This document shows positions 1 through 64,000 of a stretch of DNA of 64,000 bases, one piece after another. The DNA is from Actinoplanes teichomyceticus ATCC 31121 (GTDB taxonomy: Bacteria > Actinomycetota > Actinomycetes > Mycobacteriales > Micromonosporaceae). The first letter of the stretch is position 1; every line of letters starts with the position of its first letter. The notes below the pieces were generated by a model. That model had not been told where the DNA came from, made no database searches, and was given only the letters and a program-made list of their open reading frames with translations. Made by a program: the position numbers and the translations under genes. The stretch covers positions 2,629,001-2,693,000 of the forward strand of contig NZ_CP023865.1 of NCBI RefSeq assembly GCF_003711105.1, written 5' to 3'.

Positions 1-33
1 CGCGGGGTACGCACCGCGTCGTAGATGTAGGCC

Positions 34-435
34 TCAGAGGGCACGGGCGATCAGCTCCTTCATGATCTCGTCGGTGCCGTCGTAGATCTTGTGCACCCGG
101 GCGTCGGCGTACATCCGGGCGATCGGGTGCTCGGTGGTGCAGCCGTACCCGCCGAAGATCTGCAGGCACCGGTCGACGATCTCGCACTGGCCCTCGGTCA
201 GGTACGGCTTTGGCCATCGCGGCGGTCGCCATGTCCAGTTCACCGCGAGTGTGCCGGACGATGCAATCGTCGGAGCAAGACCCGGCCGGTCCTGCCGCGT
301 CAGCTGGTGGAAGCCGACCCGGGTGGTCCGGACCGCCCGGGTCCGGATCGCGTGCACGTCGGCGCCGCCGTCCGGCTCGGTCATCGCGATCGCGCCGATC
401 GGCTCGCCGCGGCACAGCCCGGGCAGCCGGCGCCG
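34..435 (-). pseudogene. acyl-CoA dehydrogenase remnant
   Basis: Remains of an FAD-dependent acyl-CoA dehydrogenase. The reading frame ending at 34 keeps the middle-domain motif AMTEPDGGADVHAIRTRAV and the C-terminal helix VDRCLQIFGGYG...ARMYADARVHKIYDGTDEIMKELIARAL. Between them about 100 or more residues that the family needs are missing. The stretch GELDMATAAMAK, typical of the C-terminal domain, is found at about 210-250 in a different frame from the downstream PYLTEGQCEIVDRC, so there is a frameshift near 211. No N-terminal domain is visible. The decay is clear; whether the original gene belonged with the TetR regulator and acyl-CoA synthetase to its right is a guess. Confidence 0.85.
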
Positions 436-777
436 CTTCTGCGGTCGGGCGTGCGCCACGGCTCGGCGTAGCCGCCCAGTCCGGGGCGTCGGCATCGGTA
501 CACCTTCGAGCACTGTTGGCGATGTGTCAACAAGCCGACGATGAAAGCCCGGATTCATCTTTTCTCGCGATGGGCCGCGCTGCCGGGTCGTTTCGTCACC
601 ATCCGCGGGTCGATGCCGGGCCGGATCCCGACGGTTGACGGATCGACGTGCCGTAAGGTCACCGCTGTGTCGACAGGGAGGCCGCCCGGCCACGCCACCG
701 GCGGAGCCGCTCGCGGATCCGCCGGGACTGCGGTGACGGGGCAGTCCAGCTCATCGCCGGGGGCGCGCGTCGCCGGT
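436..777. other. non-coding gap upstream of TetR gene
   Basis: No convincing gene is seen in these roughly 340 bases. An open frame runs from 541 into the TetR gene, but its translation before residue Met-778 is arginine/glycine-rich with no recognisable domain. The region probably holds the TetR promoter and more degraded sequence from the acyl-CoA dehydrogenase locus. Confidence 0.5.
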
Positions 778-1431
778 ATGGCGGCCGGGAACGGCCAGCA
801 GAACCGGTCATCGACCGGCCGGGCCGCGCCCGCTGCAGTCCATCGCCGCCGGCGGCTGGAACCGGACGCCCGGCGCGAGCAGATCATGTCGGTGGCGGTG
901 CGGCTGTTCGGCGAGCGGCCGTACGCCGACGTCTCCACCACCGACGTGGCCCGCGCCTCCGGAGTGGCCCGCGGGCTGGTCAACCACTACTTCGGGACCA
1001 AGAAGGAGCTCTACCTGGAGGTGGTCCGGGTGATGCTGACCGTGCCGGGGGTGGCTCTGGAGCGCCTGCCGCGGGGCGCCCCGGCGCAGCGGGTGGACGC
1101 CATCGTCACCTGGTTCCTCGACGTGGTGTCCCGGCACAGCACGTCCTGGCTGGCCGCGATCACGGCCGGCGGGATGGCCGGGGACGGCGACGTGGACCGG
1201 GTCATCGCCGAGGCGATCGACGTGGCCGCCGACAGCGTGCTGGCCGCCGTCGGGCCGGCCGGGCGCCCCGACGAGGCGTTGCGCGGGATGGCCCGGTCGT
1301 ACGTGGGGCTGGCCACCTGCACCGCGCGGGAGTGGCTGCAGCGGGGCGCGCTGACCCGTGAGCAGGTGCACACCCTGCTCACCACCACCCTGCTGACCAT
1401 GGTCGAGAAGGTGTTCCCGCGGGCCACCTGA
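778..1431 (+). CDS. TetR/AcrR family transcriptional regulator
   Basis: A 217-residue DNA-binding repressor-type protein. The N-terminal helix-turn-helix spans roughly residues 25-75: SVAVRLFGERPYADVSTTDVA followed by the recognition helix VARGLVNHYFGTKKELYLEV, the standard TetR pattern. The C-terminal ligand domain is alpha-helical and not diagnostic. I chose the ATG at 778 because it gives the usual family length and leaves a basic tail (HRRRRLEPDARREQI) before the HTH; the frame is open further upstream but that part looks non-coding. It lies between the acyl-CoA dehydrogenase remnant and an acyl-CoA synthetase, so a role in short-chain acyl-CoA metabolism is possible but unproven. Confidence 0.85.
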   Translation: MAAGNGQQNRSSTGRAAPAAVHRRRRLEPDARREQIMSVAVRLFGERPYADVSTTDVARASGVARGLVNHYFGTKKELYLEVVRVMLTVPGVALERLPRGAPAQRVDAIVTWFLDVVSRHSTSWLAAITAGGMAGDGDVDRVIAEAIDVAADSVLAAVGPAGRPDEALRGMARSYVGLATCTAREWLQRGALTREQVHTLLTTTLLTMVEKVFPRAT

Positions 1432-1543
1432 ACCCTGGCGGCGCGCCGTCGGCCGGTGCTGGTCCCCCGGAGGCGGTGTGCCGGAACTTCCGCCGGAGTG
1501 AAGAGGGCTGGACAACCCCGCCACCCCGGAGCAGCGTCAGATC

Positions 1544-3412
1544 ATGGCTGACTACCGGCAGACCTACCAGCGCAGCATCAGTGATCCCGAGGGCTTCTGG
1601 CGGGACGCCGCGACCGGCGTCTCCTGGCACGTCCCGCCCACCCGGATCCTCGACGACAGCGAGGCCCCGATCTTCCGCTGGTTCCCCGGCGCCGAGCTGA
1701 ACACCTGCTACAACGCCCTGGACCGGCATGTCGACGGCGGGCGCGCCGAGCAGCCCGCGCTGATCCACGACAGTCCGGTCACCGGGGTCACCCGCACCTA
1801 CTCGTACCGTGAGCTGCGGGACCGGGTCGCGGTCTTCGCCGGTGCGCTGCGCCGGCTCGGGGTGGCGCGCGGCGACCGGGTGGTGATCTACATGGCGATG
1901 GTCCCGGAGACGGTGATCGCGATGCTGGCCTGCGCCCGGCTCGGCGCGGTGCACTCGGTGGTCTTCGGTGGGTTCGGCGCGCGCGAGCTGGCCGCCCGGA
2001 TCGACGACGCCCGCCCGAAAGTGATCGTCGCGGCGTCGTGCGGGCTGGAGACCGGCCGGGTGATCGCCTACCAGCCGATGCTGGACGCCGCGCTGCGCCA
2101 GGCCGCCCACAGCCCGGACCACTGCGTGCTGCTGCAGCGGCCCGAGCAGCCCGCCACGCTGCGGCCGGGGCGGGACCTGAGCTGGGCCGACGCGGTGGCC
2201 GGGGCGCAGCCGGCGGAATGCGTCCCGGTGCTGGCCACCGACCCGCTCTACATCCTCTACACCTCCGGCACGACCGGACGGCCCAAGGGCGTGGTGCGCG
2301 ACAACGGCGGGCACGCGGTCGCGTTGCGGTGGTCGATGGGCAACATCTTCGGCGTACGGCCGGGCGAGGTGTTCTGGGCCGCGTCCGACGTCGGGTGGGT
2401 GGTCGGGCACTCGTACATCGTCTACGCGCCGCTGCTGACCGGCGCGACCACGGTGCTCTACGAGGGGCGGCCGGTGGGCACCCCGGACGCCGGCGCGTTC
2501 TGGCGGGTGGCCGCCCAGCACCGGGTGGTCAGCATGTTCACCGCGCCGACCGCGCTGCGCGCGATCCGCAGGGAGGATCCCGACGGCAAACACCTCCACG
2601 GGTACGACCTGCGCGCCCTGCGCCTGCTGTTCCTGGCCGGGGAGCGGCTGGACCCGCAGACCTACCACTGGGCCGGCGACCTGCTCGGCGTACCCGTGAT
2701 CGACAACTGGTGGCAGACCGAGACCGGCTGGCCGATCGCGGCGAGCCCGCGCGGTGTCGAGGAGCTGCCCACCAAGCCCGGCTCGCCGTCGGTGCCGATG
2801 CCCGGTTACCGGGTGCGGGTCGTCGACGAGTCCGGCGCCGACGTGCCGCCCGGCGTGGAGGGCGCGATCGTGCTGGAGCTGCCGCTGCCGCCGGGCTGCC
2901 TGCCGACGCTGTGGCGCGACGACGAGCGGTACGTCCGCTCCTACCTCTGCACCCACCAGGGCAACTACCTGACCGGCGACGGTGGCCGCTTCGACGCCGA
3001 CGGCTACCTGTACGTGCTGGGCCGCACCGACGACGTGATCAACGTGGCCGGCCACCGGCTGTCCACCGGGGCGATGGAGGAGGTGCTGGCCGCCCATCCG
3101 GCGGTCGCCGAGTGCGCGGTGATCGGCGTGCACGATCCGCTCACCGGTCAGGCGCCGCGGGCGTTCGTGGTGCTCAAGGCCGGCGCCGACGCGTCCGGGC
3201 TGGAGGCGGACCTGCTCGGGCGGGTGCGCGCGCAGATCGGGCCGGTCGCCGCGCTGCGCCGGGTGGACGTGGTGGCCGCGCTGCCCAAGACCCGTTCCGG
3301 CAAGATCCTGCGCGGCACGATGCGGGGCATCGCCGACGGTACGGACACCCCGGTCCCGTCCACGATCGAGGACCCGGCGGTCCTGGAGGCGTTGCGCCCG
3401 CTGCTGCGGTGA
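1544..3412 (+). CDS. prpE: propionyl-CoA synthetase (acetyl-CoA synthetase-like, ANL superfamily)
   Basis: Activates propionate (possibly also acetate) to its CoA thioester through an acyl-adenylate, in the cytoplasm. At 622 residues it has family length. The N-terminus (SISDPEGFWRDAA, then TCYNALDRHVDGG) matches the acetyl/propionyl-CoA synthetase cap. The AMP-binding loop TSGTTGRPKG starts at residue 240, WWQTETGWPIA is the acyl-pocket/adenine motif, and the C-terminal LPKTRSGKILR places the catalytic, potentially acetyl-regulated lysine at K587. DNWWQTETG and the PrpE-like GVVRDNGGHAVAL favour propionate over acetate. No methylcitrate-cycle genes lie beside it, although two citrate synthase genes occur about 40 kb away. 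Start at ATG 1544, preceded by GGAG about 10 bases upstream. Confidence 0.88.
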   Translation: MADYRQTYQRSISDPEGFWRDAATGVSWHVPPTRILDDSEAPIFRWFPGAELNTCYNALDRHVDGGRAEQPALIHDSPVTGVTRTYSYRELRDRVAVFAGALRRLGVARGDRVVIYMAMVPETVIAMLACARLGAVHSVVFGGFGARELAARIDDARPKVIVAASCGLETGRVIAYQPMLDAALRQAAHSPDHCVLLQRPEQPATLRPGRDLSWADAVAGAQPAECVPVLATDPLYILYTSGTTGRPKGVVRDNGGHAVALRWSMGNIFGVRPGEVFWAASDVGWVVGHSYIVYAPLLTGATTVLYEGRPVGTPDAGAFWRVAAQHRVVSMFTAPTALRAIRREDPDGKHLHGYDLRALRLLFLAGERLDPQTYHWAGDLLGVPVIDNWWQTETGWPIAASPRGVEELPTKPGSPSVPMPGYRVRVVDESGADVPPGVEGAIVLELPLPPGCLPTLWRDDERYVRSYLCTHQGNYLTGDGGRFDADGYLYVLGRTDDVINVAGHRLSTGAMEEVLAAHPAVAECAVIGVHDPLTGQAPRAFVVLKAGADASGLEADLLGRVRAQIGPVAALRRVDVVAALPKTRSGKILRGTMRGIADGTDTPVPSTIEDPAVLEALRPLLR

Positions 3413-3454
3413 CCGGGTGTGCGGGGCCGGTGGAGGGCGGCGCCGCACACCCGG
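3413..3454. terminator. inverted repeat between convergent prpE and sulfatase genes
   Basis: Perfect 12-base arms CCGGGTGTGCGG (3413-3424) and CCGCACACCCGG (3443-3454) begin immediately after the prpE stop and end just before the stop of the convergent gene. A bidirectional, U-less terminator of the kind common in actinobacteria is the simplest reading. Confidence 0.6.
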
Positions 3455-3460
3455 CCGGAC

Positions 3461-5584
3461 TCAGTGCGTGGTGCCGCCGGGGCCCATCGCGGTGAGGAAC
3501 CTGTCGCGGAAGGCGCTCATCGGCCAGACCGGCGCGCCGGCGGCCGGTTTGAGCCCGTCGGTCCAGCCCCAGCCGGCGATCCGGTCGAGCACGGCCGGGT
3601 CCTTGGCGACGATCGTGATCGGCACGTCATGGCTGGCGTTCTCGCCGGTCACCACCGGGGACGGCTGGTGGTCGCCGAGGAAGACCATGACCAGGTTGTC
3701 GTTGCCGTACCGGGTGATCCAGTCGACGAGCGTGGTCAGCGAGTACTGGATCGACCTGCCGTACTCGCGGCGGACCTTGGCCGAGGCGGTCCAGATCTCC
3801 GCCTTGCCGGGCTGCCGGGCCACGACACCGCGGTAGATCGAGCCGTCGCCGACCTGGTCCCAGTCCAGCAGCTCGGGAATCGGCGCCCACGGGGTGTGGC
3901 TGGAGACCAGCGGCATCTCCACGAAGAGCGGCCCGCGGCCGGGCTTGGCGTACTCGACCTCGGTGAACTTCTTGAGCGTGTACTGGTCGGGCATCGGCGC
4001 CCAGCTGAACTTGGGGCCGTGGTAGCCCAGGTTGCGCGAGTCCCAGACCCGGTCGAAGCCGTAGAAGTTGCCCTCCGGCCAGGCCCGGGTGGCGCCCGGC
4101 ATGACGCTGACGGTGTCCCAGCCGGCCTTCTGGAACAGGCTCGGCAGGGTGAGCCGGGTGCTGGCGGTCAGGTTGCGGTACCGGCCCTGGTTGTTGATCC
4201 ACAGCCCGGACATGGTGGTCGAGTGGGCCAGCCAGCTGCCGCCGCCGAAGGTGGGCGAGGTCAGCCAGCCGCTGCGGGCGGCGAAACCGGCGGCCGTGAG
4301 CTTGGCGGCGCCGGCGTCCAGGACCGCGTCGACGCCGGGGGCCAGGCCGGGCGCCTCGACCGCGTTGCGGCCGTAGCTCTCCACGAAGGTGAGCATGACG
4401 TCCTTGCCGGTCAGCCCGGTCAGCAGCTGGCCGGCCGGGACGTTCTGGAACGCGTCGACCTTGACCTCGCGGCTGAAGGCGGCCTCGTTGCGGATCCCGG
4501 CGCGGGCCTGCCCGGCCCGGTCCCAGGCGTAGCTGAGCGTGGTACGGGCCGCGAGCGGGACGGTCGGCAGCACCGTGGTCACGCCCGTGGTCAGGGCCAG
4601 GCTCCAGGCGAGCGCGATGCCACCGGCGGCGACGGCGGACCGGCGGCGGTCGCGGCCGAGCAGCGCGGTGACGCGCAGGCACGCCCAGGTGGTGGTGCCC
4701 AGCACGGCGACGACCAGCAGCGCGACGGCGGCCACCGCGCCGACCGCGCCGGCCGGGCCGTACGACTCGTGCACGAAGTCGTAGGCGTCGTCGAACAGCA
4801 CCCAGTCGAGCACCGGGTCGAACGGCCGGGCGAGGAACTTGAAGAAGCCCATGTCCAGGCACTTCTCGATGACCAGCCAGCCGAGCACGAGCCCGCCCAG
4901 CGCGGCCATGACCTGCCGGGGGCGGCGGGGCAGCACGATCAGCACGGCGATGCCGATGGCCGCCTCGACCGGGATCCGGGTGAAACTGGCCGGGGTGAGG
5001 CGGCGCAGCACGTTCGGGTAGAGCAGGGCGGCGTAGACGATCAGGCAGGCGAGCACGGTCAGGCTGTGGCTGATCGCGGGCCGGCGCAGAAGGGCGCGTA
5101 CGCGGCCGGGCGGCTTCGGCGCGGACCGCCCGGTCCCGTCCGGCTGTGGTGCCGCGGACCGCTCGGTCCGGTCCTGCGTGCCGCCCCCGATCTTGGGGCC
5201 GGAAGCGGACCGGCCGGTCCCGCCCCCGGCGCCGGGGGTGTCCGGCGCGGACGGTGCGGTCCGCGTTCCGGGGCCTTCCGCGGCCTCGGCGCCGGGGGCG
5301 TCGGGCGCGGACGGTGCGGTCCGCGTTCCGGGGCCTTCCGCGGCCTCGGCGCCGGGGGCATCGGGCGCGGACGGTGCGGTCCCGGTTCCAGGGTCCGTCC
5401 CGGTTCCGGGGTCCGTCCCGGTCCCGGCGGTCGGGGTGCCGGCGGCGGTCGGTTCGGTGCCGGGGCCCTCCGCGGCCTCGACGGTCGGCGTGGCGGCGGT
5501 GGACGGCCGGGTCCCGGCCGCGGCGCTCGCCGTGGTCGGCTGATCGTCCAGGCTCTGCTGGTCGGCGGGGTGGTTGTGTGGCAC
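3461..5584 (-). CDS. membrane-anchored sulfatase-like (LTA synthase/alkaline phosphatase superfamily) protein
   Basis: About 707 residues in three parts: a Pro/Ala/Gly/Thr-rich N-terminal tail (residues 1 to ~165) containing a 20-residue repeat, about five hydrophobic segments (for example LTVLACLIVYAALLYP, AGAVGAVAAVALLVVAVLG), and an extracellular sulfatase/phosphotransferase domain. The domain keeps FVESYGRNAVE (metal and nucleophile region), the SPTFGGGSWLAHSTTMSGL segment, FVEMPLVSSHTPW, and the distal metal motif FLGDHQPSPVV. In this family such proteins transfer phosphoglycerol or similar groups to cell-surface polymers; the substrate here is unknown. Start is uncertain: GTG at 5584 leaves the tail intact but lacks a clear ribosome-binding site. 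It is divergent from the next gene and convergent with prpE. Confidence 0.8.
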   Translation of the reverse strand: MPHNHPADQQSLDDQPTTASAAAGTRPSTAATPTVEAAEGPGTEPTAAGTPTAGTGTDPGTGTDPGTGTAPSAPDAPGAEAAEGPGTRTAPSAPDAPGAEAAEGPGTRTAPSAPDTPGAGGGTGRSASGPKIGGGTQDRTERSAAPQPDGTGRSAPKPPGRVRALLRRPAISHSLTVLACLIVYAALLYPNVLRRLTPASFTRIPVEAAIGIAVLIVLPRRPRQVMAALGGLVLGWLVIEKCLDMGFFKFLARPFDPVLDWVLFDDAYDFVHESYGPAGAVGAVAAVALLVVAVLGTTTWACLRVTALLGRDRRRSAVAAGGIALAWSLALTTGVTTVLPTVPLAARTTLSYAWDRAGQARAGIRNEAAFSREVKVDAFQNVPAGQLLTGLTGKDVMLTFVESYGRNAVEAPGLAPGVDAVLDAGAAKLTAAGFAARSGWLTSPTFGGGSWLAHSTTMSGLWINNQGRYRNLTASTRLTLPSLFQKAGWDTVSVMPGATRAWPEGNFYGFDRVWDSRNLGYHGPKFSWAPMPDQYTLKKFTEVEYAKPGRGPLFVEMPLVSSHTPWAPIPELLDWDQVGDGSIYRGVVARQPGKAEIWTASAKVRREYGRSIQYSLTTLVDWITRYGNDNLVMVFLGDHQPSPVVTGENASHDVPITIVAKDPAVLDRIAGWGWTDGLKPAAGAPVWPMSAFRDRFLTAMGPGGTTH
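5221..5390. repeat. 60-bp tandem repeat inside the sulfatase N-terminal tail
   Basis: Nearly identical 60-base units repeat about 2.8 times (compare 5221-5280, 5281-5340, 5341-5390). Read on the minus strand each encodes a 20-residue unit (SAPDAPGAEAAEGPGTRTAP), so the repeat preserves frame. The flanks carry further shorter GTDPGT-type repeats. It lengthens an intrinsically disordered cytoplasmic tail. Confidence 0.85.
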
Positions 5585-5677
5585 GTCTGTGGGAACGGAG
5601 GGCCGCCACGGATGGTTCAGCCGGTGCCCAACTTCCCCGTACGATGTCGATCTTCTACGGCGGGCAGGAGCAGGTTG

Positions 5678-6367
5678 TTGACCGATCGCACGATCCTCGT
5701 CATCCCGGTCGACCGGGTCGCCGGCCTGGACATCCCGCCGCTGGCCGTGGACACCGGCGGGAGCGACCCGGAGTGGGTGGACTGGCCGATCGGGTCCTGG
5801 CCGTTCCGGCGTGCGCCGTCGCTGCGGCTGCCGCTGAGTCCGGAGGCGGCCGCCAAGGTCCGCCGGCGCCTGCGCGTCGCGCCCTACCTGACCGCCGCCC
5901 ACTGGACCGTCGTGCTGGGCTACCTGGGTTCGACGGTGCTCTTCCACCGGGATGCCGGCCCGGGCTTCCCGGTCGTCCCGATGGTGCTGCTGGCGCTGAT
6001 GACCGTGCTGTCGCTGGCGGCCGCCCCGAAGCCTCCGGTCCGGCAGGCGCCGCGGCGGCAGTACGGCCGGCTGTGCCTGGAAGCGGTGCCGGGCGAGGTC
6101 GCCCGGCTGTGGTGGGCGGCCAATCCGGGCCTGCGTGACACCCCGCGGTTCGCGCCGCGCCGCTACCCGCGCCGGTTCTACGCGCTGTCCGGTGGCGCCC
6201 TGATCGCGGCGTCGATCCTGCTCGGTGTCCTGCTGACCAACGACGGCCGGGAGAATCCCGAGCCGCTCTACCCGGCGGTGCCGCTGCTGTTCCTCGTCGG
6301 TATCGGGGTGACCGGCAAGGTGCTGCCGCCCGGCTACATCCGGTTCGACCGGAGCGGCTCGGCCTGA
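5678..6367 (+). CDS. conserved-type membrane protein of unknown function
   Basis: About 229 residues with four likely membrane segments in two pairs: AAHWTVVLGYLGSTVLF and FPVVPMVLLALMTVLSLA, then YALSGGALIAASILLGVLL and YPAVPLLFLVGIGVTGKVL. The N-terminal 65 residues and the 70-residue stretch between the pairs (RRQYGRLCLEAVPGEVARLWW) are predicted cytoplasmic. I do not recognise the family. No ATG is available; TTG at 5678 sits 7 bases after AGGAG (5666-5670), and a second TTG at 5675 is the alternative. It is divergently transcribed from the sulfatase gene with under 100 bases between them. Confidence 0.65.
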   Translation: MTDRTILVIPVDRVAGLDIPPLAVDTGGSDPEWVDWPIGSWPFRRAPSLRLPLSPEAAAKVRRRLRVAPYLTAAHWTVVLGYLGSTVLFHRDAGPGFPVVPMVLLALMTVLSLAAAPKPPVRQAPRRQYGRLCLEAVPGEVARLWWAANPGLRDTPRFAPRRYPRRFYALSGGALIAASILLGVLLTNDGRENPEPLYPAVPLLFLVGIGVTGKVLPPGYIRFDRSGSA

Positions 6368-6426
6368 TCCCGGCGGCCCGGCCCGGCAGGCAGGCAGGTG
6401 TCGCGGACGTCATAGCTCTCTTGCGA

Positions 6427-6451
6427 ATTTCCTATGTGACCTATAGGAAAT
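6427..6451. promoter_or_regulatory. 25-bp palindrome, candidate operator of the ABC/monooxygenase operon
   Basis: Perfect inverted repeat ATTTCCTAT-N7-ATAGGAAAT, AT-rich in a very GC-rich background, placed 19 bases before the first ATG of the operon with the ribosome-binding site GAGAGAGGAGG immediately after it. The core TCCTAT-N7-ATAGGA recurs in related form at 24718-24737 and 34443-34461, each upstream of another predicted organosulfur gene. Confidence 0.8.
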
Positions 6452-6469
6452 AGAGAGAGGAGGTCGTCC

Positions 6470-8107
6470 ATGCGTCCCGTCCGCATCACCGCCGCCAGCC
6501 TTGTCGCCACCACCCTGCTGCTTCTCGCCGGCTGCTCGGCCGAGCCGTCCGGCGCCGCCGCCGGTCCCGGCGAGCCGGTCACCGGCGGCTCGCTGACCTG
6601 GGCCGTCGAGACCGAGCCGATCACCTTCAACCCGCACCAGTACGCCCAGGCCAAGACCCGCCTGCTGGTCTGGAACACCTTCGAGGCGCTGCTCACCCAC
6701 GACGACAAGGGTGGCTACCTGCCCTGGCTCGCCAGCGGCTACCAGGTCTCCCCGGACGGCCGGACCTACACGTTCGAGCTGCGCGGCGACGTCACCTTCA
6801 CCGACGGCACGAGATTCGACGCGGCCGCGGTCAAGGCCAACATCGATCAGCTGCGCACCGAGGGTTACGCGCCCACCGTCGCCGCCGTCCAGCTCAAGAA
6901 CCTCGACCGGGTCGAGGTGAAGGACGACACCACCGTCGTGTTCCACCTGAGCCGCCCGGACGTGCTCCTGCTCGACTTCCTCTCCTCGCCGCAGGGCGCC
7001 CAGGTGTCGCCGAGATCGCTGCGGGAGGCGAGGAACCTCAAGGCCGGCGGCCCGGAGCTGGCCGGCACCGGCCCGTTCGTGCTGGACCGCTACACGCCCG
7101 GCCAGGAGGTGCACTTCCGCCGGAACCCCGCCTACCACTGGGCGCCGGCCAACGCCGGGCACACCGGGCCGGCGTACCTGGACGAGATCACCTACCGGTT
7201 CCTCAAGGAGTCGTCGGTGCGCGTCGGCGCGCTGACCTCCGGGCAGGTGCAGGTGATCGAGGGCGTGCCGGCCACCGACGAAGCGTTGATCAGCGCGAAC
7301 CGGAACCTGGTCCTGCGGCGCGGGCTCAACTCCGGATCGGCGTACTCGTACTACTTCAACACCGCCCACGCGCCCTTCGACGACCCGCGGGTGCGCCAGG
7401 CGTTCCGGGAGGCGGTGGACGTGCCCGCGGTGCTGGCCGGGGTGTACCGCGACACCGCCACCCGGGCGTGGAGCGTGATCGGGCCGACCAGCCCGTTCTA
7501 CGACCGGACGCTGGAGGGCAGCTACGGCGGGAACGCCGCCGAGGCCAACGAGTTGCTCGACCGGGCCGGGTGGGCGACCCGCGACGCGCAGGGCTACCGG
7601 ACCCGGGACGGCAGACGGCTGACGGTACGCCTGGTGCAGTCCGCGCCGTTCGTCCGCGACCGCCGCGACGTGCTGGCCCAGGCGGTGCAGGCGGCGGTCA
7701 AGCAGAGCGCCGGCATCGACCTGCAGGTGCGGCTGGTCGACCAGGGCACCGCGACCCAGGCCCTGGCCGACGGCGAGTACGAGGTGTTCGACAACTCCCG
7801 CGCCGACACCGACGCCGGCGCCGCGCTGAACCTGCTGCTGCACTCCACCGGAGCGATCAACCGGACCGGTGTGCGCAGCGCCGAGCTGGACCGGCTGCTC
7901 GACGCGGGCGTGGCCAGCACCGATGCGGCGAAGCGGACCGCGGCGTACCGGACCCTGCAACGGCGGGTGGTCATCGAGCAGGCCCTGGCGCTGCCGCTCT
8001 ACGCGCCGCAGGACCAGATCGCCGCGGCCCGGACGGTCGGCGGCATCGGCTTCGAACCGACCGCCGGGGTCCCGGTCAGCGCCTACCACCTGTGGCTGGC
8101 CCAGTGA
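6470..8107 (+). CDS. ABC transporter substrate-binding lipoprotein (peptide/nickel/opine family 5)
   Basis: A 545-residue lipoprotein that should capture substrate outside the membrane and deliver it to the two permeases that follow. The signal peptide ends in the lipobox LLLAGC with lipidated Cys22. The mature protein shows the family-5 features GGSLTWAVETEPITFNPHQYA at the N-terminus, LASGYQVSPDGRTYTFELRG, and FDDPRVRQAFREAVDV. It heads a translationally coupled operon (stop overlaps the GTG of the next gene). Because the operon continues into four flavin monooxygenases and lies behind the sulfur-type palindrome, the cargo is more likely a small organosulfur compound than a peptide; this is inference. 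Confidence 0.88.
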   Translation: MRPVRITAASLVATTLLLLAGCSAEPSGAAAGPGEPVTGGSLTWAVETEPITFNPHQYAQAKTRLLVWNTFEALLTHDDKGGYLPWLASGYQVSPDGRTYTFELRGDVTFTDGTRFDAAAVKANIDQLRTEGYAPTVAAVQLKNLDRVEVKDDTTVVFHLSRPDVLLLDFLSSPQGAQVSPRSLREARNLKAGGPELAGTGPFVLDRYTPGQEVHFRRNPAYHWAPANAGHTGPAYLDEITYRFLKESSVRVGALTSGQVQVIEGVPATDEALISANRNLVLRRGLNSGSAYSYYFNTAHAPFDDPRVRQAFREAVDVPAVLAGVYRDTATRAWSVIGPTSPFYDRTLEGSYGGNAAEANELLDRAGWATRDAQGYRTRDGRRLTVRLVQSAPFVRDRRDVLAQAVQAAVKQSAGIDLQVRLVDQGTATQALADGEYEVFDNSRADTDAGAALNLLLHSTGAINRTGVRSAELDRLLDAGVASTDAAKRTAAYRTLQRRVVIEQALALPLYAPQDQIAAARTVGGIGFEPTAGVPVSAYHLWLAQ

Positions 8108-9018
8108 TCAGGCCGATCGCCCGGCGGGTCCTGACCGGGGTGACCGTGCTGTGGGCGGCGGCCACCGCGGCGTACCTCGCGCTGCTGGCCGCCCCCGGCG
8201 ACATGGTGGACAGCATCATCGGCGACGGCGCGGACACCCCGGGCATCCGTGCCGAGATCATCCGCGAGTGGCACCTCGACCGGCCCGCCGCCGTGCAGTA
8301 CCTGGACTACCTGTGGCGGGCCGCGCGCGGCGACCTGGGCCGGTCGTACCTGCTGCAGCGACCGGTCGCCGAGGTGATCGGCGCCCAGCTGGCACCGACG
8401 CTGAAACTGGCCGCCGCGGCGGCCGGGGTCGGCGTCGTGCTGGCCCTGACGCTGGCGCTCGCCGCCCGCCGGCCGTGGGCGCGCGGGCTGAGCTCGACCG
8501 TGGAGCTGGTGCTGGTCTCCACCCCGCCGTTCCTGATCGGGATCGTGCTGCTGAGCATCTTCTCGTTCCGGCTCGGCTGGTTCCCGGTCTCCGGTGACCG
8601 GGGCGCCGCCGCGCTGGTGCTGCCGGCCGTCACGCTCGGCCTGCCGGTCGCCGGGACGCTCGCCCAGGTGCTGCGCGACGGCCTGGACCGGGCCCTGGAG
8701 CAGCCGTTCGCGGTCACCGCCCGCGCGCGTGGGCTGCGCGAGAGCGCGGTGCTGGCCCGGCACGCGCTGCGGCACGCCCTGCTGAGCGGGGTCACCATGC
8801 TCGGCTGGATGTTCGGCGTGCTGGCCGGCGGCACCGTGATCATCGAGCAGGTGTTCGGCCGGCCCGGGCTCGGCCAGGTCGCCGTGCAGGCGGTCGGCGC
8901 CGGTGACATGCCCGTGGTGCTCGCGGTCGTGGTGCTCGGCGCGGCCGTCTTCGTGGTGATCAACACGCTCGCGGACCTCACCTACCTGATCATCGATCCC
9001 CGGCTGCGGAGGACCTGA
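8104..9018 (+). CDS. ABC transporter permease (DppB-like)
   Basis: A 304-residue inner-membrane permease of the oligopeptide/opine class. It starts with GTG inside the stop codon of the binding protein (GTGA overlap). N-terminal VLTGVTVLWAAATAAYLALLAAPGD and the DppB-type conserved stretch GDLGRSY...QLAPTLKLA are present; the ATPase-contact loop is RARGLRESAVLARHALRHALL (EAA-like), followed by the hydrophobic GTVIIEQVFGRPGLGQ segment that is diagnostic for this permease. It forms the channel with the DppC-like protein that follows two bases later. Confidence 0.9.
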   Translation: MIRPIARRVLTGVTVLWAAATAAYLALLAAPGDMVDSIIGDGADTPGIRAEIIREWHLDRPAAVQYLDYLWRAARGDLGRSYLLQRPVAEVIGAQLAPTLKLAAAAAGVGVVLALTLALAARRPWARGLSSTVELVLVSTPPFLIGIVLLSIFSFRLGWFPVSGDRGAAALVLPAVTLGLPVAGTLAQVLRDGLDRALEQPFAVTARARGLRESAVLARHALRHALLSGVTMLGWMFGVLAGGTVIIEQVFGRPGLGQVAVQAVGAGDMPVVLAVVVLGAAVFVVINTLADLTYLIIDPRLRRT

Positions 9019-9020
9019 CG

Positions 9021-9872
9021 ATGACCGTCGCCCTGACCCGGCCCCGCGCCGTGCGGCTGGCCGTGGGCCGGCCCCGCCCCGGTGTCACGCTCGCCGCCGT
9101 CTTCCTGGCCCTGGTGCTGACCGCGGCGGTGTGGCCGGCGCTGCTGGCCGGCGACCCGCTGGCCGCCGACCCGCTGCACGCGCTGCAGGCGCCCTCGGCC
9201 GGGCACCTGTTCGGCACCGACCAGCTCGGCCGGGACGTGTTCGACCGGGTGGTGCACGGCGCCCGCCACTCGCTGAGCATCGGGGTGGCGGCCACCGCCC
9301 TCGCGGTCGGCGCCGGCATCCTGCTCGGCCTGGTCGCCGGGTCCACCCACCGGCTCGCCGACGAGGCGCTCAGCCGCTCGTTCGACGCGCTGGCCGCCTT
9401 CCCGCTGGTGCTGCTGGCGTTGCTGTTCATCGCGCTCGCCGGGCCCGGCGCCACCAGCCTGATCGTGGCGATCGGGGTGGCGCTGGTGCCGCACTTCGCC
9501 CGGGTGGTGCGGGCACAGACGTTCGTGGTGCGCCGGGCCGCGTACGTCACGCACGCGGTCGCCTTCGGCGCCGGCCGGTCCCGCCTGGTGCTGCGCCACG
9601 TGCTGCCCAACGTGCTCGGCCCGGTCCCGGTGCTCGCGGTGATCGGGCTCGGTGAGGCGGTGCTGCTCGCCGCCGGGCTCAGCTTCCTCGGCATGGGACC
9701 GCAGCCGCCGTCGCCGGAATGGGGCGCGATGATCGCCGAGGGCCGCGGCTACCTGCACGTCGCCTGGTGGGCGTCGATCCTGCCGGGCGCCGCGGTCACC
9801 GCCACGATCCTCGCGCTCACCGTCGCCGGCCGTTTCCTGCAGCGCCGCTTCGAGGGACGGGACCTGCCATGA
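9021..9872 (+). CDS. ABC transporter permease (DppC-like)
   Basis: A 283-residue partner permease. The family hallmarks are the N-terminal HLFGTDQLGRDVFDRVVHGAR motif and the coupling loop AFGAGRSRLVLRHVLPNVLGP, then FLGMGPQPPSPEWGAMIAEGR near the C-terminus. It begins two bases after the upstream permease stop, and its own stop overlaps the ATG of the ATPase gene, so synthesis of the complex is tightly coupled. Confidence 0.9.
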   Translation: MTVALTRPRAVRLAVGRPRPGVTLAAVFLALVLTAAVWPALLAGDPLAADPLHALQAPSAGHLFGTDQLGRDVFDRVVHGARHSLSIGVAATALAVGAGILLGLVAGSTHRLADEALSRSFDALAAFPLVLLALLFIALAGPGATSLIVAIGVALVPHFARVVRAQTFVVRRAAYVTHAVAFGAGRSRLVLRHVLPNVLGPVPVLAVIGLGEAVLLAAGLSFLGMGPQPPSPEWGAMIAEGRGYLHVAWWASILPGAAVTATILALTVAGRFLQRRFEGRDLP

Positions 9873-11401
9873 TCCGGGTCGAGGACCTGCGGGTCACCTT
9901 CCACCTGCCCCGGCGCGCCGTCGAGGCGGTCCGCGGGGTCAGTTTCACCATCGAGTCCGGCGAGTGCGTGGCGATCGTCGGCGAGTCCGGCTCCGGCAAG
10001 AGCGTCACCGCCCGCAGCCTGGTCGGCCTGGCCGGTCCGGGCGCCCGGGTGGACGCCGCCCGGCTGGAGGTCGGCGGGCGGGACGCGCGCCGCTTCGCGC
10101 CGCGGGACTGGCGCCGGCTGCGCGGCGGGTTCGCCGCCCTGGTGCTGCAGGACGCCCTGGTCTCGCTCGACCCGCTGCGCACGGTGGGCGCGGAGATCGG
10201 TGAGGTCCTGCGGGTGCACGGCCAGGGTTCGCCCGCCGACCGTACGAGCCGGGTGCACCGCCTGCTGGAGGAGGTGCACGTGCCGGAGCCGGCGCGCCGG
10301 GCCAGGCAGTACCCGCATCAGCTCTCCGGCGGGCTGCGCCAGCGCGCGCTGATCGCCTCCGCCCTGGCCGGGCGCCCGAAGCTGCTGATCGCCGACGAGC
10401 CGACCACCGCCCTGGACGCCACCGTGCAGGCGCAGATCCTCGCCCTGCTCGCCGAGCGGCGGGCGGCCGGTCAGACGTTGCTGCTGATCAGCCACGACCT
10501 GGCCGTCGTCAGCCGGCTGGCCGACCGGATCCTGGTGATGCGGGACGGGCGGATCGTCGAGACCGGGACGACCCGGGCGCTGCTGTCCGGGGCCGGTCAT
10601 CCGTACACCAGGGGTCTGATCGCCGCCGCGCGGGGCCGCCGCCGGGAGCCGGCCGCCGAGCCCGGCCCGGTGGTCGCGCAGGCGACCGGGCTGCGCAAGG
10701 TCTACGGCGACCGCACCGTGCTGCACGGCGTCGACGTCGACGTGCGGCGCGGCGAGATCGTCGGCCTGGTCGGCGAGTCCGGCTCCGGCAAGACCACCGT
10801 GGCGCAGCTGCTGTTCGGGCTGATCGAGCCGACGTCCGGGCAGGTCCGCTTCGAGGGGCAGCGGTTCAGCGGGGTGAGCGAACGGTCCCGGCGGCCGATC
10901 CGCCGGCGGCTGCAGTTCATCGCCCAGGACCCGCTGTCGGCGTTCGACCCGCGCTGGACCGTGCGCCGCATCGTCGGCGAGGCGCTGCCCCGCGGCGCGA
11001 CCGTGGCCCCGGTCCTGGAGCGGGTGGGGCTCGGCGCGGACGTGCTGGACCGTTACCCGCGGCAGCTGTCCGGCGGGCAGCGGCAGCGTGTCGCCATCGC
11101 CCGCGCCATCGCGCCACGACCGAGTCTGATCATCTGCGACGAGCCGGTGTCCGCCCTGGACGTCTCGGTGCAGGCGCAGATCCTGGACCTGCTCGCCGGG
11201 ATCCGTGCGACCGACGGGACCGCGCTGCTGTTCATCTCGCACGACCTCGGCGTGATCCGCGACCTGGCCGACCGGGTGCTGGTCATGCACGACGGGCGGG
11301 TGGTGGAGCAGGGGCCGGTCCGGGCCGTCTTCGACCGGCCCGGACACGAGTACACCCGCAAACTGCTCGACGCCGTACCGAAACTGGAGGTTCCGGCATG
11401 A
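9869..11401 (+). CDS. fused ABC transporter ATPase (DppD-DppF type)
   Basis: A 510-residue double ATPase that powers the importer. The first nucleotide-binding domain has Walker A GESGSGKS at about residue 40, signature LSGGLRQR at about 152 and Walker [10 protein letters not shown]; the second repeats them as GESGSGKT (~302), LSGGQRQR (~400) and LIICDEPVS (~424). Each half ends with the oligopeptide-type tail (HPYTRGLI and HEYTRKLL). Fusion of the DppD and DppF halves is common in such actinobacterial importers. It overlaps both neighbours by four bases. Confidence 0.92.
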
Positions 11402-12396
11402 CATCGCACCTGGCGGTCGCCCTCGACGGCGACTCCTTCGACGCCGCCGACTGGGTGGCCCAGGTCCGCCTGGCCGACGAGGCCGGGCTGGACCTCGTCA
11501 CCTTCGAGGACAGCTTCGGCCGGCGCGGCCCGGACGCGGTGCTGGTCGCCTCCCGCGTCGCGCCGCTGACCCGGCACGTCGGGCTGGTCCCGGTCGCGAC
11601 GACCACCCACACCGAGCCGTTCCACCTGTCCACCGCCCTGGCCACGCTCGACCACGTCAGCCACGGGCGGGCCGGCTGGCAGGTGCGGGTCTCCGCCGAC
11701 CCGGCCGAGGCGGCGCTGCTCGGCCGGCGCGCGCCGCTCGGCTTCGACGAGCTGTTCGCCGAGGCCGCCGACGCGGTCGAGGTGGTCCGGCGGCTCTGGG
11801 ACAGCTGGGCGGACGACGCGATCATCAAGGACGTCGCCACCGGACGGTTCATCGACCGGGACAAGCTGCACTACATCGACTTCGCCGGGCCGTACTTCGC
11901 GGTCAAGGGCCCGTCGATCGTGCCGCGTCCGCCGCAGGGGCAGCCGGTGGTCGCGGCGCTGGCCCACGGCCCGCGGGTGTGGCAGCGCCTCGACGCCGAC
12001 GTCTACTTCACCACGCCCGCCGACGCGGACGCCGCCGCGCGCATCGTCCGGCAGATCCCGGCCGGGCGGAAGGTCTTCGCCGACCTGGTCGCCTTCCTCG
12101 ACGACGACCAGCGAACCGCGATCGGCCGCCGCGGCGCGGCCATCTCCGACGCCGCCGTCTTCGCCGGGACGCCCGCCGGGCTCGCCGACCTGATCGCCGC
12201 CTGGCAGCCGGCCGGGCTCGCCGGGTTCCGGCTGTGGCCCGGCGACCCGGCACACGACCTGCCCGCGATCACCCGCGAGCTGGTCCCCGAGCTGCGCCGG
12301 CGCGGGCTGTTCCAGCCGTCGGCCGCCACCACCCTGCGCGACCGGCTCGGCCTGCCGGCGGCCGTCAACCGTTACGAAGGAGCCGCACGTGCCTAA
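11398..12396 (+). CDS. LLM-class (luciferase-like) flavin-dependent oxidoreductase 1
   Basis: A 332-residue TIM-barrel flavoenzyme expected to use reduced FMN from a separate reductase. Luciferase-family features are the N-terminal AGLDLVTFEDSFG (strand 2), HVGLVPVATTTHTEPFHLST and TLDHVSHGRAGWQVRVS, close to the NtaA/DszA branch. It is shorter than the ~440-residue members of that branch. Its start overlaps the ATPase stop by four bases and its end overlaps the next monooxygenase by eight. No flavin reductase is encoded in the operon, so reductant must come from elsewhere. The substrate is unknown. Confidence 0.85.
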   Translation: MTSHLAVALDGDSFDAADWVAQVRLADEAGLDLVTFEDSFGRRGPDAVLVASRVAPLTRHVGLVPVATTTHTEPFHLSTALATLDHVSHGRAGWQVRVSADPAEAALLGRRAPLGFDELFAEAADAVEVVRRLWDSWADDAIIKDVATGRFIDRDKLHYIDFAGPYFAVKGPSIVPRPPQGQPVVAALAHGPRVWQRLDADVYFTTPADADAAARIVRQIPAGRKVFADLVAFLDDDQRTAIGRRGAAISDAAVFAGTPAGLADLIAAWQPAGLAGFRLWPGDPAHDLPAITRELVPELRRRGLFQPSAATTLRDRLGLPAAVNRYEGAARA

Positions 12397-13657
12397 GCAG
12401 ATCATCCTCGCGGCGCATTTCCCGGGCGTGAACAACACGACCGTGTGGAGCGACCCGCGCGCCGGCAGCCAGATCGCGTTCGCGTCGTTCGAGCACCTGG
12501 CGCGGACCGCCGAGCGCGGCCGGTTCGACTTCTTCTTCCTGGCCGAGGGGCTGCGGCTGCGCGAGCAGCGCGGCCTGATCCACGACCTGGACGTGGTCGG
12601 CCGCCCGGACACCCTGACCGTGCTCGCCGCGCTGGCCGCGGTGACCGAGCACCTCGGCCTGGCCGGCACCCTCAACGCCACCTACCACGAGCCGTACGAG
12701 CTGGCCCGCCAGCTGGCCACCCTCGACCACCTCTCCGGCGGCCGGGCCGCGTGGAACGTGGTCACCTCACCGGGCGGGTTCTTCGGCGCCAACTTCCGGC
12801 GCGGCGGCTTCCTCGACCACGCCGACCGGTACCTGCGCGCCGGAGAGTTCATCGAGGCCGCCCGGGCGCTGTGGGACTCCGACGGCGGCGACTTCGCGTA
12901 CCGCGGGCGGCAGTTCGACATCCGGGGCCGTTTCGGGGCGCCGCGCAGCCCGCAGGGCCACCCGGTGATCCTGCAGGCCGGTGACTCCGACGGCGGGCGC
13001 GAGCTGGCCGCGAAGTACACCGACGCGATCTTCTCCCGGCACCACCAGCTCGCCGACGCGCAGGAGTTCTACCGCGACGTCAAGAGCCGGCTGGCGCGGT
13101 ACGGCCGGGACCGGGACAGCCTGAAGATCATTCCCGGGGTGTCGTACGTGCTCGGCGACAGCGACGCCGACGCCCAGGAGAAGGCCCACCACATCCGGCG
13201 CCAGCAGGTCAGCCCGCAGACCGCGATCCTGCTGCTGGAGCAGCTGTGGAACCGGGACCTGTCCGGGTACGACCCGGACGGCCCGCTGCCGGAGATCGAC
13301 CCGCGGCTCGACGAGGACGACACCATCGTCCAGGGCCGGGCCGGCATGTACGCCGACCGGCTGCGGACCGCGAACGAGTGGCGGGCCCGCGCCGAGCAGA
13401 AGAACCTCGGCATCCGCGACCTGATCATCGAGGTGACCGGCCGGCAGAACTTCATCGGCACCCCGGCGCGGGTGGCGCAGCAGCTCGACGAGTACGTGCA
13501 GACCGACGCCTGCGACGGGTTCATCCTGGTCCCGCACCTGACCCCGACCGGCCTCGACGACTTCGTCGACCAGGTCGTGCCGCTGCTGCAGGAGCGCGGC
13601 GTGTTCCGCACCGAGTACGAGGCCGGCACGCTGCGCGGGAACCTGGGGCTGGCATGA
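12389..13657 (+). CDS. NtaA/DmoA/SnaA/DszA-family FMN-dependent monooxygenase
   Basis: A 422-residue FMNH2-dependent monooxygenase. The opening AHFPGVNNTTVW, the motif GRFDFFFLAEGLRLREQRG, HLGLAGTLNATYHEPYELAR, and the strongly conserved SGGRAAWNVVTSPGGFFG place it in the family that contains nitrilotriacetate, dimethylsulfide and dibenzothiophene-sulfone monooxygenases. Those enzymes cleave C-N or C-S bonds, which fits carbon-sulfur bond cleavage as the theme of this operon, though the exact substrate cannot be read from sequence. It overlaps its upstream neighbour by eight bases and its downstream neighbour by four. Confidence 0.9.
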   Translation: MPKQIILAAHFPGVNNTTVWSDPRAGSQIAFASFEHLARTAERGRFDFFFLAEGLRLREQRGLIHDLDVVGRPDTLTVLAALAAVTEHLGLAGTLNATYHEPYELARQLATLDHLSGGRAAWNVVTSPGGFFGANFRRGGFLDHADRYLRAGEFIEAARALWDSDGGDFAYRGRQFDIRGRFGAPRSPQGHPVILQAGDSDGGRELAAKYTDAIFSRHHQLADAQEFYRDVKSRLARYGRDRDSLKIIPGVSYVLGDSDADAQEKAHHIRRQQVSPQTAILLLEQLWNRDLSGYDPDGPLPEIDPRLDEDDTIVQGRAGMYADRLRTANEWRARAEQKNLGIRDLIIEVTGRQNFIGTPARVAQQLDEYVQTDACDGFILVPHLTPTGLDDFVDQVVPLLQERGVFRTEYEAGTLRGNLGLA

Positions 13658-14667
13658 GGTTCCTGCTGCTCACCCTGATCACGCACTTCGACCGGGACCG
13701 CAGCCCGGCGCGGCGCCTGCGCGAGGTGGTGGACAGCGCCGTCGTGGCCGAACAGCTCGGCTACGACGGCTTCGCCGTGGGGGAGCGGCACGAGCGGCCG
13801 TTCCTGTCCTCGGCCCCGCCCGTGGTGCTCAGCCACATCGCCGCGCACACCTCCACCATCCGGCTCTGGACCGGTGTCACCACGCTGAGCCTGCTCGACC
13901 CGGTCCGGGCCTTCGAGGACTACAGCACCCTGGACAACCTCTCCGACGGACGCCTCGAACTGATCATCGGCAAGGGCAACGGCGCCGCCCAGGCCCGGCT
14001 GTTCCACGTCACCACCGACGACCAGTGGGACCGGCTGCGGGAGGGCTACGAGCTGTTCCGGCGGCTGTGGCGCGAACCCCGGGTCACCTGGTCCGGGCGG
14101 TTCCGGCCGCCGCTGACCGACGCCGAGACCTGGCCCCGGCCGCTGCAACAGCCGATCACCGTCTGGCACGGCAGCGCCACCAGCCGGGCCTCGGTCGAGC
14201 TGGCCGCGGAGTACGGCGACCCGCTGTTCTCCGCGAACGTCACCCACCCGATCGAGCCGTACGCCGAGCTCATCGACCACTACCGGGAGCGCTGGGCGGC
14301 GCACGGCCACGACCCGGCGGCGATCCGGATCGGCGCGGGCACCGCCGGCTTCCACGTGGCCCGCACCTCGCAGGAGGCGCTGGCGGCGTACCGGCCGGTC
14401 TGGCAGGCCCGGGTCGAACAGTTCCGCCGGGTCGGCGTGGAACCGGTCTTCCCGACCGTGGAGGACGCCGTCGAGCGCAGCTCCGCGCTGATCGGCAGCC
14501 CGCAACAGATCATCGACAAGGTGCACCGCTATCACGAGCGGTTCGGTCACGAGGTCATCCACCTGGCCGCCGACACCGAGGGACTGACCGAGAAGCAGCA
14601 GCGGGCCAGCCTGGAACTGTTCGCCAGCGATGTCGCCCCCGTCTTACGCCAGTTGAAAGGGCGGTAG
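13654..14667 (+). CDS. LLM-class flavin-dependent oxidoreductase 2
   Basis: A 337-residue luciferase-like protein of the two-component type. It shows FAVGERHERPFLSSAPPVVLSHIA, the strand TIRLWTGVTTLSLLDPVR, the glycine-rich LSDGRLELIIGKGNG, and a C-terminal GSPQQIIDKVHRYHERFG segment typical of the family. ATG 13654 overlaps the upstream stop. It is clearly a different subfamily from the two enzymes before it, so the operon carries divergent monooxygenases, not recent duplicates. Confidence 0.87.
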   Translation: MRFLLLTLITHFDRDRSPARRLREVVDSAVVAEQLGYDGFAVGERHERPFLSSAPPVVLSHIAAHTSTIRLWTGVTTLSLLDPVRAFEDYSTLDNLSDGRLELIIGKGNGAAQARLFHVTTDDQWDRLREGYELFRRLWREPRVTWSGRFRPPLTDAETWPRPLQQPITVWHGSATSRASVELAAEYGDPLFSANVTHPIEPYAELIDHYRERWAAHGHDPAAIRIGAGTAGFHVARTSQEALAAYRPVWQARVEQFRRVGVEPVFPTVEDAVERSSALIGSPQQIIDKVHRYHERFGHEVIHLAADTEGLTEKQQRASLELFASDVAPVLRQLKGR

Positions 14668-14671
14668 AGCC

Positions 14672-15790
14672 ATGCCCGTACCCCTCTCGATCCTCGACCT
14701 CGCCCCGCTGGTCGCCGGCGGCGACGTCGGCGACGCCCTGCGCCGCACCCTGGATCTCGCGCGCCACGCCGAACAGTTCGGCTACCACCGGTACTGGGTC
14801 GCCGAGCACCACTTCACCCCCGGGGTCGCCTCGGCGGAGCCGGCGCTGCTGCTCGGCCAGATCGCCGCGGTCACCGACCACATCCGGCTCGGCTCCGGCG
14901 CGGTGCAGACCGGCCACCGGACCGCCGCGTCCATCGTCGAGCAGTTCGGGCTCCTCGACGCGCTCTACCCGGGCCGCTTCGACCTCGGCCTCGGGCGGTC
15001 CGGGCAGGCCAAGAAGGAGGCGCTGCGGGCCGAGGCGGCGGCCGCGGTCCCGGCCCGCGCGGAGGTCGTCGACGGGCTGCTGATCCCGGAACCGTTCTCC
15101 TGGGCGCCGATCTTCGCCTCCGAGCGCAGCGCGCTGATCGGCCGGCTGCTGCAGCAGCCGGGCGCGGAGTCGCTGCCGCTCGGCGAGATCCTCGACCAGA
15201 TCCAGACGCTGCTCGCCGGGCCGTACTCCGACGGGCGCGGCAACGAGGTCACGGCGGTGCCCGGGGCGGGCGCCGACCTGCGGCTGTGGCTGCTCGGCAG
15301 CAGCGGCGGGGAGAGCGCCCGCACGGCCGGGGCGCGCGGCCTGCCCTTCGTGGCGAACTATCACGTGGCCCCGGCCCGGGTGATCGAGGCGGCCGAGGCG
15401 TACCGGGCGGCGTTCCGGCCGTCGGCGACGCTCGCCGAGCCGTACCTGATGGTCTCGGCGGACGTGGTGGTCGCCGAGGACGACCAGACGGCGCGACGCC
15501 TGGCCGCGCCGTACGCGCTGTGGGTGCGCAGCATCCGGACCGGGCTCGGCGCGATCCCGTTCCCCAGCGAGCGGGAGGCCGCCGCGTACGAGTGGAGCGA
15601 CCACGACCGCGCCCTCGTCGCCGACCGGGTGGCGACCCAGTTCGTCGGCTCCCCGGCGACGGTCACCGAGCGGCTGGAGACGCTGCGCCGGGTCACCGGC
15701 GCGGATGAGCTGCTGGTCACGACGATCACCCACCGGCACGCCGACCGGGTCCGCTCCTACGAGCTGCTGGCCAAGGAGTGGGCCGGATAG
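14672..15790 (+). CDS. LLM-class flavin-dependent oxidoreductase 3 (MsnO8-like)
   Basis: A 372-residue luciferase-like enzyme and last gene of the operon. The opening LSILDLAPLVAGGD, HRYWVAEHHFTPGVASAEPA, HIRLGSGAVQTGHR and YPGRFDLGLGRSGQ follow the bacterial-luciferase-like family with conserved AEHH. It starts four bases after the preceding stop with GGGCGG upstream. The operon ends 15 bases before the stop of the convergent sigma-factor gene and no strong hairpin is visible in that short gap. Confidence 0.87.
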   Translation: MPVPLSILDLAPLVAGGDVGDALRRTLDLARHAEQFGYHRYWVAEHHFTPGVASAEPALLLGQIAAVTDHIRLGSGAVQTGHRTAASIVEQFGLLDALYPGRFDLGLGRSGQAKKEALRAEAAAAVPARAEVVDGLLIPEPFSWAPIFASERSALIGRLLQQPGAESLPLGEILDQIQTLLAGPYSDGRGNEVTAVPGAGADLRLWLLGSSGGESARTAGARGLPFVANYHVAPARVIEAAEAYRAAFRPSATLAEPYLMVSADVVVAEDDQTARRLAAPYALWVRSIRTGLGAIPFPSEREAAAYEWSDHDRALVADRVATQFVGSPATVTERLETLRRVTGADELLVTTITHRHADRVRSYELLAKEWAG

Positions 15791-15804
15791 CCGCGCGCCG
15801 CGGT

Positions 15805-17706
15805 TCACACCGCACGCAGGCGGTCGAGGGTGTGACCGGTCATGCGCTTGCAGAGGTAGGCGGCCCGCTCGTAGGACAGGCGCCGCCGTCCGGTCTCCGG
15901 GCAGAGGTCGGCGGCCGCCGGCGGGCGACCGGGGCCGGGGCGCCGCTCGGAGAGGAAGAGCGGGCCACGGGTCCGGCCGGCGATCAGTTCCGGGAGCAGC
16001 CGGGCCGTCCCGGAACGCCAGACGATCGTTTTGTCGCGGGCGCTGCGGTCGTCCAGGTCCAGATCCTCGACATTGAGCGCGAGCACCGCCCCGACCTTCG
16101 CGGCCGACTCCCGCAGCAGGCACCAGAGCACCCGCTCCCGAAGCGCCGGTGCGCCCGACGCCCCGCCGGCCGCCGGCCGATCCGACATCGCGGCGGCCCC
16201 CCGGCCCGGCCCGGAGGCCGGCCCACCCGGGTCAGCGGTGGGCAGCGGGCGGGGCCGGAGGGTGGCGGCGAGTGACGGGTCGCCGGACCATGCGGTGAAG
16301 GAACGGATCGCGGCCACGTGGCGGTTCCAGGTGCGCGGCGACACGTCCGGCCAGCTCAGCGCGACGATCTCGGTCAGTCTGGTGGGGGTCAGGTCGGCCA
16401 GGGGCGTGCGCTCGCCGGCGAGCCGGGCGATGCGGTGCAGGGTCTGACCGTAGGCGCGGGCGGTGGCCGGGCTGCGTGGGGCGAGGAACTCGGCCACCGC
16501 GGGGCCGAGCAGCCGGCCCGGCTCCTCGGGCACGTCCAGAGCCGCCGCTCGGCGCAGCAGGAAGTCGCGCTCGGCCGTGTTGCGGGCCAGGGAGGCCGCT
16601 CGCTGCAGTTCGTGCCGGGCCTGCGTGGGATGGCCGAGCCGGACCAGCAGGTCACCGCGGACGCCGGGCAGCAGGTGGTAGTCCGCCATCTGGGGGTCGG
16701 CGCGCAGTTCGTCGAGCAGGTCGAGGCCGGCCTGCGGCCCGTGCGCGAAAGCCACCGCCACCGCTCGGTTCAGCCGGACGACCGGGGTCGGGAGCAGGCG
16801 CTCCAGGGTCTGGTAGAGCGCGCTTATGCGGACCCAATCGGTGTCTTCGGCCACGTGGCAGACCGCGATCGCCGCCTGCAGCACGTAGGGCCCGATCGGG
16901 CCGCCGGCCTCCCGGGCGCGCAGCATGGCGGCGAAGCCCCGGCGGATGAGCAGCTGATCCCATCGGCCCCGGTTCTGTTCGTGCAGCGGGATCGGCTCAC
17001 CGGCCGGGCCGGTACGCGCCGCCGACCGGGACTGCTGGATCTCCATGAGCGCCACGAGACCGTGCACCTCGGCCTGGTCGGGTGCGAGCACGGCGAGCAT
17101 CCGGCCCAGCCGCAGCGCCTCCAGGCAGAGGTCGGCGCGGATCAGGTCGCTGCCGGAGGTGGCCGCATAGCCCTCGTTGAAGATCAGGTAGACGACCTCC
17201 AGCACGGACGACAGCTGCGCGGACGGCTGGTAGGCCACACCGGCCTCGGCGAGCGTGCGCTTGGCCGCGGCGATCCGCTGCCCGATCACCTGCTCGCTGA
17301 CCAGGAAGGCCCGCGCGATCTCCGCCGGGCTCAGGCCGGCGACGACCCGCAGGGTGAGTGCCACCCGCGCTTCGGTCGGCAGCACGGGATGACAGGAGGT
17401 GAACATCAGCCGCAGAACGTCGTCCCCGGTCGGTTCCGGCGCCCGGGCCAGGTCCGGGGCGAGCCGTTCCCGCGTGCGTGACCGCCTGATGTGGTCCACG
17501 GCCCGGCGTTTGGCGGTGGTCGTCAGCCACGCGCCGGGGTTGTCGGGAATCCCGGTCACCGGCCACTGCTGCAGGGCGGCGACCACGGCGTCCTGTGCGA
17601 GTTCCTCGGCCAGGCCGACGTCGTGCACCAGCCGCAGGAGCCCGGCGACGATCCGCGCGGACTCCTGCTTCCAGACGACGCCGACCGTGGCCGAGAGGTC
17701 GGTCAC
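15805..17706 (-). CDS. ECF42-type sigma factor fused to a degenerate tyrosine-recombinase domain
   Basis: A 633-residue protein, over 200 residues longer than usual ECF42 factors (about 400-420). Residues 1-~160 carry sigma regions 2 and 4 (AEELAQDAVVAALQQW, LSPAEIARAFLVSEQVIGQRI), and residues ~160-395 the TPR-like C-terminal extension of this group (VYLIFNEGY, NRAVAVAFAHG). From about 405 a second protein begins: an integrase core-binding domain (SPATARAYGQTLHRIARLAG, SPRTWNRHVAAIRSFTAW) and part of a catalytic domain (VLWCLLRESAAKVGAVLALN, LIAGRTRGPLFLSERRPGP, GRRRLSYERAAYLCKRMTG). The normal catalytic Arg is Lys (AAK), the HxLRH box is DRLRA, and the protein stops before the catalytic Tyr. 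GTG start overlaps the YCII gene stop. Confidence 0.85.
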   Translation of the reverse strand: MTDLSATVGVVWKQESARIVAGLLRLVHDVGLAEELAQDAVVAALQQWPVTGIPDNPGAWLTTTAKRRAVDHIRRSRTRERLAPDLARAPEPTGDDVLRLMFTSCHPVLPTEARVALTLRVVAGLSPAEIARAFLVSEQVIGQRIAAAKRTLAEAGVAYQPSAQLSSVLEVVYLIFNEGYAATSGSDLIRADLCLEALRLGRMLAVLAPDQAEVHGLVALMEIQQSRSAARTGPAGEPIPLHEQNRGRWDQLLIRRGFAAMLRAREAGGPIGPYVLQAAIAVCHVAEDTDWVRISALYQTLERLLPTPVVRLNRAVAVAFAHGPQAGLDLLDELRADPQMADYHLLPGVRGDLLVRLGHPTQARHELQRAASLARNTAERDFLLRRAAALDVPEEPGRLLGPAVAEFLAPRSPATARAYGQTLHRIARLAGERTPLADLTPTRLTEIVALSWPDVSPRTWNRHVAAIRSFTAWSGDPSLAATLRPRPLPTADPGGPASGPGRGAAAMSDRPAAGGASGAPALRERVLWCLLRESAAKVGAVLALNVEDLDLDDRSARDKTIVWRSGTARLLPELIAGRTRGPLFLSERRPGPGRPPAAADLCPETGRRRLSYERAAYLCKRMTGHTLDRLRAV

Positions 17707-18026
17707 GGACCGTAGACCTGGTGGATCATGCTCTCCCCGTCGCCGACGATCGTGCGGAAGCGGCGGCCGAGTTCGATCGCCTCCTCCCTGGAGCGGACCT
17801 CGATCAGGGCAAATCCGGCGATCGCCTCCTTGGCCTCGGTGAACGGCCCGTCGGTCACCGTGATCTCATCGCCCACCGAGGTCATCTTGAAGCCGGCCGG
17901 GTCCAGGCCGCCGGTGGCGAGCAGGACCCCGGAGGCGGTCAGCTCCTCGACGAACGCCGCCATGTCGGCGTAGAGCCGGGCGTCCGGTTCGGCGCCGCCG
18001 GCCTTCTGCATCATCAGGTAACGCAT
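17703..18026 (-). CDS. YCII-related (DGPF) domain protein
   Basis: A 107-residue protein with the hallmark TDGPFTEAKE and the strand RYLMMQKAGG at its start. Proteins of this family are near-constant partners of ECF42 sigma factors and are thought to act with them, although the biochemical role is not established. The stop overlaps the GTG of the sigma factor gene (GTGA). I chose ATG 18026 because CGGAGAG lies 7 bases upstream; an in-frame ATG 24 bases earlier lacks this. Confidence 0.9.
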   Translation of the reverse strand: MRYLMMQKAGGAEPDARLYADMAAFVEELTASGVLLATGGLDPAGFKMTSVGDEITVTDGPFTEAKEAIAGFALIEVRSREEAIELGRRFRTIVGDGESMIHQVYGP

Positions 18027-18077
18027 CGTGTCTCTCCGTTTCGTCATGCCTGCTTGCGCACCGGCGTCGAACGAGCT

Positions 18078-18113
18078 GATGTGACAGGTAATCAGAGCAT
18101 TAGCTGTCACATC
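18078..18113. promoter_or_regulatory. inverted repeat between YCII/sigma operon and DUF998 gene
   Basis: Perfect 10-base arms GATGTGACAG (18078-18087) and CTGTCACATC (18104-18113) around a 16-base AT-richer spacer, inside the 128-base divergent intergenic region. It could be an operator serving both promoters or a hairpin; no matching regulator is adjacent unless the sigma factor itself is involved. Confidence 0.55.
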
Positions 18114-18154
18114 CGCGGAACCGACGTCGGGGCGACAACCGACGAAGGAGCTCG

Positions 18155-18745
18155 ATGATGACCACCGCCCTCGCCGTTCCGTCCCGCCGGGCAGCGCTCG
18201 TGGCCGCCGGCCCGCTCTGGGCGGCGGTGGCGCTCGCGCAGGCCGCCACCCGCGACGGGTTCGATCTGACGCGGCACCCGCTCAGCCTGCTCAGCACCGG
18301 TTCGCTCGGCTGGGTGCAGATCGCCGACTTCGTGGTGGCCGGCCTGCTCATGGTGGTGGGCGCCGGCAGCCTGGACGGGCGGTGGGCGTCACGCCTGACC
18401 CGGGTCGCCGGCCTCGGCATGATCGCCGCCGGGCTGCTGGTGATGGACCCGGGCGGCGGCTTCCCGGCGGATCACCCCGCGGTGCCGGCAACGATGAGCT
18501 GGCACGCGATCGGGCACATGGCGGCCGGCACGGTCGCGTTCACCGCACTGATCGCCGCCTGCTACGTGCTGGCCAAGCGCGCCCCGACGCGCGGCTCGGC
18601 GGTGGCCGCGGCGGCCTCGGGGACCGCCCTGCTGGCCGGCGACCTGTGGGCGATGTCCGGCGGCGCGGCCGGCACGCTGACCCTCGCGGTCGGCGCGATC
18701 ACCGCGATGCTCTTCGTCAGCTTGACCGCGCTGCGCTCAAGCTGA
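18155..18745 (+). CDS. DUF998 family membrane protein
   Basis: A 196-residue integral membrane protein with about six hydrophobic segments (for example ALVAAGPLWAAVALAQAA, ADFVVAGLLMVVGAGSL, IGHMAAGTVAFTALIAACYVL, LTLAVGAITAMLFVSLTAL). FDLTRHPLSLLSTGSLGWVQ is the conserved DUF998 motif. Function of the family is unknown. GAAGGAG precedes two consecutive ATG codons (18155 and 18158), either of which may be used. Divergent from the YCII/sigma pair, so it may be a target of that sigma factor. Confidence 0.85.
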   Translation: MMTTALAVPSRRAALVAAGPLWAAVALAQAATRDGFDLTRHPLSLLSTGSLGWVQIADFVVAGLLMVVGAGSLDGRWASRLTRVAGLGMIAAGLLVMDPGGGFPADHPAVPATMSWHAIGHMAAGTVAFTALIAACYVLAKRAPTRGSAVAAAASGTALLAGDLWAMSGGAAGTLTLAVGAITAMLFVSLTALRSS

Positions 18746-18749
18746 GATG

Positions 18750-18786
18750 TGCCGGGTCCGGCCGCGCCCCGCGGCCGGACCCGGCA
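18750..18786 (+). terminator. strong hairpin after DUF998 gene
   Basis: Perfect 17-base arms at 18750-18766 and 18770-18786 with a CCC loop, starting five bases after the stop codon. It has no U-tract, as usual in high-GC actinobacteria. Downstream (18795-18855) are three degenerate copies of TTTCGGGCCCGGC-type sequence of no obvious function. Confidence 0.75.
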
Positions 18787-18896
18787 TGCAGCCTCGCCAC
18801 GCCTTTCGGGCCCGGCGTGCTTTTCGGGCCCGGCACGTCCTTCGGACCGGGCCGGACCGGGAGAGCCGGCGGCCGGCTCCGGCGCCCGCGGCGCGG

Positions 18897-19838
18897 TCAG
18901 ATCTCCAGGACCAGCTTGCCCCGGGTACGGCCGGTGGCCAGCCGCCGGTGCGCCTCCGCGGCCTCGGCGAGCGGCAGCACCTCGGCGACCTCCACCCGCA
19001 CCTTCCCCGCGTCGATCAGACCGGCGATCTCGGCCAGCGCCGGCCCGTCCGGCTCCACCAGGTAGGGGATCGCCCGGACGCCGGCCTCGGCGGCGGCGCT
19101 CGCGACCGCCGGGGCGACACCGGACGGGACCGCGATGAGCAGGCCGCCGGGGGCCAGGGTGGCCACCGAGCGCACTCCGGTGTCCTCGTCGCCGATCAGG
19201 TCGAGAACCACGTCGACGTCCTTGACCACGTCCTCGAACCGGGTCGTGGTGTAGTCGATCACCTCGTCGGCGCCGAGCGAGCGCAGCCAGGCGTGCTTGC
19301 TGGCGCTCGCGGTGCCGATCACGTGCGCGCCCAGGTGCTTGGCGAACTGCACCGCGAAGTGGCCGACGCCACCGGCCGCGGCGTGCACCAGGACGCGCTG
19401 GCCGGGGCGGATGGTGGTGGCGGCGGTGAACGACTGCCAGGCGGTGAGGGCGGCCAGCGGCACCGCGGCCGCCTCGGTGTGGCTGAGGGTGGCCGGCTTG
19501 CGGACGAAGTGCCGGGACGGCGCGGTCACGTACTCCGCGTAGGCGCCGGCCTGGCGCGGGAACCACGGCATCCCGTACACCTCGTCACCGGCGGCGAGGG
19601 TGTGCACGCCGAACCCGACCTTCTCCACCACCCCGGACACGTCCCAGCCGAGGATGAACGGCGGCGAGCCGAGCACCCCGGCCATCCCGTGGCCCTCGCG
19701 GGTCTTGTGGTCGACCGGGTTGACCCCGGCCGCGACGACCCGGACGAGCACCTCGGTGGGCAGCGGTTCGGGCGTGGGCACCTCGGCCACCCGGAGCACC
19801 TCGGGACCACCGAACTCCTGCTGCGTGACGGCGCGCAT
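18897..19838 (-). CDS. NADP-dependent zinc-less MDR oxidoreductase (quinone reductase-like)
   Basis: A 313-residue medium-chain dehydrogenase/reductase. The start MRAVTQQEFGGPEVLRV, VAAGVNPVDHKTREG, the nucleotide-binding glycine motif HAAAGGVGHFAVQFAKHLGA, and the C-terminal RTRGKLVLEI are typical of the quinone oxidoreductase/YhdH-related branch that lacks zinc ligands. ATG 19838 is the canonical start for the family; the frame extends upstream without similarity. It is divergent from an HxlR regulator gene 105 bases away, the usual arrangement for electrophile- or quinone-responsive pairs, so the regulator very probably controls it. Confidence 0.9.
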   Translation of the reverse strand: MRAVTQQEFGGPEVLRVAEVPTPEPLPTEVLVRVVAAGVNPVDHKTREGHGMAGVLGSPPFILGWDVSGVVEKVGFGVHTLAAGDEVYGMPWFPRQAGAYAEYVTAPSRHFVRKPATLSHTEAAAVPLAALTAWQSFTAATTIRPGQRVLVHAAAGGVGHFAVQFAKHLGAHVIGTASASKHAWLRSLGADEVIDYTTTRFEDVVKDVDVVLDLIGDEDTGVRSVATLAPGGLLIAVPSGVAPAVASAAAEAGVRAIPYLVEPDGPALAEIAGLIDAGKVRVEVAEVLPLAEAAEAHRRLATGRTRGKLVLEI

Positions 19839-19943
19839 GACGAATCCTTTCGAACGGCTGGAGCAGTACGGGGGGCAAGCTATCCCCGAGACGGTAGTTA
19901 CCGGCAAGGGCAGCTACTATCCAACGGAAAGTAAGGAGGTCCG
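19839..19943. promoter_or_regulatory. divergent promoter region of oxidoreductase and HxlR regulator
   Basis: The intergenic region contains the imperfect inverted repeat TAGT (19895-19898) and ACTA (19916-19919) centred on 19907, plus the start-proximal AAGGAGG of the regulator gene. TACTAT at 19915-19920 resembles a -10 element. The HxlR protein is the likely binder. Confidence 0.4.
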
Positions 19944-20303
19944 ATGAGTGCTGCCTGCGCCACCGGCCAACACGACAAGCATGACGTCTACGCCGAGCTG
20001 TGCCCCTGCCGCGGGCTGCTCGACCTGATCGCCAACAAGTGGACCACTTTGGCGGTCGGCGCGCTGGAGAACGGTCCGCTGCGCTTCGGCGCCCTGCAAC
20101 GCCACATGGAAGGCATCAGCCCGAAGGTGCTCACCCAGACCCTGCGCCGGATGCAGGACGCCGGCCTGATCACCCGCACCGTCTACCCGGCCGTGCCGCT
20201 GCACGTGGAATACGAGCTCACCGCGGTCGGCCGGAGCCTGACCGTGCCGCTGCGCGGGCTGCGCGACTGGGCCGAGAAACACCTCCACGAGATGAACGTC
20301 TGA
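19944..20303 (+). CDS. HxlR-family transcriptional regulator
   Basis: A 119-residue winged-helix regulator. It contains the family core LCPCRGLLDLIANKWTTLAV with the conserved cysteine used for redox or electrophile sensing in characterised relatives, LRFGALQRHMEGISPKVLTQTL (recognition helix) and the wing ITRTVYPAVPLHVEYELTAVG. AAGGAGG lies 5 bases before the ATG. Divergent from the oxidoreductase gene, which is its likely target. Confidence 0.92.
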   Translation: MSAACATGQHDKHDVYAELCPCRGLLDLIANKWTTLAVGALENGPLRFGALQRHMEGISPKVLTQTLRRMQDAGLITRTVYPAVPLHVEYELTAVGRSLTVPLRGLRDWAEKHLHEMNV

Positions 20304-20371
20304 CCCGGCCGCGCGATCGATATGCGCGGGACCCGGTCCCCAGGGCATTCATCGTGCGCCACGATGGGTCG

Positions 20372-21256
20372 GTGGAACTGCGGCAGCTCAGCTACGTGGA
20401 GGCGGTCGCCCGGTACGGCGGGTTCACCCGCGCCGCCGGGCGGCTGCACGTCGCCCAGTCCGCGGTCTCCGCGCAGATCCGGGCGCTGGAGGCGGAGCTG
20501 GGCGTGGAGCTGTTCGCCCGGACGACACGGCGGGTGGCGCTGACGCCGGCCGGGGAGATGTTCGTGGCCCGGGCCCGGCGGGTGCTCGCCGAGCTGGACG
20601 GCGCCCGCCTGGAGATCGGCGAGAGCGCCGCGGTGGTCACCGGCCGGGTGACGATCGGCGCGACCGCGGCGCTCGGGCCGTACGACCTGCCCGCGGCGCT
20701 GGCGGCGTTCGGCGACCGGTTCCCGGGCATTCTGCTGCGGCTGCGGTCCGGCCGGGTCACCGGTCTGCTCGGGGCGCTCGACGGTGGCGAGCTGGACCTG
20801 GTCGTCGGCCCGGTGCACGCCGACCTGCCGGCTCGCTTCGAGGCGTTGCCGCTGGCCGACGAGCAGCTGGTGCTGGCCCTGCCGGTCGGGCACCCGCGGG
20901 GCGGGGCGGGGCGGCTGAGCCTGGGCGAGGTGCGCGACGAGCCGTTCGTCTGCCTGCCGGAGGGCAGCGGGCTGCGCTGGATCCTGGACGACGCGGCCCG
21001 TACCGCCGGCTTCGCGCCCCGGGTCCGGTTCGAGACCGACAGCCTGGGCGGCATCCGGGAGCTGGTCGCCGCCGGGCTCGGGGTGGCGTTGCTGGCCCGC
21101 TCGGCGGCCGAGGCGGCCGGCGGGCCGGCGATCACCGTCCGGCAGCTGCATTCACCCCCGGCGCACCCGCCGATCGGGGTGATCCACCACCGCGACCGGC
21201 CGCTGACGCCCGCGGTGCAGGCCTGCCGGCACGTGCTGGCCAGCGGTAGGCCGTGA
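20372..21256 (+). CDS. LysR-family transcriptional regulator
   Basis: About 294 residues. The N-terminal HTH is ELRQLSYVEAVARYGGFTRA followed by AGRLHVAQSAVSAQIRALEA, and the effector domain (residues ~90-290) has the usual VTIGATAALGPYDLP start. GTG 20372 gives the canonical family N-terminus; GTG 20354 would add six residues and has a slightly better AGGG upstream. The 3' end overlaps the convergent acetyltransferase gene by 125 bases. LysR targets are usually adjacent, so the HxlR/oxidoreductase region or the amino-acid transporter are candidates. Confidence 0.88.
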   Translation: MELRQLSYVEAVARYGGFTRAAGRLHVAQSAVSAQIRALEAELGVELFARTTRRVALTPAGEMFVARARRVLAELDGARLEIGESAAVVTGRVTIGATAALGPYDLPAALAAFGDRFPGILLRLRSGRVTGLLGALDGGELDLVVGPVHADLPARFEALPLADEQLVLALPVGHPRGGAGRLSLGEVRDEPFVCLPEGSGLRWILDDAARTAGFAPRVRFETDSLGGIRELVAAGLGVALLARSAAEAAGGPAITVRQLHSPPAHPPIGVIHHRDRPLTPAVQACRHVLASGRP

Positions 21257-21929
21257 AGTCGACGTGCCGGCGCAGCTCGAAGCCCAGCCTGCGGTAGAGC
21301 CGGATCGCGGTCGTGTTGGCCGCCCCGGTGTGCAGGAACGGCGTCTCGCCGCGGGCCAGGATGCCGGCCGCCACCGCCCGGATCAGCCGGGTGGCCAGCC
21401 CGCGCCCGCGGTACGCCGGGTCGGTGCACACCGCGCTGATCTCGGTGAAGCCGGGCGGGCGCAGCCGTTCCCCGGCCATCGCGACCAGCCGTCCGTCGCG
21501 GTCGCGCAACCCCAGGTAGGTGCCGAGATGCACGGTGCGCCGCAGGTACGGGCCGGGCCGGGCGCGGCCGATCAGGTGCAGGATCTGGGGCACGTCCGCG
21601 GCGGTCAGCACGGTCGCCGCCGGGTCCGGCTCGGCGCGCAGCGCGACGTCGACCATCTGTACGCCGGGAGTGCTGCGGGTCGGCAGCCAGCCGGGTGGCT
21701 GGTGCCCGGCCAGCCCGGGCAGGATCACCTCGGTGTCCCGCGGGACGAGCGCGGCCAGGTCGCTCCAGGACCGCGGGTCCTGCGGGGCGCCGAGCGCGTG
21801 GAACGGCGCCACGTCGCTGTGGTAGCGCGCCGCCCGGCCGTGGACCTGGGCGAACGCCGCGTGCGCGCCGGTCAGCGAGTGCCAGGCCGGGTTGTCCAGG
21901 ACCTCGTCGAAGCCGATGTGGGTGGTCAT
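21132..21929 (-). CDS. GNAT-family N-acetyltransferase
   Basis: A 265-residue protein. The acetyl-CoA binding motif is VCTDPAYRGRGLATRLIRAV, followed by TPFLHTGAANTTAIRLYRRLGF, the standard GNAT motifs A and B near the C-terminus (FR47-like arrangement). The last ~35 residues (RAGRPAPRASAAGRGGGS...) are low-complexity and lie over the convergent LysR gene, so the original stop may have been lost. ATG 21929 overlaps the stop of the amino-acid binding protein, making it the last gene of that ABC operon; a modification of the imported compound is plausible. Confidence 0.85.
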   Translation of the reverse strand: MTTHIGFDEVLDNPAWHSLTGAHAAFAQVHGRAARYHSDVAPFHALGAPQDPRSWSDLAALVPRDTEVILPGLAGHQPPGWLPTRSTPGVQMVDVALRAEPDPAATVLTAADVPQILHLIGRARPGPYLRRTVHLGTYLGLRDRDGRLVAMAGERLRPPGFTEISAVCTDPAYRGRGLATRLIRAVAAGILARGETPFLHTGAANTTAIRLYRRLGFELRRHVDFTAYRWPARAGRPAPRASAAGRGGGSPRSAGAPGVNAAAGR

Positions 21930-22900
21930 TTGCCCTCGATCGGCAGGCCGGGCGGGTTGATCTCGGACTTCTCCACCGCCTCGCCGGTCAGGTTCCAGCG
22001 CTGCAGGATGCGCGCGTAGTCGCCGCTGGCGATCAGCTTGTCGGTGGCCGCGGCGAGCGCCCGGACCAGCCCGCTGTCCTTCTTCGTGGTGAAGGCGATC
22101 TTGCCCTGCAGGGCGGCGCCGGCCCCGGAGTAGGTGCCGGCGATCTCCAGGTTGCCGTCCACCGCCACCTGGTACGCCACGCTCGGGTTCGGGCCGAGGT
22201 AGGCGTCGATCTGGCCGGAGCCCAGAGCCAGGTAGGTGGCCTGGTTGGTCTGGTAGTACCGGATGTCCACCGGCGGGCGGCCCTGCTTCTCGGCCTCCCG
22301 GCTCCACTCGACGAGGATCTTCTCCTGGTTGGTGCCGGAGCTGACCGCGACCTTCCTGCCGGCCACGTCCGCCGGGCCGGTCACCCGCAGGCCGGCCCCC
22401 TTCCTCGTGACGAAGGCGAGGTTGTCCAGCCGGTAGGTGGCGAAGTCGTACTTGCGCTTGCGCTCCTCGGTGACGGTGATGTTGCTGGCGCCGACGTCGA
22501 ACTTGCCGCTGTCCAGGCCGATGAACAGGTTCTCCCAGGAGGTGTTCGTCACGACCGGCCGCAGCCCGAGGAGCCCGGCGACCGCGTAGGCCAGGTCCGG
22601 CTCACTGCCGATCAGGGTCCTGTTGTCGGTCGCGGTGAACGACAGCGGCGGCGAGCCGGCGCCGGCCGCGCCGACCCCGACGGTGAGTTCGCCGGTGGCC
22701 CGGATGTCCGCGGGCACCAGCGCGGCGAGGGCGTCGTCCCTGGCCGGGACGATCCGGTCCTGGTCGGCGGAGGTGTTGATCGCCGGGCCCGCCGACCCGG
22801 CCGGCCCGGCGACGGCCGCCGGTCCCTCGTCCGGCGCGGCGCAGCCGGTCAGGCTCAGCGCTGCGGCGGTCACCAGGGCACATATCAATCTGGTACGCAC
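21926..22900 (-). CDS. polar amino-acid ABC transporter substrate-binding lipoprotein
   Basis: A 324-residue family-3 binding protein. The signal peptide ends in LSLTGC (lipid Cys20). The mature part has IRATGELTVGVGAAGAGSPP, the core LFIGLDSGKFDVGASNITVTEERKRKYDFATY, and GRKVAVSSGTNQEKIL, all typical of polar amino-acid receptors such as cystine/glutamine types. It follows the ATPase gene by 20 bases. Because the operon is divergent from a sulfonate-type importer across a degenerate sulfur palindrome, a sulfur-containing amino acid is a reasonable but unproven ligand. Confidence 0.88.
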   Translation of the reverse strand: MRTRLICALVTAAALSLTGCAAPDEGPAAVAGPAGSAGPAINTSADQDRIVPARDDALAALVPADIRATGELTVGVGAAGAGSPPLSFTATDNRTLIGSEPDLAYAVAGLLGLRPVVTNTSWENLFIGLDSGKFDVGASNITVTEERKRKYDFATYRLDNLAFVTRKGAGLRVTGPADVAGRKVAVSSGTNQEKILVEWSREAEKQGRPPVDIRYYQTNQATYLALGSGQIDAYLGPNPSVAYQVAVDGNLEIAGTYSGAGAALQGKIAFTTKKDSGLVRALAAATDKLIASGDYARILQRWNLTGEAVEKSEINPPGLPIEGK

Positions 22901-22919
22901 AGGGTCTCCTCGTTGTCGC

Positions 22920-23684
22920 TCAGCGGACCCGGGACAGGAACGCCCGGGTCCGCAGGTGCCGTGGATCGTCGAGCACCCGCGCGGGCGGGCCCTGCTCGAC
23001 GATCCGGCCCTCGTCCATGAAGATCACGGTGTCCGCGGCCTCCCGGGCGAAGCCGATCTCGTGCGTCACCACGATCATCGTGGTGCCGCTGCGGGCCAGT
23101 TCCCGGAGTACGTCGAGCACCTCGGCGACCAGTTCGGGGTCGAGCGCGGACGTGGGCTCGTCGAAGAGGATGAGCCGGGGTTCCAGGGCCAGCGCCCGGG
23201 CGATCGCGACGCGCTGCTGCTGGCCGCCGGAGAGCTGCCGGGGATAGGCGCCGGCCCGGTCGGCCAGCCCCACCCGGGCCAGCAGCTCGCGGGCCCGTTC
23301 GTAGGTCTGCGCCCGGGGCCGGCGCAACGCCGCGATCGGCGCCTCGGCCACGTTCTCCAGGGCGGTCAGGTGCGGGAACAGGTTGAAGTTCTGGAAGACG
23401 AAGCCGATGCGGGAACGCTGCCGCAGGATCTGCCGTTCGCTCAGCTCGTACAGCCGGTTGCCGCTGCGGCGGTAACCGATCAGCTCGCCGTCGACCCGGA
23501 CCCGGCCGCGGTCCACCTTCTCCAGGTGGTTGATGGTGCGCAGCAGGGTGGACTTGCCGGAGCCGGAGGGTCCCAGGATGACGGTGACCGTGCCGGCCTC
23601 GGCGGTCAGGTCGATGCCGCGCAGCACGTGTAGAGCACCGAACGACTTGTGGACGCCGGCGAGCTCGACGACCGGGGTGCTCAT
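22920..23684 (-). CDS. amino-acid ABC transporter ATPase
   Basis: A 254-residue ATPase of the GlnQ/HisP type. It contains Walker A GPSGSGKSTLLRTINHLE, FVFQNFNLFPHLTALENV, signature [16 protein letters not shown], Walker B LILFDEPTSALDPELV and VVTHEIGFAREAADTVIFMD. ATG 23684 overlaps the stop of the permease gene (ATGA). It energises uptake with the permease and lipoprotein encoded on either side. Confidence 0.93.
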   Translation of the reverse strand: MSTPVVELAGVHKSFGALHVLRGIDLTAEAGTVTVILGPSGSGKSTLLRTINHLEKVDRGRVRVDGELIGYRRSGNRLYELSERQILRQRSRIGFVFQNFNLFPHLTALENVAEAPIAALRRPRAQTYERARELLARVGLADRAGAYPRQLSGGQQQRVAIARALALEPRLILFDEPTSALDPELVAEVLDVLRELARSGTTMIVVTHEIGFAREAADTVIFMDEGRIVEQGPPARVLDDPRHLRTRAFLSRVR

Positions 23685-24607
23685 CCGCGGATCGCCGCCC
23701 TCAGCCGCTGCCACGGGGTGGGTGGCAGGACGCGCACGGCGCCCCGGGCGAAGCGCCGCTCCACGTGGTACTGCAGGACGGAGAGCAGGGCGGTGAGGAT
23801 GACGTACCAGACGGTGGCGACCATCAGCAGCGGCACGACCCGGCCGTTGCGGCCGTAGATCACCTGGACCTGGTAGAACAGCTCGCCGATCGCCAGCACG
23901 TACACGATCGAGGTGCTCTTGAGCAGGTTGATCAGCAGGTTCGCGGCGTTGGGCAGGATCGCGCGCATCGCCTGCGGCAGCACGATGCGCAGGAACTGCC
24001 GGCGCCGGGGCAGCCCCAGGGCGGCGGCCGCCTCGTGCTGGCCCTGGTCGACGCTGAGCAGCCCGGCGCGGATGATCTCGCCGGCGTAGGCGGCCTCGTG
24101 CAGCGCCAGCCCGAGCAGGGCCGCGCCGAACGAGCTGATCAGGCTGGTCGTGCCGAACGACCAGCCGGGCCCGAACGGGACGCCGATCTGCAGCGTGTCG
24201 TAGAGGTAGCCGAGGTTGGCCCAGAACAGCAGCTGCACCAGCAGCGGCACGGACCGGAACACCCAGATGTAGGTCCAGCTCACGGCGGTCAGGACCGGGT
24301 TGCCGGACAGGCGCATGGCGGCCAGCGGGATGCCGCCGAGGAAGCCCAGCACCGCGCCGGCCAGGGTCAGTTCGAGCGTGACCAGCAGCGCGTGCAGGAC
24401 CGACTTCTCCAGGAAGTAGCCGGCGAAGGCCGGCCAGTCCCAGCCGGGATTGGTGGCCAGCCCGTGCCCGAACTGGGCGAGCAGGACCAGCACCAGGGCG
24501 GTGCCGGCCCAGCGGCCGGGGTGGCGGGCCGGCACGACGACGAGCTCGCCGGACGCTTCGGCCTCGCCGGTGCCGCGAGGCGGGGAGAGGACGCTCACGA
24601 GGCTCAA
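23681..24607 (-). CDS. amino-acid ABC transporter permease
   Basis: About 308 residues, a single permease of the polar amino-acid (His/Glu/Gln) class. FLEKSVLHALLVTLELTLAGA, WTYIWVFRSVPLLVQLLFW and the EAA loop QHEAAAALGLPRRRQFLRIVLPQAM are the family signatures, with five or more hydrophobic segments. The start is uncertain: TTG 24607 is the longest choice and GTG 24598 an alternative; neither has a strong ribosome-binding site. First gene of its operon, divergent from the sulfonate-type importer. Confidence 0.87.
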   Translation of the reverse strand: MSLVSVLSPPRGTGEAEASGELVVVPARHPGRWAGTALVLVLLAQFGHGLATNPGWDWPAFAGYFLEKSVLHALLVTLELTLAGAVLGFLGGIPLAAMRLSGNPVLTAVSWTYIWVFRSVPLLVQLLFWANLGYLYDTLQIGVPFGPGWSFGTTSLISSFGAALLGLALHEAAYAGEIIRAGLLSVDQGQHEAAAALGLPRRRQFLRIVLPQAMRAILPNAANLLINLLKSTSIVYVLAIGELFYQVQVIYGRNGRVVPLLMVATVWYVILTALLSVLQYHVERRFARGAVRVLPPTPWQRLRAAIRG

Positions 24608-24717
24608 CGTAGGTACCCGGCCGGATCACCCACAAGTCCTACGGGTCCAATATGTTTTACGACCTGGTTACGTCGATCCATCTGGCGGGACGATGCTCGT
24701 GCACCATTGCCATTAAG

Positions 24718-24737
24718 TCCATCGGTACGATAGGAAT
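24718..24737. promoter_or_regulatory. degenerate copy of the TCCTAT-N7-ATAGGA motif
   Basis: In the 168-base divergent region between the two ABC operons, TCCAT-N7-ATAGGAAT is read on the plus strand; on the minus strand it is ATTCCTAT-N7-ATGGA, one intact half-site with the same 7-base spacer as the perfect palindrome at 6427-6451. It lies about 40 bases before the sulfonate importer start. Confidence 0.5.
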
Positions 24738-24775
24738 ACCAGGCATTGTCACGTACCTCTGCCTGGAGTTTTCCC

Positions 24776-25630
24776 GTGACCACCTTGCTTGCCCCGGCCG
24801 CCGCGCCGGAGAGTTCGGCGAAGCCGGCGCCGGCGCTCGCCCCCGGCGGCGGTCTGCGCCGCCGCATCGCCCTGCGCGTCGTGGCGCTGCTCGCGCTGGG
24901 CCTGCTCTGGGAGATCGCGGCCCGGGCGCTGGACAACCCGGCCTTCATCCCGTCGCCCGGCGCGGTCTGGCGCCAGCTCGTGCTGACCTCGACCACCCAC
25001 GACGGCCTCCGCGGTTACAGCGGCCACCTGCTCGTCGAGCACCTGGGCGTCAGCCTGCGCCGGATCGTGATCGGCTCGGCCGTCGGGGTCGCCGCCGGCC
25101 TGCTGATCGGCGTGCTGCTCGGCACGGTCGGCTGGCTGCGGGTGATCGCCGAGCCGGTGGTCACCTTCGTCCGGGCGCTGCCCCCGCTGGCGTACTTCAG
25201 CCTGTTCATCATCTGGTTCGGCATCGACGAGACCCCCAAGCTGTGGCTGCTGTCGATCGCCGCGCTGCCGCCGGTCGCGGTGGCCACCGCCGCCGCGGTG
25301 CACGGCGCCCCGTCCGGCCTGGTCGAGGCGGCCCGCGCGCTGGGCGCCGGCCGCTGGCGGACGATCCGCGACGTGGTGCTGCCCAGCGCGCTGCCGGAGA
25401 TCTTCACCGGGATCCGGCTGGCGGTCGGTGTCGCCTACTCCTCGGTGGTGGCCGCCGAGACGATCAACGGGGTGCCCGGGATCGGCGGCATGATCCGCGA
25501 CGCGCAGCGCTACTCGCAGACCGACGTGGTGGTGCTCGGACTCTTCGCCATCGGCCTCTCCGGCCTGCTCATCGACGCCCTGCTGCGGATCGCCGAGGAA
25601 CGGCTGATCCCGTGGCGCGGCATTAGTTAA
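24776..25630 (+). CDS. ssuC: sulfonate/taurine-type ABC transporter permease
   Basis: A 284-residue permease of the nitrate/sulfonate/taurine class. It has ALRVVALLALGLLWEIAARA, PSPGAVWRQL, VTFVRALPPLAYFSLFIIWF (class motif) and the EAA loop EAARALGAGRWRTIRDVVLP, ending LLRIAEERLIPWRG. I chose GTG 24776 since GGAG is 8 bases upstream; a TTG 30 bases earlier is less likely. First gene of a permease-receptor-ATPase operon. Symbol is by family; taurine versus alkanesulfonate specificity is not resolved. Confidence 0.85.
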   Translation: MTTLLAPAAAPESSAKPAPALAPGGGLRRRIALRVVALLALGLLWEIAARALDNPAFIPSPGAVWRQLVLTSTTHDGLRGYSGHLLVEHLGVSLRRIVIGSAVGVAAGLLIGVLLGTVGWLRVIAEPVVTFVRALPPLAYFSLFIIWFGIDETPKLWLLSIAALPPVAVATAAAVHGAPSGLVEAARALGAGRWRTIRDVVLPSALPEIFTGIRLAVGVAYSSVVAAETINGVPGIGGMIRDAQRYSQTDVVVLGLFAIGLSGLLIDALLRIAEERLIPWRGIS

Positions 25631-25640
25631 GGACATCCCG

Positions 25641-26669
25641 ATGAAGAAGTTGCTCGCTGCCGTTTCCGCGTTCTCCGTCCTGCTCGTCGCCGCCTGCGGC
25701 AACGGCGCCGCCAGCGGGGGAGGCGACGCGTCCAACAAGGCGATCCGGATCGCCTACCAGGCGTTCCCGAGCGGCGACCTGATCGTCAAGAACCAGGGGC
25801 TGCTGGAGAAGGCGCTGCCGGACTACCGGATCACCTGGACCAAGTTCGACTCCGGCGCCAGCATCAACACCGCGTTCGTGGCCAAGAGCCTGGACATCGC
25901 GGCGATCGGCTCCAGCCCGGTCGCGCGGGGCCTGTCCGCGCCGCTGAACATCCCGTACCAGGTGGCCTTCGTGCTGGACGTGGCGGGGGACAACGAGGCG
26001 CTGGTGGCCCGCAACGGCTCCGGCATCACCGGCGTCGCCGGGTTGCGGGGCAAGAAGGTGGCCACGTCGTTCGCCTCCACCGCGCACTACAGCCTGCTCG
26101 CCGCGCTGGCGCAGGCCGGCGTCAAGGAGTCCGAGGTGAACATCGTCGACCTGGAGCCGCAGGACATCCAGGCCGCGTGGGGCCGTGGCGACCTGGACGC
26201 GGCCTACACCTGGCTGCCCGTGCTGGACGAGATCCGCAAGACCGGCAAGGTACTGATCACCAGCCGGCAGCTGGCCACCGCCGGCAAGCCCACCCTGGAT
26301 CTGGGCGTGGTCTCCACCGCGTTCGCCGACGCGCACCCGGAGGCGGTCGACGCCTGGCGCAAGGCGCAGGCGCAGGCGCTGGACCTGATCGCCGAGGACC
26401 CGGCCGCCGCGTCCCAGGCGGTCGGCGCCGAGCTCAACCTCCCCGCCGCCGACGCGCTCAACCAGCTCAAGCAGGGCGTCTTCCTCAAGCCGGCGGACAT
26501 CGCGTCGCCGGAGTGGCTGGGCACCGAGGGCAACGTCGGCAAGCTCGCCGACAACCTGGTCAGCGCCGCCGAGTTCCTCAAGTCCCAGCAGAAGATCGAC
26601 GCCGTGCCGACGCTGGACGCGGTCAAGAAGGCCGTCTACGTCAAGGGGCTGCCCAGTGTCCTCGGCTGA
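25641..26669 (+). CDS. taurine/sulfonate ABC transporter substrate-binding lipoprotein
   Basis: A 342-residue receptor with lipobox VLLVAACG (Cys19). The mature protein follows the TauA/SsuA pattern: IRIAYQAFPSGDLIVKNQGL, ITWTKFDSGASINTAFVAKS, LDIAAIGSSPVARGLSAPLN, LRGKKVATSFASTAHYSLLA and DLEPQDIQAAWGRGDLDAAY. IGSSP at the ligand pocket suits taurine-like ligands in the family. It sits 10 bases after the permease stop, and its end overlaps the ATPase gene start by 14 bases. Confidence 0.88.
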   Translation: MKKLLAAVSAFSVLLVAACGNGAASGGGDASNKAIRIAYQAFPSGDLIVKNQGLLEKALPDYRITWTKFDSGASINTAFVAKSLDIAAIGSSPVARGLSAPLNIPYQVAFVLDVAGDNEALVARNGSGITGVAGLRGKKVATSFASTAHYSLLAALAQAGVKESEVNIVDLEPQDIQAAWGRGDLDAAYTWLPVLDEIRKTGKVLITSRQLATAGKPTLDLGVVSTAFADAHPEAVDAWRKAQAQALDLIAEDPAAASQAVGAELNLPAADALNQLKQGVFLKPADIASPEWLGTEGNVGKLADNLVSAAEFLKSQQKIDAVPTLDAVKKAVYVKGLPSVLG

Positions 26670-27414
26670 CGCGGTCGCCCTGGAGGCGGTGACGCGCTCC
26701 TACGGCGACGTCACCGCCGTCGGGCCGGTGGACCTGACCGTCCCGGCCGGCGAGTTCCTGGTCCTGGTCGGCGCGTCCGGGTGCGGCAAGAGCACCCTGC
26801 TGCGGCTGATCGCCGGCTTCGAACAGCCGACCTCGGGCACGGTCCGGACGGCCGGCGCGGCGCCGGTGCCCGGCCGCGGCGCCGGACTGGTCTTCCAGCA
26901 GCCCCGGCTGTTCCCGTGGAAGACGGTGGGCGGCAACATCGGGCTCGCGCTGCGGTACGCCGGGCAGCCGGCCACCCCGGAACGGGTGGACGAGCTGCTG
27001 GCCCGGGTCGGGCTGCACGACGTGGCGCACCGGCGCACCTGGCAGATCTCCGGCGGCCAGCAGCAGCGGGTGGCGATCGCCCGGGCCCTCGCCGTGGACA
27101 ATCCGCTGCTGTTGCTGGACGAGCCGTTCGCGGCGCTGGACGCGCTGACCCGCGAGCGCCTGCAGGACGACCTGCGCCGGGTCAGCGAGGCGTCCGGGCG
27201 TACCTGTGTCTTCGTCACGCACAGCGTCGACGAGGCGGTCTTCCTCGGCAGCCGGGTCGTGGTGCTGACCCCGCGGCCCGGGCGGATCGCGCTGGACCTG
27301 CCGATCGGGCTGCCGCGCAGCGGGGTCCCGGCCGGTGAGCTGCGCGGCTCGCCGGAGTTCGCGGCGCTGCGCGCCGAGGTGGGCCACGCCATCCGGGACC
27401 GGGCGGGCGTCTGA
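26656..27414 (+). CDS. ssuB: sulfonate/taurine ABC transporter ATPase
   Basis: A 252-residue ATPase. It shows Walker [39 protein letters not shown] (typical of SsuB/TauB), signature [17 protein letters not shown], Walker [17 protein letters not shown] and [23 protein letters not shown] 26656 lies inside the receptor gene. No taurine dioxygenase follows; the matching SsuD-like oxygenase is about 7 kb away. Confidence 0.9.
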
Positions 27415-27548
27415 GCGACCCGGTCCGCGGGCGCCGGGGCCGGTCATCACATGCGGGTCCGGGGTGGAATGACATGCCCTCGGGTATTGCCATTCATCGA
27501 TGGGTGCTGGTGGGCTGGGGCCACCCCCATCGACCCCGGAGGTCGTTC

Positions 27549-28799
27549 ATGAGACGACGTGCCCTGGCGGCGTTCGCCGCCGCCACCCTCGCCCTGCTCG
27601 CCGCGGAGCCGGCCGCGGCCGTGCCGGAGGAGGTCGAGGCGAGCGCGTACGAGGTCCACGACGTACGCACACCCGCCCAGCGCAACGCCATCGCCCGCAG
27701 CGGGGCGGCGATCGACGGCATGGAGCACGCCGTCGTGCAGATCACCGCCACCGCCGCCGAGGTGCGCCGGCTGCGGCGGGCCGGGTTCACCGTCGAGCCG
27801 GTGAACCGGGTGCTCGACTTCCCGCCCGCCGACTCCGCCTACCACAACTACGCCGAGATGATCGCCGACGTGAACGCGATCGTCGCCCGCTACCCGTCGA
27901 TCGCCAGCAAGCGCGTGCTCGGCCGCACCTACGAGGGCCGCGACATCGTGGCCGTGAAGATCTCCGACAACGTGAGCGCCGACGAGGCCGAGCCCGAGGT
28001 GCTCTACGAGGCCAACCACCACGCCCGCGAGCACATCACCGTCGAGCAGGCGTTGTACCTGATGCACGAGTTCACCGACGACTACGCCACCGACAGCCGG
28101 GTCCGGGCCGTGGTGGACAGCCGGGAGATCTGGATCGTCCCGTCGGTCAACCCGGACGGCTCCGAGTACGACGTCGCCACCGGCAGCTACCGCTCGTGGC
28201 GCAAGAACCGGCAGCCGAACTCCGGCTCCACCGCGATCGGCACCGACCTCAACCGCAACTACTCCTACCGCTGGGGCTGCTGCGGCGGCTCGTCCACCAC
28301 GCCGTCCTCGGCGACCTACCGCGGGCCGTCGGCGTTCTCCGCCCCGGAGACCCGGGTGATCCGGGACTTCGTGGCCAGCCGGGTGGTCGGCGGCGAGCAG
28401 CAGATCACCGCGACGATGGATTTCCACTCGTACGGCGAGCTGGTGCTCTGGCCGTTCGGCTACACCACCGCGAACACCGCGACCGGGATGACCACCGACG
28501 ACTACAACGCGCTGTCGACGCTGGGCCGGCAGATGGCCGCCACCAACAACTACACCGCCGAGCAGTCCAGCGACCTCTACATCACCGACGGTGACCTGTT
28601 GGACTGGATGTGGGGCACGTACAAGATCTTCGCGTACACCTTCGAGATGTACCCGACCGGCACGTCCGGTGGCGGCTTCTACCCGCCGGGCAGCGTGATC
28701 GCCACGCAGACCGCCCGCAACCGGGAGGCCGCGCTGCGTCTCGCCGAGATCGCCGACTGCCCGTACCGGGTGATCGGCAAGGAGAGCACCTACTGCTGA
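27549..28799 (+). CDS. secreted M14 zinc carboxypeptidase
   Basis: A 416-residue exported metallopeptidase that removes C-terminal residues from peptides outside the cell. A short Sec signal ([23 protein letters not shown]) is followed by a propeptide-like segment and the catalytic domain. Zinc ligands are H158 and E161 in NHHAREH and H293 in DFHSYGEL; the catalytic glutamate is E366 in [18 protein letters not shown] supplies the substrate-binding region. ATG 27549 is the start, with GGAGG 6 bases upstream; the frame is open earlier but lacks a signal. A nested GATGGG/CCCATC hairpin lies just before at about 27497-27530. The 3' end overlaps the convergent gene by 10 bases. Confidence 0.92.
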
Positions 28800-31039
28800 G
28801 CCGGGGTACGGTCCAGCGCCGCGTCGATCAGCGCGGCCGGGCCGGGCTTGGCGAAGTAGTAACCCTGCGCGTACCGGTAGCCGAGGGCCTCCAGCCGGAT
28901 GGCCTGCTCCTGGGTCTCCACGCCCTCGGCGACCGCGCGCAGCCCGAGCGTCGCCGCGATGGTGCTCAGCGAGGTGGCGATCGCCTCCTGCTCGGCGGTG
29001 CCGTTCAGCTCGTCGATGAACGACTTGTCCACCTTGAGCGTGGTGACCGGGCAGGTGCGCAGCAGGGTCAGCGAGGACTGCCCGGTGCCGAAGTCGTCCA
29101 GGGCCACGCCGACGCCGAGCTCGCGCAGCTCCCGCACGGTGCTCAGCGCCGCGCCGCCGCCGAAGACCGCGGTCTCGGTGATCTCCAGAGTGATCTTGTC
29201 GGGGTCCAGCCGGTAGCGGGCCATCGTCGAGGCCACCTGGTCCGGCAGGTCCGGGTCGAGCAGCTGCCGGGCCGACACGTTGATGTTGACCCGGGGCGCG
29301 GCGGCGCCGTGCCGCAGCTGCCACCGCGCCGCGTCCGCGCAGGCCGTCTCGATCACCCAGAGGCCGAGGTCGAGGATCAGCCCGGTCTGCTCGGCGACCG
29401 GGATGAACTCGGCCGGCGACACCGGCGGCCCGCCCTGCGGGTGCCAGCGCACCAGCGCCTCCACCCCGGTGAGCCGGCCGCCGGGAAGCTCCACGATCGG
29501 CTGGTAGACCAGCCGGAACTCGCCCATCTCCAGGCCTCGGCGCAGCGCGGCGGCCAGGTCGGCGTCGTGCTGCGCGGTGCTGTCCAGTTCCCTGGTGTGC
29601 TCCTGGTGCCGGTTGGCCCCGGCCCGCTTGGCGGCCTTGAGCGCCAGCTCGGCGCGGCGCAGCAGATCGGGCACCGCCTCGTCACGGCCGGCGGCCACCC
29701 CGGCGGTCACGGTGACCAGCAGGTCGTGCCCGTCCACCCGCAGCGGCAGCCGGAACGCCCGGACCAGCCGCTCGCCCAGCTGCTCCTGCTCCCCGGGCAC
29801 CAGCACGCCGAACTCGTCGCCGAGCAGCCGGGCGACGAGCGCGTCCGGCCCGAAGGTCTCGGCGATCCGGGCGGCGGCGGCCCGCAGCAGCGCGTCGCCC
29901 CGTTCGTCACCGAGCCGGTCGTTGAGGGTGCCGAAGCCGTCCAGGTCGCAGACCGCGACGGTGGCCGGGTCGGTGCGCCGCTGCAGGCTGGCGGCGAACA
30001 GCCGCCGGTTCGGGCATCCGGTCAGGTCGTCGTGGTTGGCCTGCTCCTCCAGCCGGTCCAGCAGCACCGTGTTGTCCGAGAGCGCGGCCAGCTGCCGGAT
30101 CACCACCAGGGTGATCAGCACGACCGAGCCGCCGACCAGCCGGGGTGGCAGGTAGCCGAGCCGCAGCGTGACGCCGACCAGCAGGACGGCGATGACCAGG
30201 ATCGCCGCGTAGGGCACCACGCTGATGCCCCGCCAGCGCCGGCTGCGCCGTACGCCCACCGGCCGGGCCGGGCGCTCCTGCACACGGATCTGGGCACGCG
30301 TGGCCAGAGCGAACAGCACGCCCAGCGGCGCCATCGCCATCGCGGTGACGCTCAGATGCGGCCACGGCGTGGTCCACGGGTAGACGACCCAGGTGGCCGG
30401 GGCCAGCAGGCCGATCGGGGCGAGGTACCACAGCGCCGGGCCGTGCACCGGGCCGGAGCCGGTCACCCCGACCCGGACCACCGCGACGGTGGCGGCGCAC
30501 GCGGTGATCAGCACGATCAGCAGCAGCTCGGTGGCGAGTGTGCCGGACGCCGCGGGCATCGGCATGGTGAGCAGGAAGTGTGAGGTGACCAGCGAGGCGG
30601 CCACCCCGACCACGGCCACGTCCAGGAAGTTGGCCAGGCTGGTCCGCCAGGTGCGCGGCTGGCGCGGCAGGCACAGCATGGCGTACACGGTGCCGACCAC
30701 CGCGCCCAGGTAGCAGGTGGCGGCGAACGCGCCCATCGAGGTCCGGTGCCCGGCGATGGCGGTGTGCAGGCTGTGGTCGAGGGTTCCGGCGGTGAGCACG
30801 CCGGCGGCGACCGCCAGCCGGTGCCAGAAGGCACGCGCGGCGCCGTGGCCGGCCCGGGCGGCGACCAGGCAGGCGTACGCCGCGGTGGCGGCCGACGCGA
30901 CGCCGGTCGGCCAGAGCAGCCAGGCCGGCGCGTCACCGAGGGCGCCGCCGATCCCCAGCAGCACGGTCAGCGCCGCCCAGACCACCGCCAGGAGCACGAT
31001 CCGCCCGGCCGTCCGGGCCGGTCCGTCCACTCGCCGCAT
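28790..31039 (-). CDS. membrane GGDEF-EAL protein (c-di-GMP metabolism)
   Basis: About 749 residues: N-terminal membrane region with roughly eight hydrophobic segments (1-330), a GGDEF domain (~335-500) and an EAL phosphodiesterase domain (~505-745). The GGDEF signature reads LLGDEF at about 406, with Leu for the first Gly, and lacks some catalytic context ([18 protein letters not shown]), so cyclase activity is doubtful. The EAL domain is complete: [47 protein letters not shown] and AEGVETQEQ, so c-di-GMP hydrolysis is likely, perhaps with a GTP-sensing GGDEF domain. ATG 31039 is chosen; a GTG nine bases later is possible. Confidence 0.9.
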
Positions 31040-31119
31040 GCTCCACCGTCGATTCCCCGCGTCGCGGTTCAGGTGACGTGCCTGATCGGCCGCGGGACCG
31101 GTGATCTGAGGGAAAGACA

Positions 31120-31163
31120 GAGGTGCGGGCGTGACCCGTGGACACGTGTCACGCCCGCACCTC
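31120..31163 (-). terminator. long hairpin after the alpha-glucosidase gene
   Basis: Perfect 16-base arms GAGGTGCGGGCGTGAC (31120-31135) and GTCACGCCCGCACCTC (31148-31163), 12-base loop, located 38 bases downstream of the glucosidase stop on the minus strand and before the GGDEF-EAL gene. It separates the two transcription units. Confidence 0.8.
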
Positions 31164-31200
31164 CCGCCCACCCGCACCGTCCGCGGGTGGCCGGGGCCGA

Positions 31201-32880
31201 TCAGCCGGGGATGGACCACCAGGCCGTGGTGTCCGGCGGCAGCACCACCTCGTCCGGGCCGCCCTCCAGCGGGCCGCTGGCCAGCAGCAGCTCGCCGGGC
31301 CGGTCGAGGCTCACCGGCCGGTCGCTCATGTTGACCGTGCAGCGGAACACCGGCGCCCCCTCGACCGCGCGCTCGAACGCCAGCACCCCGGCCGGCGCGG
31401 GCACCCAGCGCAGGTTGTCGGTCGGCCGCAGCGCCGGGTTGGCGCGGCGCTGCGCCAGCGCCGCGCGGTACAGCTCCAGCGTCGAGTCCGGCACGCCGGC
31501 CTGCGCGGCCACGCTCAGCCGGGCCCACGACTCCGGCTGCGGCAGCCAGCTGGCGCCGCCCTCCGGGCCGAAGCCGTACGGGGCCCGCTCACCGCTCCAC
31601 GGGATCGGCACCCGGCAGCCGTCGCGGTACCCGTCCTGGCCGGCGGCCCGGTGGAACGCCGGGTCCTGGCGCACCTCCGGCGGCAGGTCGAGCACCTCCG
31701 GCAGACCGAGCTCCTCCCCCTGGTAAAGGTACGCCGAGCCGGGCAGCGCCAGCATCAGCGCGCTGGCCGCACGGGCCCGCCGCAGGCCGGCGACCGGGTC
31801 GACCGCGACCGCCTTGCGCCCGGCCACCTCGCCCTCGGCGGTCTGCATCAGCCGGGTGGTGTGCCGGACCACGTCGTGGTTGGACAGCGTCCAGGTGGTC
31901 GGCGCCCCGACCGCGCTCATCGCGGCGAGCGACTCATCGATGATCTGGCGCTGCTCGTGCACGTTCCACGCGGTGCCCAGGTAGCTGAAGTTGAACGCCT
32001 GGTGCAGCTCGTCGTCGCGGACGTAGTGCGCCACCCGGGACAGCGTGGGCGCCCACGCCTCGGCGACCGCGATCCGCTCGCCCGGGTACTCGTCGAGGAT
32101 CCGCCGCCACGACCGGTAGATCTCGTGCACGCCGTCGCGGTCGAAGCACGGGCTCTCCCCGACGCCCAGCAGATGCCACTCGGCCCCGCCGCCGACGTCC
32201 GGCAGGCCCGGCTCCTTGATCAGGCCGTGCGCCACGTCGATCCGGAAGCCGTCGACGCCCAGGTCGAGCCAGAACCGCAGGATGGTCTTGAACTCGTCGC
32301 GGACCGCCGGATGGTCCCAGTTGAAGTCGGGCTGCTCCGGGGCGAACAGGTGCAGGTACCACTCGCCGTCCGGGACCCGCGTCCAGGCCGGGCCGCCGAA
32401 GATCGACGGCCAGTCGTTGGGCGGCAGCTCGCCGTGCACACCGCGCCCGGGGCGGAAGTGGTAGCGCTCACGAAACAGCGAGCCGGGACCCTCGGCGAGC
32501 GCCCGCTGGAACCATTCGTGCTGGTCGGAGGAGTGATTGGGGACCAGGTCGACGATCACCCGCAGACCGAGCGCGTGCGCGCCGGTGATCAGTTCGGCGG
32601 CGTCGGCGACGGTGCCGAAGATGGGGTCGACCCGCCGGTAGTCGGAGACGTCGTAACCCGCGTCGGCCTGTGGCGACGCGTAGAACGGGGACAGCCAGAC
32701 CGCGTCCACGCCCAGGTCCTTGAGGTACGGCAGGCGGCTGCTGATGCCGGGCAGGTCGCCGATGCCGTCGCCGTTGGAGTCGGCGAAGCTGCGCGGGTAG
32801 ATCTGGTAGATGACCGCGTTGCGCCACCAGGATGCCGGCGGCGCCTCGACGGTGGGCGGTGCGACCAGTTGATCAGTCAT
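31201..32880 (-). CDS. GH13 alpha-glucosidase / alpha-amylase family enzyme
   Basis: A 559-residue cytoplasmic glycoside hydrolase acting on alpha-linked malto-oligosaccharides. The GH13 regions are present in order: YPRSFADSNGDGIGDLPGI, VDLVPNHSSDQHEWF, GFRIDVAHGL (nucleophile Asp near residue 213), VAEAWAP (acid/base Glu near 274) and LSNHDVVRH (Asp near 334). No signal peptide is seen, consistent with uptake before cleavage. The calcium-loop-like DSNGDGIGDL and DxNGDG favour the oligo-1,6/alpha-glucosidase subfamily. ATG 32880; the 81-base gap upstream contains two palindromes and then the LacI regulator gene in the same orientation. Confidence 0.92.
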   Translation of the reverse strand: MTDQLVAPPTVEAPPASWWRNAVIYQIYPRSFADSNGDGIGDLPGISSRLPYLKDLGVDAVWLSPFYASPQADAGYDVSDYRRVDPIFGTVADAAELITGAHALGLRVIVDLVPNHSSDQHEWFQRALAEGPGSLFRERYHFRPGRGVHGELPPNDWPSIFGGPAWTRVPDGEWYLHLFAPEQPDFNWDHPAVRDEFKTILRFWLDLGVDGFRIDVAHGLIKEPGLPDVGGGAEWHLLGVGESPCFDRDGVHEIYRSWRRILDEYPGERIAVAEAWAPTLSRVAHYVRDDELHQAFNFSYLGTAWNVHEQRQIIDESLAAMSAVGAPTTWTLSNHDVVRHTTRLMQTAEGEVAGRKAVAVDPVAGLRRARAASALMLALPGSAYLYQGEELGLPEVLDLPPEVRQDPAFHRAAGQDGYRDGCRVPIPWSGERAPYGFGPEGGASWLPQPESWARLSVAAQAGVPDSTLELYRAALAQRRANPALRPTDNLRWVPAPAGVLAFERAVEGAPVFRCTVNMSDRPVSLDRPGELLLASGPLEGGPDEVVLPPDTTAWWSIPG

Positions 32881-32903
32881 GGCGAGGAACGGTAGCAGGC
32901 AAC

Positions 32904-32915
32904 TAACACGTGTTA
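32904..32915. promoter_or_regulatory. palindrome TAACACGTGTTA upstream of alpha-glucosidase
   Basis: A perfect 12-base palindrome 24 bases before the glucosidase start codon (minus strand), in the gap behind the LacI-type regulator gene. The position fits repression by promoter occlusion. A second, different palindrome lies 22 bases further upstream. Confidence 0.6.
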
Positions 32916-32937
32916 CATAGGTCGCGCGTGCTTTCTT

Positions 32938-32955
32938 TCTGCAAGTTCTTGCAGA
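32938..32955. promoter_or_regulatory. inverted repeat TCTGCAAG-TT-CTTGCAGA, likely LacI/MalR-type operator
   Basis: Perfect 8-base arms separated by TT, AT-richer than its surroundings. The CTTGCAG element is, from memory, the repeat recognised by streptomycete MalR/AglR-like LacI regulators of maltodextrin genes, which matches a LacI regulator on one side and a GH13 enzyme on the other. Confidence 0.7.
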
Positions 32956-32961
32956 CGGTGC

Positions 32962-34020
32962 TTATGCCGGTTTTGCGGCCGACTCCCGGACGATCAGCGA
33001 CGTGCCGAGCAGCTGATGCGGGTGCTGGTCCTCGCCCCGGATCGCGGAGATCAGGAAATCGGCGGCGATCCGCCCCTTGGCCACGATCGGCTGCCGCACG
33101 GTGGTCAGCCGCGGCCGGAACCAGGCCGACTCGGCCAGATCGTCGAAACCGGTCACCGACACCTCGCCCGGCACGTCCACGCCGAGCTCCTGCAACGCGT
33201 CCACGGCCCCGAAGGCGAGCACGTCGGACAGCGCCAGGATCGCGGTCGGCCGTGCCGCGGCGCTCATCAGCTCCCGGGTGGCCCGGTATCCGTCGGTACG
33301 CGTCACCGGCACCTCGGCCAGCCGTACGTCCGACATGGTCAATCCGGCCTCGGCGAGCGCGTCGCCGATCCCGGCCAGCCGCCGGGCCAGCGGCCCCCGG
33401 TAGCCGCGCGCCGGCACCCCCGGCCCCGGGTCGATGGAGAGCACCGCGAGCCGCCGGTGCCCCAGCTCCAGCAGGTAGCGGGCCACCTCCCGGGCCCCGC
33501 CGCGGTCGTCGACCTCGACGCTGGGCGCGCCCTCGTGCCGGTCGGAGTCGATCAGCACGAACGGGATCCCGCGCCGGTCCAGCTCGGCCACCTCGCCGCG
33601 GTCGATCTCCAGACCGCAGACGACGAACCCGTCCACCGCCGCGTACGGGATCGCCTTGAGCACCGAGTCCTGCAGCGGCGGGGTCAGCAGCAGCGTGTAC
33701 CCCTCCTGGTCGCACACCTGCCCGGCGCCCATCAGGAACCGCGAGTAGTACGGGTTCTCCAGGATCTGCGCCAGCCGCTGCGGCAGCAGCACCCCGATCG
33801 AGTTGGTGGTACCGGCCTGCAGCATCCGCCCCAGCGTGTTCGGCGTGTAGCCGAGCTCCTCGGCGGCCGCCAGGATCCGCTCCCGGGTCGCCGACGAGAT
33901 CCGCTGCGGGTTGTTGAACGCGAATGACACGGCCGACCGGGAGACCCCCGCCGCCGCGGCGACGTCGCTGGAGGTGGGCTTGCCCGCCCTCGCCGCGCTG
34001 CTGGCCTTCCTAGACGGCAT
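32962..34020 (-). CDS. LacI-family transcriptional regulator (maltodextrin-type)
   Basis: A 352-residue repressor. The HTH lies at residues ~16-40 (TSSDVAAAAGVSRSAVSFAF) with hinge NNPQRISSATRERILAAAEE; the periplasmic-binding-like ligand domain follows (SIGVLLPQRLAQILENPYYS through VSVTGFDDLAESAWFRP and TTVRQPI). ATG 34020 is the only start consistent with the HTH position. It is upstream of, and co-oriented with, the alpha-glucosidase gene, with two palindromes between them, so it probably regulates that gene in response to a maltose-type sugar and perhaps itself. Confidence 0.92.
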   Translation of the reverse strand: MPSRKASSAARAGKPTSSDVAAAAGVSRSAVSFAFNNPQRISSATRERILAAAEELGYTPNTLGRMLQAGTTNSIGVLLPQRLAQILENPYYSRFLMGAGQVCDQEGYTLLLTPPLQDSVLKAIPYAAVDGFVVCGLEIDRGEVAELDRRGIPFVLIDSDRHEGAPSVEVDDRGGAREVARYLLELGHRRLAVLSIDPGPGVPARGYRGPLARRLAGIGDALAEAGLTMSDVRLAEVPVTRTDGYRATRELMSAAARPTAILALSDVLAFGAVDALQELGVDVPGEVSVTGFDDLAESAWFRPRLTTVRQPIVAKGRIAADFLISAIRGEDQHPHQLLGTSLIVRESAAKPA

Positions 34021-34187
34021 CCACGCTCCCCGGGGTCGGCGCCCACCATAACGCAGTGGCCCGGCGCCGCCGGTGACCCCGCCGTCCCGGCCGGCCCGAG
34101 TCGGCACGAGAGGCCGGCATGGGTTCGCGGCGGCGGGGTATTCCGACGGTCGTAGGCAACGCGGACTCGAGCCCCCGGAGGCGCACG

Positions 34188-34361
34188 ATGGCTTTTGATG
34201 ACAAGGTCGACAACAAGGCCGAGGAGATGGGCGGCAAGGTCAAGGAGGGCGTCGGCCGGGCGACCGACGACGAACGTCTCGAGGCCGAGGGCCGGGCGGA
34301 CCAGACCAGCGCCAACCTCAAGCAGGCCGGCGAGAAGATCAAGGACGTCTTCAAGTCTTGA
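34188..34361 (+). CDS. CsbD-family small stress protein
   Basis: A 57-residue, highly charged, helical protein. FDDKVDNKAEEMGGKVKEGV followed by GRATDDERLEAEGRADQTSA is the standard CsbD pattern. Relatives are induced by general stress sigma factors and are very abundant, but their molecular role is unknown. GGAGGCGCACG precedes ATG 34188. It is followed by a strong terminator and is monocistronic. Confidence 0.93.
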   Translation: MAFDDKVDNKAEEMGGKVKEGVGRATDDERLEAEGRADQTSANLKQAGEKIKDVFKS

Positions 34362-34372
34362 CGGGGTGCGGG

Positions 34373-34406
34373 GAATCGGGCCGGGGCGAGCGCCCCGGCC
34401 CGATTC
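34373..34406 (+). terminator. terminator after csbD-like gene
   Basis: Perfect 15-base arms GAATCGGGCCGGGGC (34373-34387) and GCCCCGGCCCGATTC (34392-34406) with loop GAGC, eleven bases after the stop codon. Confidence 0.85.
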
Positions 34407-34442
34407 GTGTCCGGCGGGCCCGGCGCCGATCTCGCCGAGCCC

Positions 34443-34461
34443 TCCTATTCAGCCGATGGGA
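34443..34461. promoter_or_regulatory. TCCTAT-N7-ATGGGA motif upstream of ssuD-like gene
   Basis: Left half identical and right half 5 of 6 to the perfect palindrome at 6430-6448, with the same 7-base spacer. It ends 21 bases before the start codon of the SsuD-like gene, the same position as in the first operon. Confidence 0.65.
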
Positions 34462-34482
34462 TTTGTGGGTAGGCTCCCGGCC

Positions 34483-35631
34483 ATGGACTTCCACTGGTTC
34501 CTCCCCACCAACGGCGACAGCCGGGACATCGTGGGCGGCGGCCACGGCACGCCGGTCGGCTCGGCCGGCGGGGTGCGCCCGCTGACCATCGGCTACCTCG
34601 GCCAGATCGCGCGCGGCGCCGAGCAGCTCGGCTTCGTCGGCGCGCTCACCCCGACCGGCGCCTGGTGCGAGGACGCCTGGCTGACCACCGCCATGCTCAC
34701 CGAGGTCACCGAGCGGCTGAAGTTCCTGGTCGCGTTCCGGCCCGGGCTGATCGCGCCGACCCTGGCGGCGCAGATGGCCTCGACGTTCCAGCGGCTCTCC
34801 GGCGGGCGGCTGCTGCTCAACGTGGTCACCGGTGGCGAGTCCAGCGAGCAGCGGCAGTTCGGCGACTTCCTGGACAAGGACGCCCGCTACGCGCGCACCG
34901 CGGAGTTCCTCGGCATCGTCCGCCCGCTGCTGCGCGGCGCGACCGTGACGTACCAGGGCGCGCACCTGCGGGTGGAGAACGCTCACCTGGCCCGGGTGCC
35001 GCGGACGCCGCCGGCGATCTACTTCGGCGGCTCGTCGAAGGCCGCCGGCCCGGTCGCCGCCGAGCACGCCGACGTCTACCTGACCTGGGGTGAGCCGCCC
35101 GCCCAGGTGGCCGAGAAGCTGGCCTGGATCCGCACCCTGAAACCGGACATGCGCTTCGGCATCCGGCTGCACGTGATCACCCGGGACACCGCGGAGGCGG
35201 CCTGGGCGGAGGCGGCCCGGCTGTTGCGCAACGTCTCCGAGCGGGACATCGCCACGGTGCAGGCCGGGCTGCGGCGCAGCGAGTCGGAGGGCCAGCGGCG
35301 GATGCTCGACCTGCACGGCGGCAGCCGCGACGGCCTGGTCGTCTCGCCCAACCTGTGGGCCGGGATCGGGCTGGTCCGCGGCGGCGCCGGCACCGCCCTG
35401 GTCGGTAGCCACACCGAGGTCGCCGACCGGATCGCGGAGTACGCCGCGCTCGGCATCGAGGAGTTCATCCTGTCCGGGTACCCGCACCTGGAGGAGGCGT
35501 ACTGGTTCGGCGAGGGGGTGCTGCCCGAGCTGCGCCGCCGCGGCCTGTGGCGGCACCCGGCGGGGGAGGAGGGCACCGCCGCGGCGGCCATCCCGTTCGC
35601 CGGCGTCCCGGTGCCGGCCGCGGGCTCCTGA
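34483..35631 (+). CDS. ssuD: alkanesulfonate monooxygenase-like LLM flavin enzyme
   Basis: A 382-residue FMNH2-dependent monooxygenase that in the SsuD family releases sulfite from alkanesulfonates. It has DFHWFLPTNGDSRDIVGG (SsuD-like start), GFVGALTPTGAWCEDAWLTT, LKFLVAFRPGLIAPTLAAQM, LSGGRLLLNVVTGGE, and FGGSSKAAGPVAAEHADVYL plus SPNLWAGIGLVRGGAGTALV, all strongly conserved in SsuD. The ATG has no strong ribosome-binding site, so the transcript may be nearly leaderless. No flavin reductase (SsuE) is adjacent. It probably works with the sulfonate importer at 24.8-27.4 kb. Confidence 0.88.
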   Translation: MDFHWFLPTNGDSRDIVGGGHGTPVGSAGGVRPLTIGYLGQIARGAEQLGFVGALTPTGAWCEDAWLTTAMLTEVTERLKFLVAFRPGLIAPTLAAQMASTFQRLSGGRLLLNVVTGGESSEQRQFGDFLDKDARYARTAEFLGIVRPLLRGATVTYQGAHLRVENAHLARVPRTPPAIYFGGSSKAAGPVAAEHADVYLTWGEPPAQVAEKLAWIRTLKPDMRFGIRLHVITRDTAEAAWAEAARLLRNVSERDIATVQAGLRRSESEGQRRMLDLHGGSRDGLVVSPNLWAGIGLVRGGAGTALVGSHTEVADRIAEYAALGIEEFILSGYPHLEEAYWFGEGVLPELRRRGLWRHPAGEEGTAAAAIPFAGVPVPAAGS

Positions 35632-35737
35632 ACCGGCGCGCGCGCCGGGCCGCCACGACCGCCCGGCGCGCCGCTCGGCCGCGGCCGGCGGACGTGTCGC
35701 TCGGTCCCGCCCGCGGGGCGCCCGGCGCGCTCCGCCG

Positions 35738-37747
35738 TCATCGCCCGGCGCGTGTCCGGCGCGCCGCTCGGCCGCGGCCGGCGGGCCGCGGGAGCTCGGC
35801 GCTCGGCCGCGGCCGGCCGGGCCACCAGAACCGGTCGCCGAGGAGGGTGGCCAGGGCCGGGACCAGCACCGTACGCACGAGCAGGGTGTCCAGCAGCACC
35901 CCGATCATCACGATCACGCCGATCTGGGTCAGCGTGATCACCGGCAGCACGCCGAGCACCGCGAACACCGCCGCCAGCAGGATGCCGGCGCTCGTGATCA
36001 CCGCGCCGGTGACCGCGACCGCGTGCACCATGCCGTCCCGCGTGCCGCGCCGGCCGGCCTCCTCGCGGGCCCGGGTGACCAGGAAGATGTTGTAGTCCAC
36101 CCCGAGCGCCACCAGGAACAGGAACGAGAACAGCGGCACCTGGTTGTCCAGCGCGTGGTCGAACAGCAGCGACCCGGCGCCCAGCGCGGCCAGGAAGCTG
36201 AGGATCACCGTGGCGATCAGCAGCGCCGGGGCGACCAGCGCGCGCAGCAGGACCACCAGCACGAGCAGCACCACCAGCAGGATCACCGGGACGATCACCC
36301 GCAGGTCGCGCCGGGTGGCGTCCCGGGTGTCCAGACTGGTCGCCACGCTGCCGCCGACGAGCGCCCGCCCGGCCAGCTCGGCGCGCAGCGCGCGGATCGT
36401 GTCGAAGGCGGCCGGGGTGTCCGGCGCGGCGTCCAGGATCACCTGGATGCTCGCCCGGGTGGCGGTCCGCTCGGCGATCCGGGCCTGGGCCACGCCTGGC
36501 GTGCCGGAGACCGTGGCGAGCGCCGACGGCGCCTGCTCCGGGCTGGTCAGCACGATCGTCGGGCTGGCCGCGCCGGCCGGGAAATACCTCGACAGGGTCT
36601 CCAGCCCGGCGACCGACTCGGAGCGCACCCGGAACTGCTCGCTCTGCGACAGTCCGAGCCGGGTGCCGAGGCCGCCGGCGCAGAGCAGGCCCAGCACGAT
36701 CACCGACGCCAGGGTCACCGCGACCGGCCTGGCGGCCACCGCGCGCCCGATCCGGGCCCACAACCCCCGCTCCGCCTCGACGCCGCCCTGCCCGGGCCGG
36801 GGCACGAACGGCCAGAACAGCCCGCGGCCGCAGACCACGAGCGCGGCCGGCAGCACCAGCAGCGCGAACACCGCGGCGATCGCGATGCCGGCGGCGGCCG
36901 TGACGCCCAGCGAGACGTTGCTGCGCAGGCTGGCCAGCAGCAGGGTGAGCAGGCTCAGGACGACCGTGCCGGCGCTGGCCGCGATGGCCGGGCCGGCGCC
37001 GCGCAGCGCCTGCCGCATCGCGGTGAACCGGTCCTCGTGCCGGTGCAGCTCCTCGCGGTAGCGCGAGATCAGCAGCAGCGCGTAGTCGGTGCCGGCGCCG
37101 AACACCAGCACGGTCACGATGCCGGTGGTGGAACCGCTCACCGGCAGGTCGGTGTGCCGCGAGAGCAGCGCGACGAGGCTGGTGGTCACCCGGTCGGCGA
37201 GTCCCACGACGGCCAGCGGGACCAGCCAGAGCAGCGGGCTGCGGTAGGTGACCAGCAGCAGCACCGCGACCACCGCCACGGTGACGATCAGCAGCCGGGT
37301 GTTCGCCCCGGTGAAGCTGTCGGCCAGGTCGGCGGTGAACCCGGCGGCACCGGTCACCTCCGCGGTGACTCCGGCCGGCAGCCCGGCCCCGGCCCGGGTC
37401 CGCAGGTCGGCGACCGCGGCGATGGTCTCGTCGGACGACACGCCGGCCGGCAGCGGCACCGACACGATCGCGGCGCGGCGGTCCGGGCTGACGATCGGCG
37501 TGCCGAGCCGCCCGGCCGGGGCCAGGTCGGCGTCGGTCAGCGGCTGACCCCCCTTGGCGACCACGATCAGGGCGGCGCTGGTGCGGCCGGACGGCAGCTG
37601 TTTCTGCAGCTGGGCCACGCGGGTGGACTCGGCCGACGACGGCAGCGAGGCGTTCGGGTCGTTGGTGACCCTGGTCGATCCCGCCAGGCCGATCACCAGG
37701 CCGCCGAGCACCAGGGCCAGCAGCAGGGACGCCCATGCCCGTCTCAT
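35738..37747 (-). CDS. MMPL/RND-family transporter
   Basis: A 669-residue membrane exporter of the MMPL type. It opens with a signal-anchor (RRAWASLLLALVLGGLVIGL), then the extracellular loop TRVTNDPNASLPSSAESTRVAQ and, in each half, five clustered hydrophobic segments. GTDYALLLISRYREE and GVDYNIFLVTRAREE are the paired proton-relay-associated motifs of the family. GGAGGA is six bases before ATG 37747. The last ~20 residues are Arg/Pro-rich and encoded by a locally repeated GC-rich sequence. A divergent MarR regulator and a clean palindrome lie upstream, suggesting drug- or lipid-responsive export. Confidence 0.9.
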   Translation of the reverse strand: MRRAWASLLLALVLGGLVIGLAGSTRVTNDPNASLPSSAESTRVAQLQKQLPSGRTSAALIVVAKGGQPLTDADLAPAGRLGTPIVSPDRRAAIVSVPLPAGVSSDETIAAVADLRTRAGAGLPAGVTAEVTGAAGFTADLADSFTGANTRLLIVTVAVVAVLLLVTYRSPLLWLVPLAVVGLADRVTTSLVALLSRHTDLPVSGSTTGIVTVLVFGAGTDYALLLISRYREELHRHEDRFTAMRQALRGAGPAIAASAGTVVLSLLTLLLASLRSNVSLGVTAAAGIAIAAVFALLVLPAALVVCGRGLFWPFVPRPGQGGVEAERGLWARIGRAVAARPVAVTLASVIVLGLLCAGGLGTRLGLSQSEQFRVRSESVAGLETLSRYFPAGAASPTIVLTSPEQAPSALATVSGTPGVAQARIAERTATRASIQVILDAAPDTPAAFDTIRALRAELAGRALVGGSVATSLDTRDATRRDLRVIVPVILLVVLLVLVVLLRALVAPALLIATVILSFLAALGAGSLLFDHALDNQVPLFSFLFLVALGVDYNIFLVTRAREEAGRRGTRDGMVHAVAVTGAVITSAGILLAAVFAVLGVLPVITLTQIGVIVMIGVLLDTLLVRTVLVPALATLLGDRFWWPGRPRPSAELPRPAGRGRAARRTRAGR

Positions 37748-37763
37748 GAATCCTCCAAGGCTA

Positions 37764-37786
37764 AGAATCTCGATCATCGAGATTCT
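37764..37786. promoter_or_regulatory. 23-bp palindrome between MMPL and MarR genes
   Basis: Perfect 11-base arms AGAATCTCGAT and ATCGAGATTCT around a single C, located 16 bases before the MMPL start and 34 before the MarR start. This is the expected operator of the adjacent MarR regulator, controlling both genes. Confidence 0.85.
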
Positions 37787-37820
37787 CCACCGCCGGTGGG
37801 CGATCTGCAACACTGGCGGG

Positions 37821-38324
37821 GTGAAGGAAACCGAAGCCTCCGCCGGCGAAGCGGTGGAGCGGCAGCGCCTGCGCTCCCGGCTCGTCGACCTGCTGAACGC
37901 CTACTCCAGCGAGGCCAACCACATCGGGCACGCCTTCGCCGGCCGCCACCACATGCACGGCACGGACCTGCACGCGCTGCTGGCGGTGATGCACGCCGAG
38001 CGGGCCGGTGCGCCGTTGACCCCGGGCCGGCTGGGCGAGGCGATCGGGCTGTCCTCCGGCGCCACCACCGCGCTGATCGATCGGCTGGAACGCGGCGGGC
38101 ACCTGCGCCGCATCCGGGAGAGCGCCGACCGGCGGGTGGTGCACCTGCGCTACGGCGAGGCCGGGATGCTGCTGGCCAGTGCCTTCTTCACCCCGCTGGC
38201 GCCGCGCACGGACGCGGTCATGGAGCGGTTCGACGTGGCGGAGCTGCAGGTGGTCGAGCGGTTCGTGCAGGGGATGGTGGACGCCCTGGTCGGCTACCGC
38301 AACGAGCTACGGGGCCGCGACTGA
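37821..38324 (+). CDS. MarR-family transcriptional regulator (MMPL-linked)
   Basis: A 167-residue winged-helix regulator. LHALLAVMHAERAGAPLTPG, LGEAIGLSSGATTALIDRLE (recognition helix) and HLRRIRESADRRVVHLRYGE (wing) are the MarR core. GTG 37821 is preceded by GGCGGG and is the only sensible start after the palindrome. Divergent from the MMPL exporter gene, which it most likely represses. Confidence 0.9.
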   Translation: MKETEASAGEAVERQRLRSRLVDLLNAYSSEANHIGHAFAGRHHMHGTDLHALLAVMHAERAGAPLTPGRLGEAIGLSSGATTALIDRLERGGHLRRIRESADRRVVHLRYGEAGMLLASAFFTPLAPRTDAVMERFDVAELQVVERFVQGMVDALVGYRNELRGRD

Positions 38325-38387
38325 CGCAACCGGGCCGCAACGCGCGGTTGCCCCAGATCGGCCGGCGCGTCGCCGATCAACACCGGC

Positions 38388-39239
38388 GTGCGAACCGAGC
38401 CCTTGCTGTCCCAGGCCGACGACCTGCTCGCCCGTGGCCGTGCGGAGAACGCCGCCCACCTGCTCGCGCCGATCGTCGGCCGGCAACCGGAGAACGTGGA
38501 GGCCTGGCACCGGCTGGCCCGGGCGCGGCTGGAGATGGGCGATCCGACCGGGGCGCTGCGCTCGGCCCGGGCCGCCTGGCGGCTCGACCCGTCCGGCCCG
38601 GAGACGCTCTACTGGCTCAGCCGGACCGCCACCGAGCTCGGGCGGCACCGTGAGGCGATCGACGCCGCGGCCGCCGCCTGCCGCCAGGACCCGGGCAATC
38701 CACGGCTGCACGACCGGCTCGCGCAGGCGCAACTGGCGGCCGGCCGGGTCGGCGACGCCCTGACCGGGTTGACCATCGCGATCGAGCTCGCCGGTTACGA
38801 CGCGGACCTGCACGTCACGCTCGGCCGGGCGCTGTTCGCCGCGGGCCGCCCGCTGAGCGCGCGGGAGGCGATCGGCCGGGCGCTGACCCTGGCGCCCGGG
38901 CACCCCGGCGCGCACCGCACGCTGGCCCTGTTCGAGATCGCCATGGCGTCCGTGGTGGATGCGGCGTCGCTGGCCCAGGCGGCCGACGAGTTCGCCCAGT
39001 CGATGCGGGTCGGCGCGGACGGTCGCACCGACGAGCGGGCGATCCTGGCCCGGGACGCGCTCGGGCACACCGCCCGGGTCGCCCTGACCTGGTGCCTGAT
39101 CACCCTGCTCGCACTCGGCGTGCTCAACGCGACGTCGCTGGTCGCGGTGCCGGCCGTGCTCTACCTCACGCTGCTGTGCCTGGGTTCGGTCGCGGCCTGC
39201 GGCGCGGTGCTCCTGCGACCGGCGTTGCGGGGTTTCTGA
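38388..39239 (+). CDS. TPR-repeat membrane protein
   Basis: A 283-residue protein with about five tetratricopeptide repeats (residues ~5-190; e.g. EAWHRLARARLEMGDPTGAL, LHVTLGRALFAAGRPLSARE) and a C-terminal hairpin of two hydrophobic segments (VALTWCLITLLALGVLNATS, VPAVLYLTLLCLGSVAACGA). TPR domains mediate protein contacts; the partner is unknown. GTG 38388 starts close behind the MarR gene after a GCAACCG/CGGTTGC hairpin (38326-38351). The 3' end has been tandemly duplicated (see repeat). Confidence 0.75.
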   Translation: MRTEPLLSQADDLLARGRAENAAHLLAPIVGRQPENVEAWHRLARARLEMGDPTGALRSARAAWRLDPSGPETLYWLSRTATELGRHREAIDAAAAACRQDPGNPRLHDRLAQAQLAAGRVGDALTGLTIAIELAGYDADLHVTLGRALFAAGRPLSAREAIGRALTLAPGHPGAHRTLALFEIAMASVVDAASLAQAADEFAQSMRVGADGRTDERAILARDALGHTARVALTWCLITLLALGVLNATSLVAVPAVLYLTLLCLGSVAACGAVLLRPALRGF

Positions 39240-39273
39240 CCGTCGCGGTGCTCCTGCGATCGGCGTCGCGGGG
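39204..39273. repeat. tandem duplication of the TPR gene 3' end
   Basis: A 29-base segment beginning GCGGTGCTCCTGCGA at 39204, ending in the coding region, recurs at 39245 with two mismatches (offset 41). The second copy lies after the stop codon. Confidence 0.8.
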
Positions 39274-39313
39274 GTGAGCGGCGCGGATGCGGCCAGGCGC
39301 GCGCCGGGCCGCA

Positions 39314-39721
39314 TCAGGAGGCCAGGCGGCGCAGGATGCGGGCCAGCTCGGCGCGGTCGGCGTCGTCCAGGACGGCGAAGAGGCGCTCGCCCGCGGCGGC
39401 CCGGGCGGCCCGGACGCCCTCGCCGGTGGCCCGGCCCGGCCCGGTGAGCGCGACCAGGGTGGCGCGGCGGTCGGCCGGGTCCGGGCGGCGCTCGACCAGA
39501 CCGCGCCGCTGCAGGTCGTCGACCACCTCGGTGGCCGAGCGCGGGGCGATGCGCAGGTGCTCGGCGAGGGTGCTCAGGCGCATCTCGCCGTGGGTCAGCA
39601 GCATGTTGAGGGCGCGGAACTGCGAGGGAGCGATGCCCCAGGGCTCCATCTCCCGCCTGGCGTGCTCCCGGATCCGCCGGCTGACCGCCCAGAACGCCTC
39701 CGGCAGCGACTCTTCCTCCAC
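39314..39721 (-). CDS. MarR-family transcriptional regulator (ABC-exporter-linked)
   Basis: A 135-residue regulator with MEPWGIAPSQFRALNMLLTH, LSTLAEHLRIAPRSATEVVD (recognition helix) and LVERRPDPADRRATLVALTG (wing). GTG start at 39721. Divergent from a multidrug-type ABC exporter gene with a TGAGGT-A-ACCTCA palindrome between, so it is the probable repressor of that exporter. Confidence 0.92.
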   Translation of the reverse strand: MEEESLPEAFWAVSRRIREHARREMEPWGIAPSQFRALNMLLTHGEMRLSTLAEHLRIAPRSATEVVDDLQRRGLVERRPDPADRRATLVALTGPGRATGEGVRAARAAAGERLFAVLDDADRAELARILRRLAS

Positions 39722-39760
39722 CGGAACAAGGTAGCAGCGATTACCGTTGCTCCCTCATGT

Positions 39761-39773
39761 TGAGGTAACCTCA
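39761..39773. promoter_or_regulatory. TGAGGT-A-ACCTCA palindrome, MarR operator
   Basis: Perfect 6-base arms with one central base in the 121-base divergent region between the MarR regulator and the ABC exporter. TGAGGTAACCTCA-like sequences are, from memory, common at MarR-controlled exporter promoters in actinobacteria. Confidence 0.75.
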
Positions 39774-39842
39774 GCTTGTCCGGGGGCCCCGCGGCGGGAC
39801 GCATACCACGGCGCGGTGGCCTCCTTCGTACGAGGAAAGGTC

Positions 39843-41630
39843 GTGAATTTGGCCGAACATCCCGGCCGGGGCGCGGCACGGACCGTGACCCCCGCGGAGC
39901 GGGCGCAGGCCCGAGCCGTCTCGCTGCGCCGCATCGGCGCGCTCTTCATCGGCCACCGGCGGCAACTCGCCTCGGTCGTGGCCATCATCGTGGCGTCATC
40001 CGCGCTCGGCATGGCGTCGCCGTTCCTGCTCCGCGAGGTCATCGACGTCGCCCTGCCGCAGCGCGACCTGCGCCTGCTCGTCCAGCTGGTGCTGGGCATG
40101 GTGGTGGTCGCCGCGGTCACCTCGGCGCTCGGCGTGGTGCAGACGTGGATCTCCACCACCGTCGGCCAGCGGGTCATGCACCGGCTGCGCGTCGACGTCT
40201 TCCGCCACCTGCAGCGGCAGTCGGTGGGCTTCTTCACCCGCACCCGCACCGGCGAGGTGCAGTCCCGGATCACCAACGACATCGGCGGCATGCAGACCGT
40301 GGTCACCTCGACCGCGACCAGCATCGCGGCCAACCTCACCACCGTGGTCGCCACCCTCGTCGCGATGATCGCGCTGACCTGGCAGCTCACCCTGATCTCG
40401 CTGCTCGTGCTGCCCCCGGCGATCTACCTGACCCGCCGGGTCGCCCGGATGCGCCAGAAGATCACCGCGCAGCGCCAGCGGGAGCTCGCCGAGCTCAACG
40501 TGATCATCGAGGAGGGGCTGTCGATCAACGGCATCCAGCTCAGCAAGACGATGGGCGCCGGCGCCGCGCAGGTCGAGCGGTTCACCCGCTCGTCGAACCG
40601 GCTGATCGACCTGGAACTGCGCTCCGAGCTCGCCGGACGCTGGCGGATGGCGGCCATGAGCGTCGTCTTCGCGGTCATCCCGGCGACCATCTACCTCGCC
40701 GCCGGACTGCCGTTCGCCGCCGGCGCGATGAGCATCGGCACCCTGGTGGCGTTCACCGCGCTGCAGGGCAACCTGTTCCGGCCGCTGATGAGCCTGCTCG
40801 ATGTGAGCGTCACGCTGACCAGCTCGCTCGCGCTGTTCGCGCGGATCTTCGAATACCTCGACCTGCCGGTCGAGATCGAGGAGCCGGCCCATCCGGTACG
40901 CCTGGCGCGGGTGCGCGGCCACCTGCGTTTCGAGGACGTGACCTTCGCGTACGACGACCGCTCACCCGCCGCGCTCGCCGGCGTCACCCTGGACGTGCCC
41001 GCCGGCACCTCGCTCGCCCTGGTCGGTGAGACCGGTTCCGGCAAGAGCACGATCGCCGCCCTGATCGCCCGCCTCCACGACCCCACCGCGGGCCGCGTGA
41101 CGATCGACGGCGTCGACCTGCGCGACCTGTCCCTCGCCGACCTGTCGGAGATGGTCGGGGTGGTCAGCCAGGAGACGTACCTGCTGCACACCACGATCCG
41201 GGAGAACCTGCGCTACGCGAAACCCGACGCGACCGACGAGGAGATCGTCGCGGCCGCCACCGCCGCCCAGATCCACCCGCTGATCGCCGCCCTGCCGGAC
41301 GGGTACGACACCGTGGTCGGCTCCCGCGGGCACCGCTTCTCCGGCGGCGAGAAGCAGCGCATCGCGATCGCCCGCACCCTGCTGCGCAACCCCCGCATCC
41401 TGGTGCTGGACGAGGCGACCAGCGCACTGGACACCGAGACCGAGCGGGCCGTGCAGCAGGCTTTCGACGAGTTGGCCCGTGGCCGCACCACGGTCACCAT
41501 CGCGCACCGGCTGTCCACGGTCCGGGACGCGGACCAGATCGTGGTGATCGACCACGGCCGGGTCCTGGAGTCCGGCACCCACGAGTCCCTGCTGTCGCAC
41601 GGCGGCCGGTACGCCGCGCTCGCCGCTTGA
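39843..41630 (+). CDS. ABC exporter, fused permease-ATPase
   Basis: A 595-residue half-transporter that should homodimerise or pair with another half. The N-terminal ~330 residues hold six membrane segments (e.g. LASVVAIIVASSALGMASPF, LVLGMVVVAAVTSALGVVQT) with FFTRTRTGEVQSRITNDIGG, the first coupling helix. The ATPase domain has Walker A GETGSGKST (~394), Q-loop VSQETYLLHTTIRENL, signature FSGGEKQR (~499) and Walker B ILVLDEATSALD (~521). GTG 39843 follows GAGGAAAGG; the longer frame from 39747 would run through the MarR operator and is rejected. Probably drug or lipid export, repressed by the divergent MarR. Confidence 0.9.
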   Translation: MNLAEHPGRGAARTVTPAERAQARAVSLRRIGALFIGHRRQLASVVAIIVASSALGMASPFLLREVIDVALPQRDLRLLVQLVLGMVVVAAVTSALGVVQTWISTTVGQRVMHRLRVDVFRHLQRQSVGFFTRTRTGEVQSRITNDIGGMQTVVTSTATSIAANLTTVVATLVAMIALTWQLTLISLLVLPPAIYLTRRVARMRQKITAQRQRELAELNVIIEEGLSINGIQLSKTMGAGAAQVERFTRSSNRLIDLELRSELAGRWRMAAMSVVFAVIPATIYLAAGLPFAAGAMSIGTLVAFTALQGNLFRPLMSLLDVSVTLTSSLALFARIFEYLDLPVEIEEPAHPVRLARVRGHLRFEDVTFAYDDRSPAALAGVTLDVPAGTSLALVGETGSGKSTIAALIARLHDPTAGRVTIDGVDLRDLSLADLSEMVGVVSQETYLLHTTIRENLRYAKPDATDEEIVAAATAAQIHPLIAALPDGYDTVVGSRGHRFSGGEKQRIAIARTLLRNPRILVLDEATSALDTETERAVQQAFDELARGRTTVTIAHRLSTVRDADQIVVIDHGRVLESGTHESLLSHGGRYAALAA

Positions 41631-41962
41631 CACCGGCCTTCCCCGGTACGGCGGGCAGCCCCCGCGCCACCGCCCGCCCCGCCCCGTCCCGCCCCTGCCG
41701 GCGCGGCCCGGTCCCCCTGCCGGCGCCGCCCACCCCGCCCCTCGCGGGGCAGCCCGCGCCCGTGCCTGCCCGCGGCCCGGGCATCCCTGCTCCCCGACCG
41801 CCCCGGCGTCGGCCCCTGCCCAGCGACATCCGCGCCCGTGCTTGCCCGGCAGGGTGAGGATCGTGTCGAGACGCACCGGCCGGCCTTACGTGCTTCGCCA
41901 GGTCGGGGTACCGGGTAGGCTGGCCGCCGGACCGGTACGGCAACGACGGGGCGGCCGCGTGG
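41631..41962. other. gene-free GC-rich gap
   Basis: No supported gene. The first 230 bases encode only proline/arginine-rich peptides in open frames. Two related GCGCCCGTGC(C/T)TGCCCG segments occur at about 41757 and 41834. The stretch separates the ABC exporter from a truncated DUF1963 gene and may hold the exporter terminator, but no clean hairpin is evident. Confidence 0.5.
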
Positions 41963-42232
41963 TCACCCGAGGAAGTCGGACACCAGCTCCACGGTCTCGA
42001 ACCTGCGCGCGGCGAGGTCCTCCCGGGAGCACACGGAGAACAAGGCGAGGTGTGCGTGGCCCGCGGGCCAGGCTACGGCCGCCGGCAGCGCCGGCCGGCC
42101 ACCGAAATACCCCATGACCGGGCCGTCGCCGTCGCCGTCCAGGGAGAGACACGGACGCGCGAGGCTTACCCAGTAGTCGATGGCATCCCGCGGCATGCCG
42201 TGCCCAAGGGCGATCTCCCGGAATTCCGTCAA
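41963..42232 (-). pseudogene. truncated DUF1963 (YwqG-like) protein
   Basis: An 89-residue reading frame. IDYWVSLARPCLSLDGDGDG followed by GYFGGRPALPAAVAWPAGHA matches the start of DUF1963/YwqG proteins, where GG-x-P-x-LP-x(4)-WP is the signature. Those proteins run to 200-270 residues; here the frame stops 45 residues after the motif and I find no continuation in other frames. Most likely a 3'-truncated remnant, or a small derived protein. Confidence 0.55.
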
Positions 42233-42354
42233 CGTCTACACAGCGGTCACGATCCTAAATAGATGCCAGCCTTCCCGACCTCGCGCAGAAGTCCGCGACG
42301 TCCTACTACTTCGGCGTGCGGCGTGACGATCCCGCTGACCGGACGATTCATGAT

Positions 42355-43107
42355 CTACCGCTTGGCGACGACCGCCCACACCCGGTGCGGCACGGACAGG
42401 TCCTCGTCGGCGATCAGGGCGGTCAGCTCGGTGGAGAAACGCTCGACCGCGGCCGGTGGGAGGCTGGCCGCCACGCCGGCGCTCGCCCGGATGCGGCCGA
42501 CCCAGCCGGCGCGGGTGTACGGCACGTCCACGTCGAACGAGAACGTCTCGATCCCGGTGAAACCGGCCCGGCGCAGGTCGGTCAACCAGCGGGGGTGCAG
42601 GCCGGTGCCGCCGGCCAGCGGCCACGCCGGGTTGTGCGCCAGGATCAGCCGCTCGGTGGCCGCGACCACGGTGCCGGGCAGCGGCAGCCAGTCGAAGTGC
42701 GCCAGCACGATCCGGCCGCCGCGGCGCAGCAGCCGGCGGGCCTCGGCGGCGGCCTCGTCGGCGCGGAACCAATGCCAGCACTGGCCGGCGGCGACCACGT
42801 CGAACGCGGCGCCGGGCAGGCCGGTGCGCTCGGCGGCGGCGACCGCGTAGGTGACGTCGACGCCGGCCGCGCGGTCCAGGCGCCGGGCCTCGTCCAGCAG
42901 CGGCTCAGCGAGATCGATTCCGGTCACCGTGGCGCCGCGCAGGGCGAACAGCCGGGCCAGGCTGCCGGTTCCGGTGCCCAGGTCCAGAACGGTCTGCCCG
43001 GCGGCGCCGACGCCGTACGCGGCGAGCCGGTCGAGCAGCGCCGGCGGGAAACCGGCCCGGTGCCGGGCGTAGTCCCGCGCGGTACGCCCGAAGTCCACCT
43101 GGCTCAC
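42355..43107 (-). CDS. class I SAM-dependent methyltransferase
   Basis: A 250-residue methyltransferase. [20 protein letters not shown], then the SAM motif [21 protein letters not shown], acidic post-[14 protein letters not shown], and motif [16 protein letters not shown], typical of the family with QCWHWFD. GTG 43107 overlaps the stop of the citrate synthase gene (GTGA), so the two are co-translated. The acceptor is unknown; linkage to a citrate synthase recalls methylation of tricarboxylic acids (as by Tam-type enzymes), but this is speculation. Confidence 0.85.
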
Positions 43108-44213
43108 GAGGTGCGCCGTACCGCGTCGGCCCAGCCGCGCACCTCGGCCGCCTCCCGGGCGCCCGGGCCGACGTAGTCCGCGGACGGCCGGATGATCTTG
43201 CCGAGGCGCTTCTGTTCCAGCACGTGCGCGCTCCAGCCGGCCGTCCGGGCGCAGGTGAACAGCGCCGTGAACAGCTCCGCGGGCACCCCGGCGAAGTCCA
43301 GCACCACCGCGGCCCAGAACTCGACGTTGGTTTCCAGCACCCGGTCCGGCTTGCGTTCGCGCAGCTCGGCGAGCGCGGCCAGTTCCAGCTCCCGGGCCAC
43401 CTCGAAGCGCGGCGCGCCCAGTTCGAACGCCGCCTCCCGCAGGATCCGGGCGCGCGGGTCCTCGGCGCGGTAGACCGCATGGCCGAAACCCATCAGCCGG
43501 TGGCCGCCATCCAGGACGCCGCGGACGTACGCCCGCGCGTCCCCGGACCGCTCCACCGCCTCGATCATGCCGAGCACCCGGGCCGGCGCGCCCCCGTGCA
43601 GCGGCCCGGAGAGCGCCGCGATCGCCGCCGACAGGCAGGCCGGCACGTCCGCGCCGGTGCTGGCGACGACCCGCGCGGTGAACGTCGAGGCGTTCATGCC
43701 GTGCTCGGCGGCGCACACCCAGTAGCGGTCGAGCGCGGCCACGTGCCGCGGGTCCGGCTCGCCCCGCCAGCGGATCATGAAACGCTCGGTGGCGCTGCGA
43801 CCGGCGTCGACCAGGCGTTGCGGGACCGCGGCCGGGCCCGAGCCGCGGGCGGCCTGAGCGACGTACGACAGGACCGTCGCCGACGTGCGGGCCAGGTCGT
43901 CGCGGGCCTGCGCGTCGTCGATGTCGATCAGCTGGCGCAGGCTCCAGTGCGGCGCGAGCAGCGACACCGCCGCCTGCACGTCGGCACGGGCGTCCCCGGA
44001 GCGCACCGGGAGCGGGACCGGTCCGGCCGGGGGCAGCGGCCGGGTGAACTCGCCGTCGGCGAGCAGGCCCCAGACGTCGCCGAAGGTGACGTGGCCGGCC
44101 AGGGAGCGGATGTCGACACCGCGGTAGCGCAGGGAGCCGCCGTCGCGGTCGGGTTCGGCGATCTCGGTGTCGAACGCGACGACACCGGCGAGTCCAGGGT
44201 TGACAGTCAGCAT
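43104..44213 (-). CDS. citrate synthase (or 2-methylcitrate synthase)-like protein
   Basis: A 369-residue type-II-like synthase. Catalytic segments: [20 protein letters not shown] (His), [17 protein letters not shown] (His), and [20 protein letters not shown]. The third catalytic site reads [16 protein letters not shown], where the family usually has NVDF; Glu instead of Asp is notable. [20 protein letters not shown] is the family N-terminus. ATG 44213 is chosen over an upstream in-frame start because it follows the shared palindrome. Divergent from a second, HTH-bearing citrate synthase, and co-transcribed with a methyltransferase. Confidence 0.85.
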
Positions 44214-44248
44214 GTCTTCAACATGACGACTGGCGGACGGGCCAGTCA

Positions 44249-44267
44249 ATGTTGACGCAGTCAACAT
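44249..44267. promoter_or_regulatory. palindrome ATGTTGAC-GCA-GTCAACAT between citrate synthase genes
   Basis: Perfect 8-base arms with a 3-base spacer, 15 bases before the HTH-citrate synthase start. An additional half-site TCAACATGA lies at 44218-44226, next to the divergent start, and a partial one at 44199-44213. The DNA-binding domain fused to the adjacent citrate synthase is the obvious candidate ligand. Confidence 0.8.
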
Positions 44268-44281
44268 GAGATGATGTGCAC

Positions 44282-45589
44282 ATGACGTCGGAACAGCTGC
44301 TCACCACGGAACAGGTCGCCCAGCGGCTCGGCGTGAAACCGGCGACGATCTACGCGTACGTCAGTCGTGGCCTGCTGTCGAGCCGCCGCAACGCGGCCGG
44401 CAAGGGCAGCATGTTCGCGAAAGCGGACGTGGACACGCTGATCGCGAGCCGACGCCGGGTGACGCCGAACATCCGGACCGGCATCACGCTGATCCGCGAC
44501 GGCGCGCTGTTCTACCGCGGCCACGACGCCACCGAGCTGGCGCGCACGGCGACCTACGAGGCCGTGGCCAATCTGCTGTGGACCGGTGAGCCGCGGCACG
44601 AGCCGTTCCCGTCGAACGCGGACATGGTCGCGCTGGCCAGGCGCATCGGGTCCGCGCTGCCCGGCGCGGCCCGGCTCGCCGACCGGCTGCGGGTCACGGT
44701 CGCCGCGGTCGCCGCCGCGGACCCGCTGCGCTTCGACACCTCGCCGGCGGCCGTCCTCACCACCGGCCGCACGCTGATCGCCACGATGGTCGCCGCCCTG
44801 CCGGTGGTCCCGCCGACCGTCCCCCCAGCGGGTCCGTCGGCCGCGCCGGGAAGTCCGGGAACCGAGGGGGCGCAGGGATCCGGGGGGACGCAGGGGTCCG
44901 GGGGGACGGACGGGTCCGGGGGGACGGACCACTGCGCTCGGGGCGAGCGCTCGGCGGGGGCCGGATCGCTCGCCGGGCTCCTCTGGCCGCGCCTCACCGG
45001 CCAGCCGATCTCGGATTCCGGCCGGCGCACCCTGGAAGCCGCCCTGATCCTGCTCGCCGACCACGACATCGCCGCGTCGACGCTGGCCGCCCGGGTCGCC
45101 GCCTCCACCCGCGCCCACCCCTATGCGGTGATCAGCGCCGGGCTCGCGGCGCTCGACGGCCCGCTGCACGGCGCCGCCAGCGAACACGTCCACCCGCTGG
45201 TGGCCGCGGCGCTCTCCGGCGGCGATCCGATCACGATCATCTCGGAGCGGCTGCGCGCCACCGGTGGCATCCCCGGCTTCGGCCACCCGCTGTATGCCTC
45301 CGGGGATCCGCGCGCCGGCGCCCTGTTCGACCTGCTCGGCGATCACCCGGTGCGCGCGGCGGCGACCCGGCTGGCGGACGCCGTGCGTACCCGGTCAGGC
45401 ATCCTGCCCAACATCGACCTCGCGCTGGCCGCCCTCGCCCTGCGTTACGACATGCCGCCCGACGCGGGCGAGGCGATCTTCGCCGTCGCCCGCACCGCGG
45501 GCTGGCTGGCACACGCCCTTGAGGAGTACGCCAACCGCCCGGCCCGCTTCCGCCCCACCGGCCAGTACTCCGGCCGCCAACCCAGCTGA
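44282..45589 (+). CDS. citrate synthase with N-terminal helix-turn-helix domain
   Basis: A 435-residue fusion. Residues ~5-58 form a MerR/excisionase-like HTH ([54 protein letters not shown]). The rest is citrate synthase: [35 protein letters not shown] (His), [17 protein letters not shown] (His), and [20 protein letters not shown], which keeps the Asp. A Gly/Ser/Thr-rich linker of GTQGSG-type repeats (residues ~195-216, DNA 44865-44931) interrupts the middle of the enzyme fold. It may be a metabolite-sensing autoregulator acting on the palindrome upstream. Start ATG 44282; GTG 44276 is possible. Confidence 0.87.
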
Positions 45590-45620
45590 AACGCTGTCCC
45601 GGTACGCCGCCCAGCGTGCG

Positions 45621-46262
45621 CTAGCGCTCCTCGTAACGGTCGAAGAAGACGACCTCCTCCAGCGGGCGGCGCCTGGGCTGCGCCCAGCGGCCCCTGCTCG
45701 GGTAGCCGAGCGGGACGATCGCCATGGTCAGCGCGTCGGCGGGAAGGCCGAGAAGGTCGCGTACCTCCTCCTCGTGCCCGATGTGCAGGGTGGTCAGGGT
45801 GGAGCCCAGGCCGTACGCCCGGGCGGCCAGCATCAGCTGCTGCACCGCCCCGTAGATCGACGACCCGAGTCGCGGGTTGCCGGATTTCGCGGCGCCGAGC
45901 AGGACCGGGACGATCCAGACCGGGGCCTGCTCGATGTGGTTGGCCAGGTGGTCGGCGGCCAGGAAGGTGCGCTTGCTCATCGGGCCGTCGTCCGGGGCGT
46001 TCAGGATCTGCTCGCGGCGGGAGCCGTAGTGGCGTTCCCAGCCCTCGCGGTACCAGCCGGCGATCTGCTTCTTGACCTCCGGGTCGCGGACCACGATCCA
46101 GGCCCACGCCTGGCTGTTGCCGCCGGAGGGGCCGCGGACCGCGGCGTCCAGGACGGCCCGGATGACGTCGTCGGCGATCGGCTCGGTGGACAGGTAGCGG
46201 CGGGCCGGGGTGGAGTGCAGGGCCTCCAGCAGGCCCAGATCCTGCGGCGCGGGAGTCGTCAT
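45621..46262 (-). CDS. nitroreductase-family FMN oxidoreductase
   Basis: A 213-residue NAD(P)H-dependent flavoprotein of the nitroreductase fold. LLEALHSTPARRYLSTEPIA, VRGPSGGNSQAWAWIVVRD (FMN-binding) and AVQQLMLAARAYGLGSTLTT plus IVPLGYPSRGRW are family motifs. It acts on nitro or quinone compounds, or could supply reduced flavin. ATG 46262. It is convergent with the HTH-citrate synthase gene, 31 bases apart. Confidence 0.9.
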   Translation of the reverse strand: MTTPAPQDLGLLEALHSTPARRYLSTEPIADDVIRAVLDAAVRGPSGGNSQAWAWIVVRDPEVKKQIAGWYREGWERHYGSRREQILNAPDDGPMSKRTFLAADHLANHIEQAPVWIVPVLLGAAKSGNPRLGSSIYGAVQQLMLAARAYGLGSTLTTLHIGHEEEVRDLLGLPADALTMAIVPLGYPSRGRWAQPRRRPLEEVVFFDRYEER

Positions 46263-46276
46263 GACCGGAGCCTAGT

Positions 46277-46353
46277 GCGGCGAGCGCCGATGCGCGCCGG
46301 CTCGCAATCCGGCATCCCGGTGCGGAGGGTCCGGCGGCGAGCGCCGATGCGCG
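46277..46353. repeat. duplicated 20-base element upstream of nitroreductase gene
   Basis: GCGGCGAGCGCCGATGCGCG occurs at 46277-46296 and again, identical, at 46334-46353 (offset 57), in the intergenic region between two minus-strand genes. Confidence 0.7.
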
Positions 46354-46416
46354 CGGCGCGCACCCCGGCGGGATCGCGGCGCCGGGGCGGGCCGGCGCCG
46401 GCCGGACGGTGCGGCC

Positions 46417-46968
46417 TCAGGTGGTCCAGGCGGCGAGGACGACGCCACGTGCGTCGATGACCAGGATCTGGGCGCCCGCGCCGATGCCGACGCCGGCGGA
46501 GTGCTCGAACGGGACGCGCCAGGTGAACGACGCGCCGGTGTGCAGCGTCATGGCGCCCGGTGGGCGGGAGGCGCCGTCGATCGGGCCGCTCTCCGAGCCG
46601 CCGGCGTAGCGCAGCCGGACCAGCGCCGGCCCGAACTCCCACGTGCCGCGCAGCACCCTGACGGTCACCCGGACCACGTACGGCGGGTCACCGGCCTGGT
46701 CGGGACCGGCCGGCTCCTCGGTGACCCGCACCCGGGCGGCCAGATCGGCGGTACGGATGTCCTGTCCGGAGCCGAGCGGCCGCGCGTCGCCGGCGGGCGG
46801 CCGGGAGACGCTGTCCGGCGCGGCCGCCCGCGCCTCGCCCGCCGCGGTGACGGGGGCGGGGGAGGCGGCCGGCGGGGACGGCGTGGGCGGCGCCGCCGGT
46901 GGTTCCGGGCCGCAGCCGGCCGTGAGCCCCCCGAGCAGCGCGGCGATCAGCTGGGTCGCTCGGCGCAT
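46417..46968 (-). CDS. putative lipoprotein of unknown function
   Basis: A 183-residue exported protein. The signal peptide RRATQLIAALLGGLTAGC carries a lipobox with Cys19, followed by a Pro/Ala linker (EPPAAPPTPSPPAASPAPVT) and a ~110-residue beta-rich domain (YVVRVTVRVLRGTWEFGPAL, ASFTWRVPFEHSAGVGIGAG). The domain resembles small extracellular beta-sandwich domains, but I do not recognise the family. ATG 46968 or 46977 can serve. The gene is preceded by a 150-base gap after the hydrolase operon. Confidence 0.75.
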   Translation of the reverse strand: MRRATQLIAALLGGLTAGCGPEPPAAPPTPSPPAASPAPVTAAGEARAAAPDSVSRPPAGDARPLGSGQDIRTADLAARVRVTEEPAGPDQAGDPPYVVRVTVRVLRGTWEFGPALVRLRYAGGSESGPIDGASRPPGAMTLHTGASFTWRVPFEHSAGVGIGAGAQILVIDARGVVLAAWTT

Positions 46969-47127
46969 GTGTTCCATCCAACCGCTACCGGCCGGTTCCG
47001 CAACCCCACGGTGCGGGATTTCCGTCGTGCCGGTGAGCTGACCAGCCATTTCCCGGGGTCGATGTCGGGATGCCGACGGCTGGCCGCGGGGACCCGGGCG
47101 ACTCCGCCCCGGGCCGCCCGCCCGGCC

Positions 47128-47967
47128 TCAGACCGGCACCTCGGCGAGCATCGGGCGGACCAGGCGGGCGAACTCGTCCGGCCGCTCGATCTGCGGCATG
47201 TGCCCGGTGTCGGCGAACATGTGGGACCGGGCGTGCGGGAACGCCGCCCGGGCCGCCGCCAGGTGGGTGCTGGGCAGGATCAGATCGCGGTCACCCCACA
47301 GGATCATGGTGGGTCTGGCCAGCTCGGCGAGGGCGGCCAGCAGCGTGGACCGCCAGGCCGGGGCGACCCCGCGGAAGCCGCCCAGCTCCTTGGCGATCTC
47401 CAGGTAGACCGCCGCGAAGTCCGGTTGCCGGGCGATCCTGATCGCCATCGCCACCCGTTCCGGGGTGACCAGCGCCCGGTCCCGGAACAGGGTGCGCTCG
47501 ACCCGTGGCGCGGTGCGCCGGTCGATGCGCCGCAGCATCTGCCGCCCCACCCCGGGCAGCGCCAGCAGCCGCAGCGCCCAGGTCACCTCCCGGCCGAAGC
47601 CGGCGCTGTTCACCAGGGTCAGCGTGGCCACCCGCTCCGGTGTGCCGGCCAGCATGGTCATCGACACCGCGCCGCCCAGTGAGTTGCCCATCAGGTGCAC
47701 CGGGCGGGTCTCGCCGAGCGCGTCCAGGGTGGCCCACACGCCGTCGGCCAGCACCCGCAGCGTGGTCGGCTCGGGCATCCGCTGGGACAGCCCGAAGCCG
47801 GGCATGTCCATGCTGATCACCCGGTAGTCGGTGTCCAGCCGGGGGTGCTGCAACGACCAGTCCTCCAGGCTGCGGCCGATGCCGTGCAGCAGCAGCACCG
47901 GCGGGGCGGCCGGGTCACCGGTCTCGTGGACACGGATGCGGGCACCGCGTACGTCCAGGTGGTTCAT
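47128..47967 (-). CDS. alpha/beta-hydrolase
   Basis: A 279-residue hydrolase. VLLLHGIGRSLEDWSLQHPR provides the oxyanion HG, GNSLGGAVSMTMLA the nucleophile Ser, ILWGDRDLILPSTHL the acid and DTGHMPQIERPDEF the catalytic His. It could hydrolyse the ester or lactone produced by the Baeyer-Villiger-type monooxygenase encoded upstream in the same operon. ATG 47967 overlaps the stop of the SDR gene (ATGA). Confidence 0.9.
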   Translation of the reverse strand: MNHLDVRGARIRVHETGDPAAPPVLLLHGIGRSLEDWSLQHPRLDTDYRVISMDMPGFGLSQRMPEPTTLRVLADGVWATLDALGETRPVHLMGNSLGGAVSMTMLAGTPERVATLTLVNSAGFGREVTWALRLLALPGVGRQMLRRIDRRTAPRVERTLFRDRALVTPERVAMAIRIARQPDFAAVYLEIAKELGGFRGVAPAWRSTLLAALAELARPTMILWGDRDLILPSTHLAAARAAFPHARSHMFADTGHMPQIERPDEFARLVRPMLAEVPV

Positions 47968-48839
47968 CGGCCCGCACCCACCCGCGGGCGCCCGGCCGCC
48001 TTGACCGAGACGGACGTCAGCGCCCGGACGATCCTCGCGTGACCGACCGGCAGCAGCCGGGCCAGCAGGTCCGGCGCCTTGGCGTTGGCCGCGATCAGCA
48101 GGCGCGCCCGGCGCTTGGCGACGGCCCGCAGGATCTGCTCGGCGGCCTTCTCCGGGGGGAAGCTGAGCAGCGCGGCGAACAGCCGGCGGTTCGGCTCGAT
48201 CTCCGCCTCCGGCACGTTCGCCCCGACCAGCGCGCTCTCCGCGATCCGGGTACGGATCCCGCCCGGGTGCACGGTGGTCACCCCGACCCGGTTGTCGATC
48301 AGCTCGCCGCGCAGCGCCTCGCTGAGCCCGCGCAGCGCGAACTTGCTGGCGCTGTACGCGCTCTGCCCGGGCGGCGCGATCAGCCCGAACAGGCTGGACA
48401 CGTTCACCAGGTGGCTGCCCGGCCGGGCGGTCAGCGCCGGCAGCAGCGCGTGGGTGAGCAGCATCGGGGCCCGGAAGTTCACGTTCATGACGCGTTCGAA
48501 CTGCTCGACGCTGACCTGGTCGAACCGGCCGCCCAGCGCGATGCCGGCGTTGTTGATCAGCAGTCCGAGGGCCGGGTGCTCGGCGAGCACCCGCGCGGCG
48601 AGCCCCTCGACCGCCGCCCGGTCGGCGAGATCGGCGACGACGGCCTGCACGCTCAGGCCGGGATGGGCGGCGCGGATCCGGGCGGCGACCGGGTCGAGCC
48701 GGGCGCCGTCGACGTCGACCAGGACCAGGTCGCTGCCGCGGTGCGCCAGGCCGTAGGCGAGCTGTTCGCCGATGCCGCTGGCGGCGCCGGTGAGGACGGC
48801 GGTGCGGCCGGCGAACCGGTAGGGATCGAGACGGGGCAT
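47964..48839 (-). CDS. short-chain dehydrogenase/reductase
   Basis: A 291-residue classical SDR. The nucleotide-binding TGAASGIGEQ, LLINNAGIALGG and catalytic YSASKFAL (Tyr-x3-Lys) are present. In the mycobacterial mymA-type arrangement such an SDR works with the adjacent monooxygenase, oxidising alcohols to the ketones it uses. Its ATG overlaps the monooxygenase stop (TGATG). Confidence 0.92.
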   Translation of the reverse strand: MPRLDPYRFAGRTAVLTGAASGIGEQLAYGLAHRGSDLVLVDVDGARLDPVAARIRAAHPGLSVQAVVADLADRAAVEGLAARVLAEHPALGLLINNAGIALGGRFDQVSVEQFERVMNVNFRAPMLLTHALLPALTARPGSHLVNVSSLFGLIAPPGQSAYSASKFALRGLSEALRGELIDNRVGVTTVHPGGIRTRIAESALVGANVPEAEIEPNRRLFAALLSFPPEKAAEQILRAVAKRRARLLIAANAKAPDLLARLLPVGHARIVRALTSVSVKAAGRPRVGAGR

Positions 48840-50299
48840 CAGACCACCTCGGTGTGCGGGACGGGAGCGGTACGCCGGGCGAAGATCATGTCCCGGGTGA
48901 CGTCGGCGCGCGGGGTGGCCAGCACGTCACGCAGGTAGTTCTGCCGGACCAGCCAGGGGTCCCGGTCGCCCTGCCGAGGGAACCTGTCCAGCGCCCGCTG
49001 GACGTACCCGGACGAGAGGTCGAGCAGCGGGCGGCCGGTGCCGGCCGGTCGGGTCGGGGTGGCCACGGCGTAGCCGTGCCGGTCCATGTGGTCGAGCAGT
49101 TTGAGCACGTACCGGTGGGAGAGGTCGGCGCGCAGCGTCCACGACGCGTTGACGTAGCCGATGCAGTACGCGAAATTCGGCACCCCGGAGAGCATCAGCC
49201 CGCGGTAGGCGGCCTGCTCGCCGATGACGACCGGCACGCCGTCCAGGCTGACCCGTACGCCGCCGACCGGCAGCAGCGACAGTCCGGTCGCCGAGACCAC
49301 CACGTCGGCCGCCAGCACCCGGCCCGACCGCAGCCGGACGCCCTCCGGGACGAACTCGTCGATGTGGTCGGTCACCACCGACGCCCGGCCGGAGCTGATG
49401 GCGTGGAACAGGTCGCCGTTGGGGATCACGCACAGCCGCTGGTCCCAGGGCTCGTAGTAGGGCTTGAAGTGCTCCTCGACGTAACCCGGGTCGCCCAGGA
49501 ACCGGCCGGCCACGGCCTGCAGCACCCGGCGGACCTGCTTCGGGTGGCGCCGTGCCAGCTGGTAGAAGGCCTGGGTGACCAGGATGTTCTTGGCCCGGGC
49601 GACCCGGTTGGCCGCCGCCGGCGGCAGGACCCGGCGGGCCAGGTCGGCGAACACGTCGCGGTTCGGCAGCGGGATCACGTACGTCGGTGAGCGCTGCAGC
49701 ATCGTCACGTGCGCCGCGTCCCGCGCCATCGCCGGGACCAGGGTGACCGCGGTCGCGCCGCTGCCGATCACCACCACCCGCTTGCCGGTGTGGTCCAGGT
49801 CGTCCGGCCAGGACTGCGGGTGCACCAGGCGGCCGCGGAACTCGTCGAGGCCGGGGAAGTCCGGCTGGTAGCCCGCGGCGTAGCTGTAGTAGCCGGCGCA
49901 GGCGTACAGGAACCTCGCGGTGTAGACGTCCCCGCCCTCGGTCCGCAGCGTCCAGCGCGCCGCGTCCGCCGACCAGTCCGCGCTGACCACCCGCGCGCCG
50001 AACCGGATGTGCCGGGTGATCCCGGCCTCCTCGGCGGTCTCCTCGATGTACCGCCGGATCTTGTCGCCGGACGCCAGCGACTCCGGTTCGCGCCACGGCC
50101 GGAACGGGTAACTGAGCGTGAACATGTCCGAGTCGGAGCGGACCCCGGGGTAGCGGAACAGGTCCCAGGTGCCGCCGATCGCGTCCCGGGCCTCCAGGAT
50201 CGCGTACGTGTCGGCCGGCCGCTGCCGCTGCAACCGCCACGCGGCGCCGATCCCGGACAGCCCGGCGCCGATGATCAGCACATCGAAGTCCCCGCTCAT
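48839..50299 (-). CDS. flavin-containing Baeyer-Villiger-type monooxygenase
   Basis: A 486-residue FAD/NADPH monooxygenase. FAD site IIGAGLSGIGAAWRLQRQRP, the Baeyer-Villiger fingerprint FRGRLVHPQSWP (F-x-G-x3-H-x3-W-P) and NADPH site VVIGSGATAVTLVPAMA are intact, as is YVNASWTLRADLSHRYV near the C-terminus. Gene order and sequence recall mycobacterial MymA/EthA. It should oxidise ketones or heteroatoms of hydrophobic substrates. ATG 50299 overlaps the DUF4873 gene. Confidence 0.92.
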   Translation of the reverse strand: MSGDFDVLIIGAGLSGIGAAWRLQRQRPADTYAILEARDAIGGTWDLFRYPGVRSDSDMFTLSYPFRPWREPESLASGDKIRRYIEETAEEAGITRHIRFGARVVSADWSADAARWTLRTEGGDVYTARFLYACAGYYSYAAGYQPDFPGLDEFRGRLVHPQSWPDDLDHTGKRVVVIGSGATAVTLVPAMARDAAHVTMLQRSPTYVIPLPNRDVFADLARRVLPPAAANRVARAKNILVTQAFYQLARRHPKQVRRVLQAVAGRFLGDPGYVEEHFKPYYEPWDQRLCVIPNGDLFHAISSGRASVVTDHIDEFVPEGVRLRSGRVLAADVVVSATGLSLLPVGGVRVSLDGVPVVIGEQAAYRGLMLSGVPNFAYCIGYVNASWTLRADLSHRYVLKLLDHMDRHGYAVATPTRPAGTGRPLLDLSSGYVQRALDRFPRQGDRDPWLVRQNYLRDVLATPRADVTRDMIFARRTAPVPHTEVV

Positions 50300-50607
50300 C
50301 CGGCCACCGCCGGCGGGTTCGCCGGAAACCACGGCGGAGTGCCCGCGCCGGTGATCCGCACGCCGCCCCACGGGTCGGGCTCGCTCAGCCGCACCGGCGT
50401 CTCCGGCGCCCCGGGGATCGCGATGGTCGCCCGGCGCAGCCCGCCGCTGACGCGTTCGCGCAGATCCTCGACCGGACTGGTGCGGCCCGCCCAGCGGAAC
50501 CGGCCCTCCACCGGCTCGAAGCGCGCGGACATCCGCACCTCGACCGCGACCGGGCCGTCGTCCAGCCGCAGCGTCGCCGGTCCCCGGTACTGCTCGTCAT
50601 CGGTCAC
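50296..50607 (-). CDS. DUF4873 domain protein
   Basis: A 103-residue protein beginning TDDEQYRGPATLRLDDGPVA followed by VEVRMSARFEPVEGRFRWAG, a small beta-barrel-like domain I assign to DUF4873 from memory. In other actinobacteria the domain is fused to, or next to, flavin monooxygenases, as here. GTG 50607 overlaps the TetR stop (GTGA) and its own end overlaps the monooxygenase start, so all are co-translated. Confidence 0.75.
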   Translation of the reverse strand: MTDDEQYRGPATLRLDDGPVAVEVRMSARFEPVEGRFRWAGRTSPVEDLRERVSGGLRRATIAIPGAPETPVRLSEPDPWGGVRITGAGTPPWFPANPPAVAG

Positions 50608-51287
50608 GGTATCGACCACCCTTCTGCTTGGGCCGCCAGCCCGCCGGGGGTGTCGGCGGCGCGGCTGATCCCGGCGACGCCACCCCAGAGGAACGCGGTC
50701 AGGTATTCGCCGAGCGCCTCGCGGCTGATCGGCTGCTGCTGCCGGAGCCACCAGTCGCCGACCGACTGCACGTAGCCGACCACCCCGTACGCCCACGGCA
50801 GCGCGGCGCCGGAGTCGAGCCCGCGGGCCCGCAGCCGGTCGCCGAAGATCCGCGCCAGGCCGCTGGCCACGGTGTCCACCACGTCGGCGACCACGTCGCG
50901 GCGCCGGGCGATGTCCGGCTGGTGCACCACGAACCGGTACAGGTTCAGGTCGGCCTCGATGTGCGCCAGGTAGACGTCGATGGCGGCGGCGATCGCGGCC
51001 CGCTCCTCACGGACCGACTCGACCGCCGGGATCATCGCCTCCAGCACCAGCGCCCCGGCGCGCTGCCCGACGGCCAGCCACAGCTCGGACTTGTCGGCGA
51101 AGTACCGGTACAGCACCGGCTTGCTGACCCCGGCGTGCGCGGCGATGGCGTCCATGCCGACCTCCGGCCCGTGCTGCCGGATCGCCTCGATCGCCGCGGC
51201 GGTGAGCTCGGCGCGGCGCTGCTCGCGGTGGCCGTCCCAGCGGCCGCGGCGGCGGTCGGTGTTGACGGGGGGAGTGACCGACTTCAT
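50604..51287 (-). CDS. TetR-family regulator of the oxidation module
   Basis: A 227-residue TetR protein. HTH: AAIEAIRQHGPEVGMDAIAA, HAGVSKPVLYRYFADKSELW. The C-terminal domain (LWGGVAGISRAADTPGG) resembles TetR regulators of mycobacterial lipid and alkane pathways. First gene of a five-gene operon and divergent from the AurF-like oxygenase, with a GTTACC-N3-GGTAAC palindrome in the 63-base gap; it likely controls both sides. Confidence 0.92.
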   Translation of the reverse strand: MKSVTPPVNTDRRRGRWDGHREQRRAELTAAAIEAIRQHGPEVGMDAIAAHAGVSKPVLYRYFADKSELWLAVGQRAGALVLEAMIPAVESVREERAAIAAAIDVYLAHIEADLNLYRFVVHQPDIARRRDVVADVVDTVASGLARIFGDRLRARGLDSGAALPWAYGVVGYVQSVGDWWLRQQQPISREALGEYLTAFLWGGVAGISRAADTPGGLAAQAEGWSIP

Positions 51288-51303
51288 AGTACTAGAAGTA
51301 ACT

Positions 51304-51318
51304 GTTACCGCCGGTAAC
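51304..51318. promoter_or_regulatory. GTTACC-GCC-GGTAAC palindrome, TetR operator
   Basis: Perfect 6-base arms with a 3-base spacer, 17 bases before the TetR start on one side and 33 before the AurF-like start on the other. TTACC/GGTAA palindromes are typical for this regulator family. Confidence 0.8.
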
Positions 51319-51350
51319 GTCAAGCACCTGCCGCTTCCTGGAGGGCTGCC

Positions 51351-52250
51351 ATGACGACAGTGACCCCGCCCGACCGGGACCGCACCGCCACCCGGCTGTT
51401 GCGCTCCTCCGCCGAGCACTCCTACGACCCGGAGATCGAGATCGACTGGGACGCCCCGTTCGCCGAGGGGAAGTACTTCGTCCCGCCGCACCGCTCCAGC
51501 CTCTACGGCACCGCGCTCTGGGACCGGCTGACCGAGGCGCAGCGCATCGAGCTGACCAAGCACGAGGTGGCCAGCATCGCCGGTCTGGGCGTCTGGTTCG
51601 AGACGATCCTGATGCAGCTGCTGATCCGCGGCTACTTCAGGCAGGACCCGACCGCCGCCCACGCGCAGTACGCCCTGACCGAGATCGGCGACGAGTGCCG
51701 CCACTCGGTGATGTTCGGCCGGATGATCGCCCGTCTGGGCACCCCGGTCTACCGGCCGGACGGCATCAACCAGTTCCTCGGCCAGTGGATCGCGCACACC
51801 GCCACCGGACCGCGGATGTTCGCCGCCATCCTGATCGCCGAGGAGATCCTGGACACCCTGCAACGCGAGGCGATGGCCGACGAGGACGTGCAGCCCCTGG
51901 TGCGGATGATCTCCCGGATCCACGTGGTCGAGGAGGCGCGCCACGTCCGCTACGCGCGGGAGGAGCTGGCCCGGCAGATCCGGGCGGCCGGCCGGGGCCG
52001 GCTCGCGTTCGACAAGCTGGTGATCGGGCGGGCGGCGTACCTGACCGGCACCCGGCTGGTCGACCCGCGGGTCTACCGGGCGGTCGGGATCGACCCGTGG
52101 GAGGGGCGCCGGGCGGCGTGGGCCAACCCGTACCACCGGGAGACGATGCGCTGGGCGGGGGAGCGGGTGGTGGCGTACCTGACCGATCTCGATCTGATCG
52201 GCGGTCCCGGCAAAGCGCTCTGGAGGGCCTCCGGGCTGCTGCCCCGCTGA
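51351..52250 (+). CDS. AurF-like diiron oxygenase
   Basis: A 299-residue non-haem diiron protein of the AurF (p-aminobenzoate N-oxygenase) family. The iron ligands are in EIGDECRHSVMFG (E115, H118), ILIAEEILDTLQREAM, and HVVEEARHVRYAREE (H191, E195, H198). AurF relatives oxidise amines or hydroxylate acyl chains. Divergent from the monooxygenase operon under a shared TetR palindrome, suggesting successive oxidations of one substrate. GGAGGG lies 7 bases before the ATG. A ferredoxin or reductase partner is not encoded nearby. Confidence 0.9.
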   Translation: MTTVTPPDRDRTATRLLRSSAEHSYDPEIEIDWDAPFAEGKYFVPPHRSSLYGTALWDRLTEAQRIELTKHEVASIAGLGVWFETILMQLLIRGYFRQDPTAAHAQYALTEIGDECRHSVMFGRMIARLGTPVYRPDGINQFLGQWIAHTATGPRMFAAILIAEEILDTLQREAMADEDVQPLVRMISRIHVVEEARHVRYAREELARQIRAAGRGRLAFDKLVIGRAAYLTGTRLVDPRVYRAVGIDPWEGRRAAWANPYHRETMRWAGERVVAYLTDLDLIGGPGKALWRASGLLPR

Positions 52251-52256
52251 GTCGCC

Positions 52257-52412
52257 GGTGGGCGGGCCGGGTTCCGGTGCCCCCCGCTGAGTCCCCGGTG
52301 GGCGGGTCGGGTTCCGGTGTCCCCGGGGTGCTGTCGGTGGGCGGGCCGGGTTCCGGTGTCCCCGGGGTGCTGTCGGTGAGCGGGCCGGATTCCGCTGCCC
52401 CGGGGTGCTGTC
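52257..52412. repeat. 39-bp tandem repeat downstream of the AurF-like gene
   Basis: Four units start at 52257, 52297, 52336 and 52375 (period 40, 39, 39), each opening GGTGGGCGGGCCGGGTTCCG. The first unit begins seven bases past the AurF stop, and unit two repeats the sequence around the stop itself. It occupies the first half of a 396-base gap without a supported gene; the rest (52413-52646) shows nothing recognisable. Confidence 0.8.
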
Positions 52413-52646
52413 CGTGGCCGGGGCGCCTCCCGCGCCTCGGGTGGCCGTGCCCGCGGCGGGACGCCGTACGTGAGCGAGGTCGCTCGGGTGCGGGACGGTT
52501 TCGGCTCGGTTGCCGGTGTGCGGCAGCCGGGCGGACGAACCGGACCGGCCGACGGGCGGGACGATCACGCCCGAAGGGCGGTGGGCGCGGCGTCCGGGCG
52601 CGTGCGAGATTGTCGCCCGATGTATGCCGGGTGGGGAGAGGGATCG

Positions 52647-52958
52647 ATGGACGACGCGCTGGTGGCCTACAACGCCGGCCGGGTGGACGGGGCTGCCGGA
52701 TACCGCGACCCGCAGATCGCCGGGGACCCGGAGGTGGGCGCCGACTACCGGATCGGGCTGCTGGACGGGCGGGTCGCGGCGTACCACCTGATCAGCGAGG
52801 TGCGCCGGATCCTCGGGGTGACCGGCTCGCTGTTCGCCGAGCCGGACGAGCCGTGGCAGCGGGCCGTCGCCGAGCCGGACGAGCCGTGGCAGCGGACCGT
52901 CGCCGAGCCGGACGAGCCGTGGCAGCGGACCGTCGCCGAGCCGGACGAGCCGCGATAG
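52647..52958 (+). CDS. hypothetical protein with C-terminal AEPDEPWQRTV repeats
   Basis: A 103-residue protein with no family I recognise. Residues 1-~63 (DDALVAYNAGRVDGAAGYRD...AAYHLISEVRRILGVTGSLF) look like a small helical domain. The C-terminal 40 residues are 3.6 copies of an 11-residue unit AEPDEPWQRTV (33-bp DNA repeats at 52836, 52869, 52902, 52935). GGGAGAGGG lies 7 bases before ATG 52647. Alternating acidic and Trp/Arg residues suggest a flexible, possibly binding tail. Confidence 0.65.
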   Translation: MDDALVAYNAGRVDGAAGYRDPQIAGDPEVGADYRIGLLDGRVAAYHLISEVRRILGVTGSLFAEPDEPWQRAVAEPDEPWQRTVAEPDEPWQRTVAEPDEPR

Positions 52959-53030
52959 CGGACGACCGGCCCGATGATCGCGCGGTGATCAGCAGCTCAC
53001 AACCCGATTCGTCCGGGAAGTGACCGGCCG

Positions 53031-53068
53031 TTATCACCACGGAAACATTCGCCTACCTTTCCCGAAAT
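53031..53068 (+). promoter_or_regulatory. four-part GlnR box upstream of nnaR
   Basis: Four 5-base elements at exact 11-base intervals: TTATC (53031), GAAAC (53042), CTACC (53053), GAAAT (53064). This follows the actinobacterial GlnR consensus gTnAC-n6-GaAAC repeated twice, with one perfect and one near-perfect GAAAC half. It lies 51 bases before the nnaR start. Confidence 0.75.
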
Positions 53069-53118
53069 CCAGTCTTAGGACTCTTGCACCGGAAACGGCG
53101 GCACAGGACGGAGACCGG

Positions 53119-54219
53119 ATGACCGAGGGCGCACTGGCCGGGTTCACCGTGGCGGTCACCGCGGAGCGGCGCCGCGGCGAGATGACCGCGCTGCTGGAGC
53201 GGCGCGGCGCGCGGGTGGTGAGCGCGCCGGCGATCACCATCGTGCCGCTGATCGACGACGAGGCGCTGCGTGCCGCCACCGAGGCCTGCATCGGCCTGGA
53301 ACCACACCTGGTGGTGGCGACCACCGGGTTCGGCTTCCGCGGCTGGCTGGAGGCGGCCGAGGGCTGGGGCCTGGGCGACGCGCTGCGCGTCTCGCTGACC
53401 GGGGCGAAGATCATCGCCCGAGGACCGAAGCCGTGCGGGGCGATCCGCGCCGCCGGGCTCTCCGAGGACTGGGCGGCCAAGACCGAGGCCTCCGAGGAGG
53501 TGCTGGAGCGGCTGCTGCGCGACGGCGTGGCCGGCCGGCGGATCGTGGTGCAGGAGCACGGCGAGCCGCAGACCGAGTTCGTCGCCGCGCTGCGTGCCGC
53601 CGGCGCCGCGGTGGTCGAGGTGCCGGTGTACCGCTGGGCGCTGCCCGCCGACCCCGCCCCGGTCCGCCGGCTCACCGAGCAGGTCGCCGCCGGCCAGGTG
53701 GACGCGGTGACCTTCACCAGCGCGCCCGCGGTCAAGGCGTTCCTGCGGATCGCGGGGGAGGCCGGCGCGGACGTGGCGGCCGCCTTCCGGTCCGGCACGC
53801 TGGCCGCCTGTGTCGGGCCGGTGACCGCGTCGCCGCTGCTCGACCTGGACGTCCCGGTGGTGATGCCGGAGCGGTACCGGCTCGGCGCGCTGATCAAGAC
53901 GGTCACCGACGAACTGCCCCGGCGGGCGGTACGGCTGCGGGTGGCCGGGTCGATCCTGGAGGTGCGCGGCCATGCGGTGCTGATCGACGGGGCGACCCAT
54001 GCGCTGGCCCCGGCCGCCATGGCGATCCTGTCGTCGCTGGCCCGCCGCCCCGGCGCGGTGGTCTCCAAGGAGCAGCTCGCGGCCGCCCTGCCGCGGGGCA
54101 ACGACGGGCACGCCGTCGACGTCGCGGTGGCCCGGCTGCGGGCGGCGCTCGGCTCCGGCAAGCACATCGAGACGGTCATCAAGCGCGGGTACCGCCTGCG
54201 GGTGGACGAGGCCGCCTGA
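53119..54219 (+). CDS. nnaR: NnaR: uroporphyrinogen-III synthase-like regulator with winged helix
   Basis: A 366-residue fusion. Residues 1-~255 form a HemD (uroporphyrinogen-III synthase) fold (GFTVAVTAERRRGEMTALLE, VVATTGFGFRGWLEAA, VDAVTFTSAPAVKAFL). Residues ~270-365 are an OmpR/PhoB-type winged helix (HALAPAAMAILSSLARRPGA, VSKEQLAAALPRGNDGHAVD, VAVARLRAAL, IETVIKRGYRLRVDE). This is the architecture of NnaR of Streptomyces and mycobacteria, which activates nitrite/nitrate assimilation together with GlnR. It precedes a siroheme chelatase and nirBD-narK in the same orientation. Confidence 0.9.
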   Translation: MTEGALAGFTVAVTAERRRGEMTALLERRGARVVSAPAITIVPLIDDEALRAATEACIGLEPHLVVATTGFGFRGWLEAAEGWGLGDALRVSLTGAKIIARGPKPCGAIRAAGLSEDWAAKTEASEEVLERLLRDGVAGRRIVVQEHGEPQTEFVAALRAAGAAVVEVPVYRWALPADPAPVRRLTEQVAAGQVDAVTFTSAPAVKAFLRIAGEAGADVAAAFRSGTLAACVGPVTASPLLDLDVPVVMPERYRLGALIKTVTDELPRRAVRLRVAGSILEVRGHAVLIDGATHALAPAAMAILSSLARRPGAVVSKEQLAAALPRGNDGHAVDVAVARLRAALGSGKHIETVIKRGYRLRVDEAA

Positions 54220-54644
54220 CCGGACGCGCCGCGGGACGCCTCTCCCGCATCCGTTGGCGAGCCTGATGCAGTGCCGGGCCGCCACGCCCCCGGGGCGCGG
54301 GCCCACAGCGTCGCCGACCCACAGCGTCGCCGACCCACAGCGTCGCCGGCCCGCACCGGGCGCCGCGCGCGACTGACCGGGTGCCACGGACCGTTCCGTC
54401 GCCCGGACCGTCCGCCGCCCGGAGCATCGATCGCCCGGAGCATCCGTCGGCTGGACCGTCCGCCGCCCGGACCGTCCGCCGCCTGGAGCATCCATCGGCT
54501 GGACCGTTCCGCCGCCCGGAGCATCCGTCGCCCGGAGCGTTCCGTCGCCCGGACCGTTCCGCGGTCGGGGACGCGGCCGACCGAGCGCCCACCCACGACA
54601 TGACCCGCTGATTTCCACCCCGTTCCCTCGTGAAGGAGACCACT
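54220..54644. other. gene-free region between nnaR and chelatase gene
   Basis: A 425-base gap occupied by two short tandem arrays of 16-base units (see next entry). The AAGGAG ribosome-binding site of the chelatase gene lies at its end. No gene is supported. Confidence 0.6.
54302..54564. repeat. 16-bp tandem repeat arrays
   Basis: First array: three units CCCACAGCGTCGCCGA at 54302, 54318, 54334. Second: eleven units at 54388, 54405, 54421, 54437, 54453, 54469, 54485, 54501, 54518, 54534, 54551, all starting GGA(C/G)C(G/A)T and ending CGCCC or CGGCT. The period of 16-17 is not a multiple of three, so the array is not coding. Two unit types (GGACCGTCCGCCGCCC and GGAGCATCCGTCGGCT) alternate irregularly. 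Confidence 0.9.
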
Positions 54645-55307
54645 GTGTACGACACCACCCTGATCGCCGTCGCGCACGGGACCCGGTCCGCGACCGGCCG
54701 CCGCGAGCTGCAGGAGCTCGCCGCCGCGGTGGCCCGCCGCCGGCCCGGGCTCGACGTCCGGCTGTGCTACGTCGACGTGCAGGAGCCCCGGGTCGCCGCG
54801 GTCGTTGCGGCCACCCCGCGCGCGGTGGTGGTGCCGCTGCTGCTGTCCTGCGGATACCACGTGCGGGTCGACATCGCCGAGGCGGTGGCCGGCACCGGCG
54901 TCCCGGTGACCGCGCCGCTCGGCCCGGACCCGGCGCTGCTGGCCAGCCTGATCCGCAACCTGCCGCCGGCCGACGCGGTGGTGCTGGCCGCCGCCGGGTC
55001 GTCCGACCCGCTGTGGCGGGCCGACGTGGCCGGGGTGGCCGCGCAACTGCCCGGCCGGGCCCGGGTCGGTTACGTCTCCGGCGCCGGGCCGCGCGTGCCG
55101 GACGTGGTCGCGCAGCTGCGTGCCGAGGGCGCGCGGCGGGTCGCGGTCGCCGCGTACCTGCTGGCGGACGGATTGTTCTACCGCTCGCTGCACGAGGCCG
55201 GCGCGGACTCGGTGACGCCGCCGCTGTGCCACGACGGCGCGGTCGCCGACCTCGTTCTGGGGCGTTTCGACAGCGCTCTGCTCACAACTGTCGGTAGCCG
55301 CTTGTAG
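54645..55307 (+). CDS. sirohydrochlorin chelatase (CbiX/SirB-like)
   Basis: A 220-residue double-domain chelatase that inserts Fe2+ (or Co2+) into sirohydrochlorin, giving siroheme for NirB. LIAVAHGTRSATGRRELQEL and VVVPLLLSCGYHVRVDI supply the active-site His and metal residues of the first half, VVLAAAGSSDPLWRADV and VAVAAYLLADGLFYRSL the second. GTG 54645 has AAGGAG 9 bases upstream. The family is found in the same cluster next to nirBD in mycobacteria. Confidence 0.9.
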   Translation: MYDTTLIAVAHGTRSATGRRELQELAAAVARRRPGLDVRLCYVDVQEPRVAAVVAATPRAVVVPLLLSCGYHVRVDIAEAVAGTGVPVTAPLGPDPALLASLIRNLPPADAVVLAAAGSSDPLWRADVAGVAAQLPGRARVGYVSGAGPRVPDVVAQLRAEGARRVAVAAYLLADGLFYRSLHEAGADSVTPPLCHDGAVADLVLGRFDSALLTTVGSRL

Positions 55308-55438
55308 TCACAACGGGTGCGCTCCGGTTGTAGGGATTTCCGAACAACAGCGTCACCGTAGGTGGTCCTCCGGGTTAACGCCGGGCCGACAGAGTTCCTC
55401 TCGTGGCGGTGCACACCGGCCAGAAGGGACCGACTGCA

Positions 55439-57898
55439 GTGACTCAGAAACTTGTCGTCATCGGCAACGGCATGGCGGGCGCCCGCACGGTCGAGGAGAT
55501 CCTCGCCCGGGACGGGGACTTCACCGTGACGATGTTCGGTGACGAGCCGTACGGCAACTACAACCGGATCATGCTCTCCAACCTGCTCGCCGGGGTGGAG
55601 ACCGAGGACGGGATCTTCCTCAACGACCTGGCGTGGTACCGGGACAACGGCATCACGCTGAACGCCGGCAGCAAGATCGAGCGGATCGACGCGCAGGCCA
55701 GGATGGTCTACGACGCCGAGGGCAACGGCACCCCGTACGACAAGCTGATCATCGCGACCGGCAGCTACTCGTGGACCCCGCCGATCAAGGGCATCCACAA
55801 TCCGAAGCGCGGCTACCACCAGGGTGTCTTCGCCTTCCGTACGCTCGACGACACCCGCCGGATGATCACCTACGCGCGCCGCGCCGAGCGGGCCGTGGTG
55901 ATCGGTGGCGGGCTGCTCGGCCTGGAGGCGGCGCGCGGCCTGCAGAACCACGTCAGCCACGTGACCCTGCTGCACGCCATGGGCCATCTGATGAACATGC
56001 AGCTCGACGAGCGGGCCGGGGAGATGCTCAAGGCCAGCGTCGAGAGCAAGCTGGGCATCGACGTCATCGTCGACGCGATGACCACCGAGATCCTCGGCAA
56101 GGATCGGGTCACCGGGGTGAAGCTGGCCGACGGCACGGTCATCGACTGTGACGTGGTGGTGGTCGCCGCCGGCATCCGGCCGAACACCGAGATGGTGGCG
56201 AGCAGCGGGCTCCCGGTCGAGCGGGGCATCGTGGTCGACGACCAGATGCGGGTGCAGGGCCAGGACGACATCTACGCGGTCGGCGAGTGCGCCCAGCACC
56301 GCGGCGACCTGTACGGCCTGGTCGCCCCGCTGTGGGACCAGGCGAAGGTGCTGGCCGACCACATCACCGGCCGGAACCCCGCCGCCGCGTACGAAGGCTC
56401 CAAGATCTCCACCAAGCTCAAGGTGGCCGGCATCGACGTCGCGTCGATGGGCCTGCGCGAGCCGGAGAGCGACGCGGACGAGGTGATCGTCTACAACGAG
56501 CCGCGCAAGGGCATCTACAAGCAGCTGATCATCCGCGACAACGTGCTGGTCGGCGCCACCCTGGTCGGTGACAACCGCAAGGCGGCGTCGCTGATCCAGG
56601 CGTTCGACCGGGGGCTGCCGCTGCCCGAGGAGCGCGCCGAGCTGATCTTCGACATCGGTGGGGTGGTGGAGGAGTCGCCCGAGTCGATGCCGGACGACGC
56701 CCAGGTCTGCAACTGCAACGGGGTGAGCAAGGGCGCCATCTGCGGGGCGGTGCGCAGCGGCTGCAAGACGGTGAGCGGCGTGATGGACGCGACCCGGGCC
56801 GGCAAGGGCTGCGGCACCTGCAAGCCGCTGGTGCAGCGGATCGTCGAGTGGGCCAACGGCGGCGAGGCCGAGGAGGACCCGGCCGCCTCCTGGTACGTCC
56901 CCGGCGTCCCGATGCCGAAGCCGGAGCTGATGGCCGCGATCCGCAGGTACGGGCTGAAGAGCGTCTCGGCGGTCTTCGACAAGCTGGTCCCGGGCGGCGC
57001 CCACGACGCCAAGAGCAAGATGGGCCTGGCCTCGCTGCTCAGGATGATGTGGGGCGCCGACTACGTGGACGAGCGGGACGCCCGCTTCATCAACGACCGG
57101 GTGCACGGCAACATCCAGAAGGACGGCACCTTCTCGGTGGTCCCGCAGATGAAGGGCGGGGTCACCACCCCGGCACAGCTGAAGCGGATCGCCGAGGTGG
57201 CCGAGAAGTACCAGGTGCCGATGGTCAAGCTGACCGGTGGCCAGCGCATCGACCTGCTCGGCATCCCGAAGGAGAAGCTCCCGGCGATCTGGGCCGACCT
57301 GGACATGCCGTCCGGGTACGCGTACGCGAAGAGCTTCCGCACCGTGAAGACCTGTGTCGGCTCGGACTTCTGCCGCTTCGGCGTCGGCGACTCCACCGCG
57401 CTGGGCATCGCGATCGAGGAGCGGTACCAGGGCCTGGAGGGTCCGGGCAAGATGAAGCTCGCGGTCACCGGGTGCCCGCGCAACTGCGCCGAGGCGTACG
57501 TCAAGGACCTGGGCGTGGTGGCCATCGACGGCGGTAAGTGGGAGATCTACGTCGGCGGCGCGGCCGGCGCCCACATCCGCAAGGGCGATCTTCTGGCCAC
57601 TGTGGACTCCGCGGCCGAAGTCATCACCCTGACCGGCCGATTCCTCCAGTACTATCGGGAGAACGCCAACTGGCTGGAGCGGACCTACGCGTTCGTCCCC
57701 CGGATCGGCATCGACCGGATCCGGCAGATCGTCGTGGACGACGCGGATGGCATCGCGGCCGCTCTGGACGCGGCGGTCGAAGAGGCCGTGCAGGCCTACC
57801 AGGACCCCTGGAAGGAGCGTGCCGAACCCGCCACGCCCGGCCAGTTCCGTACCTCTCTTCCCCTGACCGTTCTTCCCCAGGTTCCGGTGCGCGCATGA
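55439..57898 (+). CDS. nirB: assimilatory nitrite reductase (NADH), large subunit
   Basis: An 819-residue enzyme that reduces nitrite to ammonia. N-terminal FAD/NAD-binding domain (KLVVIGNGMAGARTVEEIL, VVIGGGLLGLEAARGL), a BFD-like [2Fe-2S] domain with CNC at 424-426 and GCGTCKP, and a siroheme/[4Fe-4S] domain with ligands C639, C645, C679 and C683 (TCVGSDFCRFG, TGCPRNCAEAY). GTG 55439 gives the expected start; longer starts at 55403 have no similarity. The region upstream (55308-55438) has repeated ACAAC and GTCAC elements that could include a weak GlnR or NnaR site. Its stop overlaps the nirD start (ATGA). Confidence 0.95.
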   Translation: MTQKLVVIGNGMAGARTVEEILARDGDFTVTMFGDEPYGNYNRIMLSNLLAGVETEDGIFLNDLAWYRDNGITLNAGSKIERIDAQARMVYDAEGNGTPYDKLIIATGSYSWTPPIKGIHNPKRGYHQGVFAFRTLDDTRRMITYARRAERAVVIGGGLLGLEAARGLQNHVSHVTLLHAMGHLMNMQLDERAGEMLKASVESKLGIDVIVDAMTTEILGKDRVTGVKLADGTVIDCDVVVVAAGIRPNTEMVASSGLPVERGIVVDDQMRVQGQDDIYAVGECAQHRGDLYGLVAPLWDQAKVLADHITGRNPAAAYEGSKISTKLKVAGIDVASMGLREPESDADEVIVYNEPRKGIYKQLIIRDNVLVGATLVGDNRKAASLIQAFDRGLPLPEERAELIFDIGGVVEESPESMPDDAQVCNCNGVSKGAICGAVRSGCKTVSGVMDATRAGKGCGTCKPLVQRIVEWANGGEAEEDPAASWYVPGVPMPKPELMAAIRRYGLKSVSAVFDKLVPGGAHDAKSKMGLASLLRMMWGADYVDERDARFINDRVHGNIQKDGTFSVVPQMKGGVTTPAQLKRIAEVAEKYQVPMVKLTGGQRIDLLGIPKEKLPAIWADLDMPSGYAYAKSFRTVKTCVGSDFCRFGVGDSTALGIAIEERYQGLEGPGKMKLAVTGCPRNCAEAYVKDLGVVAIDGGKWEIYVGGAAGAHIRKGDLLATVDSAAEVITLTGRFLQYYRENANWLERTYAFVPRIGIDRIRQIVVDDADGIAAALDAAVEEAVQAYQDPWKERAEPATPGQFRTSLPLTVLPQVPVRA

Positions 57899-58206
57899 AA
57901 ACTCTGACCCCTACCGTTCTCGGCCCGATCACCGACATCCCGCTCGGCGAAGGACGCACCTACGCCGTGGACGGGGAGATGATCGCCGTCTTCCGCCTGC
58001 GCGACGGTTCGCTGCGCGCCGTCTCGGCGGTCTGCCCGCACAAGGGCGGCCCGCTGGCGGACGGGCAGATCGACAACCGGATCGTCGTCTGCCCCCTGCA
58101 CCTGTACGCATGGGACCTCGCCACCGGGTGCTCCCAGTCCGGCCAACCCCCGATCAGCGTCTACCCGGTCCGGGAGGACGCGGGTCGCATCCTTCTCGGA
58201 GAGTGA
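57895..58206 (+). CDS. nirD: nitrite reductase small subunit (Rieske-type)
   Basis: A 103-residue NirD protein with a Rieske fold. It keeps both pairs of cluster ligands, VCPHKGGPLADG (Cys-x-His) and VCPLHLYAWDL (Cys-x2-His), which enteric NirD lacks. It associates with NirB. ATG 57895 overlaps the nirB stop, and narK follows one base after its own stop. Confidence 0.94.
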   Translation: MKTLTPTVLGPITDIPLGEGRTYAVDGEMIAVFRLRDGSLRAVSAVCPHKGGPLADGQIDNRIVVCPLHLYAWDLATGCSQSGQPPISVYPVREDAGRILLGE

Positions 58207-58207
58207 C

Positions 58208-59557
58208 ATGACCGCGACTGTCGAACCCATCGAGGTGACCCGCCCGGCGGCGGCCTCCCTGCGAGGGCACTGGATCGACGACTGGCGCCCCGAGGACCCC
58301 ACGTTCTGGGCCGGCGGCGGCGCCCGGATCGCCAAACGCAACCTGATCTTCTCGATCTTCTCCGAGCACATCGGCTTCTCGGTGTGGTCGCTGTGGTCGG
58401 TGATGGTGCTCTTCCTGGGCCCGCAGTACGGTTTCGACCCGGCCCAGAAGTTCCTGCTCACCGCGGTGCCGACGCTGGTCGGGGCGGGGTTGCGGATCCC
58501 GTACACGTTCGCCGTGGCCCGCTTCGGCGGGCGCAACTGGACGATCATCAGCGCGTCGCTGCTGCTGGTCCCGGCGATCCTGGCGGCGATCCTGATCGAG
58601 CCGGGCGTCTCGTTCACCACGTGCCTGATCCTGGCCGCCACGGCCGGCGTGGGGGGTGGCAACTTCGCCTCGTCGATGGCGAACATCAACGCCTTCTTCC
58701 CGAACCGCCACAAGGGCTGGGCGCTCGGCATCAACGCCGGGGGCGGCAACATCGGCGTCGCCGCGGTCCAGCTGATCGGCCTGTTCGTGCTCGCCGTCTT
58801 CGGCGCCGGGCGCCCGGGCATCGTGGCCGGCATCTACATCCCGCTGATCGTGCTGGCCACTGTCGCCTCGGCGATCTGGATGGACAACCTGTCGCAGGCC
58901 CGCAACGAGAAGCGCGGGATGCGTGACGCGGTGCGCGAGTCGCACACCTGGGTCATGTCGCTGCTCTACATCGGCACGTTCGGCTCGTTCATCGGCTTCG
59001 GGTTCGCCTTCGGCCAGGTGCTGCAGGTGCAGTTCGCCGACCGGTTCGACACCCCGATCAAGGCGGCCTACCTGACCTTCCTCGGGCCGCTGCTGGGCTC
59101 GCTGATCCGCCCGGTCGGCGGCGCGCTGGCCGACCGGCTCGGCGGCGCGCGGGTCACCTTCGTCAACTTCATCGCGATGGCGGCGGGCGCGTCCACCGTG
59201 CTGGTGGCGGCGCAGCAACGGTCGCTGCCGCTGTACCTGGCCGGGTTCACCAGCCTGTTCATCCTCAGTGGACTGGGCAACGGGTCGACGTACAAGATGA
59301 TCCCGGCGATCTTCAAGGCGAAGTACGCGGGCGACGAGCACCAGGCGCGGCGCATCTCCGGCGCGGTGATCGGCATCGCCGGCGCGATCGGGGCGGTCGG
59401 CGGGGTGCTGGTCAACCTGGCCTTCCGGCAGTCGTTCCTGACGTACCGGGACGCGGACGCGGCGTACCTGGGCTTCATCGGGTTCTACGCGCTCTGCGTG
59501 CTGGTCACCTGGGTGGTCTACCTGCGCCCGGCGGCGCGGCGCACGATCGCGGTGTGA
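58208..59557 (+). CDS. narK: nitrate/nitrite transporter (MFS)
   Basis: A 449-residue major-facilitator transporter with about twelve membrane segments. GVGGGNFASSMANINAFFPN is the nitrate signature, LSGLGNGSTYKMIPAIF the second nitrate motif, and PVGGALADRLGGARVT the MFS loop. It probably imports nitrate or nitrite for NirBD; no nitrate reductase gene is in the window, so nitrate use would need one elsewhere. It ends at a strong terminator. Confidence 0.94.
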   Translation: MTATVEPIEVTRPAAASLRGHWIDDWRPEDPTFWAGGGARIAKRNLIFSIFSEHIGFSVWSLWSVMVLFLGPQYGFDPAQKFLLTAVPTLVGAGLRIPYTFAVARFGGRNWTIISASLLLVPAILAAILIEPGVSFTTCLILAATAGVGGGNFASSMANINAFFPNRHKGWALGINAGGGNIGVAAVQLIGLFVLAVFGAGRPGIVAGIYIPLIVLATVASAIWMDNLSQARNEKRGMRDAVRESHTWVMSLLYIGTFGSFIGFGFAFGQVLQVQFADRFDTPIKAAYLTFLGPLLGSLIRPVGGALADRLGGARVTFVNFIAMAAGASTVLVAAQQRSLPLYLAGFTSLFILSGLGNGSTYKMIPAIFKAKYAGDEHQARRISGAVIGIAGAIGAVGGVLVNLAFRQSFLTYRDADAAYLGFIGFYALCVLVTWVVYLRPAARRTIAV

Positions 59558-59572
59558 CCCTCCGGCAGCACC

Positions 59573-59607
59573 GGGGCCCGGGCGCGGTCGCGCGCCCGGG
59601 CCCCTTT
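59573..59607 (+). terminator. terminator after narK
   Basis: Perfect 14-base arms GGGGCCCGGGCGCG (59573-59586) and CGCGCCCGGGCCCC (59591-59604), loop GTCG, followed by TTT. It lies 15 bases past the narK stop and closes the nitrite operon. Confidence 0.85.
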
Positions 59608-59781
59608 CCGGTCGTACCCATTGCGGGTCGATAGGTCCGCGGTTTTCCGCGATGATTTGCGGAACCATACCGTAGTCGCGGTCGCTCGGAATCTGATTCC
59701 GGAAACCTCGGGAAGCCCTTGTCGGGAACCTTTTAGCATCGACTCGACTCGGCAAGAGCCAACGGAGAGGAATCGACAATC

Positions 59782-60111
59782 ATGAAGCACGTGACCCGCA
59801 TGGTGCTCACCGCCGGAATCACCGCCGCCGCCGCGCTGAGCGTCGGCGCCGGCGCGGCCTCGGCGGTCCCGCGGACTGCCCCGACCGCTGTCCAGCAGGT
59901 GGCGTCCGGCCACGACGACCCCGACGAGCTGCAGTTCTACGACTGGTACGGCTCGAAGTCGGCGTGCAAGAAGGCCGGCAACAAGGGTGAGCAGCGTGAC
60001 GAGTGGTACGACTTCTCGTGTGATCAGGGCCGTGGCAAGCACCGCTACGAGTGGGGTCTGTACATCGCGATGGACGACGAGGACCGGCACGGCGGCGGAG
60101 ACGACGACTGA
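59782..60111 (+). CDS. small secreted two-cysteine protein 1
   Basis: A 109-residue exported protein with a signal peptide ending near ASA (residue 28), so a mature chain of ~80 residues. Two cysteines, C62 and C80, 18 residues apart, should form a disulfide. The core is FYDWYGSKSACKKAG...WYDFSCDQGRGKHRYEWGLYI, and an acidic tail DDEDRHGGGDDD follows. GGAGAGG is upstream of ATG 59782. First of three tandem paralogues; no known family is recognised. The 224-base gap upstream contains CGGAAT-N3-ATTCCG at 59688. Confidence 0.8.
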   Translation: MKHVTRMVLTAGITAAAALSVGAGAASAVPRTAPTAVQQVASGHDDPDELQFYDWYGSKSACKKAGNKGEQRDEWYDFSCDQGRGKHRYEWGLYIAMDDEDRHGGGDDD

Positions 60112-60201
60112 CGCCGCGGGACGGGTGACCGGCTGAGTGCGGACGGCCGTCCCGATCGCGGGATCGGCCGTACGCCTGCCGGGGTCCGCAGCCGGCCGGT
60201 C

Positions 60202-60221
60202 CCCGGGCACGTGTGCCCGGG
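60202..60221 (+). terminator. hairpin between secreted proteins 1 and 2
   Basis: CCCGGGCAC and GTGCCCGGG perfect 9-base arms with a GT spacer, 90 bases after the first gene. A weak terminator is likely. Confidence 0.5.
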
Positions 60222-60351
60222 ACGTCGTTTCCGGCCGGCGCCCCGGCCCTCGCGCAATTGGTGCCGTGCCCGAATGAATTCGGGATCCTCCGCCGCCTTC
60301 CGGGGACGCTGCCGGGCCGCATCGGCCCGAGAAACCGAGAGGCTCGTTGCG

Positions 60352-60624
60352 ATGAACAAGACAATGCGCATGCTGATGGTCGCCGGCGTGGTCGTCGGCG
60401 CCGGACTGGCCGGGACCGCCGGTGCGGCGTCGGCCGAGGCCGCCGTCAATCCGGCGGCCATCACCGACTATCCGGCCATGGAGTTCTTCGACTGGTATCC
60501 GACCGAGCGCAGCTGCTCGGAGGAGGCCGAGCTGGGCATCGACAAGAGGTACTGGTCGGACTACCGCTGCGACCGGGGCACCGGCCTGCACACCGGCGAC
60601 TGGGCGCTCTACGTGACCTTCTGA
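60352..60624 (+). CDS. small secreted two-cysteine protein 2
   Basis: A 90-residue exported protein. Signal peptide RMLMVAGVVVGAGLAGTAGA. C55 and C73 are again 18 residues apart within FFDWYPTERSCSEEAELG...WSDYRCDRGTGLHTGDWALYV. It lacks the acidic or Gly-rich tail of its neighbours, so it defines the minimal fold. ATG 60352 has GAGAGG about 13 bases upstream. Confidence 0.78.
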   Translation: MNKTMRMLMVAGVVVGAGLAGTAGAASAEAAVNPAAITDYPAMEFFDWYPTERSCSEEAELGIDKRYWSDYRCDRGTGLHTGDWALYVTF

Positions 60625-60633
60625 GGCCGCCGC

Positions 60634-60676
60634 GGGCGGGCCGGCCCGGCCCGGGACACGGCGGGCCGGCCCGCCC
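60634..60676 (+). terminator. hairpin after secreted protein 2
   Basis: Perfect 15-base arms GGGCGGGCCGGCCCG (60634-60648) and CGGGCCGGCCCGCCC (60662-60676), 13-base loop, starting ten bases after the stop codon. Confidence 0.8.
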
Positions 60677-60700
60677 GTGGCATCGCCCCGGAAACGACGC

Positions 60701-60735
60701 AGCCACTTCGGCCGGCACCGCCGGCCGAAGTGGCT
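60701..60735. terminator. second long hairpin after secreted protein 2
   Basis: Perfect 16-base arms AGCCACTTCGGCCGGC (60701-60716) and GCCGGCCGAAGTGGCT (60720-60735) with a 3-base loop. Only 25 bases beyond the first hairpin; a tandem terminator or a structured RNA element. Confidence 0.65.
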
Positions 60736-60956
60736 GATGCGCTTCGGTGCCGGCATCGTTTCTTTCGCTGATTTGCCGTGCCGCGCCGGCATTTCGCGAT
60801 TGCGGGATGATCCACCGAGAGGCCGGGCCGCCGGCCGAAAAGATTCGCGGGAGCCGGGGTCACCCGATCGTGTTCGTGTGTCGGCGCGCCGGAATCCAGC
60901 CGCGCCATATGATCCCTTAGTCCGAAAATTACCTTTCATGCAGAAAAGGTGATCAG

Positions 60957-61349
60957 ATGAACAGGGTGATGCGCGGATTCGTGTTGTCCGGTGTGGCGGC
61001 CGCCGCCGGCCTGGCCGCCGGCGCCGTTCCGGCGGCCGCGTCGAGCGGCGCGCCGCAGCCGCCGGCTCGGAGCGCGGCGGTCCAGCGGGCCGACGCCCAG
61101 GCCCGCTTCGGCGAGGCGATCGTCGGCTACTACCGCAGCCCTCTGGCCTGCCACCGGGCCGGGCGGCTGGGTGAGTGGCGCGACCGCTGGGCGGACCACG
61201 AGTGTTTCCAGGTCCGGCGGGGCGTGCACCGCGGCTTCTGGGCGCTGAAGGTCTACGGCTGGGACGACGACGTCCACGGCGGTCCGCAGGGTGGCCCGCA
61301 GGGCGGTCCGCAGGGTGGCCCGCAGGGCGGTCCGTGGAAGAAGGGCTGA
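60957..61349 (+). CDS. small secreted two-cysteine protein 3
   Basis: A 130-residue exported protein. Signal peptide RGFVLSGVAAAAGLAAGAVP. C65 and C83 keep the 18-residue spacing in GYYRSPLACHRAGRLGEWRDRW...HECFQVRRGVHRGFWALKV, with one extra residue before the conserved His. The tail is five GGPQ repeats ending WKKG. ATG 60957 follows AAAAGGTGATCAG. A clear U-tract terminator follows, so this is the end of the tandem family. Confidence 0.8.
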   Translation: MNRVMRGFVLSGVAAAAGLAAGAVPAAASSGAPQPPARSAAVQRADAQARFGEAIVGYYRSPLACHRAGRLGEWRDRWADHECFQVRRGVHRGFWALKVYGWDDDVHGGPQGGPQGGPQGGPQGGPWKKG

Positions 61350-61365
61350 GCGGGATCGTTTTCGG

Positions 61366-61405
61366 CCGGGGGCCGCATCCATCCGGATGCGGCCCCCGGT
61401 TTTTT
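61366..61405 (+). terminator. intrinsic terminator after secreted protein 3
   Basis: Perfect 15-base arms CCGGGGGCCGCATCC (61366-61380) and GGATGCGGCCCCCGG (61385-61399), loop ATCC, then six T. The best classical terminator in the window. Confidence 0.95.
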
Positions 61406-61720
61406 GCCTGTCAGGCCGCCCCGGGCGGCGCTTTCCGCACATCCCCTCCGGTGCGCCCCGATGGCGTTTCCCGGACCTGCTCGCCGGCGTGCCCGGTAAT
61501 ACGGCACACGGGTCGTCCCCGGGACTGCCGAATTCCACGACATCCCCCATTGTTCGAGCGATTATGACCGAATGGCCGAAAGGGCGTCGTACCTTTCGGC
61601 GAGAGTTGCGAAATGGTCGGACGTCCTGTCGCGGGCGCCGGTTGCGAACCCGGTCACATCGACGTGGTTCGCTTCACTTCACGCCTTCCCATCGGTGGTG
61701 GTGGATGACAACGTGTCCAC
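61406..61720. promoter_or_regulatory. intergenic region upstream of the metzincin gene
   Basis: A 315-base gap without a gene. GCCGAAAGG (61575-61583) and CCTTTCGGC (61592-61600) form a 9-base inverted repeat with an 8-base spacer, an operator or hairpin candidate. TACCTTTC within it also occurs just before secreted protein 3 (60930). The rest shows nothing recognisable. Confidence 0.45.
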
Positions 61721-63619
61721 ATGAGATGGCGAACCCCCCTCCTCGCGACGCTCGTCGTGGCCCTCGTGGCGGCGTCGGCGGGACCTGTCGGCGCGGCCGG
61801 CGCCGCGCCGCGGCTCGGATATCTGGATCCCGCAGGCCAGCCCCGGCTGACCGAGAAGGTTCCGGTCAACGTGGTGTTCCTCGGTTACACGCCGGCGCAG
61901 GCGAACCGGAGCAGGTTCCTCGCCGGCCTGGCGAAGAGCTACGAACCGGTGGTCCGCTCCCGGCTGTCCTACGGCGTGACCGAGAAGCTCGGCATCACCT
62001 ACACCTACGACTACCGCCTGACCTACCCCGGCCGGGCGTACCAGGACTCGTTCTTCGGGCAGCTCGGCAGGCTGGCCGAGCCGGCCCCGCTGACCGCATA
62101 TCAGCAGGCGTACAACGATCAGCAGCACAACGTGCTGGACGTCACCGCCAACCACACCATCGACGCCCCCAGCGTGGAGAAGTGGCTGGCCCTGCACCCG
62201 CCGGCCGGCGTGGACACCCGGCGCAACACCGTCTACTTCATCAACTGGTACGGCCGCAGCGACTTCAAGTTCCACGTCTACAGCAAGACCGGCGAGCCGG
62301 ACCCGGACACCGGCTACGACTTCGGCGCCAACCGGGACAGCCGCAAGATCATCGCATGGGGCGGCACCACCGCCGACGACGAGGAGACCGGCCTGGGCGC
62401 CACCCGGCGGGTGTGGTTCCACGACCTGTCGGCCGGCCCGGAGTCCTGGACGTCGAACTACGACGTGGACAACGCCGACGTGGACGGCGACGGCGTGCCC
62501 GACTACCGGATGCCACCCACCTGGGAGTACACCGAGGGCGGCTACCGTGACCCGGCCGAGCTCGCCGGCGACCTGGCCCGGATCACCCGGTACGTCGCGC
62601 TGAACCTGCTGATGACCACGTCCCCGCTCTACCCGGTCGAGCTGCCCGGCGCCGGACTGCCGCGGGCGATCGACGTGGACAGCAACACCTACGAGGGCTG
62701 GCCCGGCGTCGACGCCTCGACGCGCTACCTGCGGCCCGACCTGGTCACCGCGGAGCTGTCCGAGCTGCGCTGGCGCAACCGGATCTCCACCGACCAGCAG
62801 GACCTGCCCTACACCGCGGAGAACCAGGCCTGTTACGTGGCGGTGCTGAACGACGAGTCCTGCTTCCCGGAGACCGGCTACCCGGCGGTGGCCAACCTCT
62901 ACCTCTACCAGAGCCGGCACCTCGACGGCGTCCTCGACGGCGACGCCGGCTACGAGGTGCCGGTCTTCAACTACGCGGTCGCCGAGGGCGTCGGGGTGCC
63001 CGGGCTCGGGTACGCCGCCGAGGACTACCGCACCGGCGACCAGACGTACGTCTTCAACTTCATCTCGCCGGAGGTCGTCGAGCTCGGCTACGGCCTGACC
63101 ACCACCCAGATCCACGAGGTGGGCCACCACCTGGGCATGTCGCACCCGCACGACGGCTACGACAGCGCCACCGGGGTGGACTACGCGCCGTCCGGCGAGT
63201 TCCAGTTCGCCAACGCCGGCGACGAGAACAACTCGATGATGAGCTACATCGACCTCAACTGGGACTTCAGCCAGTTCGACCGGGACAACAGCGACCGCTT
63301 CCTGACCGCCGCGTACTGGGAGGCGGCGAACCGGGTGGCCGCCACCGTCCCGGCCGGCCGTGGCCGCACCGCGCTCAAGGCGGCCGACGCCCTGCTCGGA
63401 CTGGCCGTCAAGGCGTTCGCCGCGCACCGGTACCGGGCCGCGTACGCGCTGGCCGAGCAGGCGTACGCCACCGTGGCGCGGATCCCGGGCGCCCAGGCGG
63501 CGACGGTGGCCACCCAGCTCAAGGCCGAGGCCGACGCGGCGCGCCGCACCACCGCGGTGCACGACCCGCACGAATTCATCGACACCCTCGACCCGCAGAG
63601 CCCGCGCAGCCAGCCGTAG
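61721..63619 (+). CDS. secreted metzincin-like zinc metalloprotease
   Basis: A 632-residue exported protein. Signal peptide RWRTPLLATLVVALVAASAG. The zinc site HEVGHHLGMSH (H465, E466, H469, H475) matches HExxHxxGxxH, and the Met-turn SMMSY (M506/M507) follows at the right distance, so the fold is metzincin. A long N-terminal domain (~440 residues; VPVNVVFLGYTPAQANRSRF, DVDGDGVPDYRMP) is not a family I know. The C-terminal ~90 residues are an Ala-rich helical region (TALKAADALLGLAVKAFAAH). Start ATG 61721, a modest ribosome-binding site. Role is extracellular proteolysis, target unknown. Confidence 0.82.
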   Translation: MRWRTPLLATLVVALVAASAGPVGAAGAAPRLGYLDPAGQPRLTEKVPVNVVFLGYTPAQANRSRFLAGLAKSYEPVVRSRLSYGVTEKLGITYTYDYRLTYPGRAYQDSFFGQLGRLAEPAPLTAYQQAYNDQQHNVLDVTANHTIDAPSVEKWLALHPPAGVDTRRNTVYFINWYGRSDFKFHVYSKTGEPDPDTGYDFGANRDSRKIIAWGGTTADDEETGLGATRRVWFHDLSAGPESWTSNYDVDNADVDGDGVPDYRMPPTWEYTEGGYRDPAELAGDLARITRYVALNLLMTTSPLYPVELPGAGLPRAIDVDSNTYEGWPGVDASTRYLRPDLVTAELSELRWRNRISTDQQDLPYTAENQACYVAVLNDESCFPETGYPAVANLYLYQSRHLDGVLDGDAGYEVPVFNYAVAEGVGVPGLGYAAEDYRTGDQTYVFNFISPEVVELGYGLTTTQIHEVGHHLGMSHPHDGYDSATGVDYAPSGEFQFANAGDENNSMMSYIDLNWDFSQFDRDNSDRFLTAAYWEAANRVAATVPAGRGRTALKAADALLGLAVKAFAAHRYRAAYALAEQAYATVARIPGAQAATVATQLKAEADAARRTTAVHDPHEFIDTLDPQSPRSQP

Positions 63620-63640
63620 CCCGGAACCGGTGAAAAGGGA

Positions 63641-63670
63641 CGGCGTGCGGATGCGGGCACCCGTACGCCG
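63641..63670 (+). terminator. hairpin after metzincin gene
   Basis: CGGCGTGCGG (63641-63650) and CCGTACGCCG (63661-63670) pair over 10 bases with one G-U, loop 10, starting 21 bases after the stop. Confidence 0.6.
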
Positions 63671-63714
63671 CCCCGGTCTGGCAAGATCCGCCGCATGCTC
63701 GAACCGGGGCGCCG

Positions 63715-64000
63715 ATGGCGCTGATCGTCCGGCGGGCGGCGGCGGCCCGGGGGCTGCTCGCCGCGGCGGCCGCGGTCATGCTCGCCGCGGTGCTGCTGCT
63801 GGCCGGCCTCACCGCGTACGCCACCGTCTCGGCCGGCGCCGGGGTGCGCGCCGCGGTCGCCGCCGCCGACCCGGCCGAACGCTCCGTGCTGGTGCGCGGC
63901 GCTCCCGGCGCCGACCCGCCGGCGCGCGACCGCGGCGTGCGCGACGCGTACGCGCCCGCGCGGGTGAGCGCCGCCCGGTACGGCTCCGGCTGGGCCGTGC
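63715..64000 (+). CDS. membrane protein N-terminus (FtsX-like permease type), partial
   Basis: The first ~95 residues of a gene running off the window. ALIVRRAAAARGLLAAAAAV and MLAAVLLLAGLTAYATVSAG form a long first membrane segment preceded by basic residues, followed by an extracytoplasmic stretch (ADPAERSVLVRGAPGADPPA). This start is typical of the large actinobacterial FtsX-like ABC permeases (MacB class), but the diagnostic C-terminal part is outside. ATG 63715 is the first possible start. Confidence 0.6.
   Translation, partial: MALIVRRAAAARGLLAAAAAVMLAAVLLLAGLTAYATVSAGAGVRAAVAAADPAERSVLVRGAPGADPPARDRGVRDAYAPARVSAARYGSGWAV

Follow-up and report, generated by a model that had tools for sequence, protein, structure and literature searches.

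The window, by which we mean the whole stretch of 64,000 nucleotides of Actinoplanes teichomyceticus ATCC 31121 analyzed here, carries a palindrome at three places, each of them upstream of a separate group of genes:

6427-6451, no strand assigned: site 1, exact 25-bp palindrome, ATTTCCTAT-GTGACCT-ATAGGAAAT, with 9-bp arms and a 7-bp spacer
6470-8107, +: family-5 extracellular substrate-binding protein, scoring under the cut-off in each of the NCBIfam families listed
8104-9018, +: Opp/Dpp/Nik-type permease
9021-9872, +: Opp/Dpp/Nik-type permease
9869-11401, +: double ATP-binding subunit
11398-12396, +: luciferase-like monooxygenase, NtaA/DmoA-like, below cut-off
12389-13657, +: NtaA/DmoA family FMN-dependent monooxygenase (385 bits, cut-off 279.7)
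13654-14667, +: luciferase-like monooxygenase, CE1758/Atu2307-like, below cut-off
14672-15790, +: MsnO8 family luciferase-like oxidoreductase (306 bits, cut-off 167)
23681-24598, -: permease of a divergent amino-acid importer (best hit a cystine permease, 129 bits, cut-off 300)
24713-24739, +: site 2, TCCATC-N5-GATAGG, one half degenerate
24776-25630, +: first gene of a sulfonate-type importer, a permease by position (no NCBIfam hit at 1e-5, frame as given)
25641-26669, +: taurine/sulfonate-type substrate-binding protein (TauA 218 bits, cut-off 304)
26656-27414, +: taurine/sulfonate-type ATP-binding subunit, below cut-off
34442-34465, +: site 3, CCTATT-N5-GATGGG
34483-35631, +: SsuD-like FMNH2-dependent alkanesulfonate monooxygenase (443 bits, equivalog cut-off 518)

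Judged by the curated cut-offs, most of the downstream proteins score too low to be named precisely. The three units agree with their description in the earlier note, namely a family-5 importer with four luciferase-like monooxygenases, a taurine/sulfonate-type importer with a divergent amino-acid importer, and an SsuD-like enzyme; as that note also stated, no regulator gene adjoins any of the three sites among the genes scanned. A LysR gene is located about 3.5 kb from site 2.

Site 1, previously described as perfect and extended to 25 bp, does have exact 9-bp arms at 6427-6451; an ATG follows at 6470, 21 nt past the site, which is the predicted operator of the 6470-15790 operon. Site 3, predicted to be the operator of the SsuD-like gene, reads TCCTAT-TCAGCCG-ATGGGA at 34443-34461 in the original frame, with the one exact and one 5/6 half that had been reported, and the ATG at 34483 lies 21 nt further on. 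In the case of site 2, the putative operator of the sulfonate-type importer operon (predicted start 24776, 40 nt past the site), the exact half was correctly recognized (ATAGGA at 24730-24735), whereas the coordinates 24718-24737 have to be replaced by 24717-24735; the left half shows three mismatches out of six in the frame used at that time, and the whole site two out of 12 in the refined frame given below. When the window is taken alone and up to three mismatches are allowed, five matches occur as against 2.3 expected, and nothing beyond site 1 reaches significance. Since 8 of 100 shuffles also give at least five matches, sites 2 and 3 are indefensible on the basis of the window alone, and their defense is that they are conserved at orthologous promoters. 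The earlier argument that such palindromes are unexpected by chance is thus only partly right.

Site conservation was high at the promoters of sister species orthologous to those in the window: up to three mismatches were found in 29 of the 30 loci in the case of the SsuD-like gene (exact consensus in five, one mismatch in 13), in 27 of the 30 in that of the family-5 importer (nine within one mismatch), and in all 29 of those scored in that of the taurine-type importer (four within one mismatch), where the match in one locus (L304) is another element. Shuffled sequences reach this level in 5-7% of cases. The motif can be refined to CCYAT-N7-ATAGG, the best form being CCTATC-N5-GATAGG. Exact sites number 49 in 36 Actinoplanes genomes, versus 3 for the reversed control; 24 genomes from the same order contain none, versus 2 for the control. 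All of the 49 extend at least partly outside predicted genes, and 47 are located at most 120 nt from a predicted start pointing away from them. By our reading, 16 belong to the locus of a gene encoding a Trans_reg_C protein, 11 adjoin a GCS2 gene or the unknown gene that usually accompanies it, and five adjoin genes with no evident sulfur link. Patterns allowing two mismatches were too noisy genome-wide (20 matches versus 21 in the control, and 75 versus 59). On these comparative grounds, the palindrome is a real, conserved site of the genus Actinoplanes. That it arose by chance, as AT-rich palindromes happening to lie near starts, is scarcely credible: the weak excess in the window would be compatible with this idea, but the conservation beyond shuffles and the ratio of 49 exact sites to 3 control sites in the genus speak against it.

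The 8.3 Mb genome was searched with a profile (R1) built from sites of other genomes, none being taken from the genome studied, and nine places were retrieved at E<=10; R1 gives site 1 14.9 bits, site 2 16.0 bits, and site 3 11.5 bits. These places precede a cysteine dioxygenase and rhodanese, two SsuABC-type importers, two family-5 importers with no known substrate, the taurine-type importer, the SsuD-like gene, a GCS2/EgtA-like gene (GCS2 being a sub-threshold EgtA hit only), and the locus of the Trans_reg_C protein and an SsuE-like FMN reductase, which is the top hit. In all nine cases the genes that follow are compatible with a role in organosulfur or thiol use or as a flavin reductase, some of them only by association. 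The suggestion that one motif stands before separate organosulfur loci is therefore supported by these places and by the orthologous promoters, and the hits are not distributed at random with respect to sulfur genes, with the reservation that the R1 training set included orthologues of most of the loci recovered. For a second profile (R2), training excluded the sites of the SsuD, family-5, and taurine-type groups and one of the SsuABC type; within the window, the three sites were its best three places (E 0.07, 1.7, and 2.3), and genome-wide, where 150 of the 405 first-look candidates were scored, they were not recovered. A profile of rrfA operators alone (R3; see below for rrfA) misses the window sites. 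The palindrome is lacking at an SsuD paralogue located at 2048609. A one-mismatch match at 839156, in a stretch with few predicted genes, was set aside, as it is absent from the R1 output.

One of the two SsuABC-type importers preceded by the site is encoded behind a gene which we have named rrfA:

G000:C1:7473346-7473759: rrfA, heading an SsuABC-type importer operon outside the window

It is followed by genes for an SsuA-family binding protein (SsuA_fam 201 bits, cut-off 163.5), an ATPase, and a permease. RrfA exceeds the cut-off of the Rrf2 superfamily (TIGR00738, 107.6 versus 73.3 bits, residues 1-129 of 137), and its L066 orthologue matches Pfam Rrf2. The AlphaFold model (pLDDT 88.9) contains helices and a two-strand wing, and RrfA matches solved IscR chains and the Rrf2-family regulator 6hsd, which we take to be RsrR. 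The signature Lx3Gx6Gx2GGx2L, which corresponds to the helix and wing of the superfamily according to a published account (PMC9338935), is present: L48, G59, G62, G63, and L66 are invariant and G52 nearly so in 29 sequences. The palindrome precedes rrfA in all 30 genus loci, including that of the genome studied, and in all 47 named Actinoplanes-clade loci, where some species overlap is likely. Three other Rrf2 paralogues of this genome were considered as binders and rejected, none having a comparable upstream site. One of them adjoins a gene read as a flavohaemoglobin and is therefore probably NsrR-like. Among the matches listed in open-licence titles and abstracts, this regulator or motif was not described, and a search for the motif letters in open-licence text gave nothing relevant among the matches listed.

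The gene rrfA occurs in 65 of the 67 genus genomes, and together with the motif in 64; since it is almost universal, this co-occurrence tells little. Both are absent from G008. G024 carries a diverged RrfA, a decayed site before rrfA, and no R1 match; its rrfA operon adjoins genes read as cysteine dioxygenase and rhodanese. In G022, which has no rrfA orthologue, a one-mismatch site persists before the Trans_reg_C gene. The latter case would be expected if the operator were real and sulfur-related but bound by some other protein, above all the Trans_reg_C protein itself (about 172 aa, OmpR-type wing-helix, encoded beside the SsuE-like FMN reductase), the rrfA operon being a mere target. The strongest site in the genome and about a third of the exact sites of the genus lie at that protein's locus, and it has a relative in all 67 genomes, that of G008 at 49% identity only. 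The site kept before rrfA in every genus locus argues against this explanation, autoregulation being usual in the Rrf2 family, as does the palindromic form, since OmpR-type C-domains usually read direct repeats; we consider it unlikely. Still less probable is a division of labor between two related regulators, RrfA binding CCYATC-N5-GATAGR and another, such as an Rrf2 paralogue, binding the three window loci with different inner positions. The weak detection, or complete miss, of the window sites by profiles from which their families were excluded could be read in this way; however, R2 places little weight on variants, 15 of its 25 sites having been picked by exact pattern, and the consensus occurs exactly at some SsuD promoters and to within one mismatch at some SsuD, taurine-type, and family-5 promoters, so that the two forms grade into each other.

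We therefore regard it as probable that the palindrome serves Actinoplanes as the operator of a regulon for sulfur scavenging and is bound by RrfA, a putative cysteine-free Rrf2 repressor. The sites, their conservation, their gene neighborhoods, and the site before rrfA were observed directly. As a winged-helix dimer, RrfA would read the half sites CCYAT and ATAGG. In most cases 10-70 nt separate the site from the start codon, which would place it on or beside the core promoter; RrfA is accordingly proposed to block transcription while sulfur is plentiful, including that of its own operon. When cysteine or sulfide becomes short, a signal would lift the repression, possibly O-acetylserine, acting either by itself or via cysteine synthase as in the case of CymR, which works in complex with CysK and has O-acetylserine as its signal. 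The importers, FMN monooxygenases, SsuE-like flavin reductase, and cysteine dioxygenase/rhodanese might then be expressed. The regulator thus probably lies outside the window, where the earlier note had seen none adjoining, and RrfA is a strong candidate. To our knowledge, the switching-on of sulfonate and organosulfur use is poorly known in Actinobacteria outside Corynebacterium. The question becomes directly testable now that there is a named candidate whose site is defined, together with a scannable pattern and nine places predicted as targets. The result also suggests organosulfur uptake as the role of the family-5 importer with four monooxygenases, whose substrate is unassigned.

RrfA belongs to the same family as the Fe-S regulators IscR, NsrR, RsrR, and RirA, in which cysteine ligands are conserved; its aligned segments contain no cysteine in any of 78 orthologous loci (at least 72% identity), which excludes a cluster of the usual cysteine-ligated kind. 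Sulfur and sulfonate genes are also under the transcriptional control of McbR and CysR in Corynebacterium and of CysB/Cbl in Gram-negatives; they belong to the TetR, ROK, and LysR families, not to Rrf2. In Rhodococcus qingshengii IGTS8, which is reported to have no homologues of known global sulfur regulators, the Rrf2/CymR-like protein IGTS8_peg394 was proposed as a global sulfur regulator and detected in dibenzothiophene culture only; unlike rrfA, its gene has no sulfur genes in the immediate neighborhood, and the accessible part of that source gives neither its binding site nor its regulon (PMC8557817). The closest known system is CymR of Bacillus subtilis and Staphylococcus aureus, likewise an Rrf2 protein without an Fe-S cluster that exerts global sulfur control (PMC9338935) and which in B. 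subtilis represses cysteine-synthesis genes, the sulfonate genes (ssu) among them (PMC3828012). RrfA differs from it in scoring 65 bits, and paralogue B 93, against the CymR equivalog NF047409 (cut-off 195), and in that rrfA heads an SsuABC-type operon. Among actinobacterial Rrf2 proteins, RrfA may well be the first master regulator of organosulfur scavenging for which both operator and regulon are defined. It would then be specific to the Micromonosporaceae, be related to an Rrf2 protein that is found more widely in Actinobacteria, contain no cysteine, and sense sulfur status not by a thiol or Fe-S cluster but through a metabolite or a partner enzyme.

The palindromes that the earlier note had described at site 1, before the family-5 importer operon, and at site 3, before the SsuD-like gene, were both found: the former is perfect and extends over 25 bp (6427-6451) with an ATG 21 nt downstream, and the latter lies at 34443-34461 with a gap of 21 nt to the start. 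At site 2, before the taurine/sulfonate-type importer operon, the element and its distance of 40 nt to the predicted start stood, but the coordinates given in the note were off by one to two bases (the element lies at 24717-24735). As for the view that such palindromes are unexpected by chance, site 1 stands out in the window alone but the remainder do not; five matches with at most three mismatches are present versus 2.3 expected, and five were reached by 8 of 100 shuffles.

The sites are conserved at orthologous promoters. Among the 67 genomes of the genus (Actinoplanes in the broad GTDB sense, inferred from the names of regulator orthologues), orthologues were identified in the case of SsuD (58), the family-5 protein (39) and the taurine-type protein (51). 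In the best 30 loci per set, own genome included, compared over about 200 nt from the start, a match with at most three mismatches occurs in 29 of 30 SsuD promoters (shuffles 5.4%), 27 of 30 family-5 promoters (5.7%) and all 29 taurine-type promoters (6.6%; one locus was too short). The top match is a different, ATATG-ending element in L292 and L304 (taurine-type) and L287 (family-5); a proper site is also present in L292 (two mismatches) and L304 (four, by hand count), and was not seen on reading L287. In another family-5 locus, L284, the site is 92 nt off. The exact consensus occurs in 5 of the 30 sister SsuD promoters. In the 85 sites, C2, A4 and T14 are invariant and T5, G16 and G17 rarely vary, a pattern favoured by the selection for at most three mismatches itself. 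Besides site 2, a further element, resembling TCCTAY...ATATGTTTWACG, is conserved at 24637-24661. It precedes site 2 by some 60-80 nt, lies closer to the divergent amino-acid importer and occurs in 14 of the 26 orthologous loci examined; it could represent another, half-degenerate operator or a binding site for a different regulator. Cystine permeases are the best match of this importer's permease (23681-24598; 129 bits, cut-off 300), so the importer may be part of this sulfur regulon as well.

In the own genome, a single contig of 8,287,152 bases of which the window covers 2,629,001-2,693,000, TCCTAT-N7-ATAGGA occurs exactly at two places and with one mismatch at three. These matches suggested a sharper form, CCTATC-N5-GATAGG, which is exact at four places, the reversed control giving none.

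Palindrome places in the own genome (R1 profile position in brackets)
412,676 (412,671): cysteine dioxygenase and rhodanese
2,351,983 (2,351,979): GCS2 gene, with EgtA its sole NCBIfam match among those listed (159 bits, cut-off 371)
(2,635,427): window site 1
(2,653,713): window site 2
(2,663,442): window site 3
5,260,016 (5,260,012), one mismatch: NMT1/SsuA-type importer, then NtaA/DmoA-family monooxygenase (566 bits, cut-off 280)
5,292,178 (5,292,176): second family-5 importer
6,545,189 (6,545,184): SsuE-like FMN reductase (78 bits, cut-off 164) and, in divergent orientation, the Trans_reg_C protein
(7,473,287): ninth R1 place, the rrfA operator

The sequence-only profile R1, built from 57 sites all from other genomes, gave at least 15 own-genome matches at at least nine places at E≤10 (150 of 165 first-look candidates scored), a recovery that is not fully independent because training included orthologues of most recovered loci. 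R2 (25 sites, 15 of them chosen by exact pattern), from which the families of the three window loci and one SsuABC-type site were omitted, matched at least five places, all within these nine, with no window site among the matches listed (150 of 405 first-look candidates scored); searched within the window, it still ranked the three sites highest (E 0.07, 1.7 and 2.3). R3, a profile of ten rrfA operators, recovered none of the window sites; over nine own-genome loci it recovered the rrfA operator, 6,545,184 and 2,351,979, and missed 412,671, 5,260,012 and 5,292,176. In view of these R2 and R3 results, the window sites count among the weak and degenerate forms of the motif.

Across 36 genus genomes, CCTATC-N5-GATAGG occurs exactly 49 times versus three for the reversed pattern, and 23 of the 36 carry it; in 24 genomes from other families of the order it was found nowhere (reversed pattern, two). 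With genes predicted by a codon-usage gene finder, none of the 49 sites lies wholly within a gene, one (L087) overlaps a gene 3' end, and 47 have a predicted start pointing away within 120 nt.

Neighbours of the 49 exact sites (classes assigned by our own reading plus family matches)
16: Trans_reg_C / FMN reductase / FAD-oxidoreductase locus
11: GCS2 gene or its usual unknown neighbour (L055, neighbour alone)
4: rrf2 and taurine-type importer
4: cysteine dioxygenase
2: TauE/SafE exporter
2: SsuD
2: family-5 importer
1: SfnB-like gene (222 bits, cut-off 431) with flavin reductase and SsuD-like gene
1: SsuABC-type importer with monooxygenase
1: NlpA/MetN-type importer
5: no evident sulfur link, including zinc carboxypeptidase, redoxin-like protein, DUF1684 and DUF4331/AraC; one gene here was read by us as carbonic anhydrase

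Judged by neighbours, a sulfur or organosulfur link is thus plain at 15 of the 49, by association only at 29, and lacking at five.

At four genus loci, an exact site is followed by an Rrf2 gene (predicted at about 123-142 aa) and then by a sulfonate-type importer. The own-genome orthologue, rrfA (7,473,346-7,473,759), precedes genes for an SsuA-family binding protein (201 bits, cut-off 163.5), an ATPase and a permease, and its promoter, which we read as TTGACG-N18-CACTAT, has the palindrome CCCATC-CAACA-GATAGA directly behind it. A site with at most three mismatches lies 10-47 nt upstream of the aligned start in all 30 loci listed, and one within 60 nt in 47 of 47 named Actinoplanes-clade loci (L150-L194, L199, L201), whose species overlap is probably large. 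Plantactinospora has it with one mismatch; no clear site was found in three Virgisporangium and four Micromonospora loci (upstream looks coding in three of the latter), and none in nine Streptomyces loci or, in comparable form, before three other own-genome Rrf2 paralogues. RrfA scores above the Rrf2 superfamily cut-off without reaching that of CymR, its sequence matches solved IscR and CymR chains, and its AlphaFold model is confident (pLDDT 88.9). Across all 78 loci with 72% identity or more (species overlapping), the aligned segments are free of cysteine.

The rrfA promoter also contains a larger inverted repeat, CTATCTGTT...AACAGATAG (7,473,274-7,473,308; L133 8275-8309), which takes in both the palindrome and the presumed -10 element, so that two or more dimers may bind there. 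A paralogue about 50% identical to RrfA (6,527,558-6,528,013, L134; CymR model 93 bits, cut-off 195) has no palindrome upstream; almost every genus genome has a counterpart of comparable identity. In Phycicoccus (L213, L215, L219), CCTA...TAGG-like repeats with two to four mismatches, 53-94 nt before related Rrf2 genes, hint that operators of this kind form a broader family.

Both rrfA (at least 76% identity) and an R1 match at E≤0.5 under stricter filters are present in 65 of the 67 genus genomes. One genome, G008, has neither; in G024 RrfA has diverged (76%), its operator has decayed to four mismatches (by hand count) and R1 finds no match; and G022, a draft in about 100 contigs, has no rrfA but retains a one-mismatch site before its Trans_reg_C gene. 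Since the genomes without rrfA and those without an R1 match do not coincide, binding of the palindrome by the Trans_reg_C protein, an OmpR-type wing-helix protein of about 172 aa with relatives in all 67 genomes, remains the main rival to binding by RrfA. At 6,544,610-6,545,988 (L099 4611-5989) a lone OmpR-type C-domain protein with an uncharacterized N-terminus adjoins the SsuE-like FMN reductase as well as presumed secreted proteases, as in many genus genomes.

A role of RrfA as a repressor would fit the position of the sites, near the start and on or beside the presumed core promoter, together with the site before rrfA; its binding, repression and effector are what we infer. No description of the motif or its regulon was found among the papers listed from the open-licence literature. 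In Rhodococcus IGTS8, an Rrf2/CymR-like protein was proposed from proteomics (PMC8557817), the parts of that source consulted giving neither site nor regulon. In the excerpts consulted, CymR of B. subtilis is described as repressing cysteine-synthesis genes, including sulfonate (ssu) genes (PMC3828012), and as being released once O-acetylserine rises and the CysK complex dissociates (PMC3828012, PMC9338935). The cysteine-free RrfA would in the same way depend on a ligand or a partner.
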